Shown one piece after another: positions 1 through 46,047 of a stretch of 46,047 bases of DNA. The stretch spans positions 1 to 46,047 of IMG/VR virus record IMGVR_UViG_3300020020_000065; one strand, given 5' to 3'. The position numbers were made by a program, and so were the translations under genes. The notes beneath the pieces are model-generated. The model ran no database searches. It had not been told where the DNA came from and saw nothing but the letters and a program-made list of their open reading frames with translations. Position 1 is the stretch's first letter. Each line of letters begins with the position of its first letter. The stretch is from a virus.

Positions 1-208
1 ATTGCCCCGGTTTCAGCGGTCTCCCGGCGCGTTCGAGCGCGTAGTGGGACGCTTGTACGCGCGGTTTGCCTCGTTCAACCACCATCATCGGGTATGTTGG
101 TTTCTTCCGGCCCTTGCTCGACTGCGAATGCCAGTTCAGACAGCCGGTAGCCGGGTCAATCCGGGTCTTGGCAAGAAAGCGGGTTTCTGCGGACTGGGAA
201 CGCCTCAT
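1..208 (-). CDS. HNH homing endonuclease, N-terminal part (runs off left edge)
   Basis: An open frame starts at an ATG at 208 and stays open to base 1, giving 69 residues with no stop. The translation has the usual first half of phage HNH_3-type endonucleases: RIDPATGCLNW (residues 16-26), then a basic segment, then ASHYALERAGRPLKPG, the stretch that normally leads into the H-x-C catalytic half. The catalytic His/Asn/His lies outside the window, so activity cannot be judged. No convincing ribosome binding site precedes the ATG. It lies 37 bp downstream of the 98-aa gene on the same strand. Such genes are usually free-standing selfish nucleases. If the window ends are joined, the frame does not continue as an HNH domain, so the gene is truncated by the window. 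Confidence 0.75.
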   Translation of the reverse strand, partial: MRRSQSAETRFLAKTRIDPATGCLNWHSQSSKGRKKPTYPMMVVERGKPRVQASHYALERAGRPLKPGQ

Positions 209-245
209 AAACGAAGAGTATCAATCCCGAGACTGCTTTCAAGCC

Positions 246-542
246 TTATTTTCTGGGCCTTAAGCGATCCAATTCCTCGTTTATCTCGCGGGGAGACATC
301 TCGTTGAGGGGTTTTTCGGCCCTCTGGGCGACCTCCTGGAGACGCCCGATGTCGCCTAAACTCTCAAGCAAAGTTCGCGCTGCGGCTGCACGGGCGGCGC
401 TCGGTGCAACCGGGTCATCTGCAACCTCAAGTAGGGCGCGGAGGGCGAGTTTTCGGATGTCTTCCTTAGCCGGCGAAGTATTTATTTCGCGTCTTTTGGG
501 GGTCTTTTTGACGGCCTTGTCGAGTTCTGATGGGTTGTTCAT
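246..542 (-). CDS. Small helical phage protein, possible small terminase subunit
   Basis: This 98-aa protein is charged at both ends and strongly helical. It has an alanine-rich middle (SAARAAAARTLLESLG, about residues 48-63) and a C-terminal motif of the form NEMSPREINEELDRL. Alanine-rich 'RTLLE.LG.IG' followed by 'EMS.EE.. ELDRL' recalls small proteins sometimes annotated as terminase small subunits in proteobacterial phages. That assignment is a recollection of a pattern, not a domain hit. The large terminase is 36 kb away, which is unusual for such a partner. The gene sits directly downstream of a 295-bp non-coding stretch dense in GAGAC sites, which would suit a packaging or control region. 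The start has only a weak GGGA-type ribosome binding site. Function is uncertain. Confidence 0.7.
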   Translation of the reverse strand: MNNPSELDKAVKKTPKRREINTSPAKEDIRKLALRALLEVADDPVAPSAARAAAARTLLESLGDIGRLQEVAQRAEKPLNEMSPREINEELDRLRPRK

Positions 543-837
543 TGGGTTATTTTTCCCGATTTAAAAAGAGACAAATTTTCTAGGTGAGCTTACATTCCCG
601 TGCGGCGCGGCGGCCCGAGGCCAGGCCAGGGGTCGGATAGAAAAACCAAACAATATCAAACACTTAGCGTGTCTCCGTAAGTCAACGCTTACATACGAGA
701 CGTGTGTCTCCAAACGAGACACGCGTCTCATCGTTCACGTTCTGTTCTCATGTCTCCAGGTGCGCCTGGAGAGCCTGAAATCGGCCCTTTGGAGACAAGC
801 ACGGGAGACGTGCAAGCGCGGCTAGCCGGGAGACATT
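543..837. promoter_or_regulatory. Non-coding control region dense in GAGAC/GTCTC sites
   Basis: This 295-bp gap lies between two minus-strand genes. From 671 to 845 there are ten copies of GAGAC or its complement GTCTC (671, 697, 706, 716, 725, 752, 792, 805, 830, 841). On the minus strand a TTGACT (685 to 680) could be a -35 element for the 98-aa gene, and it sits inside a small dyad (GTAAG 677-681 / CTTAC 88-92 of the same hundred, i.e. 688-692). No good -10 follows at normal spacing, so the promoter call is weak. The left part (560-660) holds A-rich and GC-rich runs but no other feature I recognise. Confidence 0.45.
697..729. repeat. Nested GAGAC inverted repeats (33 bp)
   Basis: Two 14-bp units, each GAGAC-N4-GTCTC (697-710 and 716-729), are separated by 5 bp. 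The second is the reverse complement of the first with one mismatch, so the whole block is also a larger inverted repeat with a 5-nt centre. It could act as a binding site for a dimeric protein or as a hairpin. It lies in the leader region of the possible small-terminase gene. Confidence 0.8.
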
Positions 838-1263
838 TTAGAGACATGGCTTCGTGAATCCTAGGCGCGCATTGCGCCGCGCTTCTATCGCCTTTCCTCT
901 TTCGACAGGCGACAACAGGCGCGACTCTGGCACGTCAGGCGGAAGCGACTCGAATAGCGCGGCCAGCGCGGCCAGCGCATAGCGCGGCGCAGCGCGGCCA
1001 GTAGCCAGCGGGATAAACCTGTCGCCTAGGTCCGCGCGCTGCGCCTGATAGGCGTTTGCGTGACCGCCATGCGAAGCACAACAGGATCCGCCTTGAACGC
1101 TATCTTTGCGACAGCGCTGGCCAGTGGCGCGCGCTGTCGCCTTGCATTGCTTCCGGCTAGCGTGACCGTCGCCAAAGCTAGACCGATAGCCGGGAAAGCG
1201 CTGCGCCTTGCTAGCGGTCCTAAGCGGCGCGCGCCAGTTAGGGCGATTCTTCGATATGGCCAT
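838..1263 (-). CDS. HGG-motif cysteine-rich small phage protein
   Basis: This 141-aa basic protein has a central block CKATARATGQRCRKDSV...CCASHGGH (about residues 40-68). The pattern C-x(10)-C-x(8)-C-C-x(3)-HGG is typical of the short HGG-containing proteins found on phages and plasmids (C-x-A-x-T-x(2)-G-x(2)-C-R ... C-x(2)-HGG), which probably bind zinc. The role of that family is unknown. The C-terminal half is alanine/leucine-rich and helical. The ATG at 1263 is kept because there is no better start. It is the last gene before the GAGAC-rich gap and follows the terminator of the CobS/CobT-like block, so it may be read from its own promoter. Confidence 0.7.
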   Translation of the reverse strand: MAISKNRPNWRAPLRTASKAQRFPGYRSSFGDGHASRKQCKATARATGQRCRKDSVQGGSCCASHGGHANAYQAQRADLGDRFIPLATGRAAPRYALAALAALFESLPPDVPESRLLSPVERGKAIEARRNARLGFTKPCL

Positions 1264-1330
1264 AGCGCCACAAAAACAGGCTTTGCAGCGCGATTCAAGT
1301 TTCCCGGCTAGTCGGATAGCCTAAAAGCAG

Positions 1331-1356
1331 AAAGGCGCGCTCTAGAGCGCGCCTTT
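1331..1356 (-). terminator. Intrinsic terminator after the CobT-like gene
   Basis: A perfect 26-bp palindrome with 12-bp arms (AAAGGCGCGCTC and its complement) is followed on the minus strand by a T-rich run (CTTTCTGCTTTT). It starts 28 bp after the stop of the VWA gene and is the natural end of the cobS/67-aa/cobT transcript. Confidence 0.75.
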
Positions 1357-1383
1357 CAGGCTTTGCGGGCAGGTCGCGGGCGA

Positions 1384-3228
1384 CTAGGCGCTTTCGCGCT
1401 CCAAGGCGCGAACAAGAACGCCTAAGCCTGCGCTGGCAATATCGTCAGGCTTGCATGAGACCGCCAAGCTAAATCCGTCATGGGAAGGAATCCCGATGCA
1501 AAGCGCCACGGTCTCGACATCCATCCGCCTTGCATAGTCGCAAGCTTTGCGCACCATGATACCGCCTGAATCGCAATCGCCGTCAGATACCACAAACAGG
1601 ATCTTCCGCTTGTTTGGCGCGCGCGCCGCAAGCTTCGCCGTCGCGGAAATCATGCAGGAGGAAAGCGGCGTGGATCCGCCTGCGGTCAATCCAAGGCGCG
1701 CAAGGCGCTTTAGGACGATGGGAAGCGTAGGCGTTTCGCTGGTCGCCTTGACAGTCTCGAATTCTGTCGAGGAAAACGACAGGATATCGTTTTTGACGCC
1801 TACGCTTTGCGCCGCCTGCGCGATTGTCAGCGCGAGAGTCGACGCCGCCCATGCGTAAGCTCCCGACATGGATCCGCTATGGTCTAGCAAAACGGTTATC
1901 TCCGTTTCATAGCCGCTGGAAAAGGTTCGCCTAGCGTAAACGCCTTCCGTCTGACCTGCGCCTATGCGCGCCATTGCAGAACGGTCTAGGCGACCGCTAG
2001 GGCGATTGCGCTCATAAGTTTCGTTATCCGCCGCTTTCAAAACGCGCGCGACCTGCGCCTTAAGCTTTCCGGCGCGCAAGGCGTTTTGCGACAGCGCGGC
2101 CACGCTAGCCGTTGGCTCTTTCATCCAGACGCTTTCCATCGCTGGCCGCGCCACGCCTGCGCTGCGCTGCGCCTTGCGGATTGCTTCCGCCATGACCGAC
2201 TCTTTCGAAGCGTTCACGGGATTCCGCTTTGCGCCTTGCGCGGACTCTTTGATTTCATCCGATACGGGATCCATCTCGACAGCGCGCATTTGATCGAAGT
2301 CAGCGGTCAGGTCTGAATCGCCGCTTCCGCCTGCGCTGTTGCCTGACTCGCCTTGTTCGCCATTAGGAGCGCCGCTGGAGACCGGCGCGGGCGCTGCGCT
2401 ATCCTCTTCCGGCTTATCGCCTTCCTGCGCTTCTACGGTCTCCGCTGCGCCGCTGTCGGCCGTTTCCGTTTCACTGTCGCTATCGACAGGCGCGCTGTCC
2501 TGCTTTTCGCCTTCCGGCTTTGACTTGTCGCCTTTGCCGCTGTCGCCTTCTGGCTTGTCTCCCGGCTTAGGCGCAAGGCGCGCTTTCAAGGCGCGCACGA
2601 TGTCCAGAATATCGTTTGTGCTTTGCGCCTTGCTAACCTGCGCCATGACATCAGCGACCAAGGCCGACATAGCAGGCGAAAGCTTGTCTAGCTGCGCCTG
2701 CGCTTCCGGGAGATTGTAGCCGCAAACGTGGACGCGACCGGCCATTGCCAGCAACCAAGGCAAGTCTTTCATGTCGTTTGGATTGTAGCTAGCCGGAAGC
2801 GCGGCCACGCAATGCGACAGCAAAGCGTTTAGAACCTTGGTCGAATTTGCCGCGATAGCCGCATGATTGAATTTAGTCTCAATGCGCACGTCTTCCAGCG
2901 CATTGACCAGAACGTGGATCCGCTCACGAACAGCGGTATGCCAAGCGGTTTCGTCAGTGTAGAGCGCATGGCACAATTCGTGAAGGAAATAGCCGGTCCA
3001 GCGGTCCAGCTCTTCCTTGGATAGGCGAGTCGCGCTGGCCATGGCCGGAAACTTGACTTCAACGTCAATCGCGCCGGTCCATGCGTTTTTAAAATGTTTG
3101 ATGCTGGCAGTTCCCGATACGCTATCGATGCGCGCGCCAACGTTTCCGGCCTTTTCGCCTGCTATCGTCAGGAAGGCGCGAATATTCATTTCCATCGCGT
3201 CCAAGGCGTCTGTCACTAAAACTTGCAT
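1384..3228 (-). CDS. cobT: CobT-like VWA-domain protein with HExxH motif
   Basis: This 614-aa protein has three parts. The N-terminal domain carries HELCHALYTD (His83, Glu84, His87) and then NALEDVRIE (109-117), the arrangement of a gluzincin-like HExxH site with a downstream Glu. An acidic, Ser/Pro-rich linker runs from about 225 to 330. The C-terminal von Willebrand A domain has a full MIDAS: DHSGS (Asp449, Ser451, Ser453), Thr in GGSTPL (about 520) and Asp in VSDGD (about 549). The architecture matches CobT, the partner of the MoxR-type AAA+ ATPase CobS in aerobic cobaltochelatase, and the CobS-like gene is just upstream. No CobN or other cobalamin gene is present, so the pair more likely remodels another target. 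The leader GGAGAGAACAA-ATG is a strong ribosome binding site. Confidence 0.85.
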   Translation of the reverse strand: MQVLVTDALDAMEMNIRAFLTIAGEKAGNVGARIDSVSGTASIKHFKNAWTGAIDVEVKFPAMASATRLSKEELDRWTGYFLHELCHALYTDETAWHTAVRERIHVLVNALEDVRIETKFNHAAIAANSTKVLNALLSHCVAALPASYNPNDMKDLPWLLAMAGRVHVCGYNLPEAQAQLDKLSPAMSALVADVMAQVSKAQSTNDILDIVRALKARLAPKPGDKPEGDSGKGDKSKPEGEKQDSAPVDSDSETETADSGAAETVEAQEGDKPEEDSAAPAPVSSGAPNGEQGESGNSAGGSGDSDLTADFDQMRAVEMDPVSDEIKESAQGAKRNPVNASKESVMAEAIRKAQRSAGVARPAMESVWMKEPTASVAALSQNALRAGKLKAQVARVLKAADNETYERNRPSGRLDRSAMARIGAGQTEGVYARRTFSSGYETEITVLLDHSGSMSGAYAWAASTLALTIAQAAQSVGVKNDILSFSSTEFETVKATSETPTLPIVLKRLARLGLTAGGSTPLSSCMISATAKLAARAPNKRKILFVVSDGDCDSGGIMVRKACDYARRMDVETVALCIGIPSHDGFSLAVSCKPDDIASAGLGVLVRALERESA

Positions 3229-3258
3229 TTGTTCTCTCCGTTGTTTGGTCAGGTCAAT

Positions 3259-3462
3259 TTAAAGCGCGCGATATCCCGCAAAGCCGGATCCGAAATAATT
3301 CTTGGCCGCGCGGCTAGATGTATAAATCAGTTTTTGACGCAGCAAAGCCTTGATAGCTTTCTGCACGTCTTCAAGCTTTACGCCTCCAACCTTAGCTTCG
3401 AAATTAGCGTAAATTTCCCGGCGTTTGGCGATTTCTAAAAGCTTTTGTTCATAAGCGGTCAT
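3259..3462 (-). CDS. Small 67-aa protein between CobS- and CobT-like genes
   Basis: I place the start at ATG 3462 (MTAYEQKLLEIAKRREIY...) because CGGAGAGAATCGAA gives a good ribosome binding site there; a longer frame starting at 3525 has none. The 67-aa product is basic and helical, with VKLEDVQKAIKALLRQKLIY (residues 28-47) resembling the helix-rich part of a small winged-helix or replication-accessory fold, but I do not recognise a family. It has its own promoter candidate (3508-3536) and is followed after 30 bp by the VWA gene, so the two are probably co-transcribed. A role as regulator or adaptor of the AAA+/VWA pair is only a suggestion from position. Confidence 0.65.
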   Translation of the reverse strand: MTAYEQKLLEIAKRREIYANFEAKVGGVKLEDVQKAIKALLRQKLIYTSSRAAKNYFGSGFAGYRAL

Positions 3463-3507
3463 TTCGATTCTCTCCGTTTTCGGTCTCTTGCGTCTAAGCG
3501 CAAAGCG

Positions 3508-3536
3508 CTTATGCGCCAATTTCACACATGAGTCAA
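3508..3536 (-). promoter_or_regulatory. Candidate sigma70-type promoter for the 67-aa/cobT genes
   Basis: On the minus strand TTGACT (3536-3531) and CATAAG (3513-3508) are 17 bp apart, matching the -35 and -10 hexamers at 5/6 and 4/6. The -35 overlaps a 13-bp-arm palindrome (3533-3560), and the -10 overlaps a second inverted repeat, TAAGCGC-AAA-GCGCTTA (3495-3511). Both look like places for a repressor. Confidence 0.55.
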
Positions 3537-3560
3537 GCGGGAGACAAGTCTCCCGCTTGA
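3533..3560. repeat. 28-bp palindrome built on GGGAGAC, overlapping the -35
   Basis: Arms TCAAGCGGGAGAC (3533-3545) and its exact complement (3548-3560) flank an AA centre. It lies 17 bp after the cobS stop, so as RNA it could also end the cobS transcript, although no T-run follows. Its overlap with TTGACT and its GAGAC/GTCTC core make it a good operator candidate. Confidence 0.8.
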
Positions 3561-3576
3561 TATTGGCGAATTAGCC

Positions 3577-5010
3577 TTAGTCCTGCGCTAGGTCGGGAAA
3601 GCTTTTGCGCGCATCGACCTGTTGCGGCGCGTCTGACAGTGGCGCGGAAGCTTTCCCGCCCATGTCTCCCGTAAAGGCCGCGACATCGAAGGCGGCGCTG
3701 AAATGCTGGCGCAGCGCTTCCCGTTCTGCTTCCGGCAATCTGGACAGGACAGTGTCATGGAAAGATTCCGCGACATCGAATCCTCTTCCGGCCATGTTCA
3801 CGAAAGCGACCATCCGGCGCAGCGACAGCGGCCTAGCGTCAAAGCCGGAAAGTTTTCTTGCGCTGTTGACGAAAGCAACCACACGGTCACAGGCGCTGCG
3901 CGGCGCTGTTGTCCGATTAGCCAGCGCCTGCGCTTCGCGGTCGGGCGACATGTAGTCGACATAGAGCATGGCCGCGAAGCGGTCGACCAAGGCGGCATTA
4001 GCCTGTTGCGTCCCCGCATAAAGGCCGCTTTCGTCGCCATAGCCACGCGTATTGTCGGCAGCGCAAAAGGCGACACCATCAGCGCAGCGGACCTGCTCCC
4101 CCGTTGCAAGATTCAGGTAGCGCTCATCCAAGAGCGTTTGCAGCACCATCGCGATTCCGGGCGGGCAGGCGGTAATTTCGTCTAGCAGGATAATGGTTCC
4201 GGGCTTGCGGATTGCCTGCGTCAGAATCCCGTCTTTCCATCCGGTATTTCCGTTTTTGAGACCATCGGATCCAAACAGGTCAATGGGATCCGTTGTGCGG
4301 TTGAAAGCGATTCGAACAAACGGTCTCCCGGTGCGCGCGGCATACTGCGTTGGGGCGGTGGTTTTACCTGTGCCAGCCGGACCGGCTGTCCAGAAATATT
4401 CGCCATTCTCGACATAACCGGTCAGTTTCGCGATTAGCGCAGGATCCGCGACATAGTAGGGATCCACGATAGGCGCTGCGCTCGAATCCCAACGCGAGAC
4501 CGGAAGCGCCGCATGTTTGTGGCGCGGGAATCCCCAAAGCTTGCCAAAGGTGGTCTGCTCGATTCTGGCCGCATCGTTTGAGACAGGCGCAGCGACGACA
4601 GCGCCTGACTCGTCGACGTGAACCGTCACGGTCTTTTCAATCTCGATTGCGGGCTTAAGCGCCGCCATGACGATAGGCGCAAGCGCGGTCTCTACCTGAC
4701 CTAGCAGGACAGGCGACAGGAAAGGCCGCAAGGGCGACAGGACCGTTTCCGCTAGGTCAGGCGCGGACTCTGTCTCAACAGACGCGACAGGCATTGCAGC
4801 GGTTTCCATTTCTTCGATTGTGCCAGCGGTCGCAACCATGTCGCGGACCTGATCCATGAGTCCGAATTCCTGCGCCGCCTTAAGCGCCAACTCCGTTGTC
4901 AGATCTCTTGAAGCGAAATTACCATTGAAGGCGCGAAAGCCATCAAAGTCAGGATGATTGCGAATCATGGCGCGGACAGCATCGCGGACATTTTTCGAAA
5001 GTTTCAACAT
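3577..5010 (-). CDS. cobS: CobS-like MoxR-family AAA+ ATPase
   Basis: This 477-aa protein has about 200 N-terminal residues without a recognisable domain, then a MoxR/CobS-type AAA+ module: Walker A GPAGTGKT (210-217), Walker B IILLDE (273-278), a sensor-1-like AADNT and a later Arg-rich sensor-2 region. The segment 'NRTTDPIDLFGSDGLKNG' after Walker A is characteristic of CobS. CobS hydrolyses ATP with its VWA partner CobT to drive cobalt insertion by CobN. Related phage cobS genes are known, and MoxR-VWA pairs in general act as ATP-driven remodelling chaperones. The start at 5010 has the strong leader CGGAGAGAACAA-ATG, shared with the CobT-like gene. Word usage (many GCGC, GGATCC) differs from the rest of the window, suggesting separate origin. 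Confidence 0.9.
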   Translation of the reverse strand: MLKLSKNVRDAVRAMIRNHPDFDGFRAFNGNFASRDLTTELALKAAQEFGLMDQVRDMVATAGTIEEMETAAMPVASVETESAPDLAETVLSPLRPFLSPVLLGQVETALAPIVMAALKPAIEIEKTVTVHVDESGAVVAAPVSNDAARIEQTTFGKLWGFPRHKHAALPVSRWDSSAAPIVDPYYVADPALIAKLTGYVENGEYFWTAGPAGTGKTTAPTQYAARTGRPFVRIAFNRTTDPIDLFGSDGLKNGNTGWKDGILTQAIRKPGTIILLDEITACPPGIAMVLQTLLDERYLNLATGEQVRCADGVAFCAADNTRGYGDESGLYAGTQQANAALVDRFAAMLYVDYMSPDREAQALANRTTAPRSACDRVVAFVNSARKLSGFDARPLSLRRMVAFVNMAGRGFDVAESFHDTVLSRLPEAEREALRQHFSAAFDVAAFTGDMGGKASAPLSDAPQQVDARKSFPDLAQD

Positions 5011-5062
5011 TTGTTCTCTCCGTTTGGTTTGTTGGCGGCCTTGGTCGCTGGCCGGAATTTGT

Positions 5063-5091
5063 GATTTAGAGACATGTTCGCCCTATGTCAA
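5063..5091 (-). promoter_or_regulatory. Candidate promoter of the cobS-like gene, flanked by GAGAC sites
   Basis: On the minus strand a perfect TTGACA (5091-5086) is followed after 17 bp by TAAATC (5068-5063). A GTCTC (5092-5096) abuts the -35 and a GAGAC (5069-5073) abuts the -10, so the two inverted copies bracket the core promoter. The -10 is poor, so confidence is moderate. Confidence 0.5.
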
Positions 5092-5190
5092 GTCTCCCAT
5101 GTCTCTTTTGGTTTGCGTTTTTGGAAAGCGCGCCAGGTCGCAACCATCAAAAATTTCGTTCTTGGTTTGTGCTTTTGGGAGACATGAGCC

Positions 5191-5233
5191 GGGAGACGGG
5201 GAGACGGGAGACGGGAGACGGGAGACGGGAGAC
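5191..5233. repeat. Tandem array of GGGAGAC heptamers
   Basis: Six consecutive copies of GGGAGAC (one with an extra G) form a direct repeat, with a seventh copy at 5262-5268. The unit contains the GAGAC word that is over-represented across the whole window. Direct repeats of a 7-mer upstream of a promoter suggest multiple protein binding sites. Slippage during copying is an alternative. Confidence 0.85.
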
Positions 5234-5542
5234 CGTCACGCGCTGCGCGCTGCGCCTGCGCGGGAGACCGCGCGCTGACGCGCGGCGCGCGCTGGGCGCG
5301 AGCCTACCTTTTAGGCCCGCGCGCCGCACCAGGGGGTACTCACGGGCGAAAACTAATATAGGAAAACAGACCGGAATTTTTGTCTGGGCCAAACGTGTGG
5401 AACAGGGCCGGGGGTTGGTGGGTGGCCTTGGGGAAATTCCCAGGGGGAGCGCCAGGGCGTAGAAGCGAGGTGGCCTTGCTTCCTGTCTCCGGCAGTCTCC
5501 CGGTTAATTCAGGATCTCGGAATCACCCCCCCAGGGGTCGGA

Positions 5543-5848
5543 TCAGGCAAACTCCTCTTCTTCGTGGAACATCCTCACCCACTCCGTCAGTTCTCCAAAC
5601 GCCCAAGTTGCAATGTCCGGGTGGTACTTCAGCAGGGCGCTCTCCTCGTTCCCCTGCGCCATGCGATGCTGCGCCCGGTTATAGGCGAGCCAATAAACCG
5701 TCTTCGGAGACGGCACTCTCCGATAGAGTTTGAAGTTCGCCCAGTCCGGGTTTTCGGTCTGTCTCGCCTGATAGACCAGAAGCCACCCTTTACATTCCGC
5801 GACCCATGTGTCGCCCGGCTGGATCTTTCGCGGCAATCTCATTTTCAT
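5543..5848 (-). CDS. Hypothetical protein (101 aa)
   Basis: This soluble, tryptophan-rich 101-aa protein has no motif I recognise: WVAECKGWLLVYQARQ, then VYWLAYNRAQHRMAQ, and an acidic end (EEEEFA). The start ATG at 5848 has AGGAGAG eight to nine bases upstream. It is the last gene of the minus-strand replication block. It is separated from the primase-helicase by a 143-bp gap packed with palindromes, which may control it separately. Confidence 0.65.
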   Translation of the reverse strand: MKMRLPRKIQPGDTWVAECKGWLLVYQARQTENPDWANFKLYRRVPSPKTVYWLAYNRAQHRMAQGNEESALLKYHPDIATWAFGELTEWVRMFHEEEEFA

Positions 5849-5870
5849 TCGGCACTCTCCTCTGTCTGGT

Positions 5871-5986
5871 CGCGCGCAGTCTGATGATATGTTCGAACCT
5901 TAATGGCCGCGCGCAGTCTGATACCCTTTGGGTCAGACTGCGCTGCCTCCCCAGTTAGACTGCGCTAATGCTCAGTCTAACTGCGC
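5871..5986. repeat. Cluster of AGACTGCGC iterons forming two large hairpins
   Basis: Five copies of GCGCAGTCT(G/A)A in alternating orientation fill the gap after the primase-helicase gene: direct at 5874 and 5911, inverted at 5933 and 5955, and a degenerate pair at 5973-5986. They pair into two hairpins. 5911-5943 has perfect 11-bp arms plus an inner ACCC/GGGT stem. 5953-5982 has perfect 10-bp arms (AGTTAGACTG) and a 10-nt loop. No T-run follows either, so simple terminators are unlikely. Iterons next to a primase-helicase gene could be an origin, and an operator or RNA element is equally possible. Confidence 0.8.
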
Positions 5987-5991
5987 TACCC

Positions 5992-8349
5992 CTATTTTAC
6001 CCCCTTCATAACCACGAGAGGAACCTTGCCATGGCCACTCCCATCGCTCCCCTCCACGGTCTCCACCCAGCCCAAATCTTCCAATTTGGCAATGATTTCG
6101 TCTGCCTTCATGACGGAGACACCCAGTACCCGATGCGCCGAATTGGCTCCCGTATTCCGCGCCGTCGGGGCATACCGGCGGACCTTCTTCCCCCTCCGAA
6201 CCGCCTCTTCGATCAGGTCGCACCACGCTCGTAGAGCCGTCATATCCTCTGTTGTCTTCACGGGCCGGATAGGCTCCAATACAACCGTTTGTTGAGCCAC
6301 CATCTTGTCTGGATCCACCGCATCCCCGACCGGAATGGCCTCCGTTGTCAGTTCGTAGTAGCAGGCCACATACCTCGCCCGGTCATCATTGGCCTTCGCC
6401 ACATACTCGACCACGATGTCTCGCCCCTCCCAGCCGTAGTTCTCGACCTCTCCCCTGTTGGCCGGTGTGAGTGTCACTGCCCCCCGCACCGATCCGCCAA
6501 TGGCAAACGACCCCTTCAGCGCCACGATGGACCTGTCCTCGTCCCCGACCGATCCCTTGTTGACGTGATGGATGAACACCACGGACGCCCAGAACACCTT
6601 GGCCAGCCGATCCAGGAACTGCATGACCGGATTGATGTCCTTGGCTTGGTTCTCGTCGATCCCGGTGACCGAGGTCGCCAGCGTGTCCACCACGATCATC
6701 GCGATGTCTCTGCCGCCCTGCACCCACCCCAGCACCATTTCCAGAATTTCGAGGCACTCGAACTCCCAGCCCTTGGTGCCGTCCCAGCGCAGGAGCGTGG
6801 ACTTCAGCGGGATTACCTCGTGCGGCGGCACGACCCCAGCTAACCCATGTCTCTGCTCCCACGCCTTGAAGCGGCGCTTCATGACGTTCAGCCCGTCCTC
6901 GTTGGAAATGTAGATCACATCCCCGCCGAAGTTCATCTCGCTCTGGCCGTACCGCAGCAGGTCTTTGCGCCCGTAGGAGACAGCCAGCGACTGTTGCAGG
7001 ACCAGAAGAGACTTCCCCAGCCCCGGCATACCGCCCAACACCGACAGAACCCCGCGCTCGTAAGGAGTCATGATGGTCGGAGGGGCGACGATGTTGACGG
7101 CAGCCTCGCGGAGCGTCTGGACCTTGCCGTTCAGCCCCCAATGCGGTGTGTCTCCCGAACGGTGGTGTTTGGGCGTCACCTGCGTCTTGGCGATTTCCCT
7201 TAGCAACTCGTCGATCTTCATGCCCGCAGCCTTGGCAGCCGCCGGGCCTGAACCGGCTCCCGCAGTCGCCCCGGCGGCAGCCAGGGTCTCTGCGTCGAGG
7301 TCAGGGAACATCTCCTCGTCCCGCGCGAAAATCTTCTGCGCTTCCTGTCTCTCCGGTGAATCTACCCCATGGATCTCTTCCACGATCTTCCGCAGGGTCG
7401 TCGCTGACCCCTTGGCGCTCGAATAGGTGTCCCACGCCCGTCTGGTCTCTGCCTCGTCGTACTTGTCGGACTTCTGCGACCACTCGTCGAACTGTTCGAA
7501 CCCTTCGCCGCCCGTCGCGCCCCATGTGGCGAGGCCGGTTCTCGTCCACTCATCATAAGACCTTCCCCTGCGTGGGTCGCCGCCCTCTGGCCGGTTGTTG
7601 GGGATCAGGTCGAGCAGGGCTTTGACGTTCTCTGGAGACAGTGTCTCCCCTGCGGCGGACCCAGCCCCCGAAGCCCCAGGAGGACTTTCAGCCATGGGGT
7701 CGATCCCGAACTCGCGGCAGAACATTCCGAACGTCCACGAGTTGCCGACGTGAGTGAGCCTCGTCCTGAACCCACGCCCGTCGGGTTTCGTGTTGGTGCC
7801 GGTCGGCAGCCGGAAGTATTGCCCGACGGCATGGAGACCGGGGCCGAATATCGGGTGTCTCTTGAGAGCCTTGTAGATGAACCGCGCCTGATCCGGGGTC
7901 AGCACCGGGTCGAAGTGGTAGCCGAACTGATACCTGTCGCGCCGAGTCTCCGTCTTCCACGATGGCTCTGCCACCATATCAAAGGCGTCCTCGTCGATTT
8001 CGATGCCGTCCGTGATCGACGTGGTGCCGGGAGCAGCCGTGACTTTCTTGCCGATGTCGTCGAAGACGATGAACGGCACCGACTCGATCCTGTCGTCGTC
8101 GCGGTTGGTCAGCCCCAGCGGATAGGTCGCAGCCGTGACGTGGTGGCGCTGGTTGTCGGGGAGTTTTCGCAGGGCTTCCTCGGTGTAGTGGCCAATAACC
8201 ACCAGACCCTTGTCGCCGGGGATGGACCCCGCGAGGAACAGCCCATGCACGTCGAAACCCCCAAATGCGTCCAGAAAATCCACGCTACGCTGATTGGAGG
8301 ATGACGGCGGCTCTTGCGGAGGGGATCCGGTTGACTTATCTTCATTCAC
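5992..8349 (-). CDS. Primase-helicase (PriCT-2 plus RepA/RecA-like ATPase)
   Basis: This protein is about 785 aa. Residues 30-230 form a degenerate primase-like region. Residues about 245-330 look like a PriCT-2 primase-associated domain (SYDEWTRTGLATW... AWDTYSSAKGS). Residues about 430-640 are a RecA/RepA-type ATPase with Walker A GGMPGLGKS (444-452), Walker B AMIVVD (555-560) and FIHHVNK after it. The C-terminal 120 residues look like a winged helix. Such proteins prime and unwind phage DNA together with the family A polymerase, which is upstream in the same direction. Residue numbers count from the upstream ATG at 8364. I prefer GTG 8349 because GGAGG lies eight bases before it, while the ATG has no ribosome binding site. 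Confidence 0.85.
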   Translation of the reverse strand: MNEDKSTGSPPQEPPSSSNQRSVDFLDAFGGFDVHGLFLAGSIPGDKGLVVIGHYTEEALRKLPDNQRHHVTAATYPLGLTNRDDDRIESVPFIVFDDIGKKVTAAPGTTSITDGIEIDEDAFDMVAEPSWKTETRRDRYQFGYHFDPVLTPDQARFIYKALKRHPIFGPGLHAVGQYFRLPTGTNTKPDGRGFRTRLTHVGNSWTFGMFCREFGIDPMAESPPGASGAGSAAGETLSPENVKALLDLIPNNRPEGGDPRRGRSYDEWTRTGLATWGATGGEGFEQFDEWSQKSDKYDEAETRRAWDTYSSAKGSATTLRKIVEEIHGVDSPERQEAQKIFARDEEMFPDLDAETLAAAGATAGAGSGPAAAKAAGMKIDELLREIAKTQVTPKHHRSGDTPHWGLNGKVQTLREAAVNIVAPPTIMTPYERGVLSVLGGMPGLGKSLLVLQQSLAVSYGRKDLLRYGQSEMNFGGDVIYISNEDGLNVMKRRFKAWEQRHGLAGVVPPHEVIPLKSTLLRWDGTKGWEFECLEILEMVLGWVQGGRDIAMIVVDTLATSVTGIDENQAKDINPVMQFLDRLAKVFWASVVFIHHVNKGSVGDEDRSIVALKGSFAIGGSVRGAVTLTPANRGEVENYGWEGRDIVVEYVAKANDDRARYVACYYELTTEAIPVGDAVDPDKMVAQQTVVLEPIRPVKTTEDMTALRAWCDLIEEAVRRGKKVRRYAPTARNTGANSAHRVLGVSVMKADEIIAKLEDLGWVETVEGSDGSGHGKVPLVVMKGVK

Positions 8350-8364
8350 AGGAATGGCCTCCAT

Positions 8365-8526
8365 TGGTCTTCGGTTACGTTGCCGCCTCTTGGTCGAAAG
8401 ACGGGTTTGGCTGGTTTACTCTCCGCCGCAGACGATGCACCATTCTCAGGGTGAAGAAAAGGTCGTTTGGTCGCGTCCCCTTCATCCGAAAGTTATCAGG
8501 CCCCTCGCCCCACCTGCGAGGGGCCT
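8365..8526 (-). promoter_or_regulatory. Leader region of the primase-helicase gene
   Basis: This 162-bp gap holds the hairpin at 8498-8526 and then about 130 bp without a clear promoter. A 36-codon basic frame (8375-8485) exists but has no ribosome binding site, so I do not call it a gene. Confidence 0.35.
8498..8526 (-). terminator. Hairpin directly after the methylase stop
   Basis: Perfect 11-bp arms AGGCCCCTCGC / GCGAGGGGCCT enclose a 7-nt loop, starting at the base after the TAA of the methylase gene. The T-run on the minus strand is weak (GATAACTTTC), and a better one (TTTACTTT) follows on the plus strand. It probably ends or attenuates the polymerase-methylase transcript. Confidence 0.6.
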
Positions 8527-9069
8527 TTACTTTGTCGGCCAGCCCGACAGCCATCCACCACCGCCGATTTTCTTCCACAGGGGATCGAAGAGAATCCAGC
8601 AGCAGTTGGCGGTGCCGGTGTCCTTTGTCCCGGCTATCCAGATTTGTCTCGGCATCGTCACCACCTGCCAGATGAACGGGTGATAGGGAACCGCCTGTCT
8701 CGTGAACAGCCAGTCCGTGTAGAGCAGGAACCAGATCGGGCGGTCGAGAGACAGCAGATTATCGAGGATCGGATGGAGCAGGTGAACGCTCCAGGGCGGA
8801 TTCGTGATGAACATCTCGGCGTCTCCGAGGTCTCCTGCCGTGAGTGCCGCCGCGTCGAGGACTCGTCCGGGAGGCCGGATGTCCGACCAACCGACGCACT
8901 CGGCCATGGCATTCCTGTTCAGCGCCCGGACGAGGTCGCCTTGGCCATAGCAAGGCTCGTAATATTTCACGCCCAGCGGCAGATGGGGGACAAGAGACAG
9001 GACAGCCTTCTCCGGTGTCGCCACGAAATCGTGCGGGTGGTTGATCTGCCGTCCAAGGATTTTGCTCAT
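8527..9069 (-). CDS. DNA adenine-methylase-like protein (NPPW motif)
   Basis: This 180-aa protein starts at ATG 9069, which overlaps the polymerase stop as ATGA. It has the class I SAM-dependent methyltransferase motifs: YEPCYGQGDLV (motif I, ExxxGxG, about residues 38-48), a DIRPPG loop, and the catalytic NPPW (motif IV, about residue 88) typical of N6-adenine or N4-cytosine DNA methylases. There is little room for a target-recognition domain, so specificity cannot be read. The C-terminal WILFDPLWKK is conserved-looking. Likely role: modification of phage DNA against host restriction, or regulation. No restriction enzyme partner is nearby. Confidence 0.8.
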   Translation of the reverse strand: MSKILGRQINHPHDFVATPEKAVLSLVPHLPLGVKYYEPCYGQGDLVRALNRNAMAECVGWSDIRPPGRVLDAAALTAGDLGDAEMFITNPPWSVHLLHPILDNLLSLDRPIWFLLYTDWLFTRQAVPYHPFIWQVVTMPRQIWIAGTKDTGTANCCWILFDPLWKKIGGGGWLSGWPTK

Positions 9070-11102
9070 GGCTTGCCGTAGCGGTTCATGACAGCCCCCT
9101 CGGCAGCCACCGGGAGACCTTTGGCCCAGTCGGGAGCCTCTTCGATCACCTCCTTGCCGCGCAGGAAGGCTTCGTCGACCGACATCTGCGCGTCCAGCGC
9201 AATCGGATCGACTTCGAAGACCACCTCGTCGTGGACGGAGAGAACTAACTTCGCGACAATCCCGTGGATCCTTGTGGCCCCGTCGAAGATGATGTCTCTG
9301 GCGACTGCCTGGGTTATGTTCTCGGCGAACTTGGCTCCCCAAGACCTGATCGGTCCCCAGCGCTTGGTGTACTGATCGACGCCATCATAGGTGATGGCCA
9401 TGCCGTTGCGGGTCGAATCGGGGTCCACTTCCAGACGGCAGTTGCGATAGAATAATCTCCTGCCGGATGGCAGCTTGATGGTCAGCAGCAGGTCTCCGTT
9501 GCGCGCCTTCGCCGTCTCCAGTTGCAGCCCGCCCAGCGGGATGGTGTAAGGCGGCGGCTGGTTCAGGACCATGCGGATAGCGGTGTCTAGCGATGACCAG
9601 AACTGGACGATCTGCTCGTTGGCGTCCCGCCACGCCCAGACGATGCTCTCGCTCTCCTCCTGCGTGAGGGTAATCCCGTAGCCCTTGGCGAAGTCGACGA
9701 AATGCTTCGCCCCCATGCCGTAGCCAAGACCGAGAACCGCGACCTTTCCGGCGTCTCTGGACCCCAGCCCCATCTGGTCGGCGGTGAACTGGTAGATGTC
9801 CGGCCCCTGCTTGAGGTCGAAGGCCCGGAACGCCTCGACGATGTTGGTCTGCCCGGAGAGCCACGCCAGAACCCGCGCTTCGATCTGCGCGAGGTCGTAG
9901 ACGAAGAAGACTTTGCCGTCTCCCGGTATCAGACAGCCCCGGAGACAGGTGGAGACAACCTCCAAGGGTTCTCCGTAGAACTCGCGGATGCCCTCCTGGT
10001 CGAGGCCGTTCTTGATCGCCTTGACCACCTGCGGCACGATCTTGGCAATCGTTCTCATCGGTCGCGGCATGTTCTGCGGCTGGATCAGACGCCCCGAACT
10101 GCGCCCCGTGCGCCCCGCGCCGTAATACTGGAGCGTCCCTCGCACCCGCTCGTCGGTGTCGACGGCGTTGAGCATCGCCTGAAGCTTCGCGACAGACGAC
10201 TTGGCGACCTTCTGGCGGAGGTCCAGAACCTTCTCGACCACCGGGTCGAGGTCGAGGTCCGCCGCGTACTCCAGTGTCTCCCTGATGGTCTCCTTGCCCA
10301 CGTCGGGGATCGGGTCGCCCATCCAGTCGAACCACCGGGTCAGCGCCGTGGTTTGAGTGCCGGGCGAGGTGATAACCCCCTGCGTCAGCAGCGAACACTC
10401 GGCATTCAGCAGCGCTGTCTCGGCGGATGCGATCTCCATCATCCGGTCGATCAACTGGAGGTCCAGCTTGATGCCGATCCTGTTGCTCTCCCAGTCCAGC
10501 GCCGCCAGTTCCCGCTCGCTCGGCGGCAGATTGGGGATGTAATTGGAGATGGCTCTTTCGGCCTCCACATCTTGGTCGCAGTAGGCAGCCAGCGCAGCCA
10601 GCTTGGAAGGCCCCTCCAGCGCATCCTCGTGCCAGAAGGTCGGGAAGGCCGTCGTCTTCTTCCCCCTCGGCAGCGGCCTTGGCTTGCACATGGAGAGCAT
10701 CAGCCGATGCCCGGCTGGGTCTTTCTGGATCGGAAGTCTTAACGCCGACCCGGCCATGCCCAGGGCAGCCGGGAGACCGCCGTAGAGAGACCGCTGCATG
10801 GTGCATTCGAATTGCTTCGGATCCAGTTGGAGGCCGAACCAGTTCTCTATCAGGTTCGCTTCGAAGTGGACGTTCCATGCGGCGAGGGTGCCGCCCTGAA
10901 TGAGATGGCCGCGCACCTTGTCCGGCAGCCCGTATTGGTGTCTCGCGGGCAGCAGGACGTGCTGCACGGGTTCGTCGTCGAACGCCCACGACATGCACAG
11001 CACCACCGTCGAGGGGTGCCGGGAATAGCGGGAAGCCCCGACCTTCTTCAGGTCGAGGAGAGACGCCGTCTCGAAATCGATGTGCAGTATCTGGTCGCTC
11101 AC
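9066..11102 (-). CDS. Family A DNA polymerase with 3'-5' exonuclease
   Basis: This 678-aa phage replicative polymerase starts with GTG 11102, overlapping the previous stop as GTGA. The N-terminal DEDD exonuclease domain has HIDFETA (Asp9, Glu11) and a later DQDVEAE. The polymerase domain has motif A VYDLAQIEARVLAWL, motif B KVAVLGLGYGMGAKHF and motif C LSVHDEVVFEV with the catalytic HDE. The arrangement is like T7 gp5 and related phage enzymes, without a 5'-3' exonuclease. It copies phage DNA with the primase-helicase encoded downstream and the SSB-like protein of the plus-strand operon. Full length and all catalytic residues appear intact. Confidence 0.93.
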   Translation of the reverse strand: MSDQILHIDFETASLLDLKKVGASRYSRHPSTVVLCMSWAFDDEPVQHVLLPARHQYGLPDKVRGHLIQGGTLAAWNVHFEANLIENWFGLQLDPKQFECTMQRSLYGGLPAALGMAGSALRLPIQKDPAGHRLMLSMCKPRPLPRGKKTTAFPTFWHEDALEGPSKLAALAAYCDQDVEAERAISNYIPNLPPSERELAALDWESNRIGIKLDLQLIDRMMEIASAETALLNAECSLLTQGVITSPGTQTTALTRWFDWMGDPIPDVGKETIRETLEYAADLDLDPVVEKVLDLRQKVAKSSVAKLQAMLNAVDTDERVRGTLQYYGAGRTGRSSGRLIQPQNMPRPMRTIAKIVPQVVKAIKNGLDQEGIREFYGEPLEVVSTCLRGCLIPGDGKVFFVYDLAQIEARVLAWLSGQTNIVEAFRAFDLKQGPDIYQFTADQMGLGSRDAGKVAVLGLGYGMGAKHFVDFAKGYGITLTQEESESIVWAWRDANEQIVQFWSSLDTAIRMVLNQPPPYTIPLGGLQLETAKARNGDLLLTIKLPSGRRLFYRNCRLEVDPDSTRNGMAITYDGVDQYTKRWGPIRSWGAKFAENITQAVARDIIFDGATRIHGIVAKLVLSVHDEVVFEVDPIALDAQMSVDEAFLRGKEVIEEAPDWAKGLPVAAEGAVMNRYGKP

Positions 11103-11356
11103 TGGATGGTACTCGTGATCGGCTCACCCATCGTGTCTTCGTCGGTCTCCCCTTCGCGGAGAGACATCCTGACGTGTTCGATCTTGCCGTCGGCGTGGGC
11201 CGTCGCGACCATGTCGTGCATCACTTCCATCAGGCAGATCGGGCAGATTTCGGTGTCCCTGGAGATTCGCCACGCGAGGTCCAGCAGGAAGCTGGCGATT
11301 TCCATGGTGGTCTTCTCGGCGTCCTTTGGGTCGCTCAGTTCGACGACGATAGGCAT
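11099..11356 (-). CDS. Hypothetical protein (85 aa) with CPIC motif
   Basis: This 85-aa protein starts with ATG 11356, preceded by GGAGACAGAACA. It has a single Cys pair (EICPICLMEV, about residues 37-46), a His-rich stretch after it (MHDMVATAHADGKIEH) and an acidic C-terminus. Two cysteines plus histidines could bind one metal ion, but no known finger pattern is complete. It overlaps its upstream neighbour by 22 bp and the polymerase by 4 bp, so translation is probably coupled with the polymerase. Confidence 0.65.
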   Translation of the reverse strand: MPIVVELSDPKDAEKTTMEIASFLLDLAWRISRDTEICPICLMEVMHDMVATAHADGKIEHVRMSLREGETDEDTMGEPITSTIQ

Positions 11357-11526
11357 TGTTCTGTCTCCTCGTCAGCGTCTACCGGGTGGGTTGGGTAGCC
11401 GTCTTCGTCCAGCCACCATTCTTCGAAACGCTCATGGTTGCCGTCCCTGCCGACATAGCGCAGCATCTTGGTCTTGCGCGGTGCTTCGTCGGGTCCACGG
11501 TCAGCCTTCTCGTCGTAGCGGGTCAT
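11335..11526 (-). CDS. Hypothetical small acidic protein (63 aa)
   Basis: This 63-aa hydrophilic protein has RYVGRDGNHERFEEWWLDEDGYPTHP (residues 23 on) and an acidic tail. No family is recognised. The ATG at 11526 overlaps the stop of the coiled-coil gene as ATGA, and its end overlaps the next gene, so it belongs to the same translationally coupled minus-strand operon. Confidence 0.6.
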   Translation of the reverse strand: MTRYDEKADRGPDEAPRKTKMLRYVGRDGNHERFEEWWLDEDGYPTHPVDADEETEQCLSSSN

Positions 11527-12353
11527 GTTGCCCCCGCTGCAAGAGCGGCGTCTATGACGGCTATGTCGTCATCAACGTTTTGCACATAGCCGTTCCAGCA
11601 GACGAGAGCCTCTCGCGCCCGTCGCAGCGCCGCATCCTTGGCCGCGATCTGCGCCTTGAGGTGATCCAGTTTGGCTCGCCATTCAGCATCGTTTTGCAGG
11701 CGGAAGTCCTGATGCTCCTGCTCCTTGCCAGCCAAGCTTGCCCGCAGTTCCGTGATGTCCTGCCACAAGCCTTGCTGCGTGATCTGGTGAGCCTCGTCCA
11801 ATGCGTCCAGCGCCGCATCCTTGGCCGCGATCTGCGCCCGCGCCTCGTTGCGTTGTCGAATGGCGTCTTTAAAGCCCGTATTAGCGCAGTAGATTTCCTT
11901 GTTGGCGTCCCGCAGCAGCGCCGCATCCTTGGCCGCGATCTGCGCCCGCGCCTCGGCTCGGTCATTTGCAATGTAGTCAACGTGAGTAACAATCTGACTA
12001 GGGGCAGGGATGCCTTGCCATTTCCCGTCATACCAGCCGTCGAGGCCAAATAGGTCTCGTAATTTTTGCCACTCGGTTTCATGGGCCGCGATCTGCGCCC
12101 GCGCCTCGGCGAGTTGCACCTCCATGTCATGGCGGGCAACGGAGTAGGCCAGTTCGTAGGCGTCCTTGTTCTGCGCCCGCGCCTCGACTGCCTGTCGATG
12201 AGCCTCGGAGGCCATATCGACTGCTTCGACTTGTGCCTTGGTTAGCACCGCGATCTGCGCCCGCGCCTCGGCGAGTTCGGCCACAAGCCTTGCCTGCTCC
12301 TTGTAGAGCATGTCCTCGCGTTCGTAGTCGGCAACCCGTGCTTCAGTTGGCAT
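11523..12353 (-). CDS. Coiled-coil protein with repeated ARAQIAAKDAAL units
   Basis: I use ATG 12353 (MPTEARVADYERE) because GGAGAGATGAA precedes it; the longer frame to 12488 crosses the divergent promoter region. The 276-aa product is almost wholly coiled coil. It contains six diverged copies of a unit like EARAQIAAKDAAL (at about DNA 11622, 11812, 11921, 12086, 12172 and 12248), visible at DNA level as CGCGATCTGCGCC blocks. A non-repeat insert (about residues 80-125) resembles Ead/Ea22-type phage early proteins. The role is unknown, perhaps a scaffold or a host-interaction factor. It is the first gene read leftward from the divergent promoters. Confidence 0.7.
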   Translation of the reverse strand: MPTEARVADYEREDMLYKEQARLVAELAEARAQIAVLTKAQVEAVDMASEAHRQAVEARAQNKDAYELAYSVARHDMEVQLAEARAQIAAHETEWQKLRDLFGLDGWYDGKWQGIPAPSQIVTHVDYIANDRAEARAQIAAKDAALLRDANKEIYCANTGFKDAIRQRNEARAQIAAKDAALDALDEAHQITQQGLWQDITELRASLAGKEQEHQDFRLQNDAEWRAKLDHLKAQIAAKDAALRRAREALVCWNGYVQNVDDDIAVIDAALAAGAT

Positions 12354-12383
12354 TTCATCTCTCCATTTGTTTGGTCGTGCGCC

Positions 12384-12412
12384 ATCTCTCATGTGTTTTT
12401 GTGCGCTGTCAA
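12384..12412 (-). promoter_or_regulatory. Candidate leftward early promoter
   Basis: TTGACA (12412-12407, minus strand) is a perfect -35, but the hexamer 17 bp downstream, AGAGAT, is a poor -10. It is placed correctly, about 30 bp before the ribosome binding site of the coiled-coil gene. Confidence 0.4.
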
Positions 12413-12423
12413 TAGAAATCCGC

Positions 12424-12452
12424 TTGCTTTTGGAGAATGCCCACCATATACA
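12424..12452 (+). promoter_or_regulatory. Candidate rightward early promoter
   Basis: TTGCTT (12424-12429) and TATACA (12447-12452) are spaced by 17 bp. Transcription would begin near 12459, giving a 32-nt leader to the ATG at 12491. It lies back to back with the leftward candidate. Confidence 0.45.
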
Positions 12453-12490
12453 CAGCGACGAAATCACAAATCGCCCTGGAGCAACCAACC

Positions 12491-12769
12491 ATGCCCCGCT
12501 ACACCCATCTCAAGCCAATCGCGCAACGAAACCTGCCGAAATACGAGTTTCGGGCCTTTCTCGACGCGTTGGGGAGCGATCAGGAGATCCACGAACTCAT
12601 CGCCGAGTCGGGCTACGAAAGCCCGACCGTCAGTGTCATCCGCAACTGGCGCTCGCGCAACTCCATCCCGACGCGGTGGCTGCCGTTCCTTTTAAGGGTG
12701 GCGCAGAACCTGCCGAAGCCTATCCCGGTGGACTGGATCATCCGCGAGGAAGAAGAAGCGCTTTTTTAA
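12491..12769 (+). CDS. Cro-like helix-turn-helix protein
   Basis: This 92-aa protein is the first gene of the plus-strand operon. ATG 12491 is preferred: GGAG lies nine bases upstream, while the upstream ATG 12437 abuts its own GGAGA and falls within the promoter candidate. The segment GYESPTVSVIRNWRSRNSIPTRWLPFLL (residues 39-66) matches the recognition-helix pattern of Cro/CI-type proteins ('..V.nW+.R..IP.+..p.ll'). It is likely a DNA-binding regulator of the early region and a natural candidate to bind one of the inverted repeats described here, but its target is not known. Confidence 0.65.
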   Translation: MPRYTHLKPIAQRNLPKYEFRAFLDALGSDQEIHELIAESGYESPTVSVIRNWRSRNSIPTRWLPFLLRVAQNLPKPIPVDWIIREEEEALF

Positions 12770-12796
12770 ACGGCCAAGACCAACCGGAGAGACAAA

Positions 12797-13123
12797 GTGA
12801 AGTTCAAGAACAAGACCCCCGAAGAACTGCGCGCGCTGGCCGACAAGACTCGGCGAGACATGATCCTGCACAACGCGCAGGGCCAGAAGATACTCGACGA
12901 AGCCGAGGCAATGGGCATCCCGGAGGGAGACCCGGTCTTTCGCTCCGTCAAGCGCAGCATGAGAGCCGACGGCCAGTTGATCCTGCTGATGGACGAACTC
13001 ACCGTCCGTGAAAGCGCGGTCGGCGATGTCGGCCTGTTCTTCCGCATGATGAAGGCGCTCGACGACGCCCAGAAGCAGCGCGCGATCATGGTGCGGCTGG
13101 TCGAGGAGTTCCTCAAGCGATGA
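12797..13123 (+). CDS. Hypothetical helical protein (108 aa)
   Basis: The GTG start at 12797 is supported by CGGAGAGAC seven bases upstream. The 108-aa product is charged and all-helical (KTPEELRALADKTRRDMILHN..., MRADGQLILLMDELTVRES), with no family I can name. It overlaps the next gene as ATGA (13120-13123), so translation is coupled. Confidence 0.65.
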   Translation: MKFKNKTPEELRALADKTRRDMILHNAQGQKILDEAEAMGIPEGDPVFRSVKRSMRADGQLILLMDELTVRESAVGDVGLFFRMMKALDDAQKQRAIMVRLVEEFLKR

Positions 13124-13335
13124 CTAGGTGGAGCATAAAACGAGTCGTTGTCGAAATCGCGGTGCAGGACGACTGCGTGGACACAAGTGATGTTCGTTGG
13201 GCTGTCGAGACGGCGCTTACATCATACCGGACCTTCGACAGGACGCTGCGTTCACGGCACCCCAAAAATGGCGGTCCTGTTCGTCTTGGCGTGTTGACGG
13301 TCAAGCAGTTCAACAGGGTGGTGGCGGCAACATGA
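13120..13335 (+). CDS. Hypothetical small protein (71 aa)
   Basis: This 71-aa basic protein has alternating beta-strand-like and helical segments (IKRVVVEIAVQDDC, DVRWAVETALTSYRTFD). No domain is recognised. It overlaps both neighbours by 4 bp (ATGA), as is typical in this operon. Confidence 0.6.
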   Translation: MTRWSIKRVVVEIAVQDDCVDTSDVRWAVETALTSYRTFDRTLRSRHPKNGGPVRLGVLTVKQFNRVVAAT

Positions 13336-13781
13336 TAATTCTGGGCATCGACCCCGGCAGTGTCTCTGCCGCCTACGCCTTCCTAGACAGTGACGGCAGG
13401 TGTCTCTTTGCAGACGACGTGCCGGTGGTCGACAAGATGGTGGACGCTTCCGAGTTCAACCGGATCGTCCGGTTCTGGCTCCCAGACGAAGCCATCATCG
13501 AACAGGTGTCGGCAATGCCCAAGCAGGGGATCACCAGCGCCTTCCGGTTCGGCATGGGCTGCGGTCTCCTGCGCGGGGTTCTTTCCGCCAATCAGATACC
13601 TCTGGCGCAGGTAGCGCCAAGCAGATGGAAAAAGCACTTCAACCTCGATTCTGACGGGGAGAAATCACGGGCATTGGCCATCAGATTCTGGCCGGATTGC
13701 AAGATGCTGTCGCGCAAGAAGGACCACGGGAGGGCCGAAGCTCTCCTGCTTGCGCGCTACCACAAGGAGACACGCGCATGA
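13332..13781 (+). CDS. ruvC: RuvC-like Holliday junction resolvase
   Basis: This 149-aa protein starts at ATG 13332, overlapping the previous stop. It has the RuvC/RNase H fold signature: ILGIDPGS (Asp7), AIIEQVSAMPKQG (catalytic Glu about residue 56), and the C-terminal KKDHGRAEALLLARY with the Asp-His-x-x-(D/E)-A-LL-A motif. Length and order fit short phage RuvC-type enzymes. It would cut four-way and branched DNA made during replication and recombination before packaging. It sits with the SNF2 helicase, DUF2800 and SSB-like genes. Confidence 0.88.
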   Translation: MIILGIDPGSVSAAYAFLDSDGRCLFADDVPVVDKMVDASEFNRIVRFWLPDEAIIEQVSAMPKQGITSAFRFGMGCGLLRGVLSANQIPLAQVAPSRWKKHFNLDSDGEKSRALAIRFWPDCKMLSRKKDHGRAEALLLARYHKETRA

Positions 13782-13945
13782 AGATGCTACTCGCTATCGG
13801 CGGCCTCTACGCCATCCTGATGGCCACCGGCTTCTGGTCGATGTGGCCGACGCCGGACGACGGCTGCTTCCCCGGCGACGGCTACCGCTGGCGCGCGGCG
13901 GAGACCGCAGACCCGCGCGTCGTCGAGTTCAAGATCTGCGAATGA
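13778..13945 (+). CDS. Small membrane-anchored protein (55 aa)
   Basis: Below the usual size cut-off. ATG 13778 overlaps the ruvC stop as ATGA and is preceded by AGGAGACAC. The N-terminus MLLAIGGLYAILMATGFWSMW is one hydrophobic span (residues 3-23). A short periplasmic-type tail follows with two cysteines (DDGCFPGDGYRW ... KICE). It may be a signal-anchored inner-membrane or exported protein. Function is unknown; superinfection or host-membrane roles are common for such genes. Confidence 0.6.
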   Translation: MKMLLAIGGLYAILMATGFWSMWPTPDDGCFPGDGYRWRAAETADPRVVEFKICE

Positions 13946-13961
13946 CCAAGGGAGAGACATT

Positions 13962-14282
13962 ATGGCACTTGCTCGAAACACCGACCCGGAGACTAGCCAC
14001 AAAGCCAAGGTTTTCCGCTTCAACGAGGACCGGGTTCTCGTGCTGGAAATCCATAACCAACACCGGCTGGGGCTAACCGACTATGACCTTGCCGCTATCA
14101 CAGGCCGACAGCAGAACAGCGTCGGCAAGCGCCGCACTGAACTGCGCGACCAAGGCTTTATCGAAGACTCCGGCATGAGGCGAAAGGCCCCAAGCAAGGC
14201 GATGTGCATAGTTTGGCGCATCACGCCTACGGGTATCTCCATAGCCGGGATGCTGTCGGGCAAGAAGGAAGAGGCCGCATGA
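13962..14282 (+). CDS. Winged-helix DNA-binding protein
   Basis: This 106-aa protein has GGGAGAGACATT before ATG 13962. The segment GLTDYDLAAITGRQQNSVGKRRTELRDQGFIED (residues 37-69) is a classic winged helix-turn-helix with recognition helix QQNSVGKRRTEL, followed by a wing (MCIVWRITPTG). Small phage proteins of this type are annotated as transcriptional or replication-accessory factors. It overlaps the helicase start by 4 bp. Confidence 0.7.
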   Translation: MALARNTDPETSHKAKVFRFNEDRVLVLEIHNQHRLGLTDYDLAAITGRQQNSVGKRRTELRDQGFIEDSGMRRKAPSKAMCIVWRITPTGISIAGMLSGKKEEAA

Positions 14283-15625
14283 CGTTCGCGCTTTTTGATT
14301 ACCAGAAGCGGGCTGCCGACATTATCGCCCCGCGCGACCACTCGACCTATCTCGCCGACGAGATGGGGGTGGGCAAGTCCGCGACCGCCATCGAAGTCGC
14401 CAAGCGGCGCAAGGTCGAGCGTCTCCTGATCCTCTGCCCGTCTGTCGGCAAGCTGACATGGGTCCGAGAGTTTAGGCGCTGGTGGCCGGAAATCCAAGTA
14501 ACCGTGGTCGAGAAGCCTGCCGACGTGCGGGCCATGGCCAAGGGAGACGGCGCGTTCATCCTGTCCTACTCGCTGCTATCGATGAGCAAATCCGGCGGCT
14601 TCGACTACATCGCCGAGGCCAGCAAGGCCAAGCCGTTCGAGATGTCGGTCTTGGACGAGGCCCATGCTCTGAAGAACCCGAAGGCGATCAGAACCAGGGC
14701 GGTCCTGCACACGCTGAAACCGATTCTGGGCTGGTGTCTCCCGATGAGCGGGACGCCTACTCCCAATCATTCGGGCGAACTCTTCCCGATCCTCTATGCC
14801 CTGTTCCCGGAGGTCATCCGCCTGCCGACCGGCAAGCTGATGAAGCAGTTCGAGTTCGAGGAGTGCTACTGCGACATCAAGCATGTGCGCTTCGGCGGTG
14901 GGCCGATGCTCCGGCAGATCGCCGGGTCCAAGAACATCGAACAGCTTCGCGCCCGTCTCGCGCCCTACATCCTGCGGCGGCGCAAGCGGGAAGTGCTGCC
15001 GGAACTGCCGGAGATGCTGTTCGATACCTACCCCGTGCCGGTCTCCGGCAAGGCCATGCCGATACCCGACACCATCCAGAATCTCTCTGACGACGACCTG
15101 ATCCGCTGGATGTCGAAGACCGGCGACGAACACATCATGCGCGTCCGGCACCAGATCGGCGTCTCCAAGCTTCAGGGGTCGATTGAGGCGATCATCGACA
15201 CTCTGGAGGGCTGCAACCGGAAAGTCCTCGTGTTCGGACACCATCAGGCTGTGATCCAAGGCGCACGGGATGGTTTGCTCGACTATAACCCTGTCGTCAT
15301 CGACGGCAGTGTCTCCACGGCGGAGAGAGACAAGGCGGTCGAGAAGTTCCTGACCAATCCCAACTGTCGTGTGTTCATCGGCAATATCCTGGCGGCAGGC
15401 ACTTCGATCACCCTGATCGGCCCCGGCATGAAATGCTCCGACGTGTTCTTCATCGAGGCCGACTGGTCTCCCGGAAACAACGTGCAGGCCGCGTCCCGCG
15501 TCCACCGCGTCGGTCAGGACGAGGCCGTGCAGGTCTGGTTCATGACGGCGCACGGCACCCTCGACGACCGGATTCAGGACATCCTCGCCCGCAAGGCGGC
15601 AGACTTCTCGCAATTGTTTGGCTAA
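14279..15625 (+). CDS. SNF2-family DEAD/DEAH helicase
   Basis: The start is ATG 14279 (MTFALFDYQKRAA), overlapping the previous stop; a longer frame to 14204 has no support. The 448-aa protein has the SF2/SNF2 motifs in order: Q-like FDYQKRA, motif I DEMGVGKS (residues about 28-35), motif Ia ILCPSV, motif II DEAH in VLDEAHALKNP, motif III MSGTPTPN, motif V AAGTSITL and motif VI QAASRVHRVGQ. SMARCAL1-like phage enzymes remodel branched DNA and strip bound proteins. It is placed between RuvC and the nuclease/SSB genes. Confidence 0.92.
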   Translation: MTFALFDYQKRAADIIAPRDHSTYLADEMGVGKSATAIEVAKRRKVERLLILCPSVGKLTWVREFRRWWPEIQVTVVEKPADVRAMAKGDGAFILSYSLLSMSKSGGFDYIAEASKAKPFEMSVLDEAHALKNPKAIRTRAVLHTLKPILGWCLPMSGTPTPNHSGELFPILYALFPEVIRLPTGKLMKQFEFEECYCDIKHVRFGGGPMLRQIAGSKNIEQLRARLAPYILRRRKREVLPELPEMLFDTYPVPVSGKAMPIPDTIQNLSDDDLIRWMSKTGDEHIMRVRHQIGVSKLQGSIEAIIDTLEGCNRKVLVFGHHQAVIQGARDGLLDYNPVVIDGSVSTAERDKAVEKFLTNPNCRVFIGNILAAGTSITLIGPGMKCSDVFFIEADWSPGNNVQAASRVHRVGQDEAVQVWFMTAHGTLDDRIQDILARKAADFSQLFG

Positions 15626-15642
15626 ACGAAAGGAAAACGAAC

Positions 15643-16191
15643 ATGGCAATTGAACTCAAGATCGTCGGCGCAAGCTTCGCCGAGATACTGGAAGACGTGA
15701 TCGACATCTCGCCGGTCAAGACACCGCAGCAAGTCCTCGACGGCATCAGCCTGCAAGACCTGCTGGCCTACGTCACGCAGCGCGCGGACGGCGAAGGCTT
15801 CGACATCGCGGCCACCAAGAAGTCTCTGTCGGCAGCCGACAAGCGCAAGGAAGAGGCGCGGGCCAAGCTGAAGGGCGACCTTGAGGGTTCGGTGGCCCAG
15901 ACCAAGGTCAGCACTCCCGAAGAAGACGCCCAACCGGATGCGACTACTACCCCGGAAATCGTCGAGGCCAAGAAAGCCGCCGCCACCAAGAAGGTCAACG
16001 GCACGAAGTCGGAGACACCGGAGCAGATGAAGGAGCGGGTGGTCATGTCGCTCCAGGAACTGTTCGCAAAGGGCAAGAAGGCCGAGGTGAAACGAATCCT
16101 TGCGAACTTCGGCGATGGGGCGAAGAATTTCCACGGGGTGCCGGTCGAGAAGTTCCCCGAAATCGAGAAGGCCATAGGAGAAATCGTCTGA
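15643..16191 (+). CDS. Hypothetical protein with Lys/Ala-rich linker (182 aa)
   Basis: ATG 15643 is preceded by AAAGGAAAACGA. Residues 1-55 form a compact domain (FAEILEDVIDISPVKTPQQVLDG). The middle is a Lys/Glu/Ala-rich linker. The C-terminal 50 residues (MKERVVMSLQELFAKGKKAEVKRILANFGDGAKNF) recall C-terminal domains of phage proteins that sit before DUF2800/SSB genes. The basic tail may contact DNA. Function is unknown. Confidence 0.6.
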   Translation: MAIELKIVGASFAEILEDVIDISPVKTPQQVLDGISLQDLLAYVTQRADGEGFDIAATKKSLSAADKRKEEARAKLKGDLEGSVAQTKVSTPEEDAQPDATTTPEIVEAKKAAATKKVNGTKSETPEQMKERVVMSLQELFAKGKKAEVKRILANFGDGAKNFHGVPVEKFPEIEKAIGEIV

Positions 16192-16466
16192 TGGACGGAT
16201 ATGAGAAGCACTATTTGACCGCCGTCATGTCAAAACCCGCCCCGGCGGGAATCCCTGACCTTCTGGCGGAGATGCAGGACTATGTGCCGCCAGACGTGCC
16301 GGACGAGTTCAGCGCTCTGAAGATCGAAGAGGTTCAGGCCGCAGATCGCATCCGCGAGCGGGAAGAACTGCGCCCTCTGGAGCCGGAGACCGAGCCGGTT
16401 ACTTCCGCCCTCTGGCACATGAGCGACGAACTCGCCAAGCTGCGGGCGGCGAAGATAAAAAATTGA
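16191..16466 (+). CDS. Hypothetical acidic protein (91 aa)
   Basis: This 91-aa Pro/Glu-rich protein has an ATG that overlaps the previous stop by one base (TGATG). It is predicted disordered, with a helical end (LWHMSDELAKLRAAKIKN). No domain is recognised. Coupled translation with the 182-aa gene is likely. Confidence 0.55.
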   Translation: MDGYEKHYLTAVMSKPAPAGIPDLLAEMQDYVPPDVPDEFSALKIEEVQAADRIREREELRPLEPETEPVTSALWHMSDELAKLRAAKIKN

Positions 16467-16492
16467 AAATTTTAGGCGGAGACTTTGCTTTT

Positions 16493-16936
16493 ATGGCACC
16501 GACCACACCATCCGCGTTTTTGGCGGAGGCGATACGTTATACCGGAGAGGACTGCCTATTCTGGCCTTTCGCACGAGACACTCACGGGCGGGGACAGATA
16601 CGATGGGACGGGAAGACCCAACAGGTTCACCCTCTTATCTGCGAGGCCGTGCATGGCCTCCGCCCTACGCCAAAGCATGAGACCGCTCACTCCTGTCATC
16701 AGGGGAGGCAGGGGTGCGTCTCTCCGAGACATCTTCGGTGGGCGACACGCAAGGAAAACATAGCGGATCAGCCCGGACGGCAACGCTATGGCCGCAAGCT
16801 GACCGAAGATCAGGTCCGAGATATTCGGGCGGCAGTTTCCCTATTCATTCCGACCTATGTGGCTCAACGCTTCGGTGTGAGCCGCAGACTGGTAGTGCAA
16901 ATTAGAGATGGAGAACGGTGGTGGTGGTTGCAGTGA
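16493..16936 (+). CDS. HNH homing endonuclease
   Basis: I use ATG 16493 (MAPTTPSAF); an upstream TTG at 16463 overlaps the previous stop but has no ribosome binding site. The 147-aa protein has the HNH_3 layout: CLFWPFARDTHGRGQIRW, HPLICEAVHG, then the catalytic region ETAHSCHQGRQGC followed by SPRHL and RKENI. The C-terminal part (KLTEDQVRDIRAAV... VAQRFGVSRRLVVQIRDG) is a helix-turn-helix of the kind used by homing enzymes to bind their target. It is inserted in the operon without disturbing neighbours, a free-standing mobile nuclease. Confidence 0.85.
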   Translation: MAPTTPSAFLAEAIRYTGEDCLFWPFARDTHGRGQIRWDGKTQQVHPLICEAVHGLRPTPKHETAHSCHQGRQGCVSPRHLRWATRKENIADQPGRQRYGRKLTEDQVRDIRAAVSLFIPTYVAQRFGVSRRLVVQIRDGERWWWLQ

Positions 16937-18081
16937 AGAAACATGCCGACGCATCTCCGTCCTCTTCTGCACAGTGGCTCAAATGCCCTGCGTCAGTAAC
17001 CTTGGCGCGGGGGCGGGCGCGAGCGCCGACCATCTACACCGCCGAGGGGACGGTCGCCCACACGGTGGCCGAAATGATGCTGCGGGAGAAGCACACCGAC
17101 ATCCCCGTCAGGCTCGACTGCGACGGGTTCACGATTGATGTGACGCCGGAGATGCTCGACGCAGTGGAGACATACGTCGAGTACGTCGCGGCGCTGCCGG
17201 GCAAGAAGGTCTACGAGACCAAGGTCCACGTCGATGTCGACGGTGAACCGCTCTGGGGAACCGCCGACACCATTGCCTACGCCGCGCCGCTGCTGGAAAT
17301 CGTGGACCTTAAGTACGGGCAGGGCGTGGCCGTCGATCCCGGCACGACGCAGCTTAAAATCTATGCGCTGGGTGCGCTGGAGGAAGTAGGGCCTTTCGTT
17401 GACGTGCAGGAGGTCAGGGCGACCATCGTCCAGCCGAGGGGTGGCGGGGTCAAGTCCGTCGTCTACCCGGTGCAGGAACTGATCGACTGGGAACGGGACG
17501 AGCTTCGCCCGGCGGTCGCCCGCATCCACGCGGGAGACACCACGGAGGAGGCCGGAAGCCATTGCCGCTGGTGTGTCCGGGCCGGTGAGTGCGTAACCTT
17601 GGCTAACTTCGCTATGGCTCAAGCGAGAGTCTCGTTCCCCGACCTGCCGCCACCCGTGACGAGCCTGTCCAACGAGGAACTGGGCGAGCGTCTGGCCTAC
17701 GCCGAGACGATCCTTGGATGGGTCACGGCCATGCGGGCCGAGGTCTCCGGTCGCATCGACAACGGGCAGGAGGTTCCTGGCTGGAAGCTGGTTCCGAAAC
17801 GCGCCATGCGCAGGTGGGACGATCCGGCAGGTGCCTTGCTCGAACTCGACAACAGGGGAATCCCCCTCGACCAAGTGACCCGCATCGAAACCATCGGCAA
17901 CGTCGAGAAGGTCATCAAGCGCAGGAAACTCGACCCGGAAACGGTCCTCTACCCCTACACCGTGAAAGAATCTTCAGGTTCGACGCTTGTTTCTGAAAAA
18001 GATGGGCGTCCTGCTATTGACACATCTTCCAAGGGTCTGTTTAGTGACATCAGTGCTTTTGAGGCAGACCTCTTGCACTGA
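16918..18081 (+). CDS. DUF2800 family, PD-(D/E)XK nuclease-like protein
   Basis: This protein is about 385 aa. Several in-frame GTG codons (16918, 16921, 16933) could start it. A GGAGAA at 16910-16915 favours 16918-16924, and 16933 overlaps the HNH stop as GTGA. The protein has SSSAQWLKCPASVTLARG at the N-terminus, GTVAHTVAEMML, GTADTIAY and EIVDLKYGQG (D-x-K/E-x-K-like), and a cysteine cluster CRWCVRAGEC. This is the pattern of DUF2800/Cas4-RecB-like exonucleases with an iron-sulphur-type cysteine set. It is probably a DNA-end-processing nuclease working with the SSB-like protein encoded next. Confidence 0.8.
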   Translation: MVVVAVKKHADASPSSSAQWLKCPASVTLARGRARAPTIYTAEGTVAHTVAEMMLREKHTDIPVRLDCDGFTIDVTPEMLDAVETYVEYVAALPGKKVYETKVHVDVDGEPLWGTADTIAYAAPLLEIVDLKYGQGVAVDPGTTQLKIYALGALEEVGPFVDVQEVRATIVQPRGGGVKSVVYPVQELIDWERDELRPAVARIHAGDTTEEAGSHCRWCVRAGECVTLANFAMAQARVSFPDLPPPVTSLSNEELGERLAYAETILGWVTAMRAEVSGRIDNGQEVPGWKLVPKRAMRRWDDPAGALLELDNRGIPLDQVTRIETIGNVEKVIKRRKLDPETVLYPYTVKESSGSTLVSEKDGRPAIDTSSKGLFSDISAFEADLLH

Positions 18082-18093
18082 TGTTTGTTAGAA

Positions 18094-18117
18094 GCACCGT
18101 AGCACCGTAGCACCGAA
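18094..18117 (+). repeat. Triplicate 8-mer GCACCGTA in the SSB leader
   Basis: GCACCGTA occurs twice in tandem (18094-18109), followed by GCACCGAA (18110-18117). It lies in the 48-bp gap before the SSB-like gene, ending just before its AAAGGAAA ribosome binding site. It could be slippage, or a binding site for translational self-control. Confidence 0.7.
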
Positions 18118-18129
18118 AGGAAACATCTC

Positions 18130-18681
18130 ATGTCTACGCTCTTGAGTCCCTTTGCGACTCTCTCCTTCCCGACACTGTTCTCACCCAAGCCACGCTCCGA
18201 GCGCGGCGAACCCGTCTACTCCTGCGCCCTGCTGTTCGACGAAGTCGCGCAGAAGTCCAAGGAGTACAAGGCAATGCAGGCTGGCTGCGTCGATGCGGCC
18301 AAGGCCAAGTTCGGCCCCAACGTCAAGCTTCAGAACCTCGTCATGCCCTTCAAGGACGCGGGCGAGAAGGCCGACAAGTACCAAGGCTACGAGCCGGGGG
18401 TCATGGTGATTAACCCGTGGTCGAAGCAGAAGCCGGGCATCGTTGATGCTCACAGGCAGGATGTGCTTCTGCCGGAGCAGGTCTACGCCGGGCAGGTTGT
18501 CCGCGCCATCCTGTCGCCCTTCGCGTGGGATGTCTCCGGTCGGCAGGGGGTATCGTTCGGCCTCCAGCACATCCAGATCGTCAAGCACGACGCCCCTCGT
18601 ATTGATGGTCGCGTCTCCGCGAATAAAGCATTCCCGGATCTTCCCGATCAGGACGAACTCGACGACGAAATTCCGTTTTGA
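18130..18681 (+). CDS. DUF2815 single-stranded DNA-binding protein
   Basis: This 183-aa protein has FATLSFPTLFSPKPR at the N-terminus, a beta-rich middle (EPVYSCALLFDE..., GVMVINPWSKQKPGIVD, VYAGQVVRAILSPFAWD) and an acidic tail ending DDEIPF. This matches DUF2815 phage SSB proteins, and the acidic aromatic-ended C-terminus is the usual protein-interaction tail of SSBs. It coats single strands during replication and recombination with the polymerase, DUF2800 nuclease and SNF2 helicase. The short repeat array in its leader may serve autoregulation. Confidence 0.85.
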   Translation: MSTLLSPFATLSFPTLFSPKPRSERGEPVYSCALLFDEVAQKSKEYKAMQAGCVDAAKAKFGPNVKLQNLVMPFKDAGEKADKYQGYEPGVMVINPWSKQKPGIVDAHRQDVLLPEQVYAGQVVRAILSPFAWDVSGRQGVSFGLQHIQIVKHDAPRIDGRVSANKAFPDLPDQDELDDEIPF

Positions 18682-18687
18682 TAAACG

Positions 18688-18756
18688 CCACGGCGGATCG
18701 TCGCCCGTCAGCCGTGGAACTGCCAAAGGGGGCGGGCGACCGTATGCCCCCGGTCG
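18688..18756. repeat. Overlapping inverted repeats after the SSB gene
   Basis: Several perfect stems share this 102-bp gap: CCACGGC/GCCGTGG (18688-18694, 18711-18717), GTCGCCC/GGGCGAC (18700-18706, 18734-18740), GGGGGC/GCCCCC (18728-18733, 18746-18751) and CGACCG/CGGTCG (18737-18742, 18751-18756). They are mutually exclusive, so alternative folds are possible. No T-run follows. Confidence 0.65.
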
Positions 18757-18783
18757 GCACAGACCAATCTTAGGAGAGACTTA

Positions 18784-19137
18784 ATGACTATGGATCAGCA
18801 ACTGGAGGCGGCTCTCGACGAGGCCGTCTCCGAAGACACGCACGACGACCCGGCTCCGGTGGAGACGCCGCAGAGCCGTCCGATGACGCTCACCGACCAG
18901 CTAAACAACCTTCAACAGGCCGAGCAGATACTGCGTCGGCGTCTCCGCCGCGAGCGCATGGACATTCAGGCGCGCTACGACGCCATGGTGGTGGAAATCA
19001 ACAACGACTTCGACCGGCGCATCGAATACGCCATCTCCGGTCTGGAAGATGACCGGCGGCAGGCCCTCGCCCGCATGAGAGACAGCACCGCTGAACGCCT
19101 CCGCGAACACGAACTTCTCGTCCAGAAAATGGGCTGA
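18784..19137 (+). CDS. Coiled-coil protein (117 aa)
   Basis: ATG 18784 follows TAGGAGAGACTTA. An acidic N-terminus leads to a long charged coiled coil (TDQLNNLQQAEQILRRRLRR to the end). No family is recognised; structural or regulatory roles are possible. It is flanked on both sides by hairpin-rich gaps, so its mRNA may be processed or controlled independently. Confidence 0.65.
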   Translation: MTMDQQLEAALDEAVSEDTHDDPAPVETPQSRPMTLTDQLNNLQQAEQILRRRLRRERMDIQARYDAMVVEINNDFDRRIEYAISGLEDDRRQALARMRDSTAERLREHELLVQKMG

Positions 19138-19145
19138 AGAGACAA

Positions 19146-19224
19146 GCGGCAGACCAGATGGGGTAGGTCTGCCGCCGGGGCCGCACCGCTCTTGGGCGGG
19201 GGGCATTGGGGCGCGGTGCGGCCC
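19146..19224. repeat. Two consecutive perfect hairpins
   Basis: Hairpin 1: GCGGCAGACC (19146-19155) and its exact complement (19166-19175), 10-nt loop. Hairpin 2: GGGCCGCACCGC (19178-19189) and its exact complement (19213-19224), with a 23-nt G-rich loop. They are two bases apart and fill the gap between two genes. No T-run follows (GCACAATCC), so a structured RNA, processing site or DNA element is as likely as a terminator. Confidence 0.8.
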
Positions 19225-19253
19225 GCACAATCCAATACAGAAAGGTCCAAACG

Positions 19254-19427
19254 ATGGCCATAAACTACATGGGCTACGTCATGGGGCGTAGGGGCAAGTA
19301 CGTCCGCGTCGAACGCGATGAAAGAACACTGGAATTTGATTCTTGGTCCGCCGCCATGCGGTGGGTCGAGGACGAAAATAAAAGGTCCGACCAGCCTGCC
19401 GAAGAGGGAGACATCAAGTTGGCGTGA
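19254..19427 (+). CDS. Small basic/acidic protein (57 aa)
   Basis: ATG 19254 is preceded by AGAAAGGTCCAAACG. The 57-aa product (MAINYMGYVMGRRGKYVRVERD...) is beta-rich at the start and acidic at the end. No family is recognised. It is the last gene of the rightward operon and sits directly after the double hairpin. Confidence 0.55.
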   Translation: MAINYMGYVMGRRGKYVRVERDERTLEFDSWSAAMRWVEDENKRSDQPAEEGDIKLA

Positions 19428-19430
19428 GGG

Positions 19431-19466
19431 GTGAGGGGAACCGGGTCCGAGTGGCCCCCCTCCCCT
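19431..19466. terminator. Possible weak bidirectional terminator at the convergent junction
   Basis: The G-rich run GTGAGGGG (19431-19438) can pair with CCCCTCCCC (19457-19465) between the ends of the two converging operons. Pairing is imperfect and no T-run is present, so this is tentative. Confidence 0.3.
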
Positions 19467-19471
19467 ATAGG

Positions 19472-19585
19472 TTAGCGCTGGGTGCCGCCGCCGGGACGAT
19501 CCTGGCCGGGCTTGTCTCCGCCCTGACCGGGCTTCGGCTGCGGATTCTGGCCACCCTGGCCGGGGTTGTTGGGTTCATTAGGCAT
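19472..19585 (-). CDS. 37-aa Gly/Pro/Gln-rich peptide (short gene)
   Basis: ATG 19585 to TAA 19472 encodes MPNEPNNPGQGGQNPQPKPG and then GQGGDKPGQD... to GTQR. It has a very strong ribosome binding site (AAGGAAGGAAC, 19592-19602). The PGQGGQNPQPKPGQGGDKPGQ-type composition is disordered and seen in short uncharacterised phage and bacterial proteins. It is the last gene of the leftward late operon and its end lies 44 bp from the converging operon. Function is unknown. Confidence 0.6.
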   Translation of the reverse strand: MPNEPNNPGQGGQNPQPKPGQGGDKPGQDRPGGGTQR

Positions 19586-19665
19586 AGGAAGTTCCTTCCT
19601 TTTGAAGTTCATTCACAGGAATGAAACGCAGGGCGGAACTTAAATTTCCAAAAATTTTTGTCGGG

Positions 19666-20433
19666 CTATCCGTATGCCCGGCGCGGGCGATAGGGCCGGG
19701 GCTGGCCGGTATAAGGGTCCAGTTCCGTGGAGATGCCGATGTCCTTCACGTCGAACAGGTCGGCCAGTCCTCCGGTCGTCGGGGCTGCGTCGGTTTGAGG
19801 CACGGTCTCCGCAGGAGCGGAGGTCTCCGGCACCGCCGAGGGGGCGAGGCTTTCGGAGTACGGCACCATTGCCGTCTCTTGGTCCGTGGCATCAGCGACT
19901 ATGCCACCAGTGCCGGAGGGGGTCGCGGCTTGCGCCAGGGTGTCGGCGAGCAGCGATTGGGGTCGTTGCGGCAGCGTCTCCTGCGCCGCAAGGGAATCTC
20001 TCATGGCGAATGCGTCCGCCAGGGCCTGCATGGGTTCGTTGTCCCGCGCCGGGGCGGGAGACACAGGAGTGGAGGTGACGGCAGTCCCGGTGGGAGCGGT
20101 TCCTCCCCCACCCCTGCCAGCGAAACTCTCGCCGTTCATGGCGAGGTTCTCGCCGAGCGTCTTGTTTGGGTCGACCGGCAGTCCGGTGGCCCGCATCTTC
20201 GCAACCGTGCTTTCATCCCAGCGCCTGAGCGGAATGCGGGAGGCGATGTCAGCCTGCTGGTCGTAGCTGGCAGCCAGCGGGTTGGGCGCATACTGCTGAC
20301 CGCCGAAGTCGTTCCATGTGCCGGTCGTGATCTGGAAGTAGCCCTGCGCCTGCCCCGACGACGTGCCTTGGTCGACGTTGGCGACGTTGCGGCCACCGCT
20401 TTCGTTCGCGAGCAGGGCGTCGAGAAGACCCAT
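19666..20433 (-). CDS. Lytic-transglycosylase-like virion protein with C-terminal tag
   Basis: This 255-aa protein has residues 1-100 that look like a lysozyme-fold transglycosylase: ALLANESGGRN (catalytic Glu about 11), GQAQGYFQITTGTW, YAPNPLAASYDQQADIA and IPLRRW. The C-terminal 150 residues are Ala/Pro/Ser-rich and end with GGLADLFDVKDIG plus a basic tail. The same tag ends the upstream neighbour. The ATG at 20433 overlaps that neighbour's stop. Position at the end of the ejection-protein block suggests a virion-borne enzyme that opens peptidoglycan during DNA entry, rather than the lysis enzyme, which is at 39.6-40.2 kb. Confidence 0.8.
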   Translation of the reverse strand: MGLLDALLANESGGRNVANVDQGTSSGQAQGYFQITTGTWNDFGGQQYAPNPLAASYDQQADIASRIPLRRWDESTVAKMRATGLPVDPNKTLGENLAMNGESFAGRGGGGTAPTGTAVTSTPVSPAPARDNEPMQALADAFAMRDSLAAQETLPQRPQSLLADTLAQAATPSGTGGIVADATDQETAMVPYSESLAPSAVPETSAPAETVPQTDAAPTTGGLADLFDVKDIGISTELDPYTGQPRPYRPRRAYG

Positions 20434-21266
20434 CAGAACCCCCTCCGGGGTGAGGCAAAGCGGGGTTTGCCAATTTGAGGCATGGGTGAGCCGATGTCCT
20501 TCACGTCAAACAGATCGGCAAGCCCTCCGGTCCCGGATGTCCCGGATGGATCCAGGCTTGGTCCGGGTGTTTCCAGGTTTCCTGGGAACGGCACCGCGCT
20601 CTGTGTCTCCAGCTCGGGAGACGGTGTCTCCGGGATGGCGTCGCCGACCAGGGAGCTTGACGCTTGGGGAGTCTCCCCAGGCTTTTTCACACCTTTGGCA
20701 AAAGCAGAAGCCATTGATTGTAAAGGAGTTTCTTCCTTCGGGAGGGCTGTTTCGAATACGTCTGCCAGGGGTGCAGTTCCAGGGGCAGAAACTGCGCCCC
20801 CGGAGACACCGCCACCCGCCGAGAGACCCCAGATCGCAGCTTGCTCAGGTGTTAGCCCTGTCTCCCAGGATCCACCGCCCATCGGAACAGACTCTCCCCC
20901 GGTATCGAAGTGCATCAGATCCAGGGCACCGTACTTGCCCTTGCCTCCGCTGAAGTACCCACCCCAACGTAATGCTTTCGCGAGTTCCGGGTTGGCCTGC
21001 ATCTGCATGGCCCGCACCTGATTGGCGAAGCCCTGATAGGCGGCGAAGCCCTCGGCGCTCTGGTAGTTCGGGATGCGCGCGCCGGTCTTCGGGTCGAACA
21101 GATTAACGTCGACGGCCTGGCCCTTGCCATGAAAGCGTGGGTCGCCCTCGCGCTTGCCGGAGTAGGCGACGACGCGGTAGGGAGACATCCGCGCCGCCGC
21201 CTGCAACCACCCCAGCAGGTTGGGGTCGATGTTGGCGTTCGACATATTCAGTTCGAGTTCGGCCAT
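20433..21266 (-). CDS. M15-like peptidase-fold virion protein with shared C-terminal tag
   Basis: This protein is about 277 aa. Starts TTG 21275 and ATG 21266 are both possible, and none has a good ribosome binding site. The N-terminal domain carries RFHGKGQAVDVNLFD and later LDLMHFDTGG, i.e. the H-x(6)-D and HxD zinc ligands of D-Ala-D-Ala carboxypeptidase/M15 folds. A long Ala/Pro/Thr-rich part follows and ends GGLADLFDVKDIG... like the next gene. It is probably a peptidoglycan-acting or peptidoglycan-binding virion protein. Activity is not proven, since the first Ser/Arg positions differ from classical VanY. Confidence 0.65.
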   Translation of the reverse strand: MAELELNMSNANIDPNLLGWLQAAARMSPYRVVAYSGKREGDPRFHGKGQAVDVNLFDPKTGARIPNYQSAEGFAAYQGFANQVRAMQMQANPELAKALRWGGYFSGGKGKYGALDLMHFDTGGESVPMGGGSWETGLTPEQAAIWGLSAGGGVSGGAVSAPGTAPLADVFETALPKEETPLQSMASAFAKGVKKPGETPQASSSLVGDAIPETPSPELETQSAVPFPGNLETPGPSLDPSGTSGTGGLADLFDVKDIGSPMPQIGKPRFASPRRGF

Positions 21267-21267
21267 C

Positions 21268-23451
21268 TCATTCAAGCCCGATGAGTTTGTTGCCGATGAC
21301 TATCTCCCGGCCATCCGGGGTGCGGACCCTCTTCATGGTCGGAGGGACGCCGCTCTGGTCGGGGGCGAGGATGACCCTCTGCCCGTGTGTCTCGCTGCCG
21401 GGGTCGTCGATCCGCATGTTGTCGGCCTCCGGCACGGCATTGATGGCAGCCCCGGCTCCGCTGCGGGCGATGCTGGTAGACAGCGGCTCCTTCTGGAAGA
21501 GACGCTGGTTGGCTCCTTCGTTGGTGAGGAAGTCGCTCTTGAGCTTACGGTAGGCAGGGAGCATCCCGAGCGTTGCAACCGTCGCGAGGGGTCCGCCGAT
21601 GGCGTTCGCTACCAGGGCGGACAGCCCGCCCTTCGGGTTCTGGCCCTCGCCAATCGTGCTGCCGGGTCCGCCGGGAACAGACCGCTTGCCCGCTCGCGAT
21701 GTCTCCGCTTGGGCGACGGTCGAGATGTCGTCGAGAAGAGGCCGGGCATCCGGGGCCGCGTCGGTGTAGAACCGCCGGAAGTCGGGGCTTCTGTCCCGCC
21801 ATTTCTCGCCGACATCCTTCGGGTTGAACAGTTCGGGGTCCGAATTCTTGCCCGCGTTCTTTCCGCGCGTGTCGAGTTCGAGGGCGTCGGCCAGCATCTC
21901 GTTAAGCTGGGCGGGTTGATGCTCGCGGATCGGTTCGAGGTGCTGGACACTGCCCTTGCTGTTGCCGCCGAACAGCGCCGAGTAAGCTCCACCTTCAGGG
22001 CCGTGCTGCGATGTTTGCAGTTCGGAGACAGCGTCTCTCTGGCCGGACAGGCGCTTGGTTTCAGCCTGGACCTCGTCGAAGTTGGTGACGCCCTGGTTCT
22101 CGGCGGCGTCCCGCATCATGTCGGTGAGGGACTCGTAGGCCGGAGCCTCGACCTTGCGGGAGAGACCCGTCTCCGGCAGGTGCGCGCCAAGGTCGGAGCG
22201 CACGTCCTTGGTCGCGCCATAGGTCATCGTCGGCGACGGCACGTCCATGCTGTCGGGATCGAGGTCCGGCAGTTCATAGTTCTTGCGGATTTCCTGCCGC
22301 AGGGCCTTGGCCTGATTGCGCAACTGGGCGCTCATTGCCCGCTGGTCGCCGAGACCCTTCAGCGCGGCGTCGATTTCCATCGCGTCGGTCGGGCTTAGGA
22401 TGCCGACATCGTTGGCCAGCACCTCCTGCATGTTCGAAATCTTGTCTCCGATGGTCGTCTGGGTGTCGTTGAGCATGGTCTTGATGTCTGAACCGATGCT
22501 CTCCCTGGTGATCGGGCCACCGGCAGGGCGTCCACGAATGCGCTCGGCGACGCTCTGGAGCGCCCGGTCGATGCCCTCGTACTGGCCGCGCCGTGTCTCC
22601 AGCACCTTCTGGCCGATGATCGGCTGCCTTGCGAGCTGGTCTTCCTTTGCGCCCAGTCTCTTCGGGGAAAGAATACCGGAGGTCACGGGTATGTTGGCTC
22701 CGGTCTCGGCGTTCACGCGGTTGATGGCGTCGAGGGTCTCCTTGCTGTCCGGGTCGAAGAACGCACCCTTGATGCCGCCCTTGATGCTGTTGGACACCAT
22801 GCCGGGGAACAGGGCACCGCCGATAAAGCCGCCGACTTCCCGGCCTGTCTCTCCGCCGATCAGTTCGCCTGCCTCGCTGCCAAGATACCCGCCGCCCGCG
22901 CCAACGCCTGTCGTGGTGGCTCCTCGTGCTACCGATCTGGCACCGGCCCCAGCCATCTGCTTGGCCGTCTGCCCGGCACCCCGGAGACCCGTGCGCGCAG
23001 CCATCTGCGAAATGGCGGCAGGTGCACCAGCGCCCATCGTCGCGGCGGTTTCTATGATCGCCGGGGCGATCATGGCCGTGATGTCGTTCATCCGCTCGTA
23101 ACCCGGCTGCACCGGAGCCGCGACCTTGTCGTTGTAGAAGTCGGTGATCGGCCACTGCGCGGACTTGCGCTCGTAAGGACGGCCTTGGCTCTCCTCCCAA
23201 AGGTTTTTGCCAACCTCGCCCAGCCACTGCCCTGCGACATCCGGCAGGTCGAGGGTCGAGGCGATACCCTCGCCCGTGCCACGGGCAAGGGTGCGGATCG
23301 ACTTGTCGACTGTCTCCCCGGTGGAGTCGTTGTCGAGGTCAATCTTGTTATTCATCAGGATGACGGCCTGCTGCATCTCCTCCGGCGACGTTACGGCGTC
23401 GTCGAACAGCATCATCTTGCCGTTGGAGAGAGGGCGAAGAACGTCGGCCAT
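21268..23451 (-). CDS. Large internal virion (ejection-type) protein
   Basis: This 727-aa protein has no enzyme motif. After a 90-residue start, residues about 120-220 are glycine/alanine-rich and hydrophobic (IAPAIIETAATMGAGAPAAI, GVGAGGGYLGSEAGELIGG), resembling membrane-interacting segments of ejection proteins. The middle is helical. The C-terminal part ends with GREIVIGNKLIGLE. Order and size fit the internal core/ejection proteins of podoviruses, which leave the head with the DNA and span the cell envelope. It is followed by two cell-wall enzyme-like genes, which supports that role. Confidence 0.65.
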   Translation of the reverse strand: MADVLRPLSNGKMMLFDDAVTSPEEMQQAVILMNNKIDLDNDSTGETVDKSIRTLARGTGEGIASTLDLPDVAGQWLGEVGKNLWEESQGRPYERKSAQWPITDFYNDKVAAPVQPGYERMNDITAMIAPAIIETAATMGAGAPAAISQMAARTGLRGAGQTAKQMAGAGARSVARGATTTGVGAGGGYLGSEAGELIGGETGREVGGFIGGALFPGMVSNSIKGGIKGAFFDPDSKETLDAINRVNAETGANIPVTSGILSPKRLGAKEDQLARQPIIGQKVLETRRGQYEGIDRALQSVAERIRGRPAGGPITRESIGSDIKTMLNDTQTTIGDKISNMQEVLANDVGILSPTDAMEIDAALKGLGDQRAMSAQLRNQAKALRQEIRKNYELPDLDPDSMDVPSPTMTYGATKDVRSDLGAHLPETGLSRKVEAPAYESLTDMMRDAAENQGVTNFDEVQAETKRLSGQRDAVSELQTSQHGPEGGAYSALFGGNSKGSVQHLEPIREHQPAQLNEMLADALELDTRGKNAGKNSDPELFNPKDVGEKWRDRSPDFRRFYTDAAPDARPLLDDISTVAQAETSRAGKRSVPGGPGSTIGEGQNPKGGLSALVANAIGGPLATVATLGMLPAYRKLKSDFLTNEGANQRLFQKEPLSTSIARSGAGAAINAVPEADNMRIDDPGSETHGQRVILAPDQSGVPPTMKRVRTPDGREIVIGNKLIGLE

Positions 23452-23452
23452 G

Positions 23453-25939
23453 TCAGTTCCCCGCGTTCGGACCCATGGTGTTTGGGTCGTATCTGATGAT
23501 GGTGTCGTCCGCCGAATTTACCGCCACGGCTCCCCCTTTGCGGCTGTAACCGTATTGCTGGAGGAGCATATCGTCGGCACCCTGCGGCAGCATTCCACTG
23601 TTGGCGAGGGCGTCGTAGATGCCGTCCATCGCAACCTTTCTGTTGGATGCCTTGACCTGCTTTGTCTCCGAGTTGTCGGTCGACATGTCGATGAAGCGCT
23701 GGCTGAGGGCGTAATCTTCCGGGGCCATGATCGCGGCACCGGAGTTGATGCGGCCTTCGGAGTTGATGAACCCGGCGGAGTAGGCCGCGAACTGCTTGGT
23801 CTCGTCGGCGAGGAAATACTCCTTACCGGCCTCACTTATCATCGCCCCAAGCATCGACGAGTTTTCTTGGTTCTGCGGATTGGAAATCGCCCGCTGGAAC
23901 CAGCCCGGAGGGGCAGACTTGCGGAGACCCTGATCGGCCTGCGCGCTTTCGACCAGCCATTTCCATGCACGGGCCTGAAACTCGGTGCGCTCCTTGGGGG
24001 CGTTCGGAATGATGATGGCCTTGCCGGATGTACCCAGCACCTGCCCGTCCGGCTGGGTGCCGACAGGCGGTCCTGAAGTCGGGTCTCCCTCGACGAGAGG
24101 CTTGCCGGGCGCGGCGGTGGTCGCCGTGGCTGTGCCAGGAGGAGCCGTGGTGACGGTCGGCGGCACGGGCGGCGGCGGCGTGGAGGCAGAACCGGCTGGC
24201 TCCGGGGCGACAGCGGGCGGGGCCGTGGCGGGGTCGCCGGGGCCAGCCACCACGGGCGGCGGGGCTGCCGCCGGGGGCGTTGCCGGAACCGGGGGAGGAG
24301 ACGCCGCCGAAGCCGGGGCGGCTGGCACCGCAGCCGGAGCGGCCTGCGCCGGGGGAACCGTTCCCATACCGGCGCGGGCGCGGACCTGTGCGGGTGTCGG
24401 GTAGTTCGACAGGTCCATCGGCGGCTGGAGAACCTGCGCCTTGTAGCCGTAGGGGTGTTCTGCGTCTGGCGGGTATTCCTTCCAGTCTATCTGCGGCTTC
24501 TGCTTCTCGGCATAGGCCAGTTCGTAGTTCATGGCCTGCTCCGGCGTGACGACAGCCGTCGGTTCGTTCATCAGGAGAGACACGTCTCTGATGTTGCGCA
24601 GGAAGGTCTGGTTGTCGCTGGTGCCGCTCATGGCATCCGGGGCCGCGCCGCCGGGAACCTGACGAACCTGTATCCGACCGCTCTCGTCGAGATAGAGTTC
24701 GTCGGTGCGGCCTCCTTCCGTGATGACGTTCTTCTTCAGGTCGACAGGCTTGGCGGCTTCTGCGGCTGCGTCAACTTTGATCTGCTCCTCGGTGCCAAGG
24801 ATGCTGGCACGGCTCGGAACGCTACCGGTGGCGAGGGTTGCGCCCTCCTCCGTCAGGCCGCGATCCATGATGTCGATGCCGCCGGTAATCGTCTGCAACT
24901 GCTTGCCGGGGTCGGTGCTGAAGGCGATCTGCTCGCCAAACGCAGCGTACTGCTCCGGCGTGAGCGTGATGTTGCCCTGGTTGGTGCCGATGGTCTTGGT
25001 GCCGTCGTCGTTGGTCTTGACCTGCCCGGCAGGCACCGGGATCGGTGGACCCTGCACCTCGGCCATGATCGGGTCGCCGGGCATTGCCTGCGGCTCGACC
25101 GGCACCGGCATGTTGTCGGGAAGGAAGTCTCCGGTCGCCGTCGGAGGGCCTGCCGGGGCTACCTCCACCGGGACCGGAGGCCCTTGGACTTCGCGTGTCT
25201 CCACGGTCGGTCTTCCAGGGATGAGAGTCTTCGCGAGTTGGTACTCCTCGGCCACCGGCTGCGGCGGCACCGGCTCGCCGACGGCCACTGGCTGGAGTTC
25301 CTCGGGAAGACCAGACAGTTCCGTTGCGGCCTCCGGGCCGTAGGGGGACAGGAAGCCGGTGGTGATCGGTGGCTGGCGGCGCATCAGCGCAGCGTCGAGA
25401 TTCGGGTCTCCCATGACCGGGCGCGGTGTCGGGATCGGAGCCTGATCGGGCAGCATCGTCGAGCGCAGCGGGTAGGTCGAGAACCCGACATCAGGTTCGA
25501 CGCCGGGAACCTCGACTGGCGCAGGCCAGCCTTCGCTTTCGATGTTCGGCCTCGGCGTCGGCGTCGGAATGGCGGTCGCGCCGACCTGCACCGGCTCCGG
25601 CCAGTTCTGCTCGGGGCTGTACTGCACGTCCGGGGTGCCAAGCGGCGGGGCTGGGATCGCCCGCTCAAGGAATTGCTGCATGACGCTGGCGTTGGCTCCG
25701 GCGGCGATCTTCTGGGCGTGGAGTTCTGCGGCTTCGCGCTGGGCGCGGATGTTGTTCCAATGCTCGGCGGACTGGATCTGACGACGCGTGTACTCGTCGG
25801 TCGCCAGGCGTGAGCGGCCCAGCGCGAGGTCCATCTCTGTCTCTGCGTCTCCGAAGAGAGCTTTCGCGAGCGTGTCAGCCAGGGCCGTGCTGGACGTGCT
25901 GCCCAGCCCCTGGTTCACCCTTACACCCATGGTAGCCAA
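23453..25939 (-). CDS. Large proline-rich internal virion protein
   Basis: This 828-aa protein may start with TTG 25939, eight bases after GGAG; ATG 25930 is the alternative. Residues 1-90 are helical (LADTLAKALFGDAETEMDLALGRSR). Residues 100-290 and 520-650 are strongly proline-rich (TPTPRPNIE, PPPVPATPPAAAPPP, STPPPPVPPTV). The C-terminal 180 residues form a folded, helical domain. No catalytic motif is seen. Position between the gp14-like gene and the large ejection protein suggests a component of the DNA-ejection core. Confidence 0.6.
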   Translation of the reverse strand: MATMGVRVNQGLGSTSSTALADTLAKALFGDAETEMDLALGRSRLATDEYTRRQIQSAEHWNNIRAQREAAELHAQKIAAGANASVMQQFLERAIPAPPLGTPDVQYSPEQNWPEPVQVGATAIPTPTPRPNIESEGWPAPVEVPGVEPDVGFSTYPLRSTMLPDQAPIPTPRPVMGDPNLDAALMRRQPPITTGFLSPYGPEAATELSGLPEELQPVAVGEPVPPQPVAEEYQLAKTLIPGRPTVETREVQGPPVPVEVAPAGPPTATGDFLPDNMPVPVEPQAMPGDPIMAEVQGPPIPVPAGQVKTNDDGTKTIGTNQGNITLTPEQYAAFGEQIAFSTDPGKQLQTITGGIDIMDRGLTEEGATLATGSVPSRASILGTEEQIKVDAAAEAAKPVDLKKNVITEGGRTDELYLDESGRIQVRQVPGGAAPDAMSGTSDNQTFLRNIRDVSLLMNEPTAVVTPEQAMNYELAYAEKQKPQIDWKEYPPDAEHPYGYKAQVLQPPMDLSNYPTPAQVRARAGMGTVPPAQAAPAAVPAAPASAASPPPVPATPPAAAPPPVVAGPGDPATAPPAVAPEPAGSASTPPPPVPPTVTTAPPGTATATTAAPGKPLVEGDPTSGPPVGTQPDGQVLGTSGKAIIIPNAPKERTEFQARAWKWLVESAQADQGLRKSAPPGWFQRAISNPQNQENSSMLGAMISEAGKEYFLADETKQFAAYSAGFINSEGRINSGAAIMAPEDYALSQRFIDMSTDNSETKQVKASNRKVAMDGIYDALANSGMLPQGADDMLLQQYGYSRKGGAVAVNSADDTIIRYDPNTMGPNAGN

Positions 25940-25951
25940 AGCGGTGTCTCC

Positions 25952-26761
25952 TCAGAATACGCGGGGCGGTGGAACGGGGGCGTACTTCGGCAGCGACGTG
26001 TGCCGCAGGTTGGCCCACGGGTCGCTCTTGATTCCGGTGCCAGCACCGCCGACCAGAGTTCCCGTTCCACCGCCACCGGAGATGTTTCCGAGACCTTGTG
26101 CGCCCGCCTGCAAGGCCGTCGAGAAGGCGTCGGCCCACGGGCTTGGGGTGTAGGAGACCTGCACCGGATCGACCGCCTGCTGGGCGTCCAGCACACCCAG
26201 TTCGCCGCGCCGGAACTCGTTGAACATGTCGATGTCGGCACCCGAACGGTTCAGGATGTCCTTGTTCTGGTCCATGACGTTGCCGAACGACTGCACACCG
26301 GCCAGCGCCTGCATTCTTTGACGCGCGCCCTTGGTCGAGGTGTTGAGGGCGGCAGCCAGGTCTTTCTGGAAGCTGTCTCCGCCTGCCGGGGTGGTGTTCT
26401 CCGCCGCCAGCGCCGCGTCCGATGCAGAGAGCGGCGCTCCGGCCTCGGGCTGCGCGGCGATAGTTTCGCCGGTAAGCTGCTTGGCCAGTTCAGCCTCTTC
26501 CTCGGCCTGCCTCTTGTTCTGGTCCTGACCTTCCAACTGGTCGAGACCGGCCTCGCGGGATCGGTTGGCTTCATCGCGCAGTTCCTGTTGCCGCGCGAAC
26601 GAAGCGTCACGGTTCTTCTTCTGCTGCTGCTGCCAGATGGAGACTTCACGCTGCTGCTGCTTGGCGGCTTTCTGCGCCCCCAGGGAGTTGACCAGGGTGC
26701 CGCCTGCGCCGACGACGGTGGCGGCTGTGGACGCGAGGGCCAGGGAGACGGGGTCGCACAT
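25952..26761 (-). CDS. T7 gp14-like internal virion protein
   Basis: This 269-aa protein begins MCDPVSLALASTAATVVGAG, a cysteine at position 2 and a hydrophobic stretch typical of podovirus gp14-type proteins. A Gln/Lys/Glu-rich coiled coil (about residues 30-95) follows, then an Ala/Gly-rich end. T7 gp14 is the first ejected protein and forms an outer-membrane channel. The assignment is by pattern and synteny only. GGAGACAAGAGAC before the start is the ribosome binding site. Confidence 0.7.
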   Translation of the reverse strand: MCDPVSLALASTAATVVGAGGTLVNSLGAQKAAKQQQREVSIWQQQQKKNRDASFARQQELRDEANRSREAGLDQLEGQDQNKRQAEEEAELAKQLTGETIAAQPEAGAPLSASDAALAAENTTPAGGDSFQKDLAAALNTSTKGARQRMQALAGVQSFGNVMDQNKDILNRSGADIDMFNEFRRGELGVLDAQQAVDPVQVSYTPSPWADAFSTALQAGAQGLGNISGGGGTGTLVGGAGTGIKSDPWANLRHTSLPKYAPVPPPRVF

Positions 26762-26775
26762 GTCTCTTGTCTCCT

Positions 26776-27909
26776 TCAGACGGTCTTCTGGTTGCGGCCA
26801 ACCGGGTTCAAACCATACGCGACTTTATTAGAAGCGTTGGTCGAACCCTTCAGGTAATTCGCCGCGCCGATGGTGGCGATGTTGAAGATTTCACCCAGCG
26901 GCGTCATGGTCGGCTTCTCGGCTGTGATGTTCTTGATCGCCCGGCTGGCGGCAGTCGACGCGACGGTCGGGTTCTCGGTCGAATAGACCTGCGCTTCCGC
27001 CGCCGCGCGGGCGTCGTCGATGCTATCGCCCAACTGGTTCGTGGCCTCCAGCGCCTTGCTGGTGACTTCGCCGGTGTTGATCTTGTTCTGCTTGGAGAGG
27101 TCGGCGATGTTGCCGATGTTGGCGGTCGAGGACAGGGTTCCGGCCATCGCGTGGCGATATTTGGTCTCGTCCTTGGCCTTGCCGTACTGCTCCGTCACCT
27201 GCGGCTGGTAGTAGTTAATCATGTCCTGCTTGTATTTGTTGAGGAACTCGTCGGCCCAGCCTTTGGTCTTGCCGGTGGTGACGACGGTGTTGGTGCCGAT
27301 GTCGTCTCCGATATTGTAGATCTTGCCGTCGGGTCCGACGATGCCCCATGAGCCGGGCGCGGCAGCGGGCGCAACGGGGTTGGTCATGCGGTTATTCGGG
27401 CTGCCCATCGCCCCATGCTCGTTGCCTTCGTTGCCGTAAACACCGGCCCCGTTGGTGCTGTACGCGCCCGGTCGGTTTTGAGACCCCGCGCCATGTTCAT
27501 TGCCGCTATTAGGAACTCCGCGCTGTAGGAAAGCCCTCCGCTCGGCGGGGGTCGACGCTTTGAGGTTCAGCGGCGTGGACGCTGCGGAGACCGGCGTCCC
27601 GCTCGGCGAAACGGCCACGCCCGGAATGACGGTGTATTTGTAGCCTGCCGGGAGACCAGGAACCTGCGCTCCGGCGATCTTGTTGCTCTTGTTCGCAGCC
27701 CCCGTTGGCGTGAACTTCTTCCAGTCGAACTTGCCAGCGACGTTCTTGGTGATCGGCCTGCCGCCCTCGAACAGGTACTTGATGTCCAGCAGGCCCTTCT
27801 TGATGTTGGCCTGACGCTGTTTCTCCTTCGCAGCGGCACGAGCGGACTCGTCCTTCTGCATCTGGATCATTTCACGGGAAGCACTGTCGTCGCCGCCACC
27901 ACCGCACAT
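26776..27909 (-). CDS. Virion protein with MCGGGG N-terminus
   Basis: This 377-aa protein has the N-terminus MCGGGGDDSASREMIQMQKD, a Gly/Cys start common among podovirus structural proteins near the internal core genes. A basic helix is followed by Gly/Asn/Pro-rich linkers (residues 80-180) and a helical C-terminal half. No enzymatic motif is present. It probably belongs to the internal or tail-associated proteins. Two bases separate it from the GNAT-like gene upstream. Confidence 0.6.
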   Translation of the reverse strand: MCGGGGDDSASREMIQMQKDESARAAAKEKQRQANIKKGLLDIKYLFEGGRPITKNVAGKFDWKKFTPTGAANKSNKIAGAQVPGLPAGYKYTVIPGVAVSPSGTPVSAASTPLNLKASTPAERRAFLQRGVPNSGNEHGAGSQNRPGAYSTNGAGVYGNEGNEHGAMGSPNNRMTNPVAPAAAPGSWGIVGPDGKIYNIGDDIGTNTVVTTGKTKGWADEFLNKYKQDMINYYQPQVTEQYGKAKDETKYRHAMAGTLSSTANIGNIADLSKQNKINTGEVTSKALEATNQLGDSIDDARAAAEAQVYSTENPTVASTAASRAIKNITAEKPTMTPLGEIFNIATIGAANYLKGSTNASNKVAYGLNPVGRNQKTV

Positions 27910-27911
27910 CT

Positions 27912-28409
27912 TTAAATCTCCTTCGCCAGCATGGCTCCGTCCATGACGTGGAAGCCGAATTTACGGAACAGGTTGATGACGCTCGGCGCGGCGTGGGAGC
28001 CGCTGCCGACGATCACCTGAAAGGCTTTCGCGCCATCGTCCCTGGCGCAGTCGAGCATCAGCTTGACCAAGGCCCTCGGCACCAGCGAACCGCGCCACGA
28101 CGGCAGGACATAGAACTTGTCGAGATAGGCCCACGGCTGGATGGTGAAGGACTGGTCGAGGCCGTAGCTGATCCATCCGATGAGAACTTTCTCGGCGTCA
28201 CACGCAACGATGTGCGGGATGCTGCCTTTCGAGAGACACCGGCCCAGCCAGAGACGCAGTCTGTCTTCATCGAAATCGACGCCATGGCTCGGCAGCGCCG
28301 TCTGGTCGAAAAAATGCTCGTGCAGGCGGACCAACTGTTCGATGTCGTCGGGTGTCGCCAGACGAATCTCAAAGTCTAGGTTTGCGACCAATTCATTGCG
28401 GGTAAGCAT
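27912..28409 (-). CDS. GNAT acetyltransferase-like protein
   Basis: I start at ATG 28409 (MLTRNELVANLDFEIRLATPDD); the longer frame to 28451 runs into the neighbour. The 165-aa protein has the GNAT layout: IRLATPDDIEQLVRLH, then YLDKFYVLPSWRGSLVPRALVKLMLDCA (the motif A region, here with RGSLVPRAL instead of a classic RGxGxG) and VINLFRKFGFHVMDG. It may acetylate host or phage protein or, like T7 gp13, have lost activity. It overlaps the upstream GNAT-like gene by 17 bp. Confidence 0.75.
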   Translation of the reverse strand: MLTRNELVANLDFEIRLATPDDIEQLVRLHEHFFDQTALPSHGVDFDEDRLRLWLGRCLSKGSIPHIVACDAEKVLIGWISYGLDQSFTIQPWAYLDKFYVLPSWRGSLVPRALVKLMLDCARDDGAKAFQVIVGSGSHAAPSVINLFRKFGFHVMDGAMLAKEI

Positions 28410-28860
28410 CAGGCTCGTCGCGCTGGAACAGGAACATTTCCTGGGAGCCAAGCCCCTGAAGTGTGGCTCTGGGATCGAAACCCAGATGCGTCAGCCATCT
28501 CTGTGAACGGGCGTTTGCCGGATGCACGAGGCAAACGGCCCGTCTGATCCCTATGGAACGCAGTTCAGGGATCATGGTCTTCTGGATATACTTTGTCACG
28601 GATCGGATCGCCGACCAGCCCTGTTCGGTCTTGAAGCCCCAGACGAGAGCTGTGTCTCCCATCGGCTTGGCCCCAAAGGCGAACACCGGCTGTGTCTCCT
28701 CTACCGCGACCTTGCACACCTGGGAACCCCAGGCATCCCAGGCGAGACCTTCATAGTCGTCCGGGTCTCTGGTCGCCGAGAGTTCCTGCCGGTCGGATTC
28801 ACACAGCCATGAGCCGATCAGCATGAGGTCGTCGATTCTGGCGTCGTGAATCTGCCGCAT
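28393..28860 (-). CDS. T7 gp13-like (DUF2833/GNAT-like) protein
   Basis: This 155-aa protein has DARIDDLMLIGSWLCESDRQE, FGAKPMGDTALVWGF, IRRAVCLVHPANARSQRWLTHLGFDPRATL and a short tail. The final 'N.R....L..LGF' is GNAT-like, and the whole resembles the gp13/DUF2833 family of T7-like phages, an assembly factor for internal virion proteins. The acetyl-CoA loop is not conserved. Position between the tail and internal core genes fits gp13. Confidence 0.7.
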   Translation of the reverse strand: MRQIHDARIDDLMLIGSWLCESDRQELSATRDPDDYEGLAWDAWGSQVCKVAVEETQPVFAFGAKPMGDTALVWGFKTEQGWSAIRSVTKYIQKTMIPELRSIGIRRAVCLVHPANARSQRWLTHLGFDPRATLQGLGSQEMFLFQRDEPDAYPQ

Positions 28861-30345
28861 CTAAGCCTCCGCATCCGCCATCTCGTAGTGGGCGGCGCAG
28901 TTGGAAATCGTCGCGTCGAGACTGTCGGTGTTGTAGAAGCGCAGCGAGAAGTGCGAGGCGTAGCCCTGCATCTCCAGCGCCCCGAAGCCCCATGTGGGTT
29001 TGTCTATCGTGGCCAGGGTGTCTTCATTGTTCGCGTCGTTGAAATCGTAGGAGACAGCGACCCGCCACACCCCCGACACCGTCGCGTCGAACGCCTGGAA
29101 AGTCTTGTTATGGCCGGGCTTCTTGCCGTCCAGATAGGGGAGCCGCACTTCGACGCCGCAGTTGTTGTAGCGCAGGCCATTGGACCCGCCGTAGAGCCAG
29201 AGACGGTTCTGGTCGTCCCGGATGAAGATGTACCCGGCGCAGGTAACGGCGTGTTGGACCTTGGCAGTGCCGAGTTCCGGCAAGGTAAAGGTCGACCACG
29301 CCGTAACTTTCGGCCCCGGAAAGTAGGACAGCACCATGATCTGGTCCGGGAAGACCATCCAGAAACGCCCGACGGACGGCTCCAGCAGGGCGATGGCCGA
29401 GTTCATGTAGGCTGAACCCTTGAGCCGCCGGAGCGCCAGCAGCACGGGATCGACCGGAGACCCGATGTCGGAGACACTGCCGGAGTTCGAGGCGTCTTTC
29501 GCCTTGATCGAACGCTCACCCGACTCGTCCAGGAACAGCACGTCTCCGTTGCCGTACTGGAGCGGAGACCGGGGAGCCGAAGTCCCGACGCCCCTAAGCA
29601 ATTGCTCGAACTGGTTCTTGTTCTGATCGGCGTTCATCGCCCAGATTTGAACGGCTTCGGTCGAGAAGATCGCCAGCTTGTCGTAGTAGACTTCCAGCGA
29701 CGTGAGGGTCTCCGAGTCGGCGTCCTGCATGGAGATATTGATGTTCCCGGCCCCGGTGTTGGCCGGGACAGTGACCTGCGGCACCCACTTCATCGGGTTG
29801 CCGATCATGGAGAAGTGCAGAGTCTTGCCGTTGACCGAATACATCTTGGTCTGGAAGGTGCGGATGTAGCCGCCCTTGCCGCTGCCCTCCGTCTCCAGCA
29901 TTTGGAGAGTATTAGCGATGTCCTGATAGTAGTGCCGATAGCCGACGCCTACGTCGTAGACGGTCAGGTAGACATAGCCGTCGAAGATGTCGAAGTCCCG
30001 CTGGGTGATGGTGGTGTCGGTGTTGGGAACCTGAAGCCCGTTCAGGGTAACTCCCGGCACGACGAAGGAAGACCCGGTGCTGTCGTCTATCAGCGGCGGC
30101 GTGTAGGGCTTGGCGTTGGCCCGGAAGACATAGAGTTTCGACGCCGTCGCGGCGAGGCCGAAGCTGTTGCCAGACGCCCCGCCGTCGAGGTCGGCCACCT
30201 GGATGAACGCCCGGCGCTTGGAGATTTCACCGCCCGGCGTGATGACAGCGTTGACCAGACGCGTCACCGTGCCGGACGGAGCCGTAAGCGGAGACTTACG
30301 GGTGTCCAGCCCGGCGGCGAAGTTCTCTATGAGTTGATAGGCCAA
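28861..30345 (-). CDS. Beta-propeller tail/head-completion protein (P22 gp10-like)
   Basis: This 494-aa protein is dominated by beta strands with repeating W/Y/F-rich blades (KLYVFRANAKPYTPP, GYVYLTVYDVGVGYRHYY, FWMVFPDQIMVLSYFPGPKVTAWSTF). MAYQLIENFAAGLDTRKSP at the start is typical of short-tail stabilisation/nozzle proteins, which close the tail below the adaptor. It is one base downstream of the adaptor gene. Family naming is from fold pattern and order, so T7 gp12-like nozzle is the alternative. Confidence 0.75.
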   Translation of the reverse strand: MAYQLIENFAAGLDTRKSPLTAPSGTVTRLVNAVITPGGEISKRRAFIQVADLDGGASGNSFGLAATASKLYVFRANAKPYTPPLIDDSTGSSFVVPGVTLNGLQVPNTDTTITQRDFDIFDGYVYLTVYDVGVGYRHYYQDIANTLQMLETEGSGKGGYIRTFQTKMYSVNGKTLHFSMIGNPMKWVPQVTVPANTGAGNINISMQDADSETLTSLEVYYDKLAIFSTEAVQIWAMNADQNKNQFEQLLRGVGTSAPRSPLQYGNGDVLFLDESGERSIKAKDASNSGSVSDIGSPVDPVLLALRRLKGSAYMNSAIALLEPSVGRFWMVFPDQIMVLSYFPGPKVTAWSTFTLPELGTAKVQHAVTCAGYIFIRDDQNRLWLYGGSNGLRYNNCGVEVRLPYLDGKKPGHNKTFQAFDATVSGVWRVAVSYDFNDANNEDTLATIDKPTWGFGALEMQGYASHFSLRFYNTDSLDATISNCAAHYEMADAEA

Positions 30346-31050
30346 TCAGAATCCCCGCCCGAATGTGAGGGAGCCGTTGGCCCCGCGACGGCCCGGCACT
30401 CCGCCGCCCAGCGTCGAGACCTTGTTCTTGGCATTGATCTTATTGCCAAGCAGCTTGGTGATGTGCCTCTGGGCTTTCTGCATCTTGATGTCGGCGTCCT
30501 CGGCCTTGGCCCTGGCGAGAAGATCAGCCGCCGTGAACAGCACGATGGCAGTCGAGTCGATGGTGGAGACATCGCTGTTGGCGGTGAAGGCGGCGAGAGC
30601 TTTCTGGCCGATGAAACGCAGATACGCGCCGGTGTTTGGTGTCGGCCAGAGCCGGTACTGGGTTGGCGAGTTGACATCCCAGTACTGCACCGGGTCGGCT
30701 CGCTGGCTGTTGCTGTTGTCCGCCAGTATCAGGTTTTCGTCGGTGATGCCGTAGGTGATCGGGGTCCAGTTGGGGGATGTGGTCGCCTCGGCTGGAGAGG
30801 TCCACGCCTCACGGATGCAGTCGTAAGGCATGTCTGCCACGAACGGGTAGAGATACTGCCCCGGAGACAGGACGGTCCCGGAACGATATTTCAATTCCGG
30901 CCAGACGAACGCCGTCCAGAGTTCCTCCTGGGTCCGGCCCAGCAGGTACTTCAGTGTCTCCTCCTGATTGTTGCCGGTGGTCACAGTGAGACTGTGACCG
31001 CACTCGGCGCGGAGGTTCTTCACCATGACGGAAAGCTGCTCGGTCTTCAT
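30346..31050 (-). CDS. Head-tail adaptor / tail tubular protein A-like
   Basis: This 234-aa protein begins LRAECGHSLTVTTGNNQEETLKYLLGRTQEELWTAFVWPELKYRS, the helical bundle typical of T7 gp11 / P22 gp4-type adaptors, followed by strands (RFIGQKALAAFT) and a helical end (ADLLARAKAEDADIKMQKAQRHI). It forms the ring connecting portal and tail nozzle. It lies between the capsid-linked gene and the beta-propeller protein. Confidence 0.75.
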   Translation of the reverse strand: MKTEQLSVMVKNLRAECGHSLTVTTGNNQEETLKYLLGRTQEELWTAFVWPELKYRSGTVLSPGQYLYPFVADMPYDCIREAWTSPAEATTSPNWTPITYGITDENLILADNSNSQRADPVQYWDVNSPTQYRLWPTPNTGAYLRFIGQKALAAFTANSDVSTIDSTAIVLFTAADLLARAKAEDADIKMQKAQRHITKLLGNKINAKNKVSTLGGGVPGRRGANGSLTFGRGF

Positions 31051-31053
31051 GGC

Positions 31054-31587
31054 CTACTTCTTTCTGGCCGTCAGCTTCGGTTCTTCCGGCACGGGCGGGG
31101 CGTCTTCGAAGATGGGTTCCGGGTAGTCGTCGTCGGAATACATCTGGTTTTCCGGTGCTGCGTCAGGAGACGCGGCTTCGCGGACGGCGTAGTTGCCGAC
31201 GATTTCGGCAGCCGTGCGCTTCTCGAACGGCGGCGTGTACGGCTCGGAGCCGGTGGCAGTTGTCTTCTCCATCAGGCCGGACAGGGGATTCATCCAGACG
31301 GTGTCGGCCTTCTGGGTGACGCCGGGAGCCTTGAGTTCGGTGGGCGCGGACCTGCCGCCCCAGATGGAGGCGAGAATCTCCTCCGGGTACTTCATGGCGA
31401 GGCGGTCGCGCTCGGCCTTCGGGGTCTGCTTGACATCGACGAAGGGAATGATTTCGCCGATGGCGTCGTCGCCGTGGATGGTACGGAGGACTTCCACTTC
31501 GGGCCAGGAGACTGGCGCGAAGGGGTCGCGGTACATGATGTTACGCTGGTCGCCGCCGATAGCGACGTGAACGGTACAAAAGTGCAT
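31054..31587 (-). CDS. Hypothetical virion-region protein (177 aa)
   Basis: ATG 31587 is preceded by CTGGGAGACATGCC; the long frame upstream is a shadow of the capsid gene. The N-terminal 60 residues are strand-like (MHFCTVHVAIGGDQRNIMY, EIIPFVDVKQTP). The C-terminal part is Pro/Glu-rich and disordered, ending in a basic tag (PKLTARKK). Placed after the capsid gene and its terminator-like hairpin, it may be a head decoration or neck component. No family is recognised. Confidence 0.6.
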   Translation of the reverse strand: MHFCTVHVAIGGDQRNIMYRDPFAPVSWPEVEVLRTIHGDDAIGEIIPFVDVKQTPKAERDRLAMKYPEEILASIWGGRSAPTELKAPGVTQKADTVWMNPLSGLMEKTTATGSEPYTPPFEKRTAAEIVGNYAVREAASPDAAPENQMYSDDDYPEPIFEDAPPVPEEPKLTARKK

Positions 31588-31608
31588 GGCATGTCTCCCA
31601 GAGTGAAA

Positions 31609-31629
31609 GGGGCGGGTGTCTCCCGCCCC
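31609..31629 (-). terminator. Hairpin after the capsid gene
   Basis: Perfect 8-bp arms GGGGCGGG / CCCGCCCC with a 5-nt loop, followed on the minus strand by TTTCACTCT. It is 14 bp after the capsid stop. A leaky terminator here is common, letting the capsid mRNA be most abundant. Confidence 0.6.
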
Positions 31630-31643
31630 CATTCCAGAAAACA

Positions 31644-32759
31644 TCAGACGATGTCGATGACCAGCGAAGAATTGAACTGCTTGCCGATCATCTGCATGGT
31701 CGAGGTGATCGACCGATACATCAGGAACTGGTTGTAAGGACGGGCGGGCGTATGCTTGTGCATCCACTCGTCTTCCATGACCATCAGCATCAGTTTCTTG
31801 GAGTCCAGCCAGTAGGCGCGCTTGGAGAGACCCATGTCGTCGAGCGTCGGGTCGTAGATGACCGACGTGCCGCCGAAGCTCATGTCTCCCATGGAGCCGT
31901 CCTGGTTCTTGTTGAACCCGGTCATGCTGTAGGAACCATTCGCCCGGATTTCCTTCTCCATGGCCCCGATGAAATCGGATCCAGCGAGGAAAAGGTCGGG
32001 AGACCCGCCGTTCTTGGTCAGCATCCGGCGCTCGGACTGCAAGACCTGTAGGAGTGCGCCGCCATCGGCGACGTTCGAAGTCACCGCGCCGCCGCCCCAT
32101 GCGCCCAGCGCCGGAGTACCGGACACCTTGACGCCGAAAGCGGCAGTCCTGGCACGGTTGCGCCACCACTCGAAACCGGCGGTCGCGCGGTTGATGCCGC
32201 CGACGGTGCCGACACTGGGGTCGTCCGCCACCAGCAGTTTCAGTCCGGCGAGAGCCTTTGGATCGGCAACGCCGTCTCCATAGAGAAGGGCGTTTACGTC
32301 CCTGGCGTATTTCTCGCCAAGGTCGAAAAGCTTGTCTTCCAGGAGACCCACCAGAACCGTCAGTTCGCGGCGGGAGTGTTCGGTCGTCCGCTCACCGTTC
32401 GAGCCGGGATCCACGACAGAGATGCCGTCGATCTTCAGTTCGGTGTGGGTAAGCTGAAGGCCGATGTGATGCTCACGCCACGGGAAGTTGGCGCGCTTGA
32501 TGTTGGCGGGCGTGTAGAACACGACCGTGTCGTTGTGGGTGTAGCCCTTGAGGGTGTCGTTGACGCCACCCGCGCCGAAAGCGCCGGAGACGGCAACACT
32601 GATGTCTCCCTTGCCACCGGGGAAGAACTTCTTCTTGGCGGTCAGCTTGTCAAAGAGAGGTCTGTTCTGAAGGGTCTGACGCCAGACATCCCCCTTGTCG
32701 AGGTAGAAGTCGAGCGCGGCATTGGCAATGTTGGTGATTTCACCTGCTGTGAAGGCCAT
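31644..32759 (-). CDS. Major capsid protein
   Basis: This 371-aa protein directly follows the scaffold gene. MAFTAGEITNIANAALDFYLDKGDVWRQTLQNRPLFDKL is followed by strand-rich segments (GDISVAVSGAF, FPWREHHIGLQLTHTELKIDG), a long alpha helix with VLVGLLEDKLFDLGEKYARDVNALLYGDG, and a C-terminal strand region (MYRSITSTMQMIGKQFNSSLVIDIV). Composition and length suit an HK97-fold capsid protein. The family is inferred from position and general pattern. A hairpin follows it. Confidence 0.85.
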   Translation of the reverse strand: MAFTAGEITNIANAALDFYLDKGDVWRQTLQNRPLFDKLTAKKKFFPGGKGDISVAVSGAFGAGGVNDTLKGYTHNDTVVFYTPANIKRANFPWREHHIGLQLTHTELKIDGISVVDPGSNGERTTEHSRRELTVLVGLLEDKLFDLGEKYARDVNALLYGDGVADPKALAGLKLLVADDPSVGTVGGINRATAGFEWWRNRARTAAFGVKVSGTPALGAWGGGAVTSNVADGGALLQVLQSERRMLTKNGGSPDLFLAGSDFIGAMEKEIRANGSYSMTGFNKNQDGSMGDMSFGGTSVIYDPTLDDMGLSKRAYWLDSKKLMLMVMEDEWMHKHTPARPYNQFLMYRSITSTMQMIGKQFNSSLVIDIV

Positions 32760-32774
32760 AGGGATGATCCCTTA

Positions 32775-33830
32775 TCAGCCTCCGCGTCGTGACTGCTCCA
32801 GTCCCTGTAAGGCTGCTTCCATAAGGGTTTTCGGTGCCGCTCGCGCAGAGGGGGTTTGCGATGCACCGTTCGGGTATGGATGGGTAGCGCGTGGCGCTGG
32901 CTGTGAGGCGCGCATGTTCTTCGACACTTCGTTGTAGGCTTCCTGCGACAGTGCAAGAGCCTCCTCGACCGAATTGATCTTGTTACCGCGCTCCGCAAGC
33001 AAAGCTTGGGCTACCCGCCGAACGATGGGGGCTTTGACCTTATAGTCAGGATCGCTCGCGGCGAGACGGCTTTCGAAACTGGAGACAGCGCGCTTCACGT
33101 CACTCGAAACAGCCTGGACAGCCTGGCGCTGGTTCTCAGCCTCCATGTCTCTAAGCTGGTATTCAGTACGCCTGCCGGAGATTCTCTGCTGGGCGTAGTC
33201 CCGCGCCACCTTCTCGGTCATCTGCCCCTGCTTGACCGCCTGTGCGAGGTCTGTCGGCAGGACAATGCCGAGTGCCTCCTGGGCGGTGCGGACGTAGGGC
33301 GCGATGGCTTCGTAAAAACCCTTGTAGTCTCCGGCGCGCAAGGATGCGCCAAGCTGGAGAAGCTTGGCTACGTCGTCGCCGGTCAGGTTGTTCTCGGTGG
33401 AGAAGTTCTGAATGTGAGTGCCGACATCGGCAGCCGGTCTAAGCGAGGCAATCTCGGCCCGCGCTTCCCGTCTCTGCTTCAGCAGCTTGTTGATCTTCTT
33501 ACGGATTTTGGGAGACGCGTCCTGCGGGGACTCTTCGTCTTCCTCGTCCGTTTCAGTTTCTGGTTCGTCTTCCGCCTGTTGACTGTCTGGCTCGGTGGCC
33601 TCGGGAGGGGCCTCTGTGTCCGCTGGAGGGGCTAGAACATCGGCCTCGTTCGTGGCCGGAACCACCTTGAGAACCGCGTCTAGGATGCTCTCCTTGGAAC
33701 GTCCCGTATCTGTCGACGTTTCTGGCGTCGAAGGCTGTGGCGATGGGGAAGGACCAGTTTCCCCTGGCGTCGACGCGGGCGGAGGTGAATCCGCTGCGGG
33801 CGCGGGGGAGACTGTGTCTTCGTCGGCCAT
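32775..33830 (-). CDS. Scaffold protein
   Basis: This 351-aa protein has a disordered, Pro/Ser/Glu-rich N-terminal third, an acidic run (ETETDEEDEESPQ), then a basic coiled coil (KIRKKINKLLKQRREARAEIASL) and a long helical C-terminal half ending in a Gly/Arg tail. It is typical of podovirus scaffolds between portal and capsid genes. It guides procapsid assembly and leaves before packaging. Confidence 0.8.
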   Translation of the reverse strand: MADEDTVSPAPAADSPPPASTPGETGPSPSPQPSTPETSTDTGRSKESILDAVLKVVPATNEADVLAPPADTEAPPEATEPDSQQAEDEPETETDEEDEESPQDASPKIRKKINKLLKQRREARAEIASLRPAADVGTHIQNFSTENNLTGDDVAKLLQLGASLRAGDYKGFYEAIAPYVRTAQEALGIVLPTDLAQAVKQGQMTEKVARDYAQQRISGRRTEYQLRDMEAENQRQAVQAVSSDVKRAVSSFESRLAASDPDYKVKAPIVRRVAQALLAERGNKINSVEEALALSQEAYNEVSKNMRASQPAPRATHPYPNGASQTPSARAAPKTLMEAALQGLEQSRRGG

Positions 33831-33865
33831 CTGTGTCTCTGTGGGTTAGTTCACCTATAGTCCTG

Positions 33866-36343
33866 TTATTGCAACCTTGTCGAGGCCGATGGCCCGCCTG
33901 GGCCTGGGGTCGGCGGCTGCGGTGTCGGAGACTGCGGCGAAGGAGACGGCGGAGCCGGACTGTTGCTGGCTCCCTGCGGCCCCTGGGCGTTCGGATCGCC
34001 GACGCCGGGGAGACCCGGCATCTTCGCACCGTTCATCGAGGTGATCGACGGGATGCCGTCGGCAATCGCCTCGTCGATGTCGATTTTGTCGTCCATCCGC
34101 TTCAGCGCCTGCTTGACCATGAACGCAGGTTTGATGCCCGGCAACTGCATCAGGATCGGAGCCAGCCGTTCGAAGTTCTGGAGTTCCTGCGCCTGATCGG
34201 GACGCCCGGACGACCCGGCCCGAATTTCCAGATAGAGGTCGCGGGCGACCACGTCCTTGGTCAGGAACGGCCACATGGCTCCGGGGCCGACGATGGACTT
34301 GACGGTCTCCTCGGAGACATTGAGCAAGAGAATCTGCCCGGAAGCCCTGGCTATCGCCGAAAGTGTCTCGTCGATGTCGTCGATGGACGAGCCGGTAGCG
34401 GAGGCTTTGGCCGAGGCGGCGATGCTGGTTTCGGTCAAAGCCTTGCCGCCCGCGCCGCCAAGGTCGGCCTCCTGCACCCCGACCGAGCGCATCAGGTCTT
34501 CGAAGATGGGGTTCACTTCGTAGAGGTTGGGGTCGACCGGCACCCCCTTGATGCCCATGAGAACAGTGTTGATGTCCTGCCCCGGCTGGAGACCTGAAAT
34601 GGCGATCAGCGCATTGACCGGGTGTTCCTTCAGCGCGGAGATGTCATCCTCGGAGAGGGTTCCCTCGGCATAGGCGATCTTCGGGCGATTGGCAATGCGG
34701 TGTTCCCGGAGACCCTGGCGGGAGCGGTTGAGTTCCCGCTGCATGGGCCGGATCAGGGAGACATCGCTCGGCGGGAAGACCTTGCCGTCGATTTCATTGA
34801 AGGCGGTCAGGAACCACGGCCAGAACCTGTCGGTGTAGACATCCGGCACGGCAGGCTCACGCAGGAAATCGGGATAGCCGTCGCAGATTACATAGACCAG
34901 GCCGTCCTTCTTGTTGAAGACTTCCCATACCAGGCATGAATCCGTGTCTCCAGAATCGATCTGCGGAGCATCGCTGGAGCCTCCGGTTGACCATGTCGAG
35001 CGCGCTCTCTCGTAGTCGGTGCCGGTGTCGGAACGCGCGTAGCTGGTATGGGACTTGCCGACATCGACGCCGTATGTCTCCTGGACTTCGTTGACCGAGA
35101 GCATGAACTCCTCGGCGACCCAGTCGCAGCCGAGAAAGTCTCTTAGCTGGATACATCTCGGGTCCGGGATGATCGCGGTGGACTTGGGCCAAGTGAACAG
35201 CAGGCCCTCGCGGACGACGGTGTCCTGCTCCTGCCGGAGTGCCTCCAGGGTCAGCCGCAACTGCTCGGCGGCGGCGTCGTCCTGCGTGATTTCGCCATCG
35301 GCCAGATCGGCTGTCGCCCGTTCGATGAGGTCCAGCTTGTTCTGGATGTCGGCGATGCGGTTATCGACATCGGGTGACTTGGCCAAGACCCGCTGGAAGC
35401 CGAGTCTTGTCCAGCCAACGCCGGACGTAGCCGCTCTACGCACCGTCATCTTCATCATCGACTTGAAGCTCTGCTGCTGCTCGTCGACCTCGTAATCGTA
35501 GAGGAGTTCCAGGGTGCGGCAGATTTTGTTCAGCATCTCCAGTTGCTGCTTCACGTTCTGCGCGTCCTGAATGACCATGTTGGCGCTCTCGATTTCATCG
35601 GGCGCGGGCATCATCGGCATCGGCGGCGGCGGTACACGACCGCTCGGCCCGCCTTCGGGGCCGGGAGCGCCGGGCGACCCACCCGTCGTCTCGCCGGGGT
35701 GCGGCAGCCCTCGGGCAGCCATGCCGTTGGCGGATTCGGGCGGGGCCTCGCCCATCGAAGACCCCATCGGCGGCACTCCTGGCGGTGGAGCCATGCCGGG
35801 AGCCGCCGGAGACATGCCCATGCCGCCCATCGCTCCCATCGCGGCCATCATCGTCGCCTGCTGCGCCTGCTGCATGGTCGCCTGCGCCTGGGCGAGGCTC
35901 TCCATGGTGCCGTCCCAGACGGTCGAGAGGATGCGCGGGCGTCTCCGGCAGACGACCTGCGGGTTCTTGGCATAGACGGCAGCTACGCGCTTCTGGATGT
36001 GCTGGAGGGTTATGTTCGCGACATAGAGGTCATCCTCGACGATGTCGTTGAAGACCGCCTTCTTGGGGTCTTCCGGCCACTGCACACCGGCAGCGAACTT
36101 CTGGTCTTTCTCCATCTGGCGAAAGATCTTGTCCCAGTGGTTCTTGCCCTGCTTGACCATGTCGGAGAGCGCGCCGACGAGGGCTTTCCTCCGGGGTTCC
36201 GGGTCCGGCGGGTCACGCGGCGTGAGGTTCTTGGTCCTGTCCCTGTCGGAGTTGACGGCAGCTAAAACCGGATCCATCTCCGGCGGCGGGCCGGGGTCGA
36301 ACTCGGAACCGGGAGGCGGCAGGTCGAGAGGGGGAAGGGCCAT
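33866..36343 (-). CDS. Portal protein
   Basis: This 825-aa protein is long for a portal because of a Pro/Gly/Met-rich insert (about residues 165-235) and a disordered tail. Core pattern: DMVKQGKNHWDKIFRQMEKDQKFAAG near the start, KFDLIERATADLADGEITQD-type helices in the middle, and RELNRSRQGLREHRIANRPK plus LNVSEETVKSIVGPGAMWPFL later, typical of podovirus portals. It forms the dodecameric DNA gate at one vertex and works with TerL and the adaptor. It sits between TerL and the scaffold gene. Confidence 0.85.
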   Translation of the reverse strand: MALPPLDLPPPGSEFDPGPPPEMDPVLAAVNSDRDRTKNLTPRDPPDPEPRRKALVGALSDMVKQGKNHWDKIFRQMEKDQKFAAGVQWPEDPKKAVFNDIVEDDLYVANITLQHIQKRVAAVYAKNPQVVCRRRPRILSTVWDGTMESLAQAQATMQQAQQATMMAAMGAMGGMGMSPAAPGMAPPPGVPPMGSSMGEAPPESANGMAARGLPHPGETTGGSPGAPGPEGGPSGRVPPPPMPMMPAPDEIESANMVIQDAQNVKQQLEMLNKICRTLELLYDYEVDEQQQSFKSMMKMTVRRAATSGVGWTRLGFQRVLAKSPDVDNRIADIQNKLDLIERATADLADGEITQDDAAAEQLRLTLEALRQEQDTVVREGLLFTWPKSTAIIPDPRCIQLRDFLGCDWVAEEFMLSVNEVQETYGVDVGKSHTSYARSDTGTDYERARSTWSTGGSSDAPQIDSGDTDSCLVWEVFNKKDGLVYVICDGYPDFLREPAVPDVYTDRFWPWFLTAFNEIDGKVFPPSDVSLIRPMQRELNRSRQGLREHRIANRPKIAYAEGTLSEDDISALKEHPVNALIAISGLQPGQDINTVLMGIKGVPVDPNLYEVNPIFEDLMRSVGVQEADLGGAGGKALTETSIAASAKASATGSSIDDIDETLSAIARASGQILLLNVSEETVKSIVGPGAMWPFLTKDVVARDLYLEIRAGSSGRPDQAQELQNFERLAPILMQLPGIKPAFMVKQALKRMDDKIDIDEAIADGIPSITSMNGAKMPGLPGVGDPNAQGPQGASNSPAPPSPSPQSPTPQPPTPGPGGPSASTRLQ

Positions 36344-36428
36344 CGGTCAGCTTTCTGCGGTTCGGGCACCACCACGGATGGACCCTGTCGTCCAGCGTCC
36401 CACAGAAGGGGCACTGCTCATCTATCAC
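36213..36428 (-). CDS. Possible zinc-ribbon protein overlapping the portal start
   Basis: A GTG at 36428 overlaps the TerL stop as GTGA. The first 30 residues (MIDEQCPFCGTLDDRVHPWWCPNRR) hold a CPFC ... WWCP pattern that could bind zinc. Then the frame runs 131 bp into the portal gene out of phase, with a low-complexity end. Coupling to TerL and the cysteine pattern argue for a real gene; the long overlap argues against. Confidence 0.45.
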   Translation of the reverse strand: MIDEQCPFCGTLDDRVHPWWCPNRRKLTDGPSPSRPAASRFRVRPRPAAGDGSGFSCRQLRQGQDQEPHAA

Positions 36429-37984
36429 CAGCCTTGTCTCTCGGCTGTACTTTTTTCGCGTGTCTCCCGCCGCGAGCTTTCCTTGACCCAGCCATAGGTG
36501 CCGACGGCGGTGGAAGGCTTCTTTTTGCGCGGCGTCTTTGGTGTCGCGTGGATGTGTAGGCCGACGCCGATCCAGGCGAGAGCGTCGACAAAATCATCGC
36601 GCGCACCGAAGGGAAACTGAAGCAGTTCCTGTCTCGCCTCCATCCACCACGGCGCATAAGACGGGAAGTAGACCATGCCCATGGCGAGTCTGCCCAGAAT
36701 CGACTGGGCACGGGTTTTCTTGTCATTGACCGGCGTAACCTCGAAGATTGAGCGATAGACGCTCCGCTCGCGCATCCGCTTGCGCAGGAAGGGTCCAATC
36801 GACTTGGAGATGTGGCCTCTCTCCGCCCACCAGTGGACGGTCTCGTATTTTTCCATCAGGTCGATCATCCGCTCGACGACGATGTCTGTCGAGAGGTGCG
36901 CCCAGACGAGGTCTTCCATGACCCAAATGTTGTCTTCCTCGTCGATGCCGACGACCATCAGGCAGGTCTTGTCACGATCCTGCGAGGTGGAGACAGCGTG
37001 GTCGGAAGCCGCGTAGAACCGAAGCTTGTTGTTCGGCGGGCGGTCGCCCCGGCCATAGGTCTTGATCCTGTCGACCGGGAAGAAGTTGCCTTTTTCGGGA
37101 GTGGGCGACCCCTGGTAGAGCGCCTGAAAGCCGCGCGGATCGGCAGACCGGATGTCCTCAAGGTACTGCACCGGGAAGCGCACCGGCCAGAGTGCTTCGC
37201 CCTGCTTGCGCCCCAGCGGGTCGTTGTTGGAGGTCGCCAGCGCCGGAAGGTCGATGATCTTCCACTTCGGACCCTCGCTGGCCGAGTAGTCGGGGTTGGT
37301 CGGGTCGGTCAATCTGCCGACAAGGTCGTCCTCGTGCCAGCGCGTCTGGATAATCACGATCCAGCCGACCGAGGACAGCAGTCTTGTCTTGGCGACCTGG
37401 TTGAACCAGTTCCAGAGTTTGTTTCTAGTGACAAGACTGTCTGCCTCGACCCGATCCTTGATAGGATCGTCTATGAGAAGGCCAATGGACCCTCTCCCGG
37501 TTATGGCGCTGCCGCGACCGACGAAGAACAACTTCCCACCCTGATCGGTCTCTACGCGGTCGACCGAAGCCGTCTTGAGCGGCAAGCTGTCGAAGACCTG
37601 CCCATAGAGGGGGTCTTCGATAATCTCCCGCACTTCACGGCCAAAGTCCCAGGAGAGTTTATCGCTGTACGTCGCGAGAATAATGGACTCTTCCGGGTGT
37701 CTCCCCATGAACCAGGCAGGGAACATCCGGGACGATAATTGACTCTTCCCGTGTCTCGGCGGGACGTTGATGATGAGGCGTGAGATCAGCCCGCACTCGA
37801 CCTGTTCGAGGGCAGCGGCAATCGCCTGGTGGTGCAGGGCGACTATGTACTGGGACTTGGAGACATCGTCCGGGAAGGACGCGTCAGGCATCATAAACTT
37901 CGAAAACGTCAGCAAATCCTCACGCGCCTCGAACGCCGTTTTGCGGCGTTCGAGGGCGTTGAGATATCTGTCGAGGTCGCTCAC
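36425..37984 (-). CDS. terL: Terminase large subunit
   Basis: This 519-aa protein has an ATPase domain with Walker A VPPRHGKS (about residues 73-80) and Walker B GLLIDDPIKD, and a coupling-type TRWHEDD. The nuclease domain has RNase H-like acidic sites: FYAASDHAVS, WWAERGHIS and the final DDFVDALAWI. It pumps DNA into the procapsid through the portal and cuts the concatemer. The stop overlaps the small upstream gene and the start overlaps the 179-aa gene as ATGA. Terminase_6-type. Confidence 0.95.
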   Translation of the reverse strand: MSDLDRYLNALERRKTAFEAREDLLTFSKFMMPDASFPDDVSKSQYIVALHHQAIAAALEQVECGLISRLIINVPPRHGKSQLSSRMFPAWFMGRHPEESIILATYSDKLSWDFGREVREIIEDPLYGQVFDSLPLKTASVDRVETDQGGKLFFVGRGSAITGRGSIGLLIDDPIKDRVEADSLVTRNKLWNWFNQVAKTRLLSSVGWIVIIQTRWHEDDLVGRLTDPTNPDYSASEGPKWKIIDLPALATSNNDPLGRKQGEALWPVRFPVQYLEDIRSADPRGFQALYQGSPTPEKGNFFPVDRIKTYGRGDRPPNNKLRFYAASDHAVSTSQDRDKTCLMVVGIDEEDNIWVMEDLVWAHLSTDIVVERMIDLMEKYETVHWWAERGHISKSIGPFLRKRMRERSVYRSIFEVTPVNDKKTRAQSILGRLAMGMVYFPSYAPWWMEARQELLQFPFGARDDFVDALAWIGVGLHIHATPKTPRKKKPSTAVGTYGWVKESSRRETREKSTAERQGW

Positions 37985-38520
37985 TTCCGCGTAGTTTTCG
38001 CTGTCGTGCCTTCCTTTTCCAGACGACGGCTCGCCGGGCTGCTGGTCGGGTCTTCGTCGGTGGAGACATCGGCATGGGTGCGCTTGTCGACATCGATGTC
38101 GTCGGACTGCGGGGTGCGGGCCGGGAAGGGCCGTCCAGGGATATTCTCCTGCGCACGGTCGTCGCCACGGAACTGCTGGAACTCGCGCTCCATCCGGGCG
38201 TCCTTGTCCGACTGCGGCACGTCAGGCTCGGCTTCCGAGGTGTAGTCGTCTTCGATGCCACGGAGACGCGCCAGAGACGCGGCCTCCTCGTCGGCGGCGG
38301 CGCGCTTCATCTCGGCTTCGGTGGGTTCCGAAATGCTGCCCTTGCCCTGCTTGATGGCTTCTTCCGACGCCTTGATTTCAGCAGGCCACGGGTCGCCCTT
38401 GTTGATGAAGTCGGCGAGCGTCCGTAGTTCGCTGACAACCGAATAACGGAAGCCCGGCTCCTCGTTCTGCCGGTAGCTGTCGACGAGGTCTTTCAGGGAG
38501 ACGTTGAAGTCTTTGGCCAT
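37981..38520 (-). CDS. Hypothetical protein before TerL (179 aa)
   Basis: This 179-aa protein has an N-terminal helical domain (LKDLVDSYRQNEEPGFRYSVVSELRTLADFINKGDPW) followed by an acidic, disordered region. The domain resembles the N-terminus of its upstream neighbour (pattern ...L..SYR......L...AD.(V/I).K.(D/E).W). Position just before TerL, with ATGA overlap, makes it a possible small terminase, but no DNA-binding motif is seen. Confidence 0.65.
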   Translation of the reverse strand: MAKDFNVSLKDLVDSYRQNEEPGFRYSVVSELRTLADFINKGDPWPAEIKASEEAIKQGKGSISEPTEAEMKRAAADEEAASLARLRGIEDDYTSEAEPDVPQSDKDARMEREFQQFRGDDRAQENIPGRPFPARTPQSDDIDVDKRTHADVSTDEDPTSSPASRRLEKEGTTAKTTRK

Positions 38521-38960
38521 TATTTCCTCCTGGAGGGGTTTTCCTGTACCGGGTCGGTAAAGGTGAAGTCGATAGGATCAGTCTCGGCACCACCGCCCTT
38601 TATGAACACTGGAACGCCGACAGCGCCCCAAGGCAGCGAGGGTTTCACAATGGTGGTGACTTCGGTGTCGGAGACAAGCGTCGTTGGCTCGTCCTGTCCG
38701 GCAAAATTGATGACGCTCGTTGCGTCGAAACCCGTCCCGATGCAGGAGAGCGTGAAGTCGGGATCGCCCAGCACCGCCGTGTCCGGCTCCAAATCCTCCA
38801 GGGTCGGCGGCTCCGGTTGCAGGTTTGTCTCGTCGTAGATCCAGCCCTCGTCTTTCTCGACGATATCAGCGGCCCCGGTGAGGGCACGGGAGACACCGTG
38901 CTTGTTGGCGACGTTGCGATAGCTGTAGATCAATTCCGTCAGTTCGGATTCAAAGCTCAT
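38520..38960 (-). CDS. IPT/TIG-like Ig-domain protein (146 aa)
   Basis: I use ATG 38960 (MSFESELTELIYSYRNVANKHG), preceded by AGGAGACTACCGAC; a longer frame to 39023 overlaps the DUF3309 gene. The C-terminal 90 residues (TAVLGDPDFTLSCIGTGFDATSVINFAG... PSLPWGAVGVPVFIKGGG) match an IPT/TIG immunoglobulin-like fold, usual in virion surface proteins. The N-terminal helix region parallels the next gene. It is likely a capsid-decoration or adhesion component. Confidence 0.65.
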   Translation of the reverse strand: MSFESELTELIYSYRNVANKHGVSRALTGAADIVEKDEGWIYDETNLQPEPPTLEDLEPDTAVLGDPDFTLSCIGTGFDATSVINFAGQDEPTTLVSDTEVTTIVKPSLPWGAVGVPVFIKGGGAETDPIDFTFTDPVQENPSRRK

Positions 38961-39019
38961 GTCGGTAGTCTCCTCTGGCCAGCCGCTCGGGCTGCTTTTG
39001 ACTTCACGATAGGTAATCA

Positions 39020-39178
39020 TCACAGTCTGCCCGTCAGCACCAGAACGATCAGGATGACCAGCAGGACGCCGATCAGGCCGCTCGGCCCGTAACCCCAGTT
39101 TGCCGAATACCCCCAGTTCGGCAGTCCGCCGATCAGCAGGATGACCAGCAGGATAATCAGGATGGTGGTCGGGGTCAT
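39020..39178 (-). CDS. DUF3309-like small membrane protein (52 aa)
   Basis: ATG 39178 (overlapping the previous stop) to TGA 39020 encodes TILIILLVILLIGGLPNWGY, then SANWGYGPSGLIGVLLVILI and VLVLTGRL. Two hydrophobic helices flank a Trp/Gly/Tyr turn, the signature of DUF3309 proteins known from alphaproteobacteria. It belongs to the lysis cassette and may be a holin-like or accessory membrane factor. Confidence 0.75.
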   Translation of the reverse strand: MTPTTILIILLVILLIGGLPNWGYSANWGYGPSGLIGVLLVILIVLVLTGRL

Positions 39179-39552
39179 GACTTGCTCCTTCGAGCGGGCG
39201 CGGGCTGCTCGTCGATGATCGACGCAGGCGGGTCCGGTGGCGGCGGCAATGGGATCGGCTTTTCCTTGGTGAGTACGCTCACCATCCGCATAAGTTCGTC
39301 GAACTCCCGGTTGTGAGTGTCCAGAATCTGCGTCATCTGCCGCTCCTGCACCTCCAGCAAATTGGCAAGATGCGCCTGCTGCCCCGTAATCAGGATGTTG
39401 AGAAAGTACGTCGAGGCTGCAAGCCCGGCACAGATAAGGATCAGCACACCCAGACCAGCAGGCGTGAGCCGCTCGGTAATCGCGCTGACGCTGTGACCAG
39501 CCAGTTGCACGGTGGTGTAGGGCAAATGGGGTTGGTCGGGCATTGCCATCAT
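39175..39552 (-). CDS. Single-span membrane protein, holin or spanin-like (125 aa)
   Basis: ATG 39552 (MMAMPDQPHLPY) overlaps the 31-aa gene stop. One transmembrane helix (LGVLILICAGLAASTYFLNILI) separates a short N-tail from a coiled coil (QERQMTQILDTHNREFDELMRMVSVLTKE) and a proline-rich end. One-span proteins with a coiled coil beside an endolysin suggest a holin/antiholin or an inner-membrane spanin. No lipobox gene was found nearby. Confidence 0.65.
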   Translation of the reverse strand: MMAMPDQPHLPYTTVQLAGHSVSAITERLTPAGLGVLILICAGLAASTYFLNILITGQQAHLANLLEVQERQMTQILDTHNREFDELMRMVSVLTKEKPIPLPPPPDPPASIIDEQPAPARRSKS

Positions 39553-39644
39553 CCGACCCACCATACGAGGACCACCACGATGCCGACCATGATCGCGAAG
39601 AACATGCCGATCACCGCCAGCCACTCTGCCTGCGGCTTGTTCAT
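39549..39644 (-). CDS. 31-aa membrane peptide in the lysis cassette
   Basis: ATG 39644 to TGA 39549 encodes MNKPQAEWLAVIGMFFAIMV and GIVVVLVWWVG: a single hydrophobic helix. It overlaps the endolysin stop and the next gene start (both ATGA-type), which supports a translated gene. It is a candidate pinholin-like or holin-modulating peptide. Very short, so moderate confidence. Confidence 0.6.
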   Translation of the reverse strand: MNKPQAEWLAVIGMFFAIMVGIVVVLVWWVG

Positions 39645-40228
39645 ACCACGGCCACGTCGGGCAGCATGGCCGCGTTCAGGGCGTCCAGAAAAATGCCGTG
39701 ATACCCGGCGATCAGTTCGTCGTCGTCATTTCCGTTGATGATCTGTCTCGCGTTGATGGGGTCGTCGGTATCGTCGTTGAAATACTCGCCAAGTTTTCGA
39801 CCTGTATACCAACCTTCCGCCATACCTCTAAACAGACATCGAGTAGCAATAAGAGAATCCAGAGCAAGGCCGGGATTATCAACCAGGTCACGATCGTCAA
39901 TAAGTCCAAGCGCCGCCGAGGCTTTTCGATAATTATCCTCCCATGTGAGCATCACGAAGCCCCTGCCTATGTACGGCCAGTAGGGCTTGGATTGCAGGTA
40001 ACTGTCGCTGCCGTACTCGGTGATCGGCCACATCCGGGTGGCCGTCTCATGGTAAGTCGTGGCCAGCATGTACGCCAGCCACCTTTCATCCGTCATGGGC
40101 GTTCCGCCCGCGCCATACTCCCAGACGGCTAAAATCACATTCTGACCGTCGACATGTATCTGTTCGAGAGCGCCGGAAAACAGGTTCTCGCGCACTTCGC
40201 CGAAGTAGATGTCGCGGTCGAATCTCAT
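39641..40228 (-). CDS. GH19 chitinase-like endolysin
   Basis: I start at ATG 40228 (MRFDRDIYFGEVREN), overlapping the neighbour's stop; the longer frame upstream is a shadow. The 195-aa protein shows the GH19 pattern: YMLATTYHETATRMWPI (catalytic Glu), YIGRGFVMLTWEDNYRKAS, DNPGLALDSLIATRCLF and GWYTGRKLGEYF, with ARQIINGNDDDELIAGYH. It cleaves peptidoglycan at the end of infection. No signal sequence is seen, so a holin should release it; small membrane genes follow in overlap. Confidence 0.88.
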   Translation of the reverse strand: MRFDRDIYFGEVRENLFSGALEQIHVDGQNVILAVWEYGAGGTPMTDERWLAYMLATTYHETATRMWPITEYGSDSYLQSKPYWPYIGRGFVMLTWEDNYRKASAALGLIDDRDLVDNPGLALDSLIATRCLFRGMAEGWYTGRKLGEYFNDDTDDPINARQIINGNDDDELIAGYHGIFLDALNAAMLPDVAVV

Positions 40229-40485
40229 GACTTGATGTTCCGGTGCTTTGCCCGTGGAACTTCTTTCGCCACGGGTGTCGCCGTTACCGTGTCTTCTTCG
40301 CTGTAGGGAGACACGGTGCCTCCGGCGGAGACATACTCCAGCCAGTCTCCAACTTGGGAGTCTTCCGTGAGAAACCACTCCCGGCCCTGCTCGTCGAGGC
40401 AGATGATCGACTTGTGGCCGTCTTCCTTGATCTCGGCGGGGTCGTCGAGGTTCTCGGGGGCGTACATGCAGGAGACGTAGGGCAT
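40225..40485 (-). CDS. Hypothetical protein (86 aa) between tail fibre and endolysin
   Basis: ATG 40485 is preceded at 5 bases by GAGG; a GTG at 40488 is the alternative. The 86-aa product (MPYVSCMYAPENLDDPAEIKED...) is strand-like and acidic in the middle, with a basic tail (PRAKHRNIKS). No family is recognised. Coupled to both neighbours by overlap. Confidence 0.55.
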   Translation of the reverse strand: MPYVSCMYAPENLDDPAEIKEDGHKSIICLDEQGREWFLTEDSQVGDWLEYVSAGGTVSPYSEEDTVTATPVAKEVPRAKHRNIKS

Positions 40486-41639
40486 CACATCCTCGCGTTG
40501 AGATAGACTGCGGCATTGGCGGTAGCCGCTCGACAGTAGCCACCTTGCCCTACCGTCGCGCCCGCTATGGTGAACTCCAATGTCACCATTTCTGGCCCGG
40601 CAGGCGCACCTGACAAAGCCGATGCTGTTATCGTGTTCTGGCAGGAAATCGAAAAGTCAGCGGCGGCGGATACGGTAACTGACGGCGTGGTCCGCATCGC
40701 AACGCCATACGGGATATGCGCCCGCCCCAATACTGCCGTTGGGGTGTGGGCCGCGCCGTATGGAACGCCCGAAACAGTTGGGCCGATCTTGTGGTAGTAC
40801 CGCTGGCAGGCCCTGAGTTCCTCGGCGTAGTCGGGCGGCTCCCAGCGCGGGGCTACGCCAGTCGCCAGCGGGTCGAGGTAGAGGCCGACATCGTACAGTT
40901 CGTAATTGTTGTTGACCACGAGGCCGTTGGTGTTGGCGGACGTGCCTAGAATATTGCCAGCCTGCCATCCAGCCACGCCAATATAAGTAGGCCCGGTGGC
41001 GATGACGAAGCGCAGATAAAAACCCACGGTATTATCGATGGGCCACACACCCGTGGTGTCGCCGGGAATGACGAAGGTCTGCACCGTATCGGTGTCCGCC
41101 TGCGCCGCGCTGATGGTGAAGTTGCCGACATAGCTGCGGTCCCCGGCAGCGTTGCGGAAAACAAAACTGTATGTCCCCGCCAGGGATTTCCAGCCGAAAC
41201 GCAGCACGACCTGCCGCGCCCCTGCATAACCCCAGCCAAAATCACTAACACGCAGGCCCTCTACGGCCTGCGAGATGAAAGCGTTGTCTGCTCCGGTCAG
41301 TGACGCATCGCCAGTCGTAACGGCAACCCGGTAGCGCATCTGCCTGACGCCAAATGGCGGGTAGATCGGCTTGCGGTCAGTCTCCAGTACTCCCGCTCCT
41401 GCGAAGTTCGTTAGCCACTGGTCGGCCCCATAATGGCCGTTCGCCTGACTGGATAGCCCGGCGTTCTGCTGCGAGTGCTGCATAGCGCCGTTGACGATCC
41501 GGTTGTAAGTGTCGGCGGTGAGGATCGACTGGGCGTCCGAGACGACGCGCCAGACGCCTTCCGAGAAGACATATCGCGGCCCGCCGGGGGCGAGGAAGAT
41601 GTCGCCGGGAGTTGGGGTGTTGGGAAAGTTGAAGCCCAT
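40485..41639 (-). CDS. Tail fibre/appendage protein, carbohydrate-binding type
   Basis: This 384-aa protein has an N-terminus of short-tail-fibre style (FPNTPTPGDIFLAPGGPRYVFSEGVWRV) and then NRIVNGAMQHSQQNAGLSSQANGHYGADQWL, a beginning known from phage appendage and host-recognition proteins. The rest is beta-rich (jelly-roll like), with a RACQRYYHKIG motif and the ending AVYLNARM. It is a likely receptor-binding or accessory adhesin, in the tail-fibre block upstream of lysis. Confidence 0.75.
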   Translation of the reverse strand: MGFNFPNTPTPGDIFLAPGGPRYVFSEGVWRVVSDAQSILTADTYNRIVNGAMQHSQQNAGLSSQANGHYGADQWLTNFAGAGVLETDRKPIYPPFGVRQMRYRVAVTTGDASLTGADNAFISQAVEGLRVSDFGWGYAGARQVVLRFGWKSLAGTYSFVFRNAAGDRSYVGNFTISAAQADTDTVQTFVIPGDTTGVWPIDNTVGFYLRFVIATGPTYIGVAGWQAGNILGTSANTNGLVVNNNYELYDVGLYLDPLATGVAPRWEPPDYAEELRACQRYYHKIGPTVSGVPYGAAHTPTAVLGRAHIPYGVAMRTTPSVTVSAAADFSISCQNTITASALSGAPAGPEMVTLEFTIAGATVGQGGYCRAATANAAVYLNARM

Positions 41640-43225
41640 CAGAAATACTCTTCAAAGATGATGCAGCCGTTGCCACCGGAAGAACTGCCTGTGGAGCCTT
41701 GACTTGGTCCGTTGCCAGCACCGTTGCCGCCGCCGCCGGGGAAGCGTCCGGTTCCCGCTACCGAGGACGAGCCAACAAGCCGCAACATGCCTTGACTGGT
41801 CTGAGCCAGAAACGACGTGCCGCCCGGCCCCGGACACGCGAGGTTGCCACTCGGAAAGTTGGTAATGCCAGCAAACGAGGAGCCGCCATGGACGTTTATG
41901 TCGCCGCCGCTTGCGGTGCCACCACTGGCGCTGGGACTCGAAGATGTTATACCAGACGCTGTGCCAACAGTCGGCGCGCCGCCGCCATTGGCGGTCATGC
42001 CCTTGAAGGTCGACGCCTGCCCGGTTGTCGACGTGCCCAGCCCGACGACATAAGGCTCCGACGCGGCAAGCTCCGACGCCTGATAAATCTTCTCGCAGTA
42101 GGCACCACCACCGCCGCCGCTGCCCGCCGACGACTGGGCGGCTGCGGTAATCAAAGCACCGCCACCACCGCCACCACCGCCGACGATCTTGACCTTGACC
42201 GACTTCAGACCGGCGGGCTTGACGTAATCACCGCTGACCAGCGCGGTGGTCGTGCGTACCGACCCGGCCAGCGCGGGCAGGCCGTTGACCTGCACCCACT
42301 GCGAACTGTCGCCGTCGCTGTACCAGACGTACAGATTGCCGGTGTCGCTCTCCCACCAGAGTTGACCAGCAACCAGGGGCGCGCCGGGTGGCGTGTCGGA
42401 GATGACAGCGCCGCCGACAGAAGCCACCCACGCGCCGTTCTTGCGGCCATAGGAGACACCGTCGGATGGCGCTTCCTCGGTAACATCGACCCAGGCGGCG
42501 TCCTTGCGGCCATACGCCTGGCCGTCGGAGACAGCGTCTCCCAGCTTGGTGCCAACCGCGCTGGTGACGAACGCCGTGGTGGCGATGCTGGTGGTGGAGT
42601 TCCCGGCGGTCTGCGTCGGGGCTTTCGGGTCTCCCGAGAACGTCGGCGAGGCGATTGGCGCGAACGAGCCGATGACATAGGCCGTGGTGGCGAACTGCGT
42701 CGAGTTGGTCCCGGCGGCGGGCGTCGGGCCGGAAATCACCCCGGTGAAGGTCGTCGGCCCGGCCAGGTTGGCCTTCAGGTCGAGAGCCGCCTGCTGGGCG
42801 GTGGAGACAGGCTTCGAAGCGTCAGACGTGTTGTTGACGTTGCTTAAACCCACTGCCGCGCTGTTCAGCGTCTGCCAGGATTTGTCGCCGCGCCAGTATT
42901 GCGAGACGGTGCCGGTGGCGATTGGTGGCTCCGCCGTGGATGCGGTGCTGAGCGTGTCCCACTGGGAGGCGACGAACGGCCCCGCCGGAATGGACCCCTT
43001 GGACTTGTAACCGGCTCCGGCATAGACGACGAAGTCACCATAGATGTAGTCGGTGGTGGTCGAAAAGAACCTGACAGCCAGCAAATCCGTGGGGTTTTTG
43101 GCGGCGTCGACGACACCAAGCTGCAAATCGGGGAAATTGACATACAGTTCACCGACTTCGCGCGTACCCGGAGCGGGTCGCTGCTTCTTGGTCGATGATC
43201 GTAGGGTCTGGACTCTCTGGGGCAT
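41639..43225 (-). CDS. Tail fibre with glycine-rich receptor-binding C-terminus
   Basis: This 528-aa protein has an N-terminal 90 residues clearly paralogous to the next upstream gene (MPQ(R/K)-LR-T-K, GE(L/I)YV-FPDLQ-G, RFFS). It has one fibre repeat AVGLSNVNNTSD. The C-terminal domain has VKVKIVGGGGGGGGALITAA and many Gly-rich loops and ends GNGCIIFEEYF, as in polyglycine-type phage adhesin tips. It probably contacts the host receptor. Confidence 0.8.
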   Translation of the reverse strand: MPQRVQTLRSSTKKQRPAPGTREVGELYVNFPDLQLGVVDAAKNPTDLLAVRFFSTTTDYIYGDFVVYAGAGYKSKGSIPAGPFVASQWDTLSTASTAEPPIATGTVSQYWRGDKSWQTLNSAAVGLSNVNNTSDASKPVSTAQQAALDLKANLAGPTTFTGVISGPTPAAGTNSTQFATTAYVIGSFAPIASPTFSGDPKAPTQTAGNSTTSIATTAFVTSAVGTKLGDAVSDGQAYGRKDAAWVDVTEEAPSDGVSYGRKNGAWVASVGGAVISDTPPGAPLVAGQLWWESDTGNLYVWYSDGDSSQWVQVNGLPALAGSVRTTTALVSGDYVKPAGLKSVKVKIVGGGGGGGGALITAAAQSSAGSGGGGGAYCEKIYQASELAASEPYVVGLGTSTTGQASTFKGMTANGGGAPTVGTASGITSSSPSASGGTASGGDINVHGGSSFAGITNFPSGNLACPGPGGTSFLAQTSQGMLRLVGSSSVAGTGRFPGGGGNGAGNGPSQGSTGSSSGGNGCIIFEEYF

Positions 43226-43245
43226 GTGCCCGTCTTCCTTCCTAT

Positions 43246-44568
43246 CTAGAAAGTGCCGACATCAATCGAGGATTCGACCCAGCCCGCATTGTACCTGACA
43301 TAGGGCTTGCCGTCGCTCGGCGCGTCGGAGATGCCGGATCCGAAACCCAGCGTGATGCCGTTGATGCAGGCGAACAGCCCGGCTGTCGTCGTCCACATGT
43401 CTCCGTTGACGGGTGTCGTCGGCGGCGTTCCGTGCGGCAGCGAGAACCCGGCCCCCGGCGCGGACGGGGCCTGCGTGGTGGCTTTGCCGGTAAACGTCGG
43501 AGACGCGGTGTTGGCCTTGAGGTTCAACGCGGCCTGTTGGGCGCTGGAGACAGGCTTGTTGCCGTCGGAGGTGTTGTCGACGTTGCCGAGACCGACAGCG
43601 GCCTTGTCGAGCAAGGCCCACGACTTGTCTCCCTTCCAGTATTGCGAGACGGTGCCCGCCGCGATCAGGTTTTCCTTGAGGTTCAGGGCAGCCTGGGTGG
43701 CGGTGCTGATCGGCTTGCCGAGGTCGGAGGTATTGTCGACGTTGTTCAGTCCCACGTCTGTCTTGGTCAGGACGACGACGCCGGTCTTGCCGGAGACACT
43801 CTGGACAGGCGCTGCCGCAGCGGCCCGCGCCGTGGTGTGGTAGAGATTGACGCTGCCTTCGGGAACCGCGTCGGTCGAACCGGGAGACGGTGAAATCTCG
43901 ACATAGACGGTGCCGGTCCAGCGGTAGATTTTGCCGGTATCCAGCGCCAGGTACATGACACCGGCCACGCCGGTTGCCGGAAACGCCGCCAGGTTGGCGA
44001 ACTCCAGCACGTCGTCGACGTAACTGGGAAGCTGGGCTGCCGGGACTTTTGCCGTGGCGTCGAGAGACGCGTAACCGTTGGCGACGGCCTTGTTGGCCTT
44101 GTCTTCCTTGGCATTGAGAGCCGTCAACTGCGCCGTGGAGACAGGTTTATTGGCGTCGGACGTGTTGTCGACATTGCCCAGGCCGACTGCCGCCTTGTCG
44201 AGTGCGGCCCAGGTCTTGTCTCCCCGGTAATACTGAAGTGTCGTCCCGAGAGGGATGAAATCCTGTTTTCCCGAAAGATCGGCGGTGTTGGCGACCTTGT
44301 CCCAGTCGGCGACGTTGAAGGCGGCGGAGACAATGGCGTTCTTGGCCCGGTAGAGGTCTCCGGCCTGAACGACGTAGTCGCCGATGCCGTAATTGGTGAA
44401 TGGCGAGAAGAATCTGACCCCGATCAGGTCTTTGGGGGCGAGGGAGACATCAATCGCGCCGAACTGAAGATCCGGGAAGGAGACATAGATTTCGCCGACG
44501 GACCTGGTTCCGGCAGTCGGTCTTGTATTCTTGACGGTGGTCCTGAGTACCTGGATTTTCTGCGGCAA
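43246..44568 (-). CDS. Tail fibre protein with NVDNTSD repeats
   Basis: This 440-aa protein shares its N-terminal anchor with the 528-aa fibre. Three repeats of the fibre-knot type (AVGLGNVDNTSDANKPVSTA, DVGLNNVDNTSDLGKP, AVGLGNVDNTSDGNKPVSSA) alternate with KDLYHTTAR-like segments (VPEGSVNLYHTTARAAAAAP), common in phage tail fibres. The C-terminus ends VESSIDVGTF. It forms trimeric fibres; the N-terminus binds the tail. Confidence 0.82.
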   Translation of the reverse strand: MPQKIQVLRTTVKNTRPTAGTRSVGEIYVSFPDLQFGAIDVSLAPKDLIGVRFFSPFTNYGIGDYVVQAGDLYRAKNAIVSAAFNVADWDKVANTADLSGKQDFIPLGTTLQYYRGDKTWAALDKAAVGLGNVDNTSDANKPVSTAQLTALNAKEDKANKAVANGYASLDATAKVPAAQLPSYVDDVLEFANLAAFPATGVAGVMYLALDTGKIYRWTGTVYVEISPSPGSTDAVPEGSVNLYHTTARAAAAAPVQSVSGKTGVVVLTKTDVGLNNVDNTSDLGKPISTATQAALNLKENLIAAGTVSQYWKGDKSWALLDKAAVGLGNVDNTSDGNKPVSSAQQAALNLKANTASPTFTGKATTQAPSAPGAGFSLPHGTPPTTPVNGDMWTTTAGLFACINGITLGFGSGISDAPSDGKPYVRYNAGWVESSIDVGTF

Positions 44569-44598
44569 TCTTGCCTCCTGAAATCGCGTATCTACGCC

Positions 44599-44832
44599 CT
44601 AGAAAGTCCCGGCATCGATGGTGTCGATCAGTTCCCAGAGGTAATTCGGAAACGCCCCCGACACCAGCATCTGGTTCTGTTTCGAGGGGTTCGGAAACCC
44701 GGCTCCGGCAGCGCCGGGTGCCCAGTCGGTGACGTATGTGTCTCCGGCGGACAGGGTCGTCACCACTTCGCCGACATTGGGGTCGGTGAACGGCACATGC
44801 AAGGCATTCCTGAAGGCTTGGGTGGTACTCAT
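44599..44832 (-). CDS. Small fibre-associated protein (77 aa)
   Basis: ATG 44832 (MSTTQAFRNAL) overlaps the upstream stop as ATGA; an earlier in-frame codon is not needed. The 77-aa product is neutral and ends ELIDTIDAGTF, similar to the last residues of the next fibre (SIDVGTF). It may be an assembly or adaptor peptide of the fibre block. No family is recognised. Confidence 0.55.
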   Translation of the reverse strand: MSTTQAFRNALHVPFTDPNVGEVVTTLSAGDTYVTDWAPGAAGAGFPNPSKQNQMLVSGAFPNYLWELIDTIDAGTF

Positions 44833-46047
44833 CAGAACGGCCCCCATTTGGTGCGCAGATATGCTTCGGCCTGTATGCGCTCGGCGTCGGAGAGTTTGCG
44901 GTTATACAGCAAAACCTCGGCGACTTCGCAGTCGCAGCTTTCGTTATCCAGAGTGAGGTCATAACCCGAAAGGCAGAAGCTGCCGCCCCAGCCGTCCGCC
45001 GCCGGGGGCGTCGGGTGGGTGCCGAGCAGGACGCCATTGGAGAACATCCGGGGTGTGATTTCAGGGGTCGCGCTGTCGCCGCTGTAGAGCCGCCAGTCGG
45101 TGTTCACCGTGATGCGCGTGTCGGGCAGGTAGAAGCCGCCGCCGCCGGTCGTATAGGCGACATCCATGAAGCCGTTCCACCAGCCGATCAGCAGGTTGCC
45201 GCCCTCCGGGTAGTTGGCGCAGGCGATGCGCCCGGTCATGTTCGGCCCCCACATGTGGGCGACATAGACCAGCGTCCAGTCCTTCGCGACGCCGGTGCCC
45301 GTGATGCGGAGACGCCCTTCGCTTTTCCTGAACACCGCGCACGGCAGGCCATTCTTGGCATTGCGGTGCATGGTCGGCACCGGGGTTGGGCTGAGGACAG
45401 GCTGTGTCGCCGAGCCGAGGTTCGGCCATGTCCCTATCGTCGCGCCATCGGCAAGGCCAAGCTGCGAGGCATCGAGCCAGATGGAAAGACCGGCGAGGTT
45501 GGTCGGCAGCCACGGCATCGGCGATGACGACGGCGCGGGCTGGTAGACGATGTCGGCGTAGTAGTTGTTCGGCTTGATCGTGTTGGCCGGGAACACCGTC
45601 TCGGCACCACTAAGCTGCGGCGTCGTATAGGCTCCGCTCTCATAGCGCAGATGGGCCGAGCCGGGCGGCAGGATGCCGGTGTAGGGGTAGGTGCCGTCGA
45701 TGGCGTTCCCCTTGTAGCCGATAGCGGCCCGCACGACCTGACCGGCGACGACAGTGACCGGACCGATGGGCAGCAGGTTCCAGCCGGGTATGTCTCCAGA
45801 CGACGTACCATCGGCCAACACCGAGCCGTCGTCGCCCCACAGGGCGACATAGCGGGATGCCAGAGAGGTGGCACCGCGCCAGTAGCGCAGTGCCGTGATC
45901 CGGCCATCGGCGAGGATGCGGATGCGGTTTCCGCTCATGAAGGTGCCGGGATCGTTGGGTTCGAACTCGGCCACCGCACCGGGGGCGTAAATGCTTTCTT
46001 CAGGCCCCCACTCTTCCGGCGGCCAAACCTTGGTCGCACCGAGATAG
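44832..46047 (-). CDS. Tail protein with DUF4082-like and LamG-like domains (5' end outside)
   Basis: The frame stays open to the right edge (IYLGATKVWPP-type residues YLGATKVWPPEEWGPEES upstream of GTG 45974), so the start lies beyond 46047. The N-terminal part fits a DUF4082 domain (RITALRYWRGATSLASRYVA). The C-terminal 230 residues are a LamG/concanavalin-like domain, ending with the typical EVLLYNRKLSDAERIQAEA and YLRTKWGPF. Probable host-binding tail protein. The sequence 'YLGATKVWP' is usual near the N-terminus of such proteins, so only a few residues are missing. Confidence 0.75.
   Translation of the reverse strand, partial: YLGATKVWPPEEWGPEESIYAPGAVAEFEPNDPGTFMSGNRIRILADGRITALRYWRGATSLASRYVALWGDDGSVLADGTSSGDIPGWNLLPIGPVTVVAGQVVRAAIGYKGNAIDGTYPYTGILPPGSAHLRYESGAYTTPQLSGAETVFPANTIKPNNYYADIVYQPAPSSSPMPWLPTNLAGLSIWLDASQLGLADGATIGTWPNLGSATQPVLSPTPVPTMHRNAKNGLPCAVFRKSEGRLRITGTGVAKDWTLVYVAHMWGPNMTGRIACANYPEGGNLLIGWWNGFMDVAYTTGGGGFYLPDTRITVNTDWRLYSGDSATPEITPRMFSNGVLLGTHPTPPAADGWGGSFCLSGYDLTLDNESCDCEVAEVLLYNRKLSDAERIQAEAYLRTKWGPF

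Follow-up and report, generated by a model that had tools for sequence, protein, structure and literature searches.

Genes and features of the phage genome

The window, that is, the whole stretch of 46,047 nt of phage DNA that was analysed, carries a short word scattered from end to end and a pair of genes related to cobS and cobT. The features considered here are the following:

1..46047, both strands: genome-wide word GGAGACA/TGTCTCC, 85 copies (43 + 42), nested in the looser GAGAC/GTCTC (294)
1384..3228, minus strand: CobT-like protein, 614 aa, with an N-terminal HExxH zincin-like domain and a C-terminal VWA domain
3577..5010, minus strand: CobS-like MoxR-type AAA+ ATPase, 477 aa, AAA_5 at residues 210-345 (Pfam 8.6e-20); candidate reader or motor
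4585..5010, minus strand: CobS residues 1-142, outside the stretch matching 9ujv, helical in the model; candidate DNA-reading part
5992..8364, minus strand: primase/helicase (PriCT_2, AAA_25), weighed as reader of the word and judged less likely
12437..12769, plus strand: small unannotated protein without family match, possibly the "Cro-like" candidate of an earlier note
20605..22173, no strand: local stretch flagged in that note, 15 GAGAC/GTCTC, slightly above the genome mean and otherwise ordinary here

An over-represented word

We counted 294 copies of GAGAC/GTCTC (146 GAGAC and 148 GTCTC, 6.4 per kb), against expectations of 99 for independent bases (99.2), 125 and 134 for order-1 and order-2 Markov models and 219 for order 3, a model that itself absorbs part of the signal. 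The earlier note had proposed this over-representation from local counts, which proved exact for 20581-22260 (15 copies, 8 GTCTC and 7 GAGAC, with ca. 3.6 predicted by base composition) and were reproduced for the helicase gene 14279-15625 (9 copies, ca. 2.9 predicted). The former region is not special for this genome, since the whole window carries the word at the density given above. When synonymous codons were permuted over all genes (300 shuffles of 41 hand-chosen ORFs, 40,095 bases), the genes held 235 copies against 113 expected (z 14), the excess survived in sense and antisense separately, and GAGAC/GTCTC ranked first of the 512 five-mer classes. The over-representation is thus confirmed as real.

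Under the same null GGAGAC was found 146 times against 41 expected and GAGACA 99 times against 19. The full motif is the asymmetric 7-mer GGAGACA (69 against 7.4 in the 41 genes, z 19), so that what the earlier note had described as a frequent context is the true core. At the five inner positions, one-base variants occur at 0.3-2.8 times expectation against about 9 times for the word itself (two gene sets), while a change of the outer bases is better tolerated. As claimed before, copies lie in both orientations and both in genes (5.9 per kb) and outside them (9.6 per kb). Within genes, GAGAC was sense in 122 cases and antisense in 113, indifferent to the gene strand. A scattered site read by a protein, beyond codon use or ribosome binding, is supported by the codon null in both senses; the replication or packaging signal that had also been suggested found no echo as a polarity in the window, where gap sizes and orientation order were indistinguishable from random.

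Words in relatives and other lineages

Genes of the relatives were called as longest ORFs and several genomes were covered only to 40 kb; records classed as "linear" may be fragments, so that an absent gene is not proof of absence. No relative was confirmed when a single early protein, the exonuclease or the helicase, served as the query. Close relatives keep the density of the word while individual sites turn over, and aligned relatives differ at many positions within a site, so that no single type of mutation makes the site. One lineage neighbouring the GGAGACA phages has switched to GGAGACC, a difference of one base, and other lineages have words of their own (CGGGCAC, AGGACA, TGGACAC, AGACA, CAGACG, the word of CRP-810, or AACAGCTG). 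Among the phages counted, these words are 6-8 bp long and present in 76 to 196 copies, and in eight phages they are spaced 0.5-1.5 kb apart per strand. Close pairs of sites are more common than by chance in G004, G006 and a Microcystis phage, and slightly so in G001. The strands are unequally served in G006 (50/28) and in the Microcystis phage (34/55), in which adjoining sites share their orientation 60 times against 46 by chance. The word AGCAGC/CAGCAG of S-PM2, from one 40-kb stretch, looks like a codon-type repeat rather than a clear word and was set aside.

Host DNA was available beside two related prophages, on the AFS002495 and Devosia contigs; the words are rare there and show no excess, as opposed to the equal host enrichment that the earlier note had considered. 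Compositional effects, be they from codon usage, codon pairing, biased mutation or the host's own signature, might still produce enriched words; GTCGAG and others are indeed enriched in phage and host DNA alike, and milder words are present in phages without cobST (CGAGCTG, 3.3-fold, in G005). A composition artefact of this kind is nevertheless extremely unlikely for GGAGACA, considering the codon-preserving null, the inner variants without comparable excess, the one-base change in the neighbouring lineage and the host DNA beside the two prophages. In the explanation that we favour, GGAGACA would be a recognition word on double-stranded DNA, with about one site per kb per strand, maintained by the phage lineage.

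Dense genome-wide words with lineage-specific dialects mark the cellular genomes of Neisseriaceae for transformation. The phage words are alike in their dialects and density but differ in being carried by phages and absent or rare in the host DNA examined beside two related prophages (on DNA uptake sequence dialects of Neisseriaceae, see PMC7371117). Another precedent is Chi, a short asymmetric word of host genomes read by the ATP-driven RecBCD/AddAB. The phage word is also short and asymmetric and lies on both strands. One could think of Chi-like sites that shield the phage DNA from a host recombination nuclease (AddAB or RecBCD), or of recombination sites for two enzymes of the phage itself, an exonuclease and a SNF2-type helicase. 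We regard this as very unlikely: unlike Chi, the word shows no excess in the host DNA beside the two prophages and no order of orientation in the window, and G007 and G014 have related exonuclease and helicase genes without a strong word.

Methyltransferase targets look similar, being short, asymmetric and present on both strands, and CRP-810 has methyltransferase and 2OG-Fe(II) oxygenase genes, both consistent with a site that is methylated or carries modified bases and is retained as a self-mark. This too seems quite unlikely. The methylase put forward as a local reader did not appear among the ca. 50 window ORFs scanned with PHROGs or Pfam, which leave out some short ones, although a host enzyme could also act; besides, a restriction target is expected to be avoided and not enriched.

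Co-occurrence with cobS and cobT

The word co-occurs with the cobS-cobT pair across lineages. Within the terminase family, phages with and without cobST do not overlap in their best word score, computed under the codon null with both sense and antisense needed: 8/8 cobST phages lie above 8/8 without cobST (Mann-Whitney P 0.0005, uncorrected for ancestry). The comparison excludes G008, G015, G011, G013, L027 and G031, six records that belong to the family or whose status is unclear; they are either fragments lacking the early region or carry a CobS-like gene alone. G005 and the fragment G002 have 73-75% terminase identity to the window, yet neither cobST nor an excess of GGAGACA. In tblastn searches CobS was found in 20/20 and CobT in 19/20 of the listed word-bearing genomes (a set defined by inspection and including the weak cases T5S1, G022, G023 and G024), and both in 0/8 of the family members without. 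No other window gene accompanies the word as consistently as cobS; after the pair, the commonest were DNA polymerase and terminase (12/20) and primase (11/20). Nine phages of other lineages have the phenomenon and cobST in common, and little else. The pair is surrounded by genes for replication and recombination in several other phages.

When all 29 cobST genomes were compared with the eight phages without, the difference was modest (P 0.04 for 6-mers, 0.09 for 7-mers, taking no account of shared ancestry), with a 6-mer score above 6.4 in 15/29 cobST genomes and in 0/8 family members lacking the pair. These several-genome counts (8/8, 20/20 and 29 vs 8) are not blind, since 16 further genomes were picked from the CobS scans after their local words had been seen. 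Strong words are missing from the cobST phages ICP2, ANB28, RHph_X66, G028, G029, G034, G036 and G037, and nickie has only a weak one; these nine phages rule out cobST as a sufficient cause of the word. Also against the link, a GC-rich word reached 6.4 in a segment of bacterial DNA scored as a control, and G005 has its milder word without cobST.

A survey of the loci that four scans had yielded, restricted to those 9 kb or longer and scored in 12-kb segments, gave scores of at least 6 in 23/66 CobS-bearing loci, in 8/11 with CobT only and in 12/93 with neither, five of these 12 being fragments of GGAGACA/C phages (CobS-bearing vs neither, P 1e-6 on scores, ancestry ignored). The survey omits the eight weakest CobS matches of the A4 scan (L239-L246), of which L242 and L245 were topped by a GCGGAC word. 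In a separate scoring of the A4 loci, a six-mer with an AGAC/GGAC core came on top in just 5/35.

Similarity of CobS goes with identity of the word. Nine of the ten listed pairs with CobS at least 50% identical share their word (G006 and G022, for example, both have CGGGCAC with CobS 83% identical), and all listed pairs below 47% differ. The exception is G033/T5S1, with CobS 51% identical and words that are different though overlapping. Similar CobS usually means related phages, so that CobS and word could both follow ancestry.

The CobS and CobT proteins

By sequence, the pair has the CobS AAA+ and CobT VWA homology expected of a cobaltochelatase and of MoxR-VWA pairs. The window CobS matches the CobS of PDB 9ujv from residue 143 (E 4.5e-25), and CobT matches Pfam CobT_C (2.7e-8) and PDB 9uka (E 4.5e-6). 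There are differences as well: in phage CobS about 140 residues precede the part that matches, phage CobT starts with an HExxH domain, and no CobN was among the PHROG or Pfam matches of the window ORFs in general scans. The model of the CobS N-terminus is of low quality (mean pLDDT 68 over residues 1-175, with residues 11-60 at about 87-92), and fold comparison of this model gave no match and no DNA-binding fold. A long CobS N-terminus was tried as a predictor of the word and discarded, G034 and G037 being long without a strong word and G025 and G026 shorter with one. In CobT, H83, E84, H87, N109, E112, D113 and E117 are invariant in 14 sequences. Its N-terminal model is good (pLDDT 93.5); the first 14 VIA-align rows were mostly named metallopeptidases at Z 4.4-7.0, a range (below 8) that may mean merely a common arrangement, and Foldseek gave no match below E 0.001.

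In McrBC an N-terminal domain that reads DNA directs an AAA+ ring whose partner is a nuclease; phage CobS is alike in its ring with a candidate N-terminal reader, while its partner is zincin-like with a VWA domain. Phage cobS and cobT are treated as B12 genes in the consulted sections of PMC11288001, PMC8651126 and PMC9503304, where they are described as occurring in many tailed viruses and as part of the cyanophage core genome (PMC8651126, PMC11288001), the function of cobS in phages being called uncertain by one paper (PMC8651126, PMC11288001). In a search of the open PMC literature we found no paper linking cobST to a DNA motif or reporting such words in these phages.

Other candidate readers

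Among local proteins as readers, cobS and cobT, which the earlier note had not named, fit better than those it had named. The small protein 12437-12769 was not found in word-bearing phages such as the Devosia prophage and CRP-810 and is present in G012 and RHph_N65, both without a strong word, so its distribution does not follow the word. The protein 15622-16191 gave a sub-threshold HTH match only.

Another DNA-binding protein of the phage, such as a lysogeny repressor or a nucleoid-like coat protein, could read the word and silence the prophage in the manner of stoperators, cobST merely travelling along. Prophages bear the word, and related named phages have integrase and DicA/Cro-like repressors. 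A stoperator site has 13 bp, and stoperators are fewer than these words. The likeness lies in the many dispersed sites that a single protein reads in the genome of a temperate phage, with a specificity that differs among relatives, as known for Cluster A mycobacteriophages (PMC9283540, PMC6550527). The words described here are unlike them in length (6-8 bp) and number (76 to 196), and in going with cobST rather than with a repressor. Moreover, stoperators act on elongating transcription, whereas the sites in the window are unrelated to gene strand, and stoperators as such, one suggestion of the earlier note, are not supported. Scans of the window ORFs (PHROGs, Pfam) revealed neither a repressor nor an integrase, several small ORFs being without match, and cobS and cobT are the only window genes detected in over 12 of the 20 genomes listed as word-bearing. 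We consider a repressor-like reader unlikely, though worth keeping in mind.

The word could also mark where the phage primase starts its primers on the lagging strand, its density set by Okazaki length, and the spacing per strand in eight phages is of that order. Short sites of 3-8 nt are recognised in the AEP class, as in NrS-1 primase (portions of PMC8718748) and phage 1706 GP55 (portions of PMC12205980). Prim-Pol or PriCT_2 was found in 13/19 tested word-bearing records and in 0/9 cobST records without a strong word, so that cobST and such a primase together are a better predictor of the word than cobST by itself. However, primase domains differ among phages sharing a word: the window and G001 share GGAGACA and their primases align solely from residue 240 on, with different front domains, and those of G006 and G022 match at 26% over 197 residues, in the helicase half only. 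The PriCT_2 part, where recognition of the site would be expected, is no more alike between phages with a common word (window to G001, G003 and G004 35-39%; G003 to G004 28%) than in pairs with different words (window to G024 and G004 to G006, both 32%). Prim-Pol is also present without a strong word in G002, G007, G010 and RHph_N65, and known primase sites are less enriched (GGGTC in T7, 94 vs 57; CCAAC in phage 1706, 93 vs 84). We judge a primase as reader rather improbable, though the distribution of AEP-type primases still speaks for it.

A possible CobS/CobT machine

The reading that we favour, tentatively and at somewhat less than even confidence, is that the word directs a CobS/CobT machine of the phage to phage DNA. 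GGAGACA words would be its loading or recognition sites, and their most likely reader would be the two proteins together: CobS as the MoxR-type AAA+ ring, with the N-terminal part absent from true CobS, and CobT as its partner, with zincin-like metallopeptidase and VWA domains. The words would steer the machine away from host DNA and onto phage DNA, where it may remodel or cleave DNA-bound proteins (host silencers, stalled complexes or a repressor), at replication or induction. The co-occurrence of word and cobST is shown; we infer that CobS or CobT touches the word and that CobT is an active protease, and likewise what the word is for.

A broader version, possible although we are doubtful of it, is that phage CobS/CobT in general, instead of being a B12 enzyme, might be an AAA+/metalloprotease machine that is addressed to DNA, with a lineage-specific address word of 6-8 bp at about one site per kb per strand that discriminates phage DNA from that of the host and of other phages. 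If true, cobS and cobT would acquire a testable role in phage DNA biology, and the words would represent a new kind of self/non-self address on DNA. The link also yields a cheap assay, as recognising the word takes no more than the sequence and DNA bearing it can be synthesised.

The word in the window

The window, a whole virus record of 46,047 bases, carries a podovirus-like gene set, as judged from PHROGs and Pfam scans of its ORFs, in which no integrase was recognised:

3577-5010, minus strand: CobS, a MoxR-type AAA+ ATPase
1384-3228, minus strand: CobT, with HExxH and VWA
5992-8364: primase/helicase
other genes: terminase, portal, capsid, DNA polymerase, RuvC, DNA helicase, exonuclease, Gp2.5-like protein

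Among named phages, Microcystis phage Mae-Yong1326-1 has the closest terminase (51%), followed by Rhizobium phage RHph_N65 (43.5%); integrase and repressor genes are present in both. The G+C of Microcystis is much lower than the 72% of Mae-Yong1326-1 (OP028995.1). Since, in addition, Devosia is given as the best match of this phage's CobS (in a part of PMC9503304), its stated host deserves a check.

The earlier note had described GAGAC/GTCTC as over-represented on both strands, often within GGAGACA, and all of this was borne out. Its local counts (15 copies in 20581-22260, nine in 14279-15625) are exact, and the whole window holds 146 GAGAC and 148 GTCTC, the expectation being 99 by base composition and 134 by an order-2 Markov model. 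When synonymous codons were shuffled among 41 genes of the window, leaving proteins and codon use unchanged, GAGAC ranked top of the 512 five-mer classes (235 vs. 113 expected), and the full word GGAGACA had 69 copies in these genes against 7.4 expected. Variants at the inner bases occur between 0.3 and 2.8 times as often as expected; changes to the outer bases are better tolerated. The 85 copies in the window (43 on one strand, 42 on the other) lie on average 1,083 bases apart on each strand, and neither their gaps, the longest one included, nor the order of their orientations departs from random placement. Words lying close together are in excess in some relatives, and in two the strand counts are unequal. 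Within genes the excess is strong in both senses (30 vs. 4.7 expected sense, 35 vs. 3.0 antisense). This means that the signal works at the level of double-stranded DNA and not of RNA.

Six-base palindromes are also strongly purged from the window (704 copies over both strands, where 1709 are expected). Examples are GGCGCC (0/142), GCCGGC (2/152), CGGCCG (2/119) and CCGCGG (0/66), while AAGCTT goes the opposite way (36/13). Its ratio of 0.41 is the lowest among the genomes tested, jointly with its relative G015. Under the codon null CCAGG/CCTGG (91 vs. 194), CTGAG/CTCAG (8 vs. 67) and GAGCT/AGCTC (17 vs. 90) are depleted in the genes, perhaps reflecting restriction avoidance.

Dialects and host DNA

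Terminase homologues led to 50 viral loci, and stretches were taken from 16 of the longer records. An excess of GGAGACA is seen in G001 (108 copies), G003 (43), G004 (89) and the 20-kb G015 (32). Two other relatives, G008 and L014, show no excess of it and use GGAGACC (68 vs. 15.6 expected in 20 kb of G008), while the word is CGGGCAC in G006, AGGACA in the Microcystis phage, TGGACAC in a Devosia prophage and AGACA with variable flanks in the prophage of Rhizobiales AFS002495. Five of 19 aligned sites are kept between the window and locus L005, and of 18 aligned with L024 one is kept and four are now GGAGACC. Density is kept while positions turn over, as expected if selection sees the number of sites. 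In G003, GAGAGCGA/TCGCTCTC is found 26 times vs. 1.3 expected (L077-L078), probably a repeat array.

Host DNA was compared on two contigs, 280 kb of AFS002495 and 132 kb of Devosia, and neither shows the equal excess that the earlier note had named as the contrary outcome. TAGACA occurs 2-12 times per 10 kb in the AFS002495 prophage bins and 0-1 elsewhere; GGACAC occurs 13-25 times inside the Devosia prophage and 0-7 elsewhere. This rarity in the host DNA of the two contigs argues against Chi mimicry and host mutation bias. Some words are common to phage and host, unlike GGAGACA, since GTCGAG is in excess both in the window genes (96 vs. 48) and in the host part of the contig of a related prophage (G019). 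The GGAGACA word is real, sharp, evolving and, as far as tested, phage-specific.

Genes that follow the word

Members of the terminase family that bear the word yielded both CobS and CobT, whereas neither turned up in G005, G002, G007, G014, G010, G012 and RHph_N65 (43-75% terminase identity to the window), some of which may be fragments. Within this family the separation of words by cobST is complete (8 vs. 8, P 0.0005, ancestry ignored); when all 29 cobST genomes are set against 8 phages without it, the two groups differ modestly (P 0.04 for 6-mers, 0.09 for 7-mers, ancestry ignored).

Scans of viral contigs for CobS retrieved phages of other lineages with words of their own, among them CAGACG (the CRP-810 clade), CAAGAC, CGAGACG and AACAGCTG. 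Among the 47 CRP-810-type loci that span 9 kb or more, six-mers with an AGAC/GGAC core (96 of the 2080 classes) came out on top in 21 and within the first three in 29; for the 35 loci of the other CobS scan the numbers are 5 and 7. Of 20 word-bearing genomes, listed by inspection with weak cases included, all have CobS and 19 have CobT, compared with 12 for DNA polymerase, 12 for terminase and 11 for the primase. Nine of these phages (G025, G026, CRP-810, G032, G033, G038, G039, T5S1 and G030) otherwise share with the window only fragments: part of the primase (4/9), terminase at 24-31% (4/9), tail-protein parts and, for G030, a portion of the polymerase. Word and CobS also tend to go together in sequence: among the listed pairs of CobS with 50% identity or more, 9 of 10 have the same word, the exception being G033/T5S1 (51% over 348 residues; CAAGAC vs. 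AAGACAA), and in all listed pairs below 47% the words differ.

We scored loci of at least 9 kb by their best word's enrichment under the codon null, sense and antisense both required. Of the 66 loci with CobS, 23 reached a score of at least 6, as did 8 of the 11 loci that have just CobT. Among the 93 lacking both genes, 12 did so, five of them fragments of GGAGACA/C phages. A bacterial control segment scored 6.4 with a GC-rich word, and the word of G005, a phage lacking cobST, is milder (CGAGCTG, 69 vs. 21 expected). As a sufficient cause of the word cobST is ruled out by eight cobST phages with no strong word (ICP2, ANB28, RHph_X66, G028, G029, G034, G036 and G037) and by nickie, whose word is weak. 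RHph_X66 (40000-89999) has 24 copies of TTACTTA/TAAGTAA vs. at most one expected, perhaps a phage promoter element.

Possible readers of the word

The main rival to a CobS/CobT reading is that another phage DNA-binding protein reads the word, and next comes the phage primase, with the word as its recognition site. The spacing is similar to that of Okazaki fragments, AEP-class primases recognise short sites (in parts of PMC8718748 and PMC12205980), and 13 of the 19 word-bearing records tested have Prim-Pol or PriCT_2, compared with none of the 9 cobST records that lack a strong word. This makes cobST plus such a primase a better predictor of the word than cobST alone; a primase of this type also occurs in 4 of the 7 records tested that lack cobST. 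However, the window and G001 have the same word, yet the alignment of their primases begins only at residue 240, and G004 matches at 29.5% over 271 residues. Likewise G006 and G022 share a word and a CobS 83% alike, but their primases are only 26% identical over 197 residues. By analogy with NrS-1, the PriCT_2 region should read the site; it is kept between the window and G001 (39%), but same-word pairs (28-39%) are no closer than some different-word pairs (32%). Known primase sites are also less enriched (T7 GGGTC 94 vs. 57 expected, phage 1706 CCAAC 93 vs. 84). The front parts of the primase-helicases of the window (5992-8364) and G001 (L052, 3715-6264) are dissimilar, a domain swap.

Phage cobST are treated as B12 genes in passages of PMC11288001, PMC8651126 and PMC9503304, one of which also calls the function of cobS in phages uncertain. 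The pair has replication and recombination genes as neighbours in S-PM2, nickie, RHph_X66 and ICP2. The window CobS matches true CobS structures from residue 143; residues 1-175 gave a low-confidence model, without match in a structure search. The CobT N-terminal domain (pLDDT 93.5) has invariant H83, E84, H87, N109, E112, D113 and E117, and its first structural matches are mostly metallopeptidases, including the DNA-protein-crosslink repair protease 6mdx (Z 4.7), although such low Z values may reflect a common arrangement only.

The word appears to fit none of the known kinds of feature tested here, a placement that rests on correlation. On the same kind of evidence our preferred but tentative reading, somewhat short of even in likelihood, is that GGAGACA would direct a CobS/CobT machine to phage DNA.

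Follow-up and report, generated by a model that had tools for sequence, protein, structure and literature searches.

Jumbo phages are already known to couple a MoxR-type ATPase to a VWA protein whose N-terminal part is a metallopeptidase domain; the arrangement has been described in group 2.2, where a role in virion assembly and processing was proposed (Iyer 2021, PMC7824862). In archaeal and bacterial tailed viruses, the same gene pair is called ‘cobST’ and has been read as a cobaltochelatase (PMC8651126, PMC9503304), with hijacking of CobN proposed for it (PMC8651126), and the “peptidase” annotation was termed a mistake in at least one of these two papers. Every complete cyanomyovirus genome has been reported to carry cobS (PMC2984593). 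Two further systems are relevant, the aerobic cobaltochelatase CobS/CobT (TIGR01650/TIGR01651; PDB 9uka) and the NO reductase chaperone NorQ/NorD (PDB 9qh6; PMC13036017). The literature searched contained no experimental evidence for what viral cobST does, and a limited search, which is no proof of novelty, returned no work linking CobT with an HExxH motif.

The virus record analysed here (IMGVR_UViG_3300020020_000065) is 46,047 bases long and is referred to in its whole length as the window. It has no terminal repeats of at least 15 bases and may be incomplete. The original prediction had placed a CobS/CobT-like pair with an intervening 67-aa gene at 1384–5010, and all three minus-strand ORFs are indeed present there: a CobS/MoxR-type AAA+ ATPase of 477 aa (3577–5010), comprising a ~190-residue N-terminal region followed by the AAA+ domain; the small ORF (3259–3462); and a predicted metallopeptidase-VWA protein of 614 aa, called “CobT” elsewhere (1384–3228; CobT_C E = 2.7e-8, VWA E = 4e-6). 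We class the pair with the MoxR plus metallopeptidase-vWA systems. By description it is like the jumbo-phage pair ASV44729.1/ASV44728.2, in which a MoxR-type ATPase likewise adjoins a VWA protein bearing a metallopeptidase domain at its N-terminus (PMC7824862), although the record here is only 46 kb and an extra 67-aa gene lies between the two.

An exact ten-base leader, ACGGAGAGAA, precedes the starts of cobS, the 67-aa gene and cobT, with only one further exact copy within the 46,047-nt window. Its presence ahead of all three genes supports their assignment to one operon and also supports the ATG at 3462 as the start of the small ORF, which would extend to 88 aa only if an upstream GTG were used. 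The original prediction had also suggested looking for the same trio in other phages. There is no conserved trio, because the 67-aa gene is not conserved: the nearest relatives have 29–105 bp between the two genes and no small gene, and neither the phage collection nor any of the loci fetched contains a significant match to the 67-aa protein, which has no family match either. The pair itself is tightly kept, with cobS and its partner lying close together on the same strand in 91/91 loci that contain both genes. Upstream of cobS there is a long leader (5011–5542, minus strand) with a tandem array of eight GGGAGAC units at 5177–5233. Just 3′ of the VWA gene lies a terminator-like hairpin with a 12-pair stem and a T-rich tail (1330–1357, minus strand), a pattern whose frequency is only slightly above that in shuffled sequence. 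A primase-helicase gene is found nearby at 5992–8364, and the portal and terminase genes are in the 33–38 kb region of the window. Primase-helicase genes also stand beside the module in relatives L005, L006 and L019; in other relatives, the pair is flanked by terminase and primase on either side.

The motor protein matches AAA_5 (E = 8.6e-20) and phrog_249, annotated ‘porphyrin biosynthesis’ (E = 9e-51). Its Walker A motif (GPAGTGKT, residues 210–217; 4360–4383, minus strand) and Walker B motif (IILLDE, residues 273–278; 4177–4194, minus strand) are retained across 95 aligned viral homologues, G210, G215, K216, D277 and E278 being present in 95/95 and G213 in 94/95. The sensor 1 residue N320 and the arginines R344 and R398 are intact and invariant or nearly so in the same alignment. 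All AAA+ catalytic residues that a MoxR-vWA chaperone pair requires are thus in place, as is the adjacent VWA protein with a MIDAS site.

In that partner, the MIDAS DxSxS motif (residues 449–453; 1870–1884, minus strand) occurs in all 43 viral homologues with the region, and the further MIDAS residues T520 and D549 are present. The ATPase and MIDAS residues are intact, as claimed in the original prediction. AlphaFold2 modelling of the full-length protein gave a mean pLDDT of 83, and a Foldseek search of this model against the PDB returned only VWA-type proteins among the best 50 matches. The VWA domain matches that of NorD in the NorQ-NorD complex (E = 9e-10), its top PDB fold match, and the midasin MIDAS domain (E = 8e-8). 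A GRLD motif (residues 412–415; 1984–1995, minus strand) is well conserved (G412 in 43/43, R413 and D415 each in 37/43), and this region could be the finger that enters the AAA+ pore, as in NorD (PMC13036017). The motor-adaptor logic would be the same in the two systems, which differ in that only the VWA half of the viral protein matches by fold and in that the available part of the NorQ-NorD paper (PMC13036017) mentions no HExxH zincin domain. An acidic linker predicted to be disordered (residues 232–303; 2320–2535, minus strand; pLDDT < 50) separates the VWA half from the N-terminal domain.

It is this N-terminal domain (residues 1–222; 2563–3228, minus strand) that sets the protein apart. 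With the window protein and IMG/VR rows as input, AlphaFold2 predicted it with a pLDDT of 96.5 and a pTM of 0.91. The HExxH motif HELCH (residues 83–87; 2968–2982, minus strand) falls in the helix at 71–90, and the pattern N109-x-x-E112-D113-x-x-x-E117 (2878–2904, minus strand) in the helix at 105–123, presumed to supply the third zinc ligand. Among 44 viral homologues with a mean identity of 24%, the sole invariant residues are A41, H83, E84, H87, N109, E112, D113 and E117. Alignment of the window protein with those of Microcystis phage Mae-Yong1326-1 and Roseobacter phage CRP-810 leaves H83, E84, H87, D92, N109, L111, E112, D113 and E117 invariant. The Microcystis phage, whose CobS and CobT are 36% and 28% identical to those of the window, is among the viruses for which cobST was proposed (PMC9503304) and has the same HExxH…NxLED motif.

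The N-terminal domain of “CobT” thus carries a complete zincin metallopeptidase motif, and we predict that it is a peptidase. In HExxH zincins, the glutamate acts as the catalytic base and is not a metal ligand, so the invariance of E84 argues for catalysis. Foldseek comparison of the domain with the PDB gave nothing significant (best E = 0.6, to a DUF885 protein), and the zincin fold is therefore assigned provisionally from the motif together with the predicted placement of the helices. Against the viral library, the significant matches were CobT/VWA-type, unnamed or uncharacterised phage proteins (best E = 1.2e-13), followed by a sub-significant tail of M34, SprT, lethal-factor-named and ‘zincin protease’ entries. 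The viral N-domains had no significant match to a Pfam peptidase family. DUF2201_N, a known metallopeptidase-VWA family, was considered as a bridge and rejected; the only match was an unrelated-looking HExxH protease that lacks a VWA domain, and hhalign aligned just 25 columns.

The window CobT as a single query retrieved no related loci, whereas a three-row alignment query succeeded and gave L004–L017. As these were selected by patterns adjoining the zincin motif, they were excluded from the unbiased count, for which only loci fetched via CobS were used; a partner ORF was present in 75/80 of them. HExxH occurs in 65/66 distinct partner ORFs of this set, and 62 fit the full pattern. The lone exception, from L066, starts at the edge of its locus and lacks its N-terminus.

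The published alternative is that the pair encodes genuine cobaltochelatase subunits that recruit host CobN and boost cobalamin during infection (PMC8651126 and cyanophage papers). Homology gives it some ground: cobaltochelatase CobS/CobT likewise has the AAA+ and VWA parts, and even the viral and cellular N-domains are homologous (hhalign 97.4%, E = 1e-11, 194 columns), with 19/44 viral N-domains matching Pfam CobT PF06213. Both proteins, however, fall far below the equivalog cut-offs, the ATPase scoring 88 bits against CobS TIGR01650 (cut-off 558.6) and the VWA protein 36.9 bits against CobT TIGR01651 (cut-off 759). CobN (PF02514) was found in 0/52 virus records with the pair, the window included and some of the records being fragments. 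PHROG scans of ~30 window ORFs detected no cobalamin gene beyond the pair, in agreement with the original prediction on this point, and an Rfam search of the window gave neither a cobalamin riboswitch nor any other match.

The residues themselves separate the two groups further. We assembled 127 cellular CobT ORFs, 121 of them distinct, from 80 loci (almost all Hyphomicrobiales) and from a phylum-wide sample in which 48/200 genomes were above the CobT cut-off. None of the 121 has HExxH within its first 180 residues. At the aligned positions, CobT has other residues in place of H83, E84 and H87, D for N109 and mostly Q for D113, with E112 retained. In an 89-row tree, a single clade (SH-aLRT 100) unites the 25 cellular CobT, and the window protein lies outside it, nested among viral rows beside L019. 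A profile of the viral N-domain matches only 2/200 genomes of the phylum sampled for CobT, and HExxH is present in both. Retention of the zincin residues in viruses, set against their absence from 121 true CobT, points to a different selected function, and the residue pattern favours a predicted metallopeptidase over the cobST reading (PMC8651126, PMC9503304). As the defining features of a cobaltochelatase were looked for and not found, listing the pair under that name is not warranted, and we regard the cobaltochelatase explanation as very improbable.

Homology with CobT raises the question of direction. Loss of the site in CobT is a simpler reading than its gain in viruses; the tree is unrooted and gives no direction. 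Tentatively, and at somewhat short of even odds, CobT and the viral proteins may descend from a common AAA+-coupled zinc protease whose site the viral and plasmid lineages keep, the B12 enzyme being a domesticated branch that is catalytically dead. A plasmid example is pPniHBP1_2 of Pseudomonas nitroreducens (NZ_CP049141), which likewise encodes an AAA ATPase and a VWA protein with HECSH…NALEDIRIE. It differs from the viral locus in having a DUF3150 gene in between, in its position near traN and in its long tree branch; the VWA gene is two genes from the ATPase.

Taking these data together, we consider it probable, at roughly two in three, that the operon encodes an ATP-driven protein-processing machine, in which a MoxR motor and a VWA-metallopeptidase remodel or cleave a protein target, and not a cobaltochelatase. 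By analogy, with the motor mechanics leaning on NorQ-NorD (PMC13036017), the CobS/MoxR-type AAA+ protein would form a hexamer, on which the VWA domain of the partner would dock with its finger in the pore. The MIDAS metal could then grip an acidic residue of the target, and ATP hydrolysis would, by way of the disordered linker, twist or pull the VWA domain with respect to the N-terminal one. The strained target would finally be cut by the N-terminal zincin, a step taken from the motif only. The original prediction of a MoxR-VWA remodelling pair outside any cobalamin pathway stands in so far as the scores fall below the cut-offs and CobN is lacking, but it had missed the metallopeptidase signature of the VWA partner. 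Given that this partner is a predicted zinc metallopeptidase, the likely mechanism shifts from remodelling alone to remodelling and cleavage.

In a non-proteolytic chaperone pair, HExxH would hold a structural or delivered metal and the module would do no more than remodel or metallate a target, as NorQD does with NO reductase. Structurally, the C-terminal half is closest to the NorD VWA bound to NorQ, and MoxR-VWA pairs can drive metal insertion (PMC13036017). Against such a pair stands the invariance of E84, N109, D113 and E117 beside the histidines, which is the signature of a catalytic zincin and not of a simple metal site, and we judge this explanation unlikely.

As to what the proposed processing machine acts on, the published suggestion for jumbo phages (Iyer 2021) is the phage’s own virion or assembly proteins, the pair serving as maturation protease and assembly chaperone. 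A MoxR-VWA pair of the virus ATV has been implicated in tail development (PMC7824862), and the scan of window ORFs revealed no recognisable prohead protease, many structural ORFs being without a match. Virion mass spectrometry of cyanophage S-CREM1 identified 14 proteins, the text not saying if they include the MoxR gene product. The module, however, adjoins primase-helicase and not structural genes in the window, L005, L006 and L019, and a similar HExxH VWA-metallopeptidase lies near an AAA ATPase on a plasmid; a virion target is possible but rather doubtful. A host protein or defence complex, attacked for takeover or counter-defence, would suit a module common to phages and plasmids, both of which face the same host defences. 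PADLOC gave no meaningful defence-family match, and T4-like cyanophages are reported to have the pair in their core gene set (PMC8651126), a status that would be unusual in a counter-defence gene, so that this target too seems on the unlikely side. Because a similar VWA-metallopeptidase occurs on plasmids in the vicinity of an AAA ATPase, a virion-only target is less likely than a host or a replication/transfer protein, although the argument is a weak one.

Lists of auxiliary metabolic genes in marine viruses often include phage cobS, which is used to suggest that infection boosts vitamin B12 in the host. If the partner of cobS is indeed a conserved zinc protease, this interpretation probably fails for many genomes, and a protein-processing machine widespread in phages would have been misfiled. 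The protease reading also suggests an origin for the N-terminal domain of the B12 enzyme. Should the common-protease ancestry also be true, viral ‘cobST’ auxiliary metabolic genes would, as a class, be ATP-driven proteases.

Matches to the CobT-like VWA protein of the window were found in 90 plasmid records (E 0.01 or better). On the Pseudomonas nitroreducens plasmid pPniHBP1_2 (NZ_CP049141.1), a gene cluster ordered AAA ATPase, DUF3150 and VWA-metallopeptidase lies upstream of traN. Two viral loci (L011 and L012) encode the metallopeptidase half and the VWA half in separate ORFs, a division into two halves that resembles the split reported for HHTV-2 (PMC8651126). Three cellular CobT-like proteins (L213, L214 and L215), with scores below the CobT cut-off, form a branch that is sister to true CobT, the cellular cobaltochelatase subunit, in the unrooted tree, and in them, too, the active position carries no HExxH.

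The window contains, over its whole length and on both strands, 184 copies of the hexamer GGAGAC/GTCTCC, where a third-order Markov model predicts 80, and the extended heptamer GGGAGAC occurs 63 times, against 9.7 in shuffles. The hexamer is also common in the close relatives L018 and L019 (3.2 and 2.1 per kb), with a lower density in L054 (1.2 per kb) and fewer than 0.8 per kb in the remaining loci checked. Approximately eight GGGAGAC units are arranged in tandem at 5177-5233, within a stretch of ~530 bp upstream of cobS that holds no recognised gene.

Each of the three operon genes is preceded by an identical leader, ACGGAGAGAA, at 3232-3241 (cobT-like), 3468-3477 (67-aa gene) and 5014-5023 (cobS), and this sequence is nearly missing from the window elsewhere. 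The leader could be a translational control element shared by the three genes.
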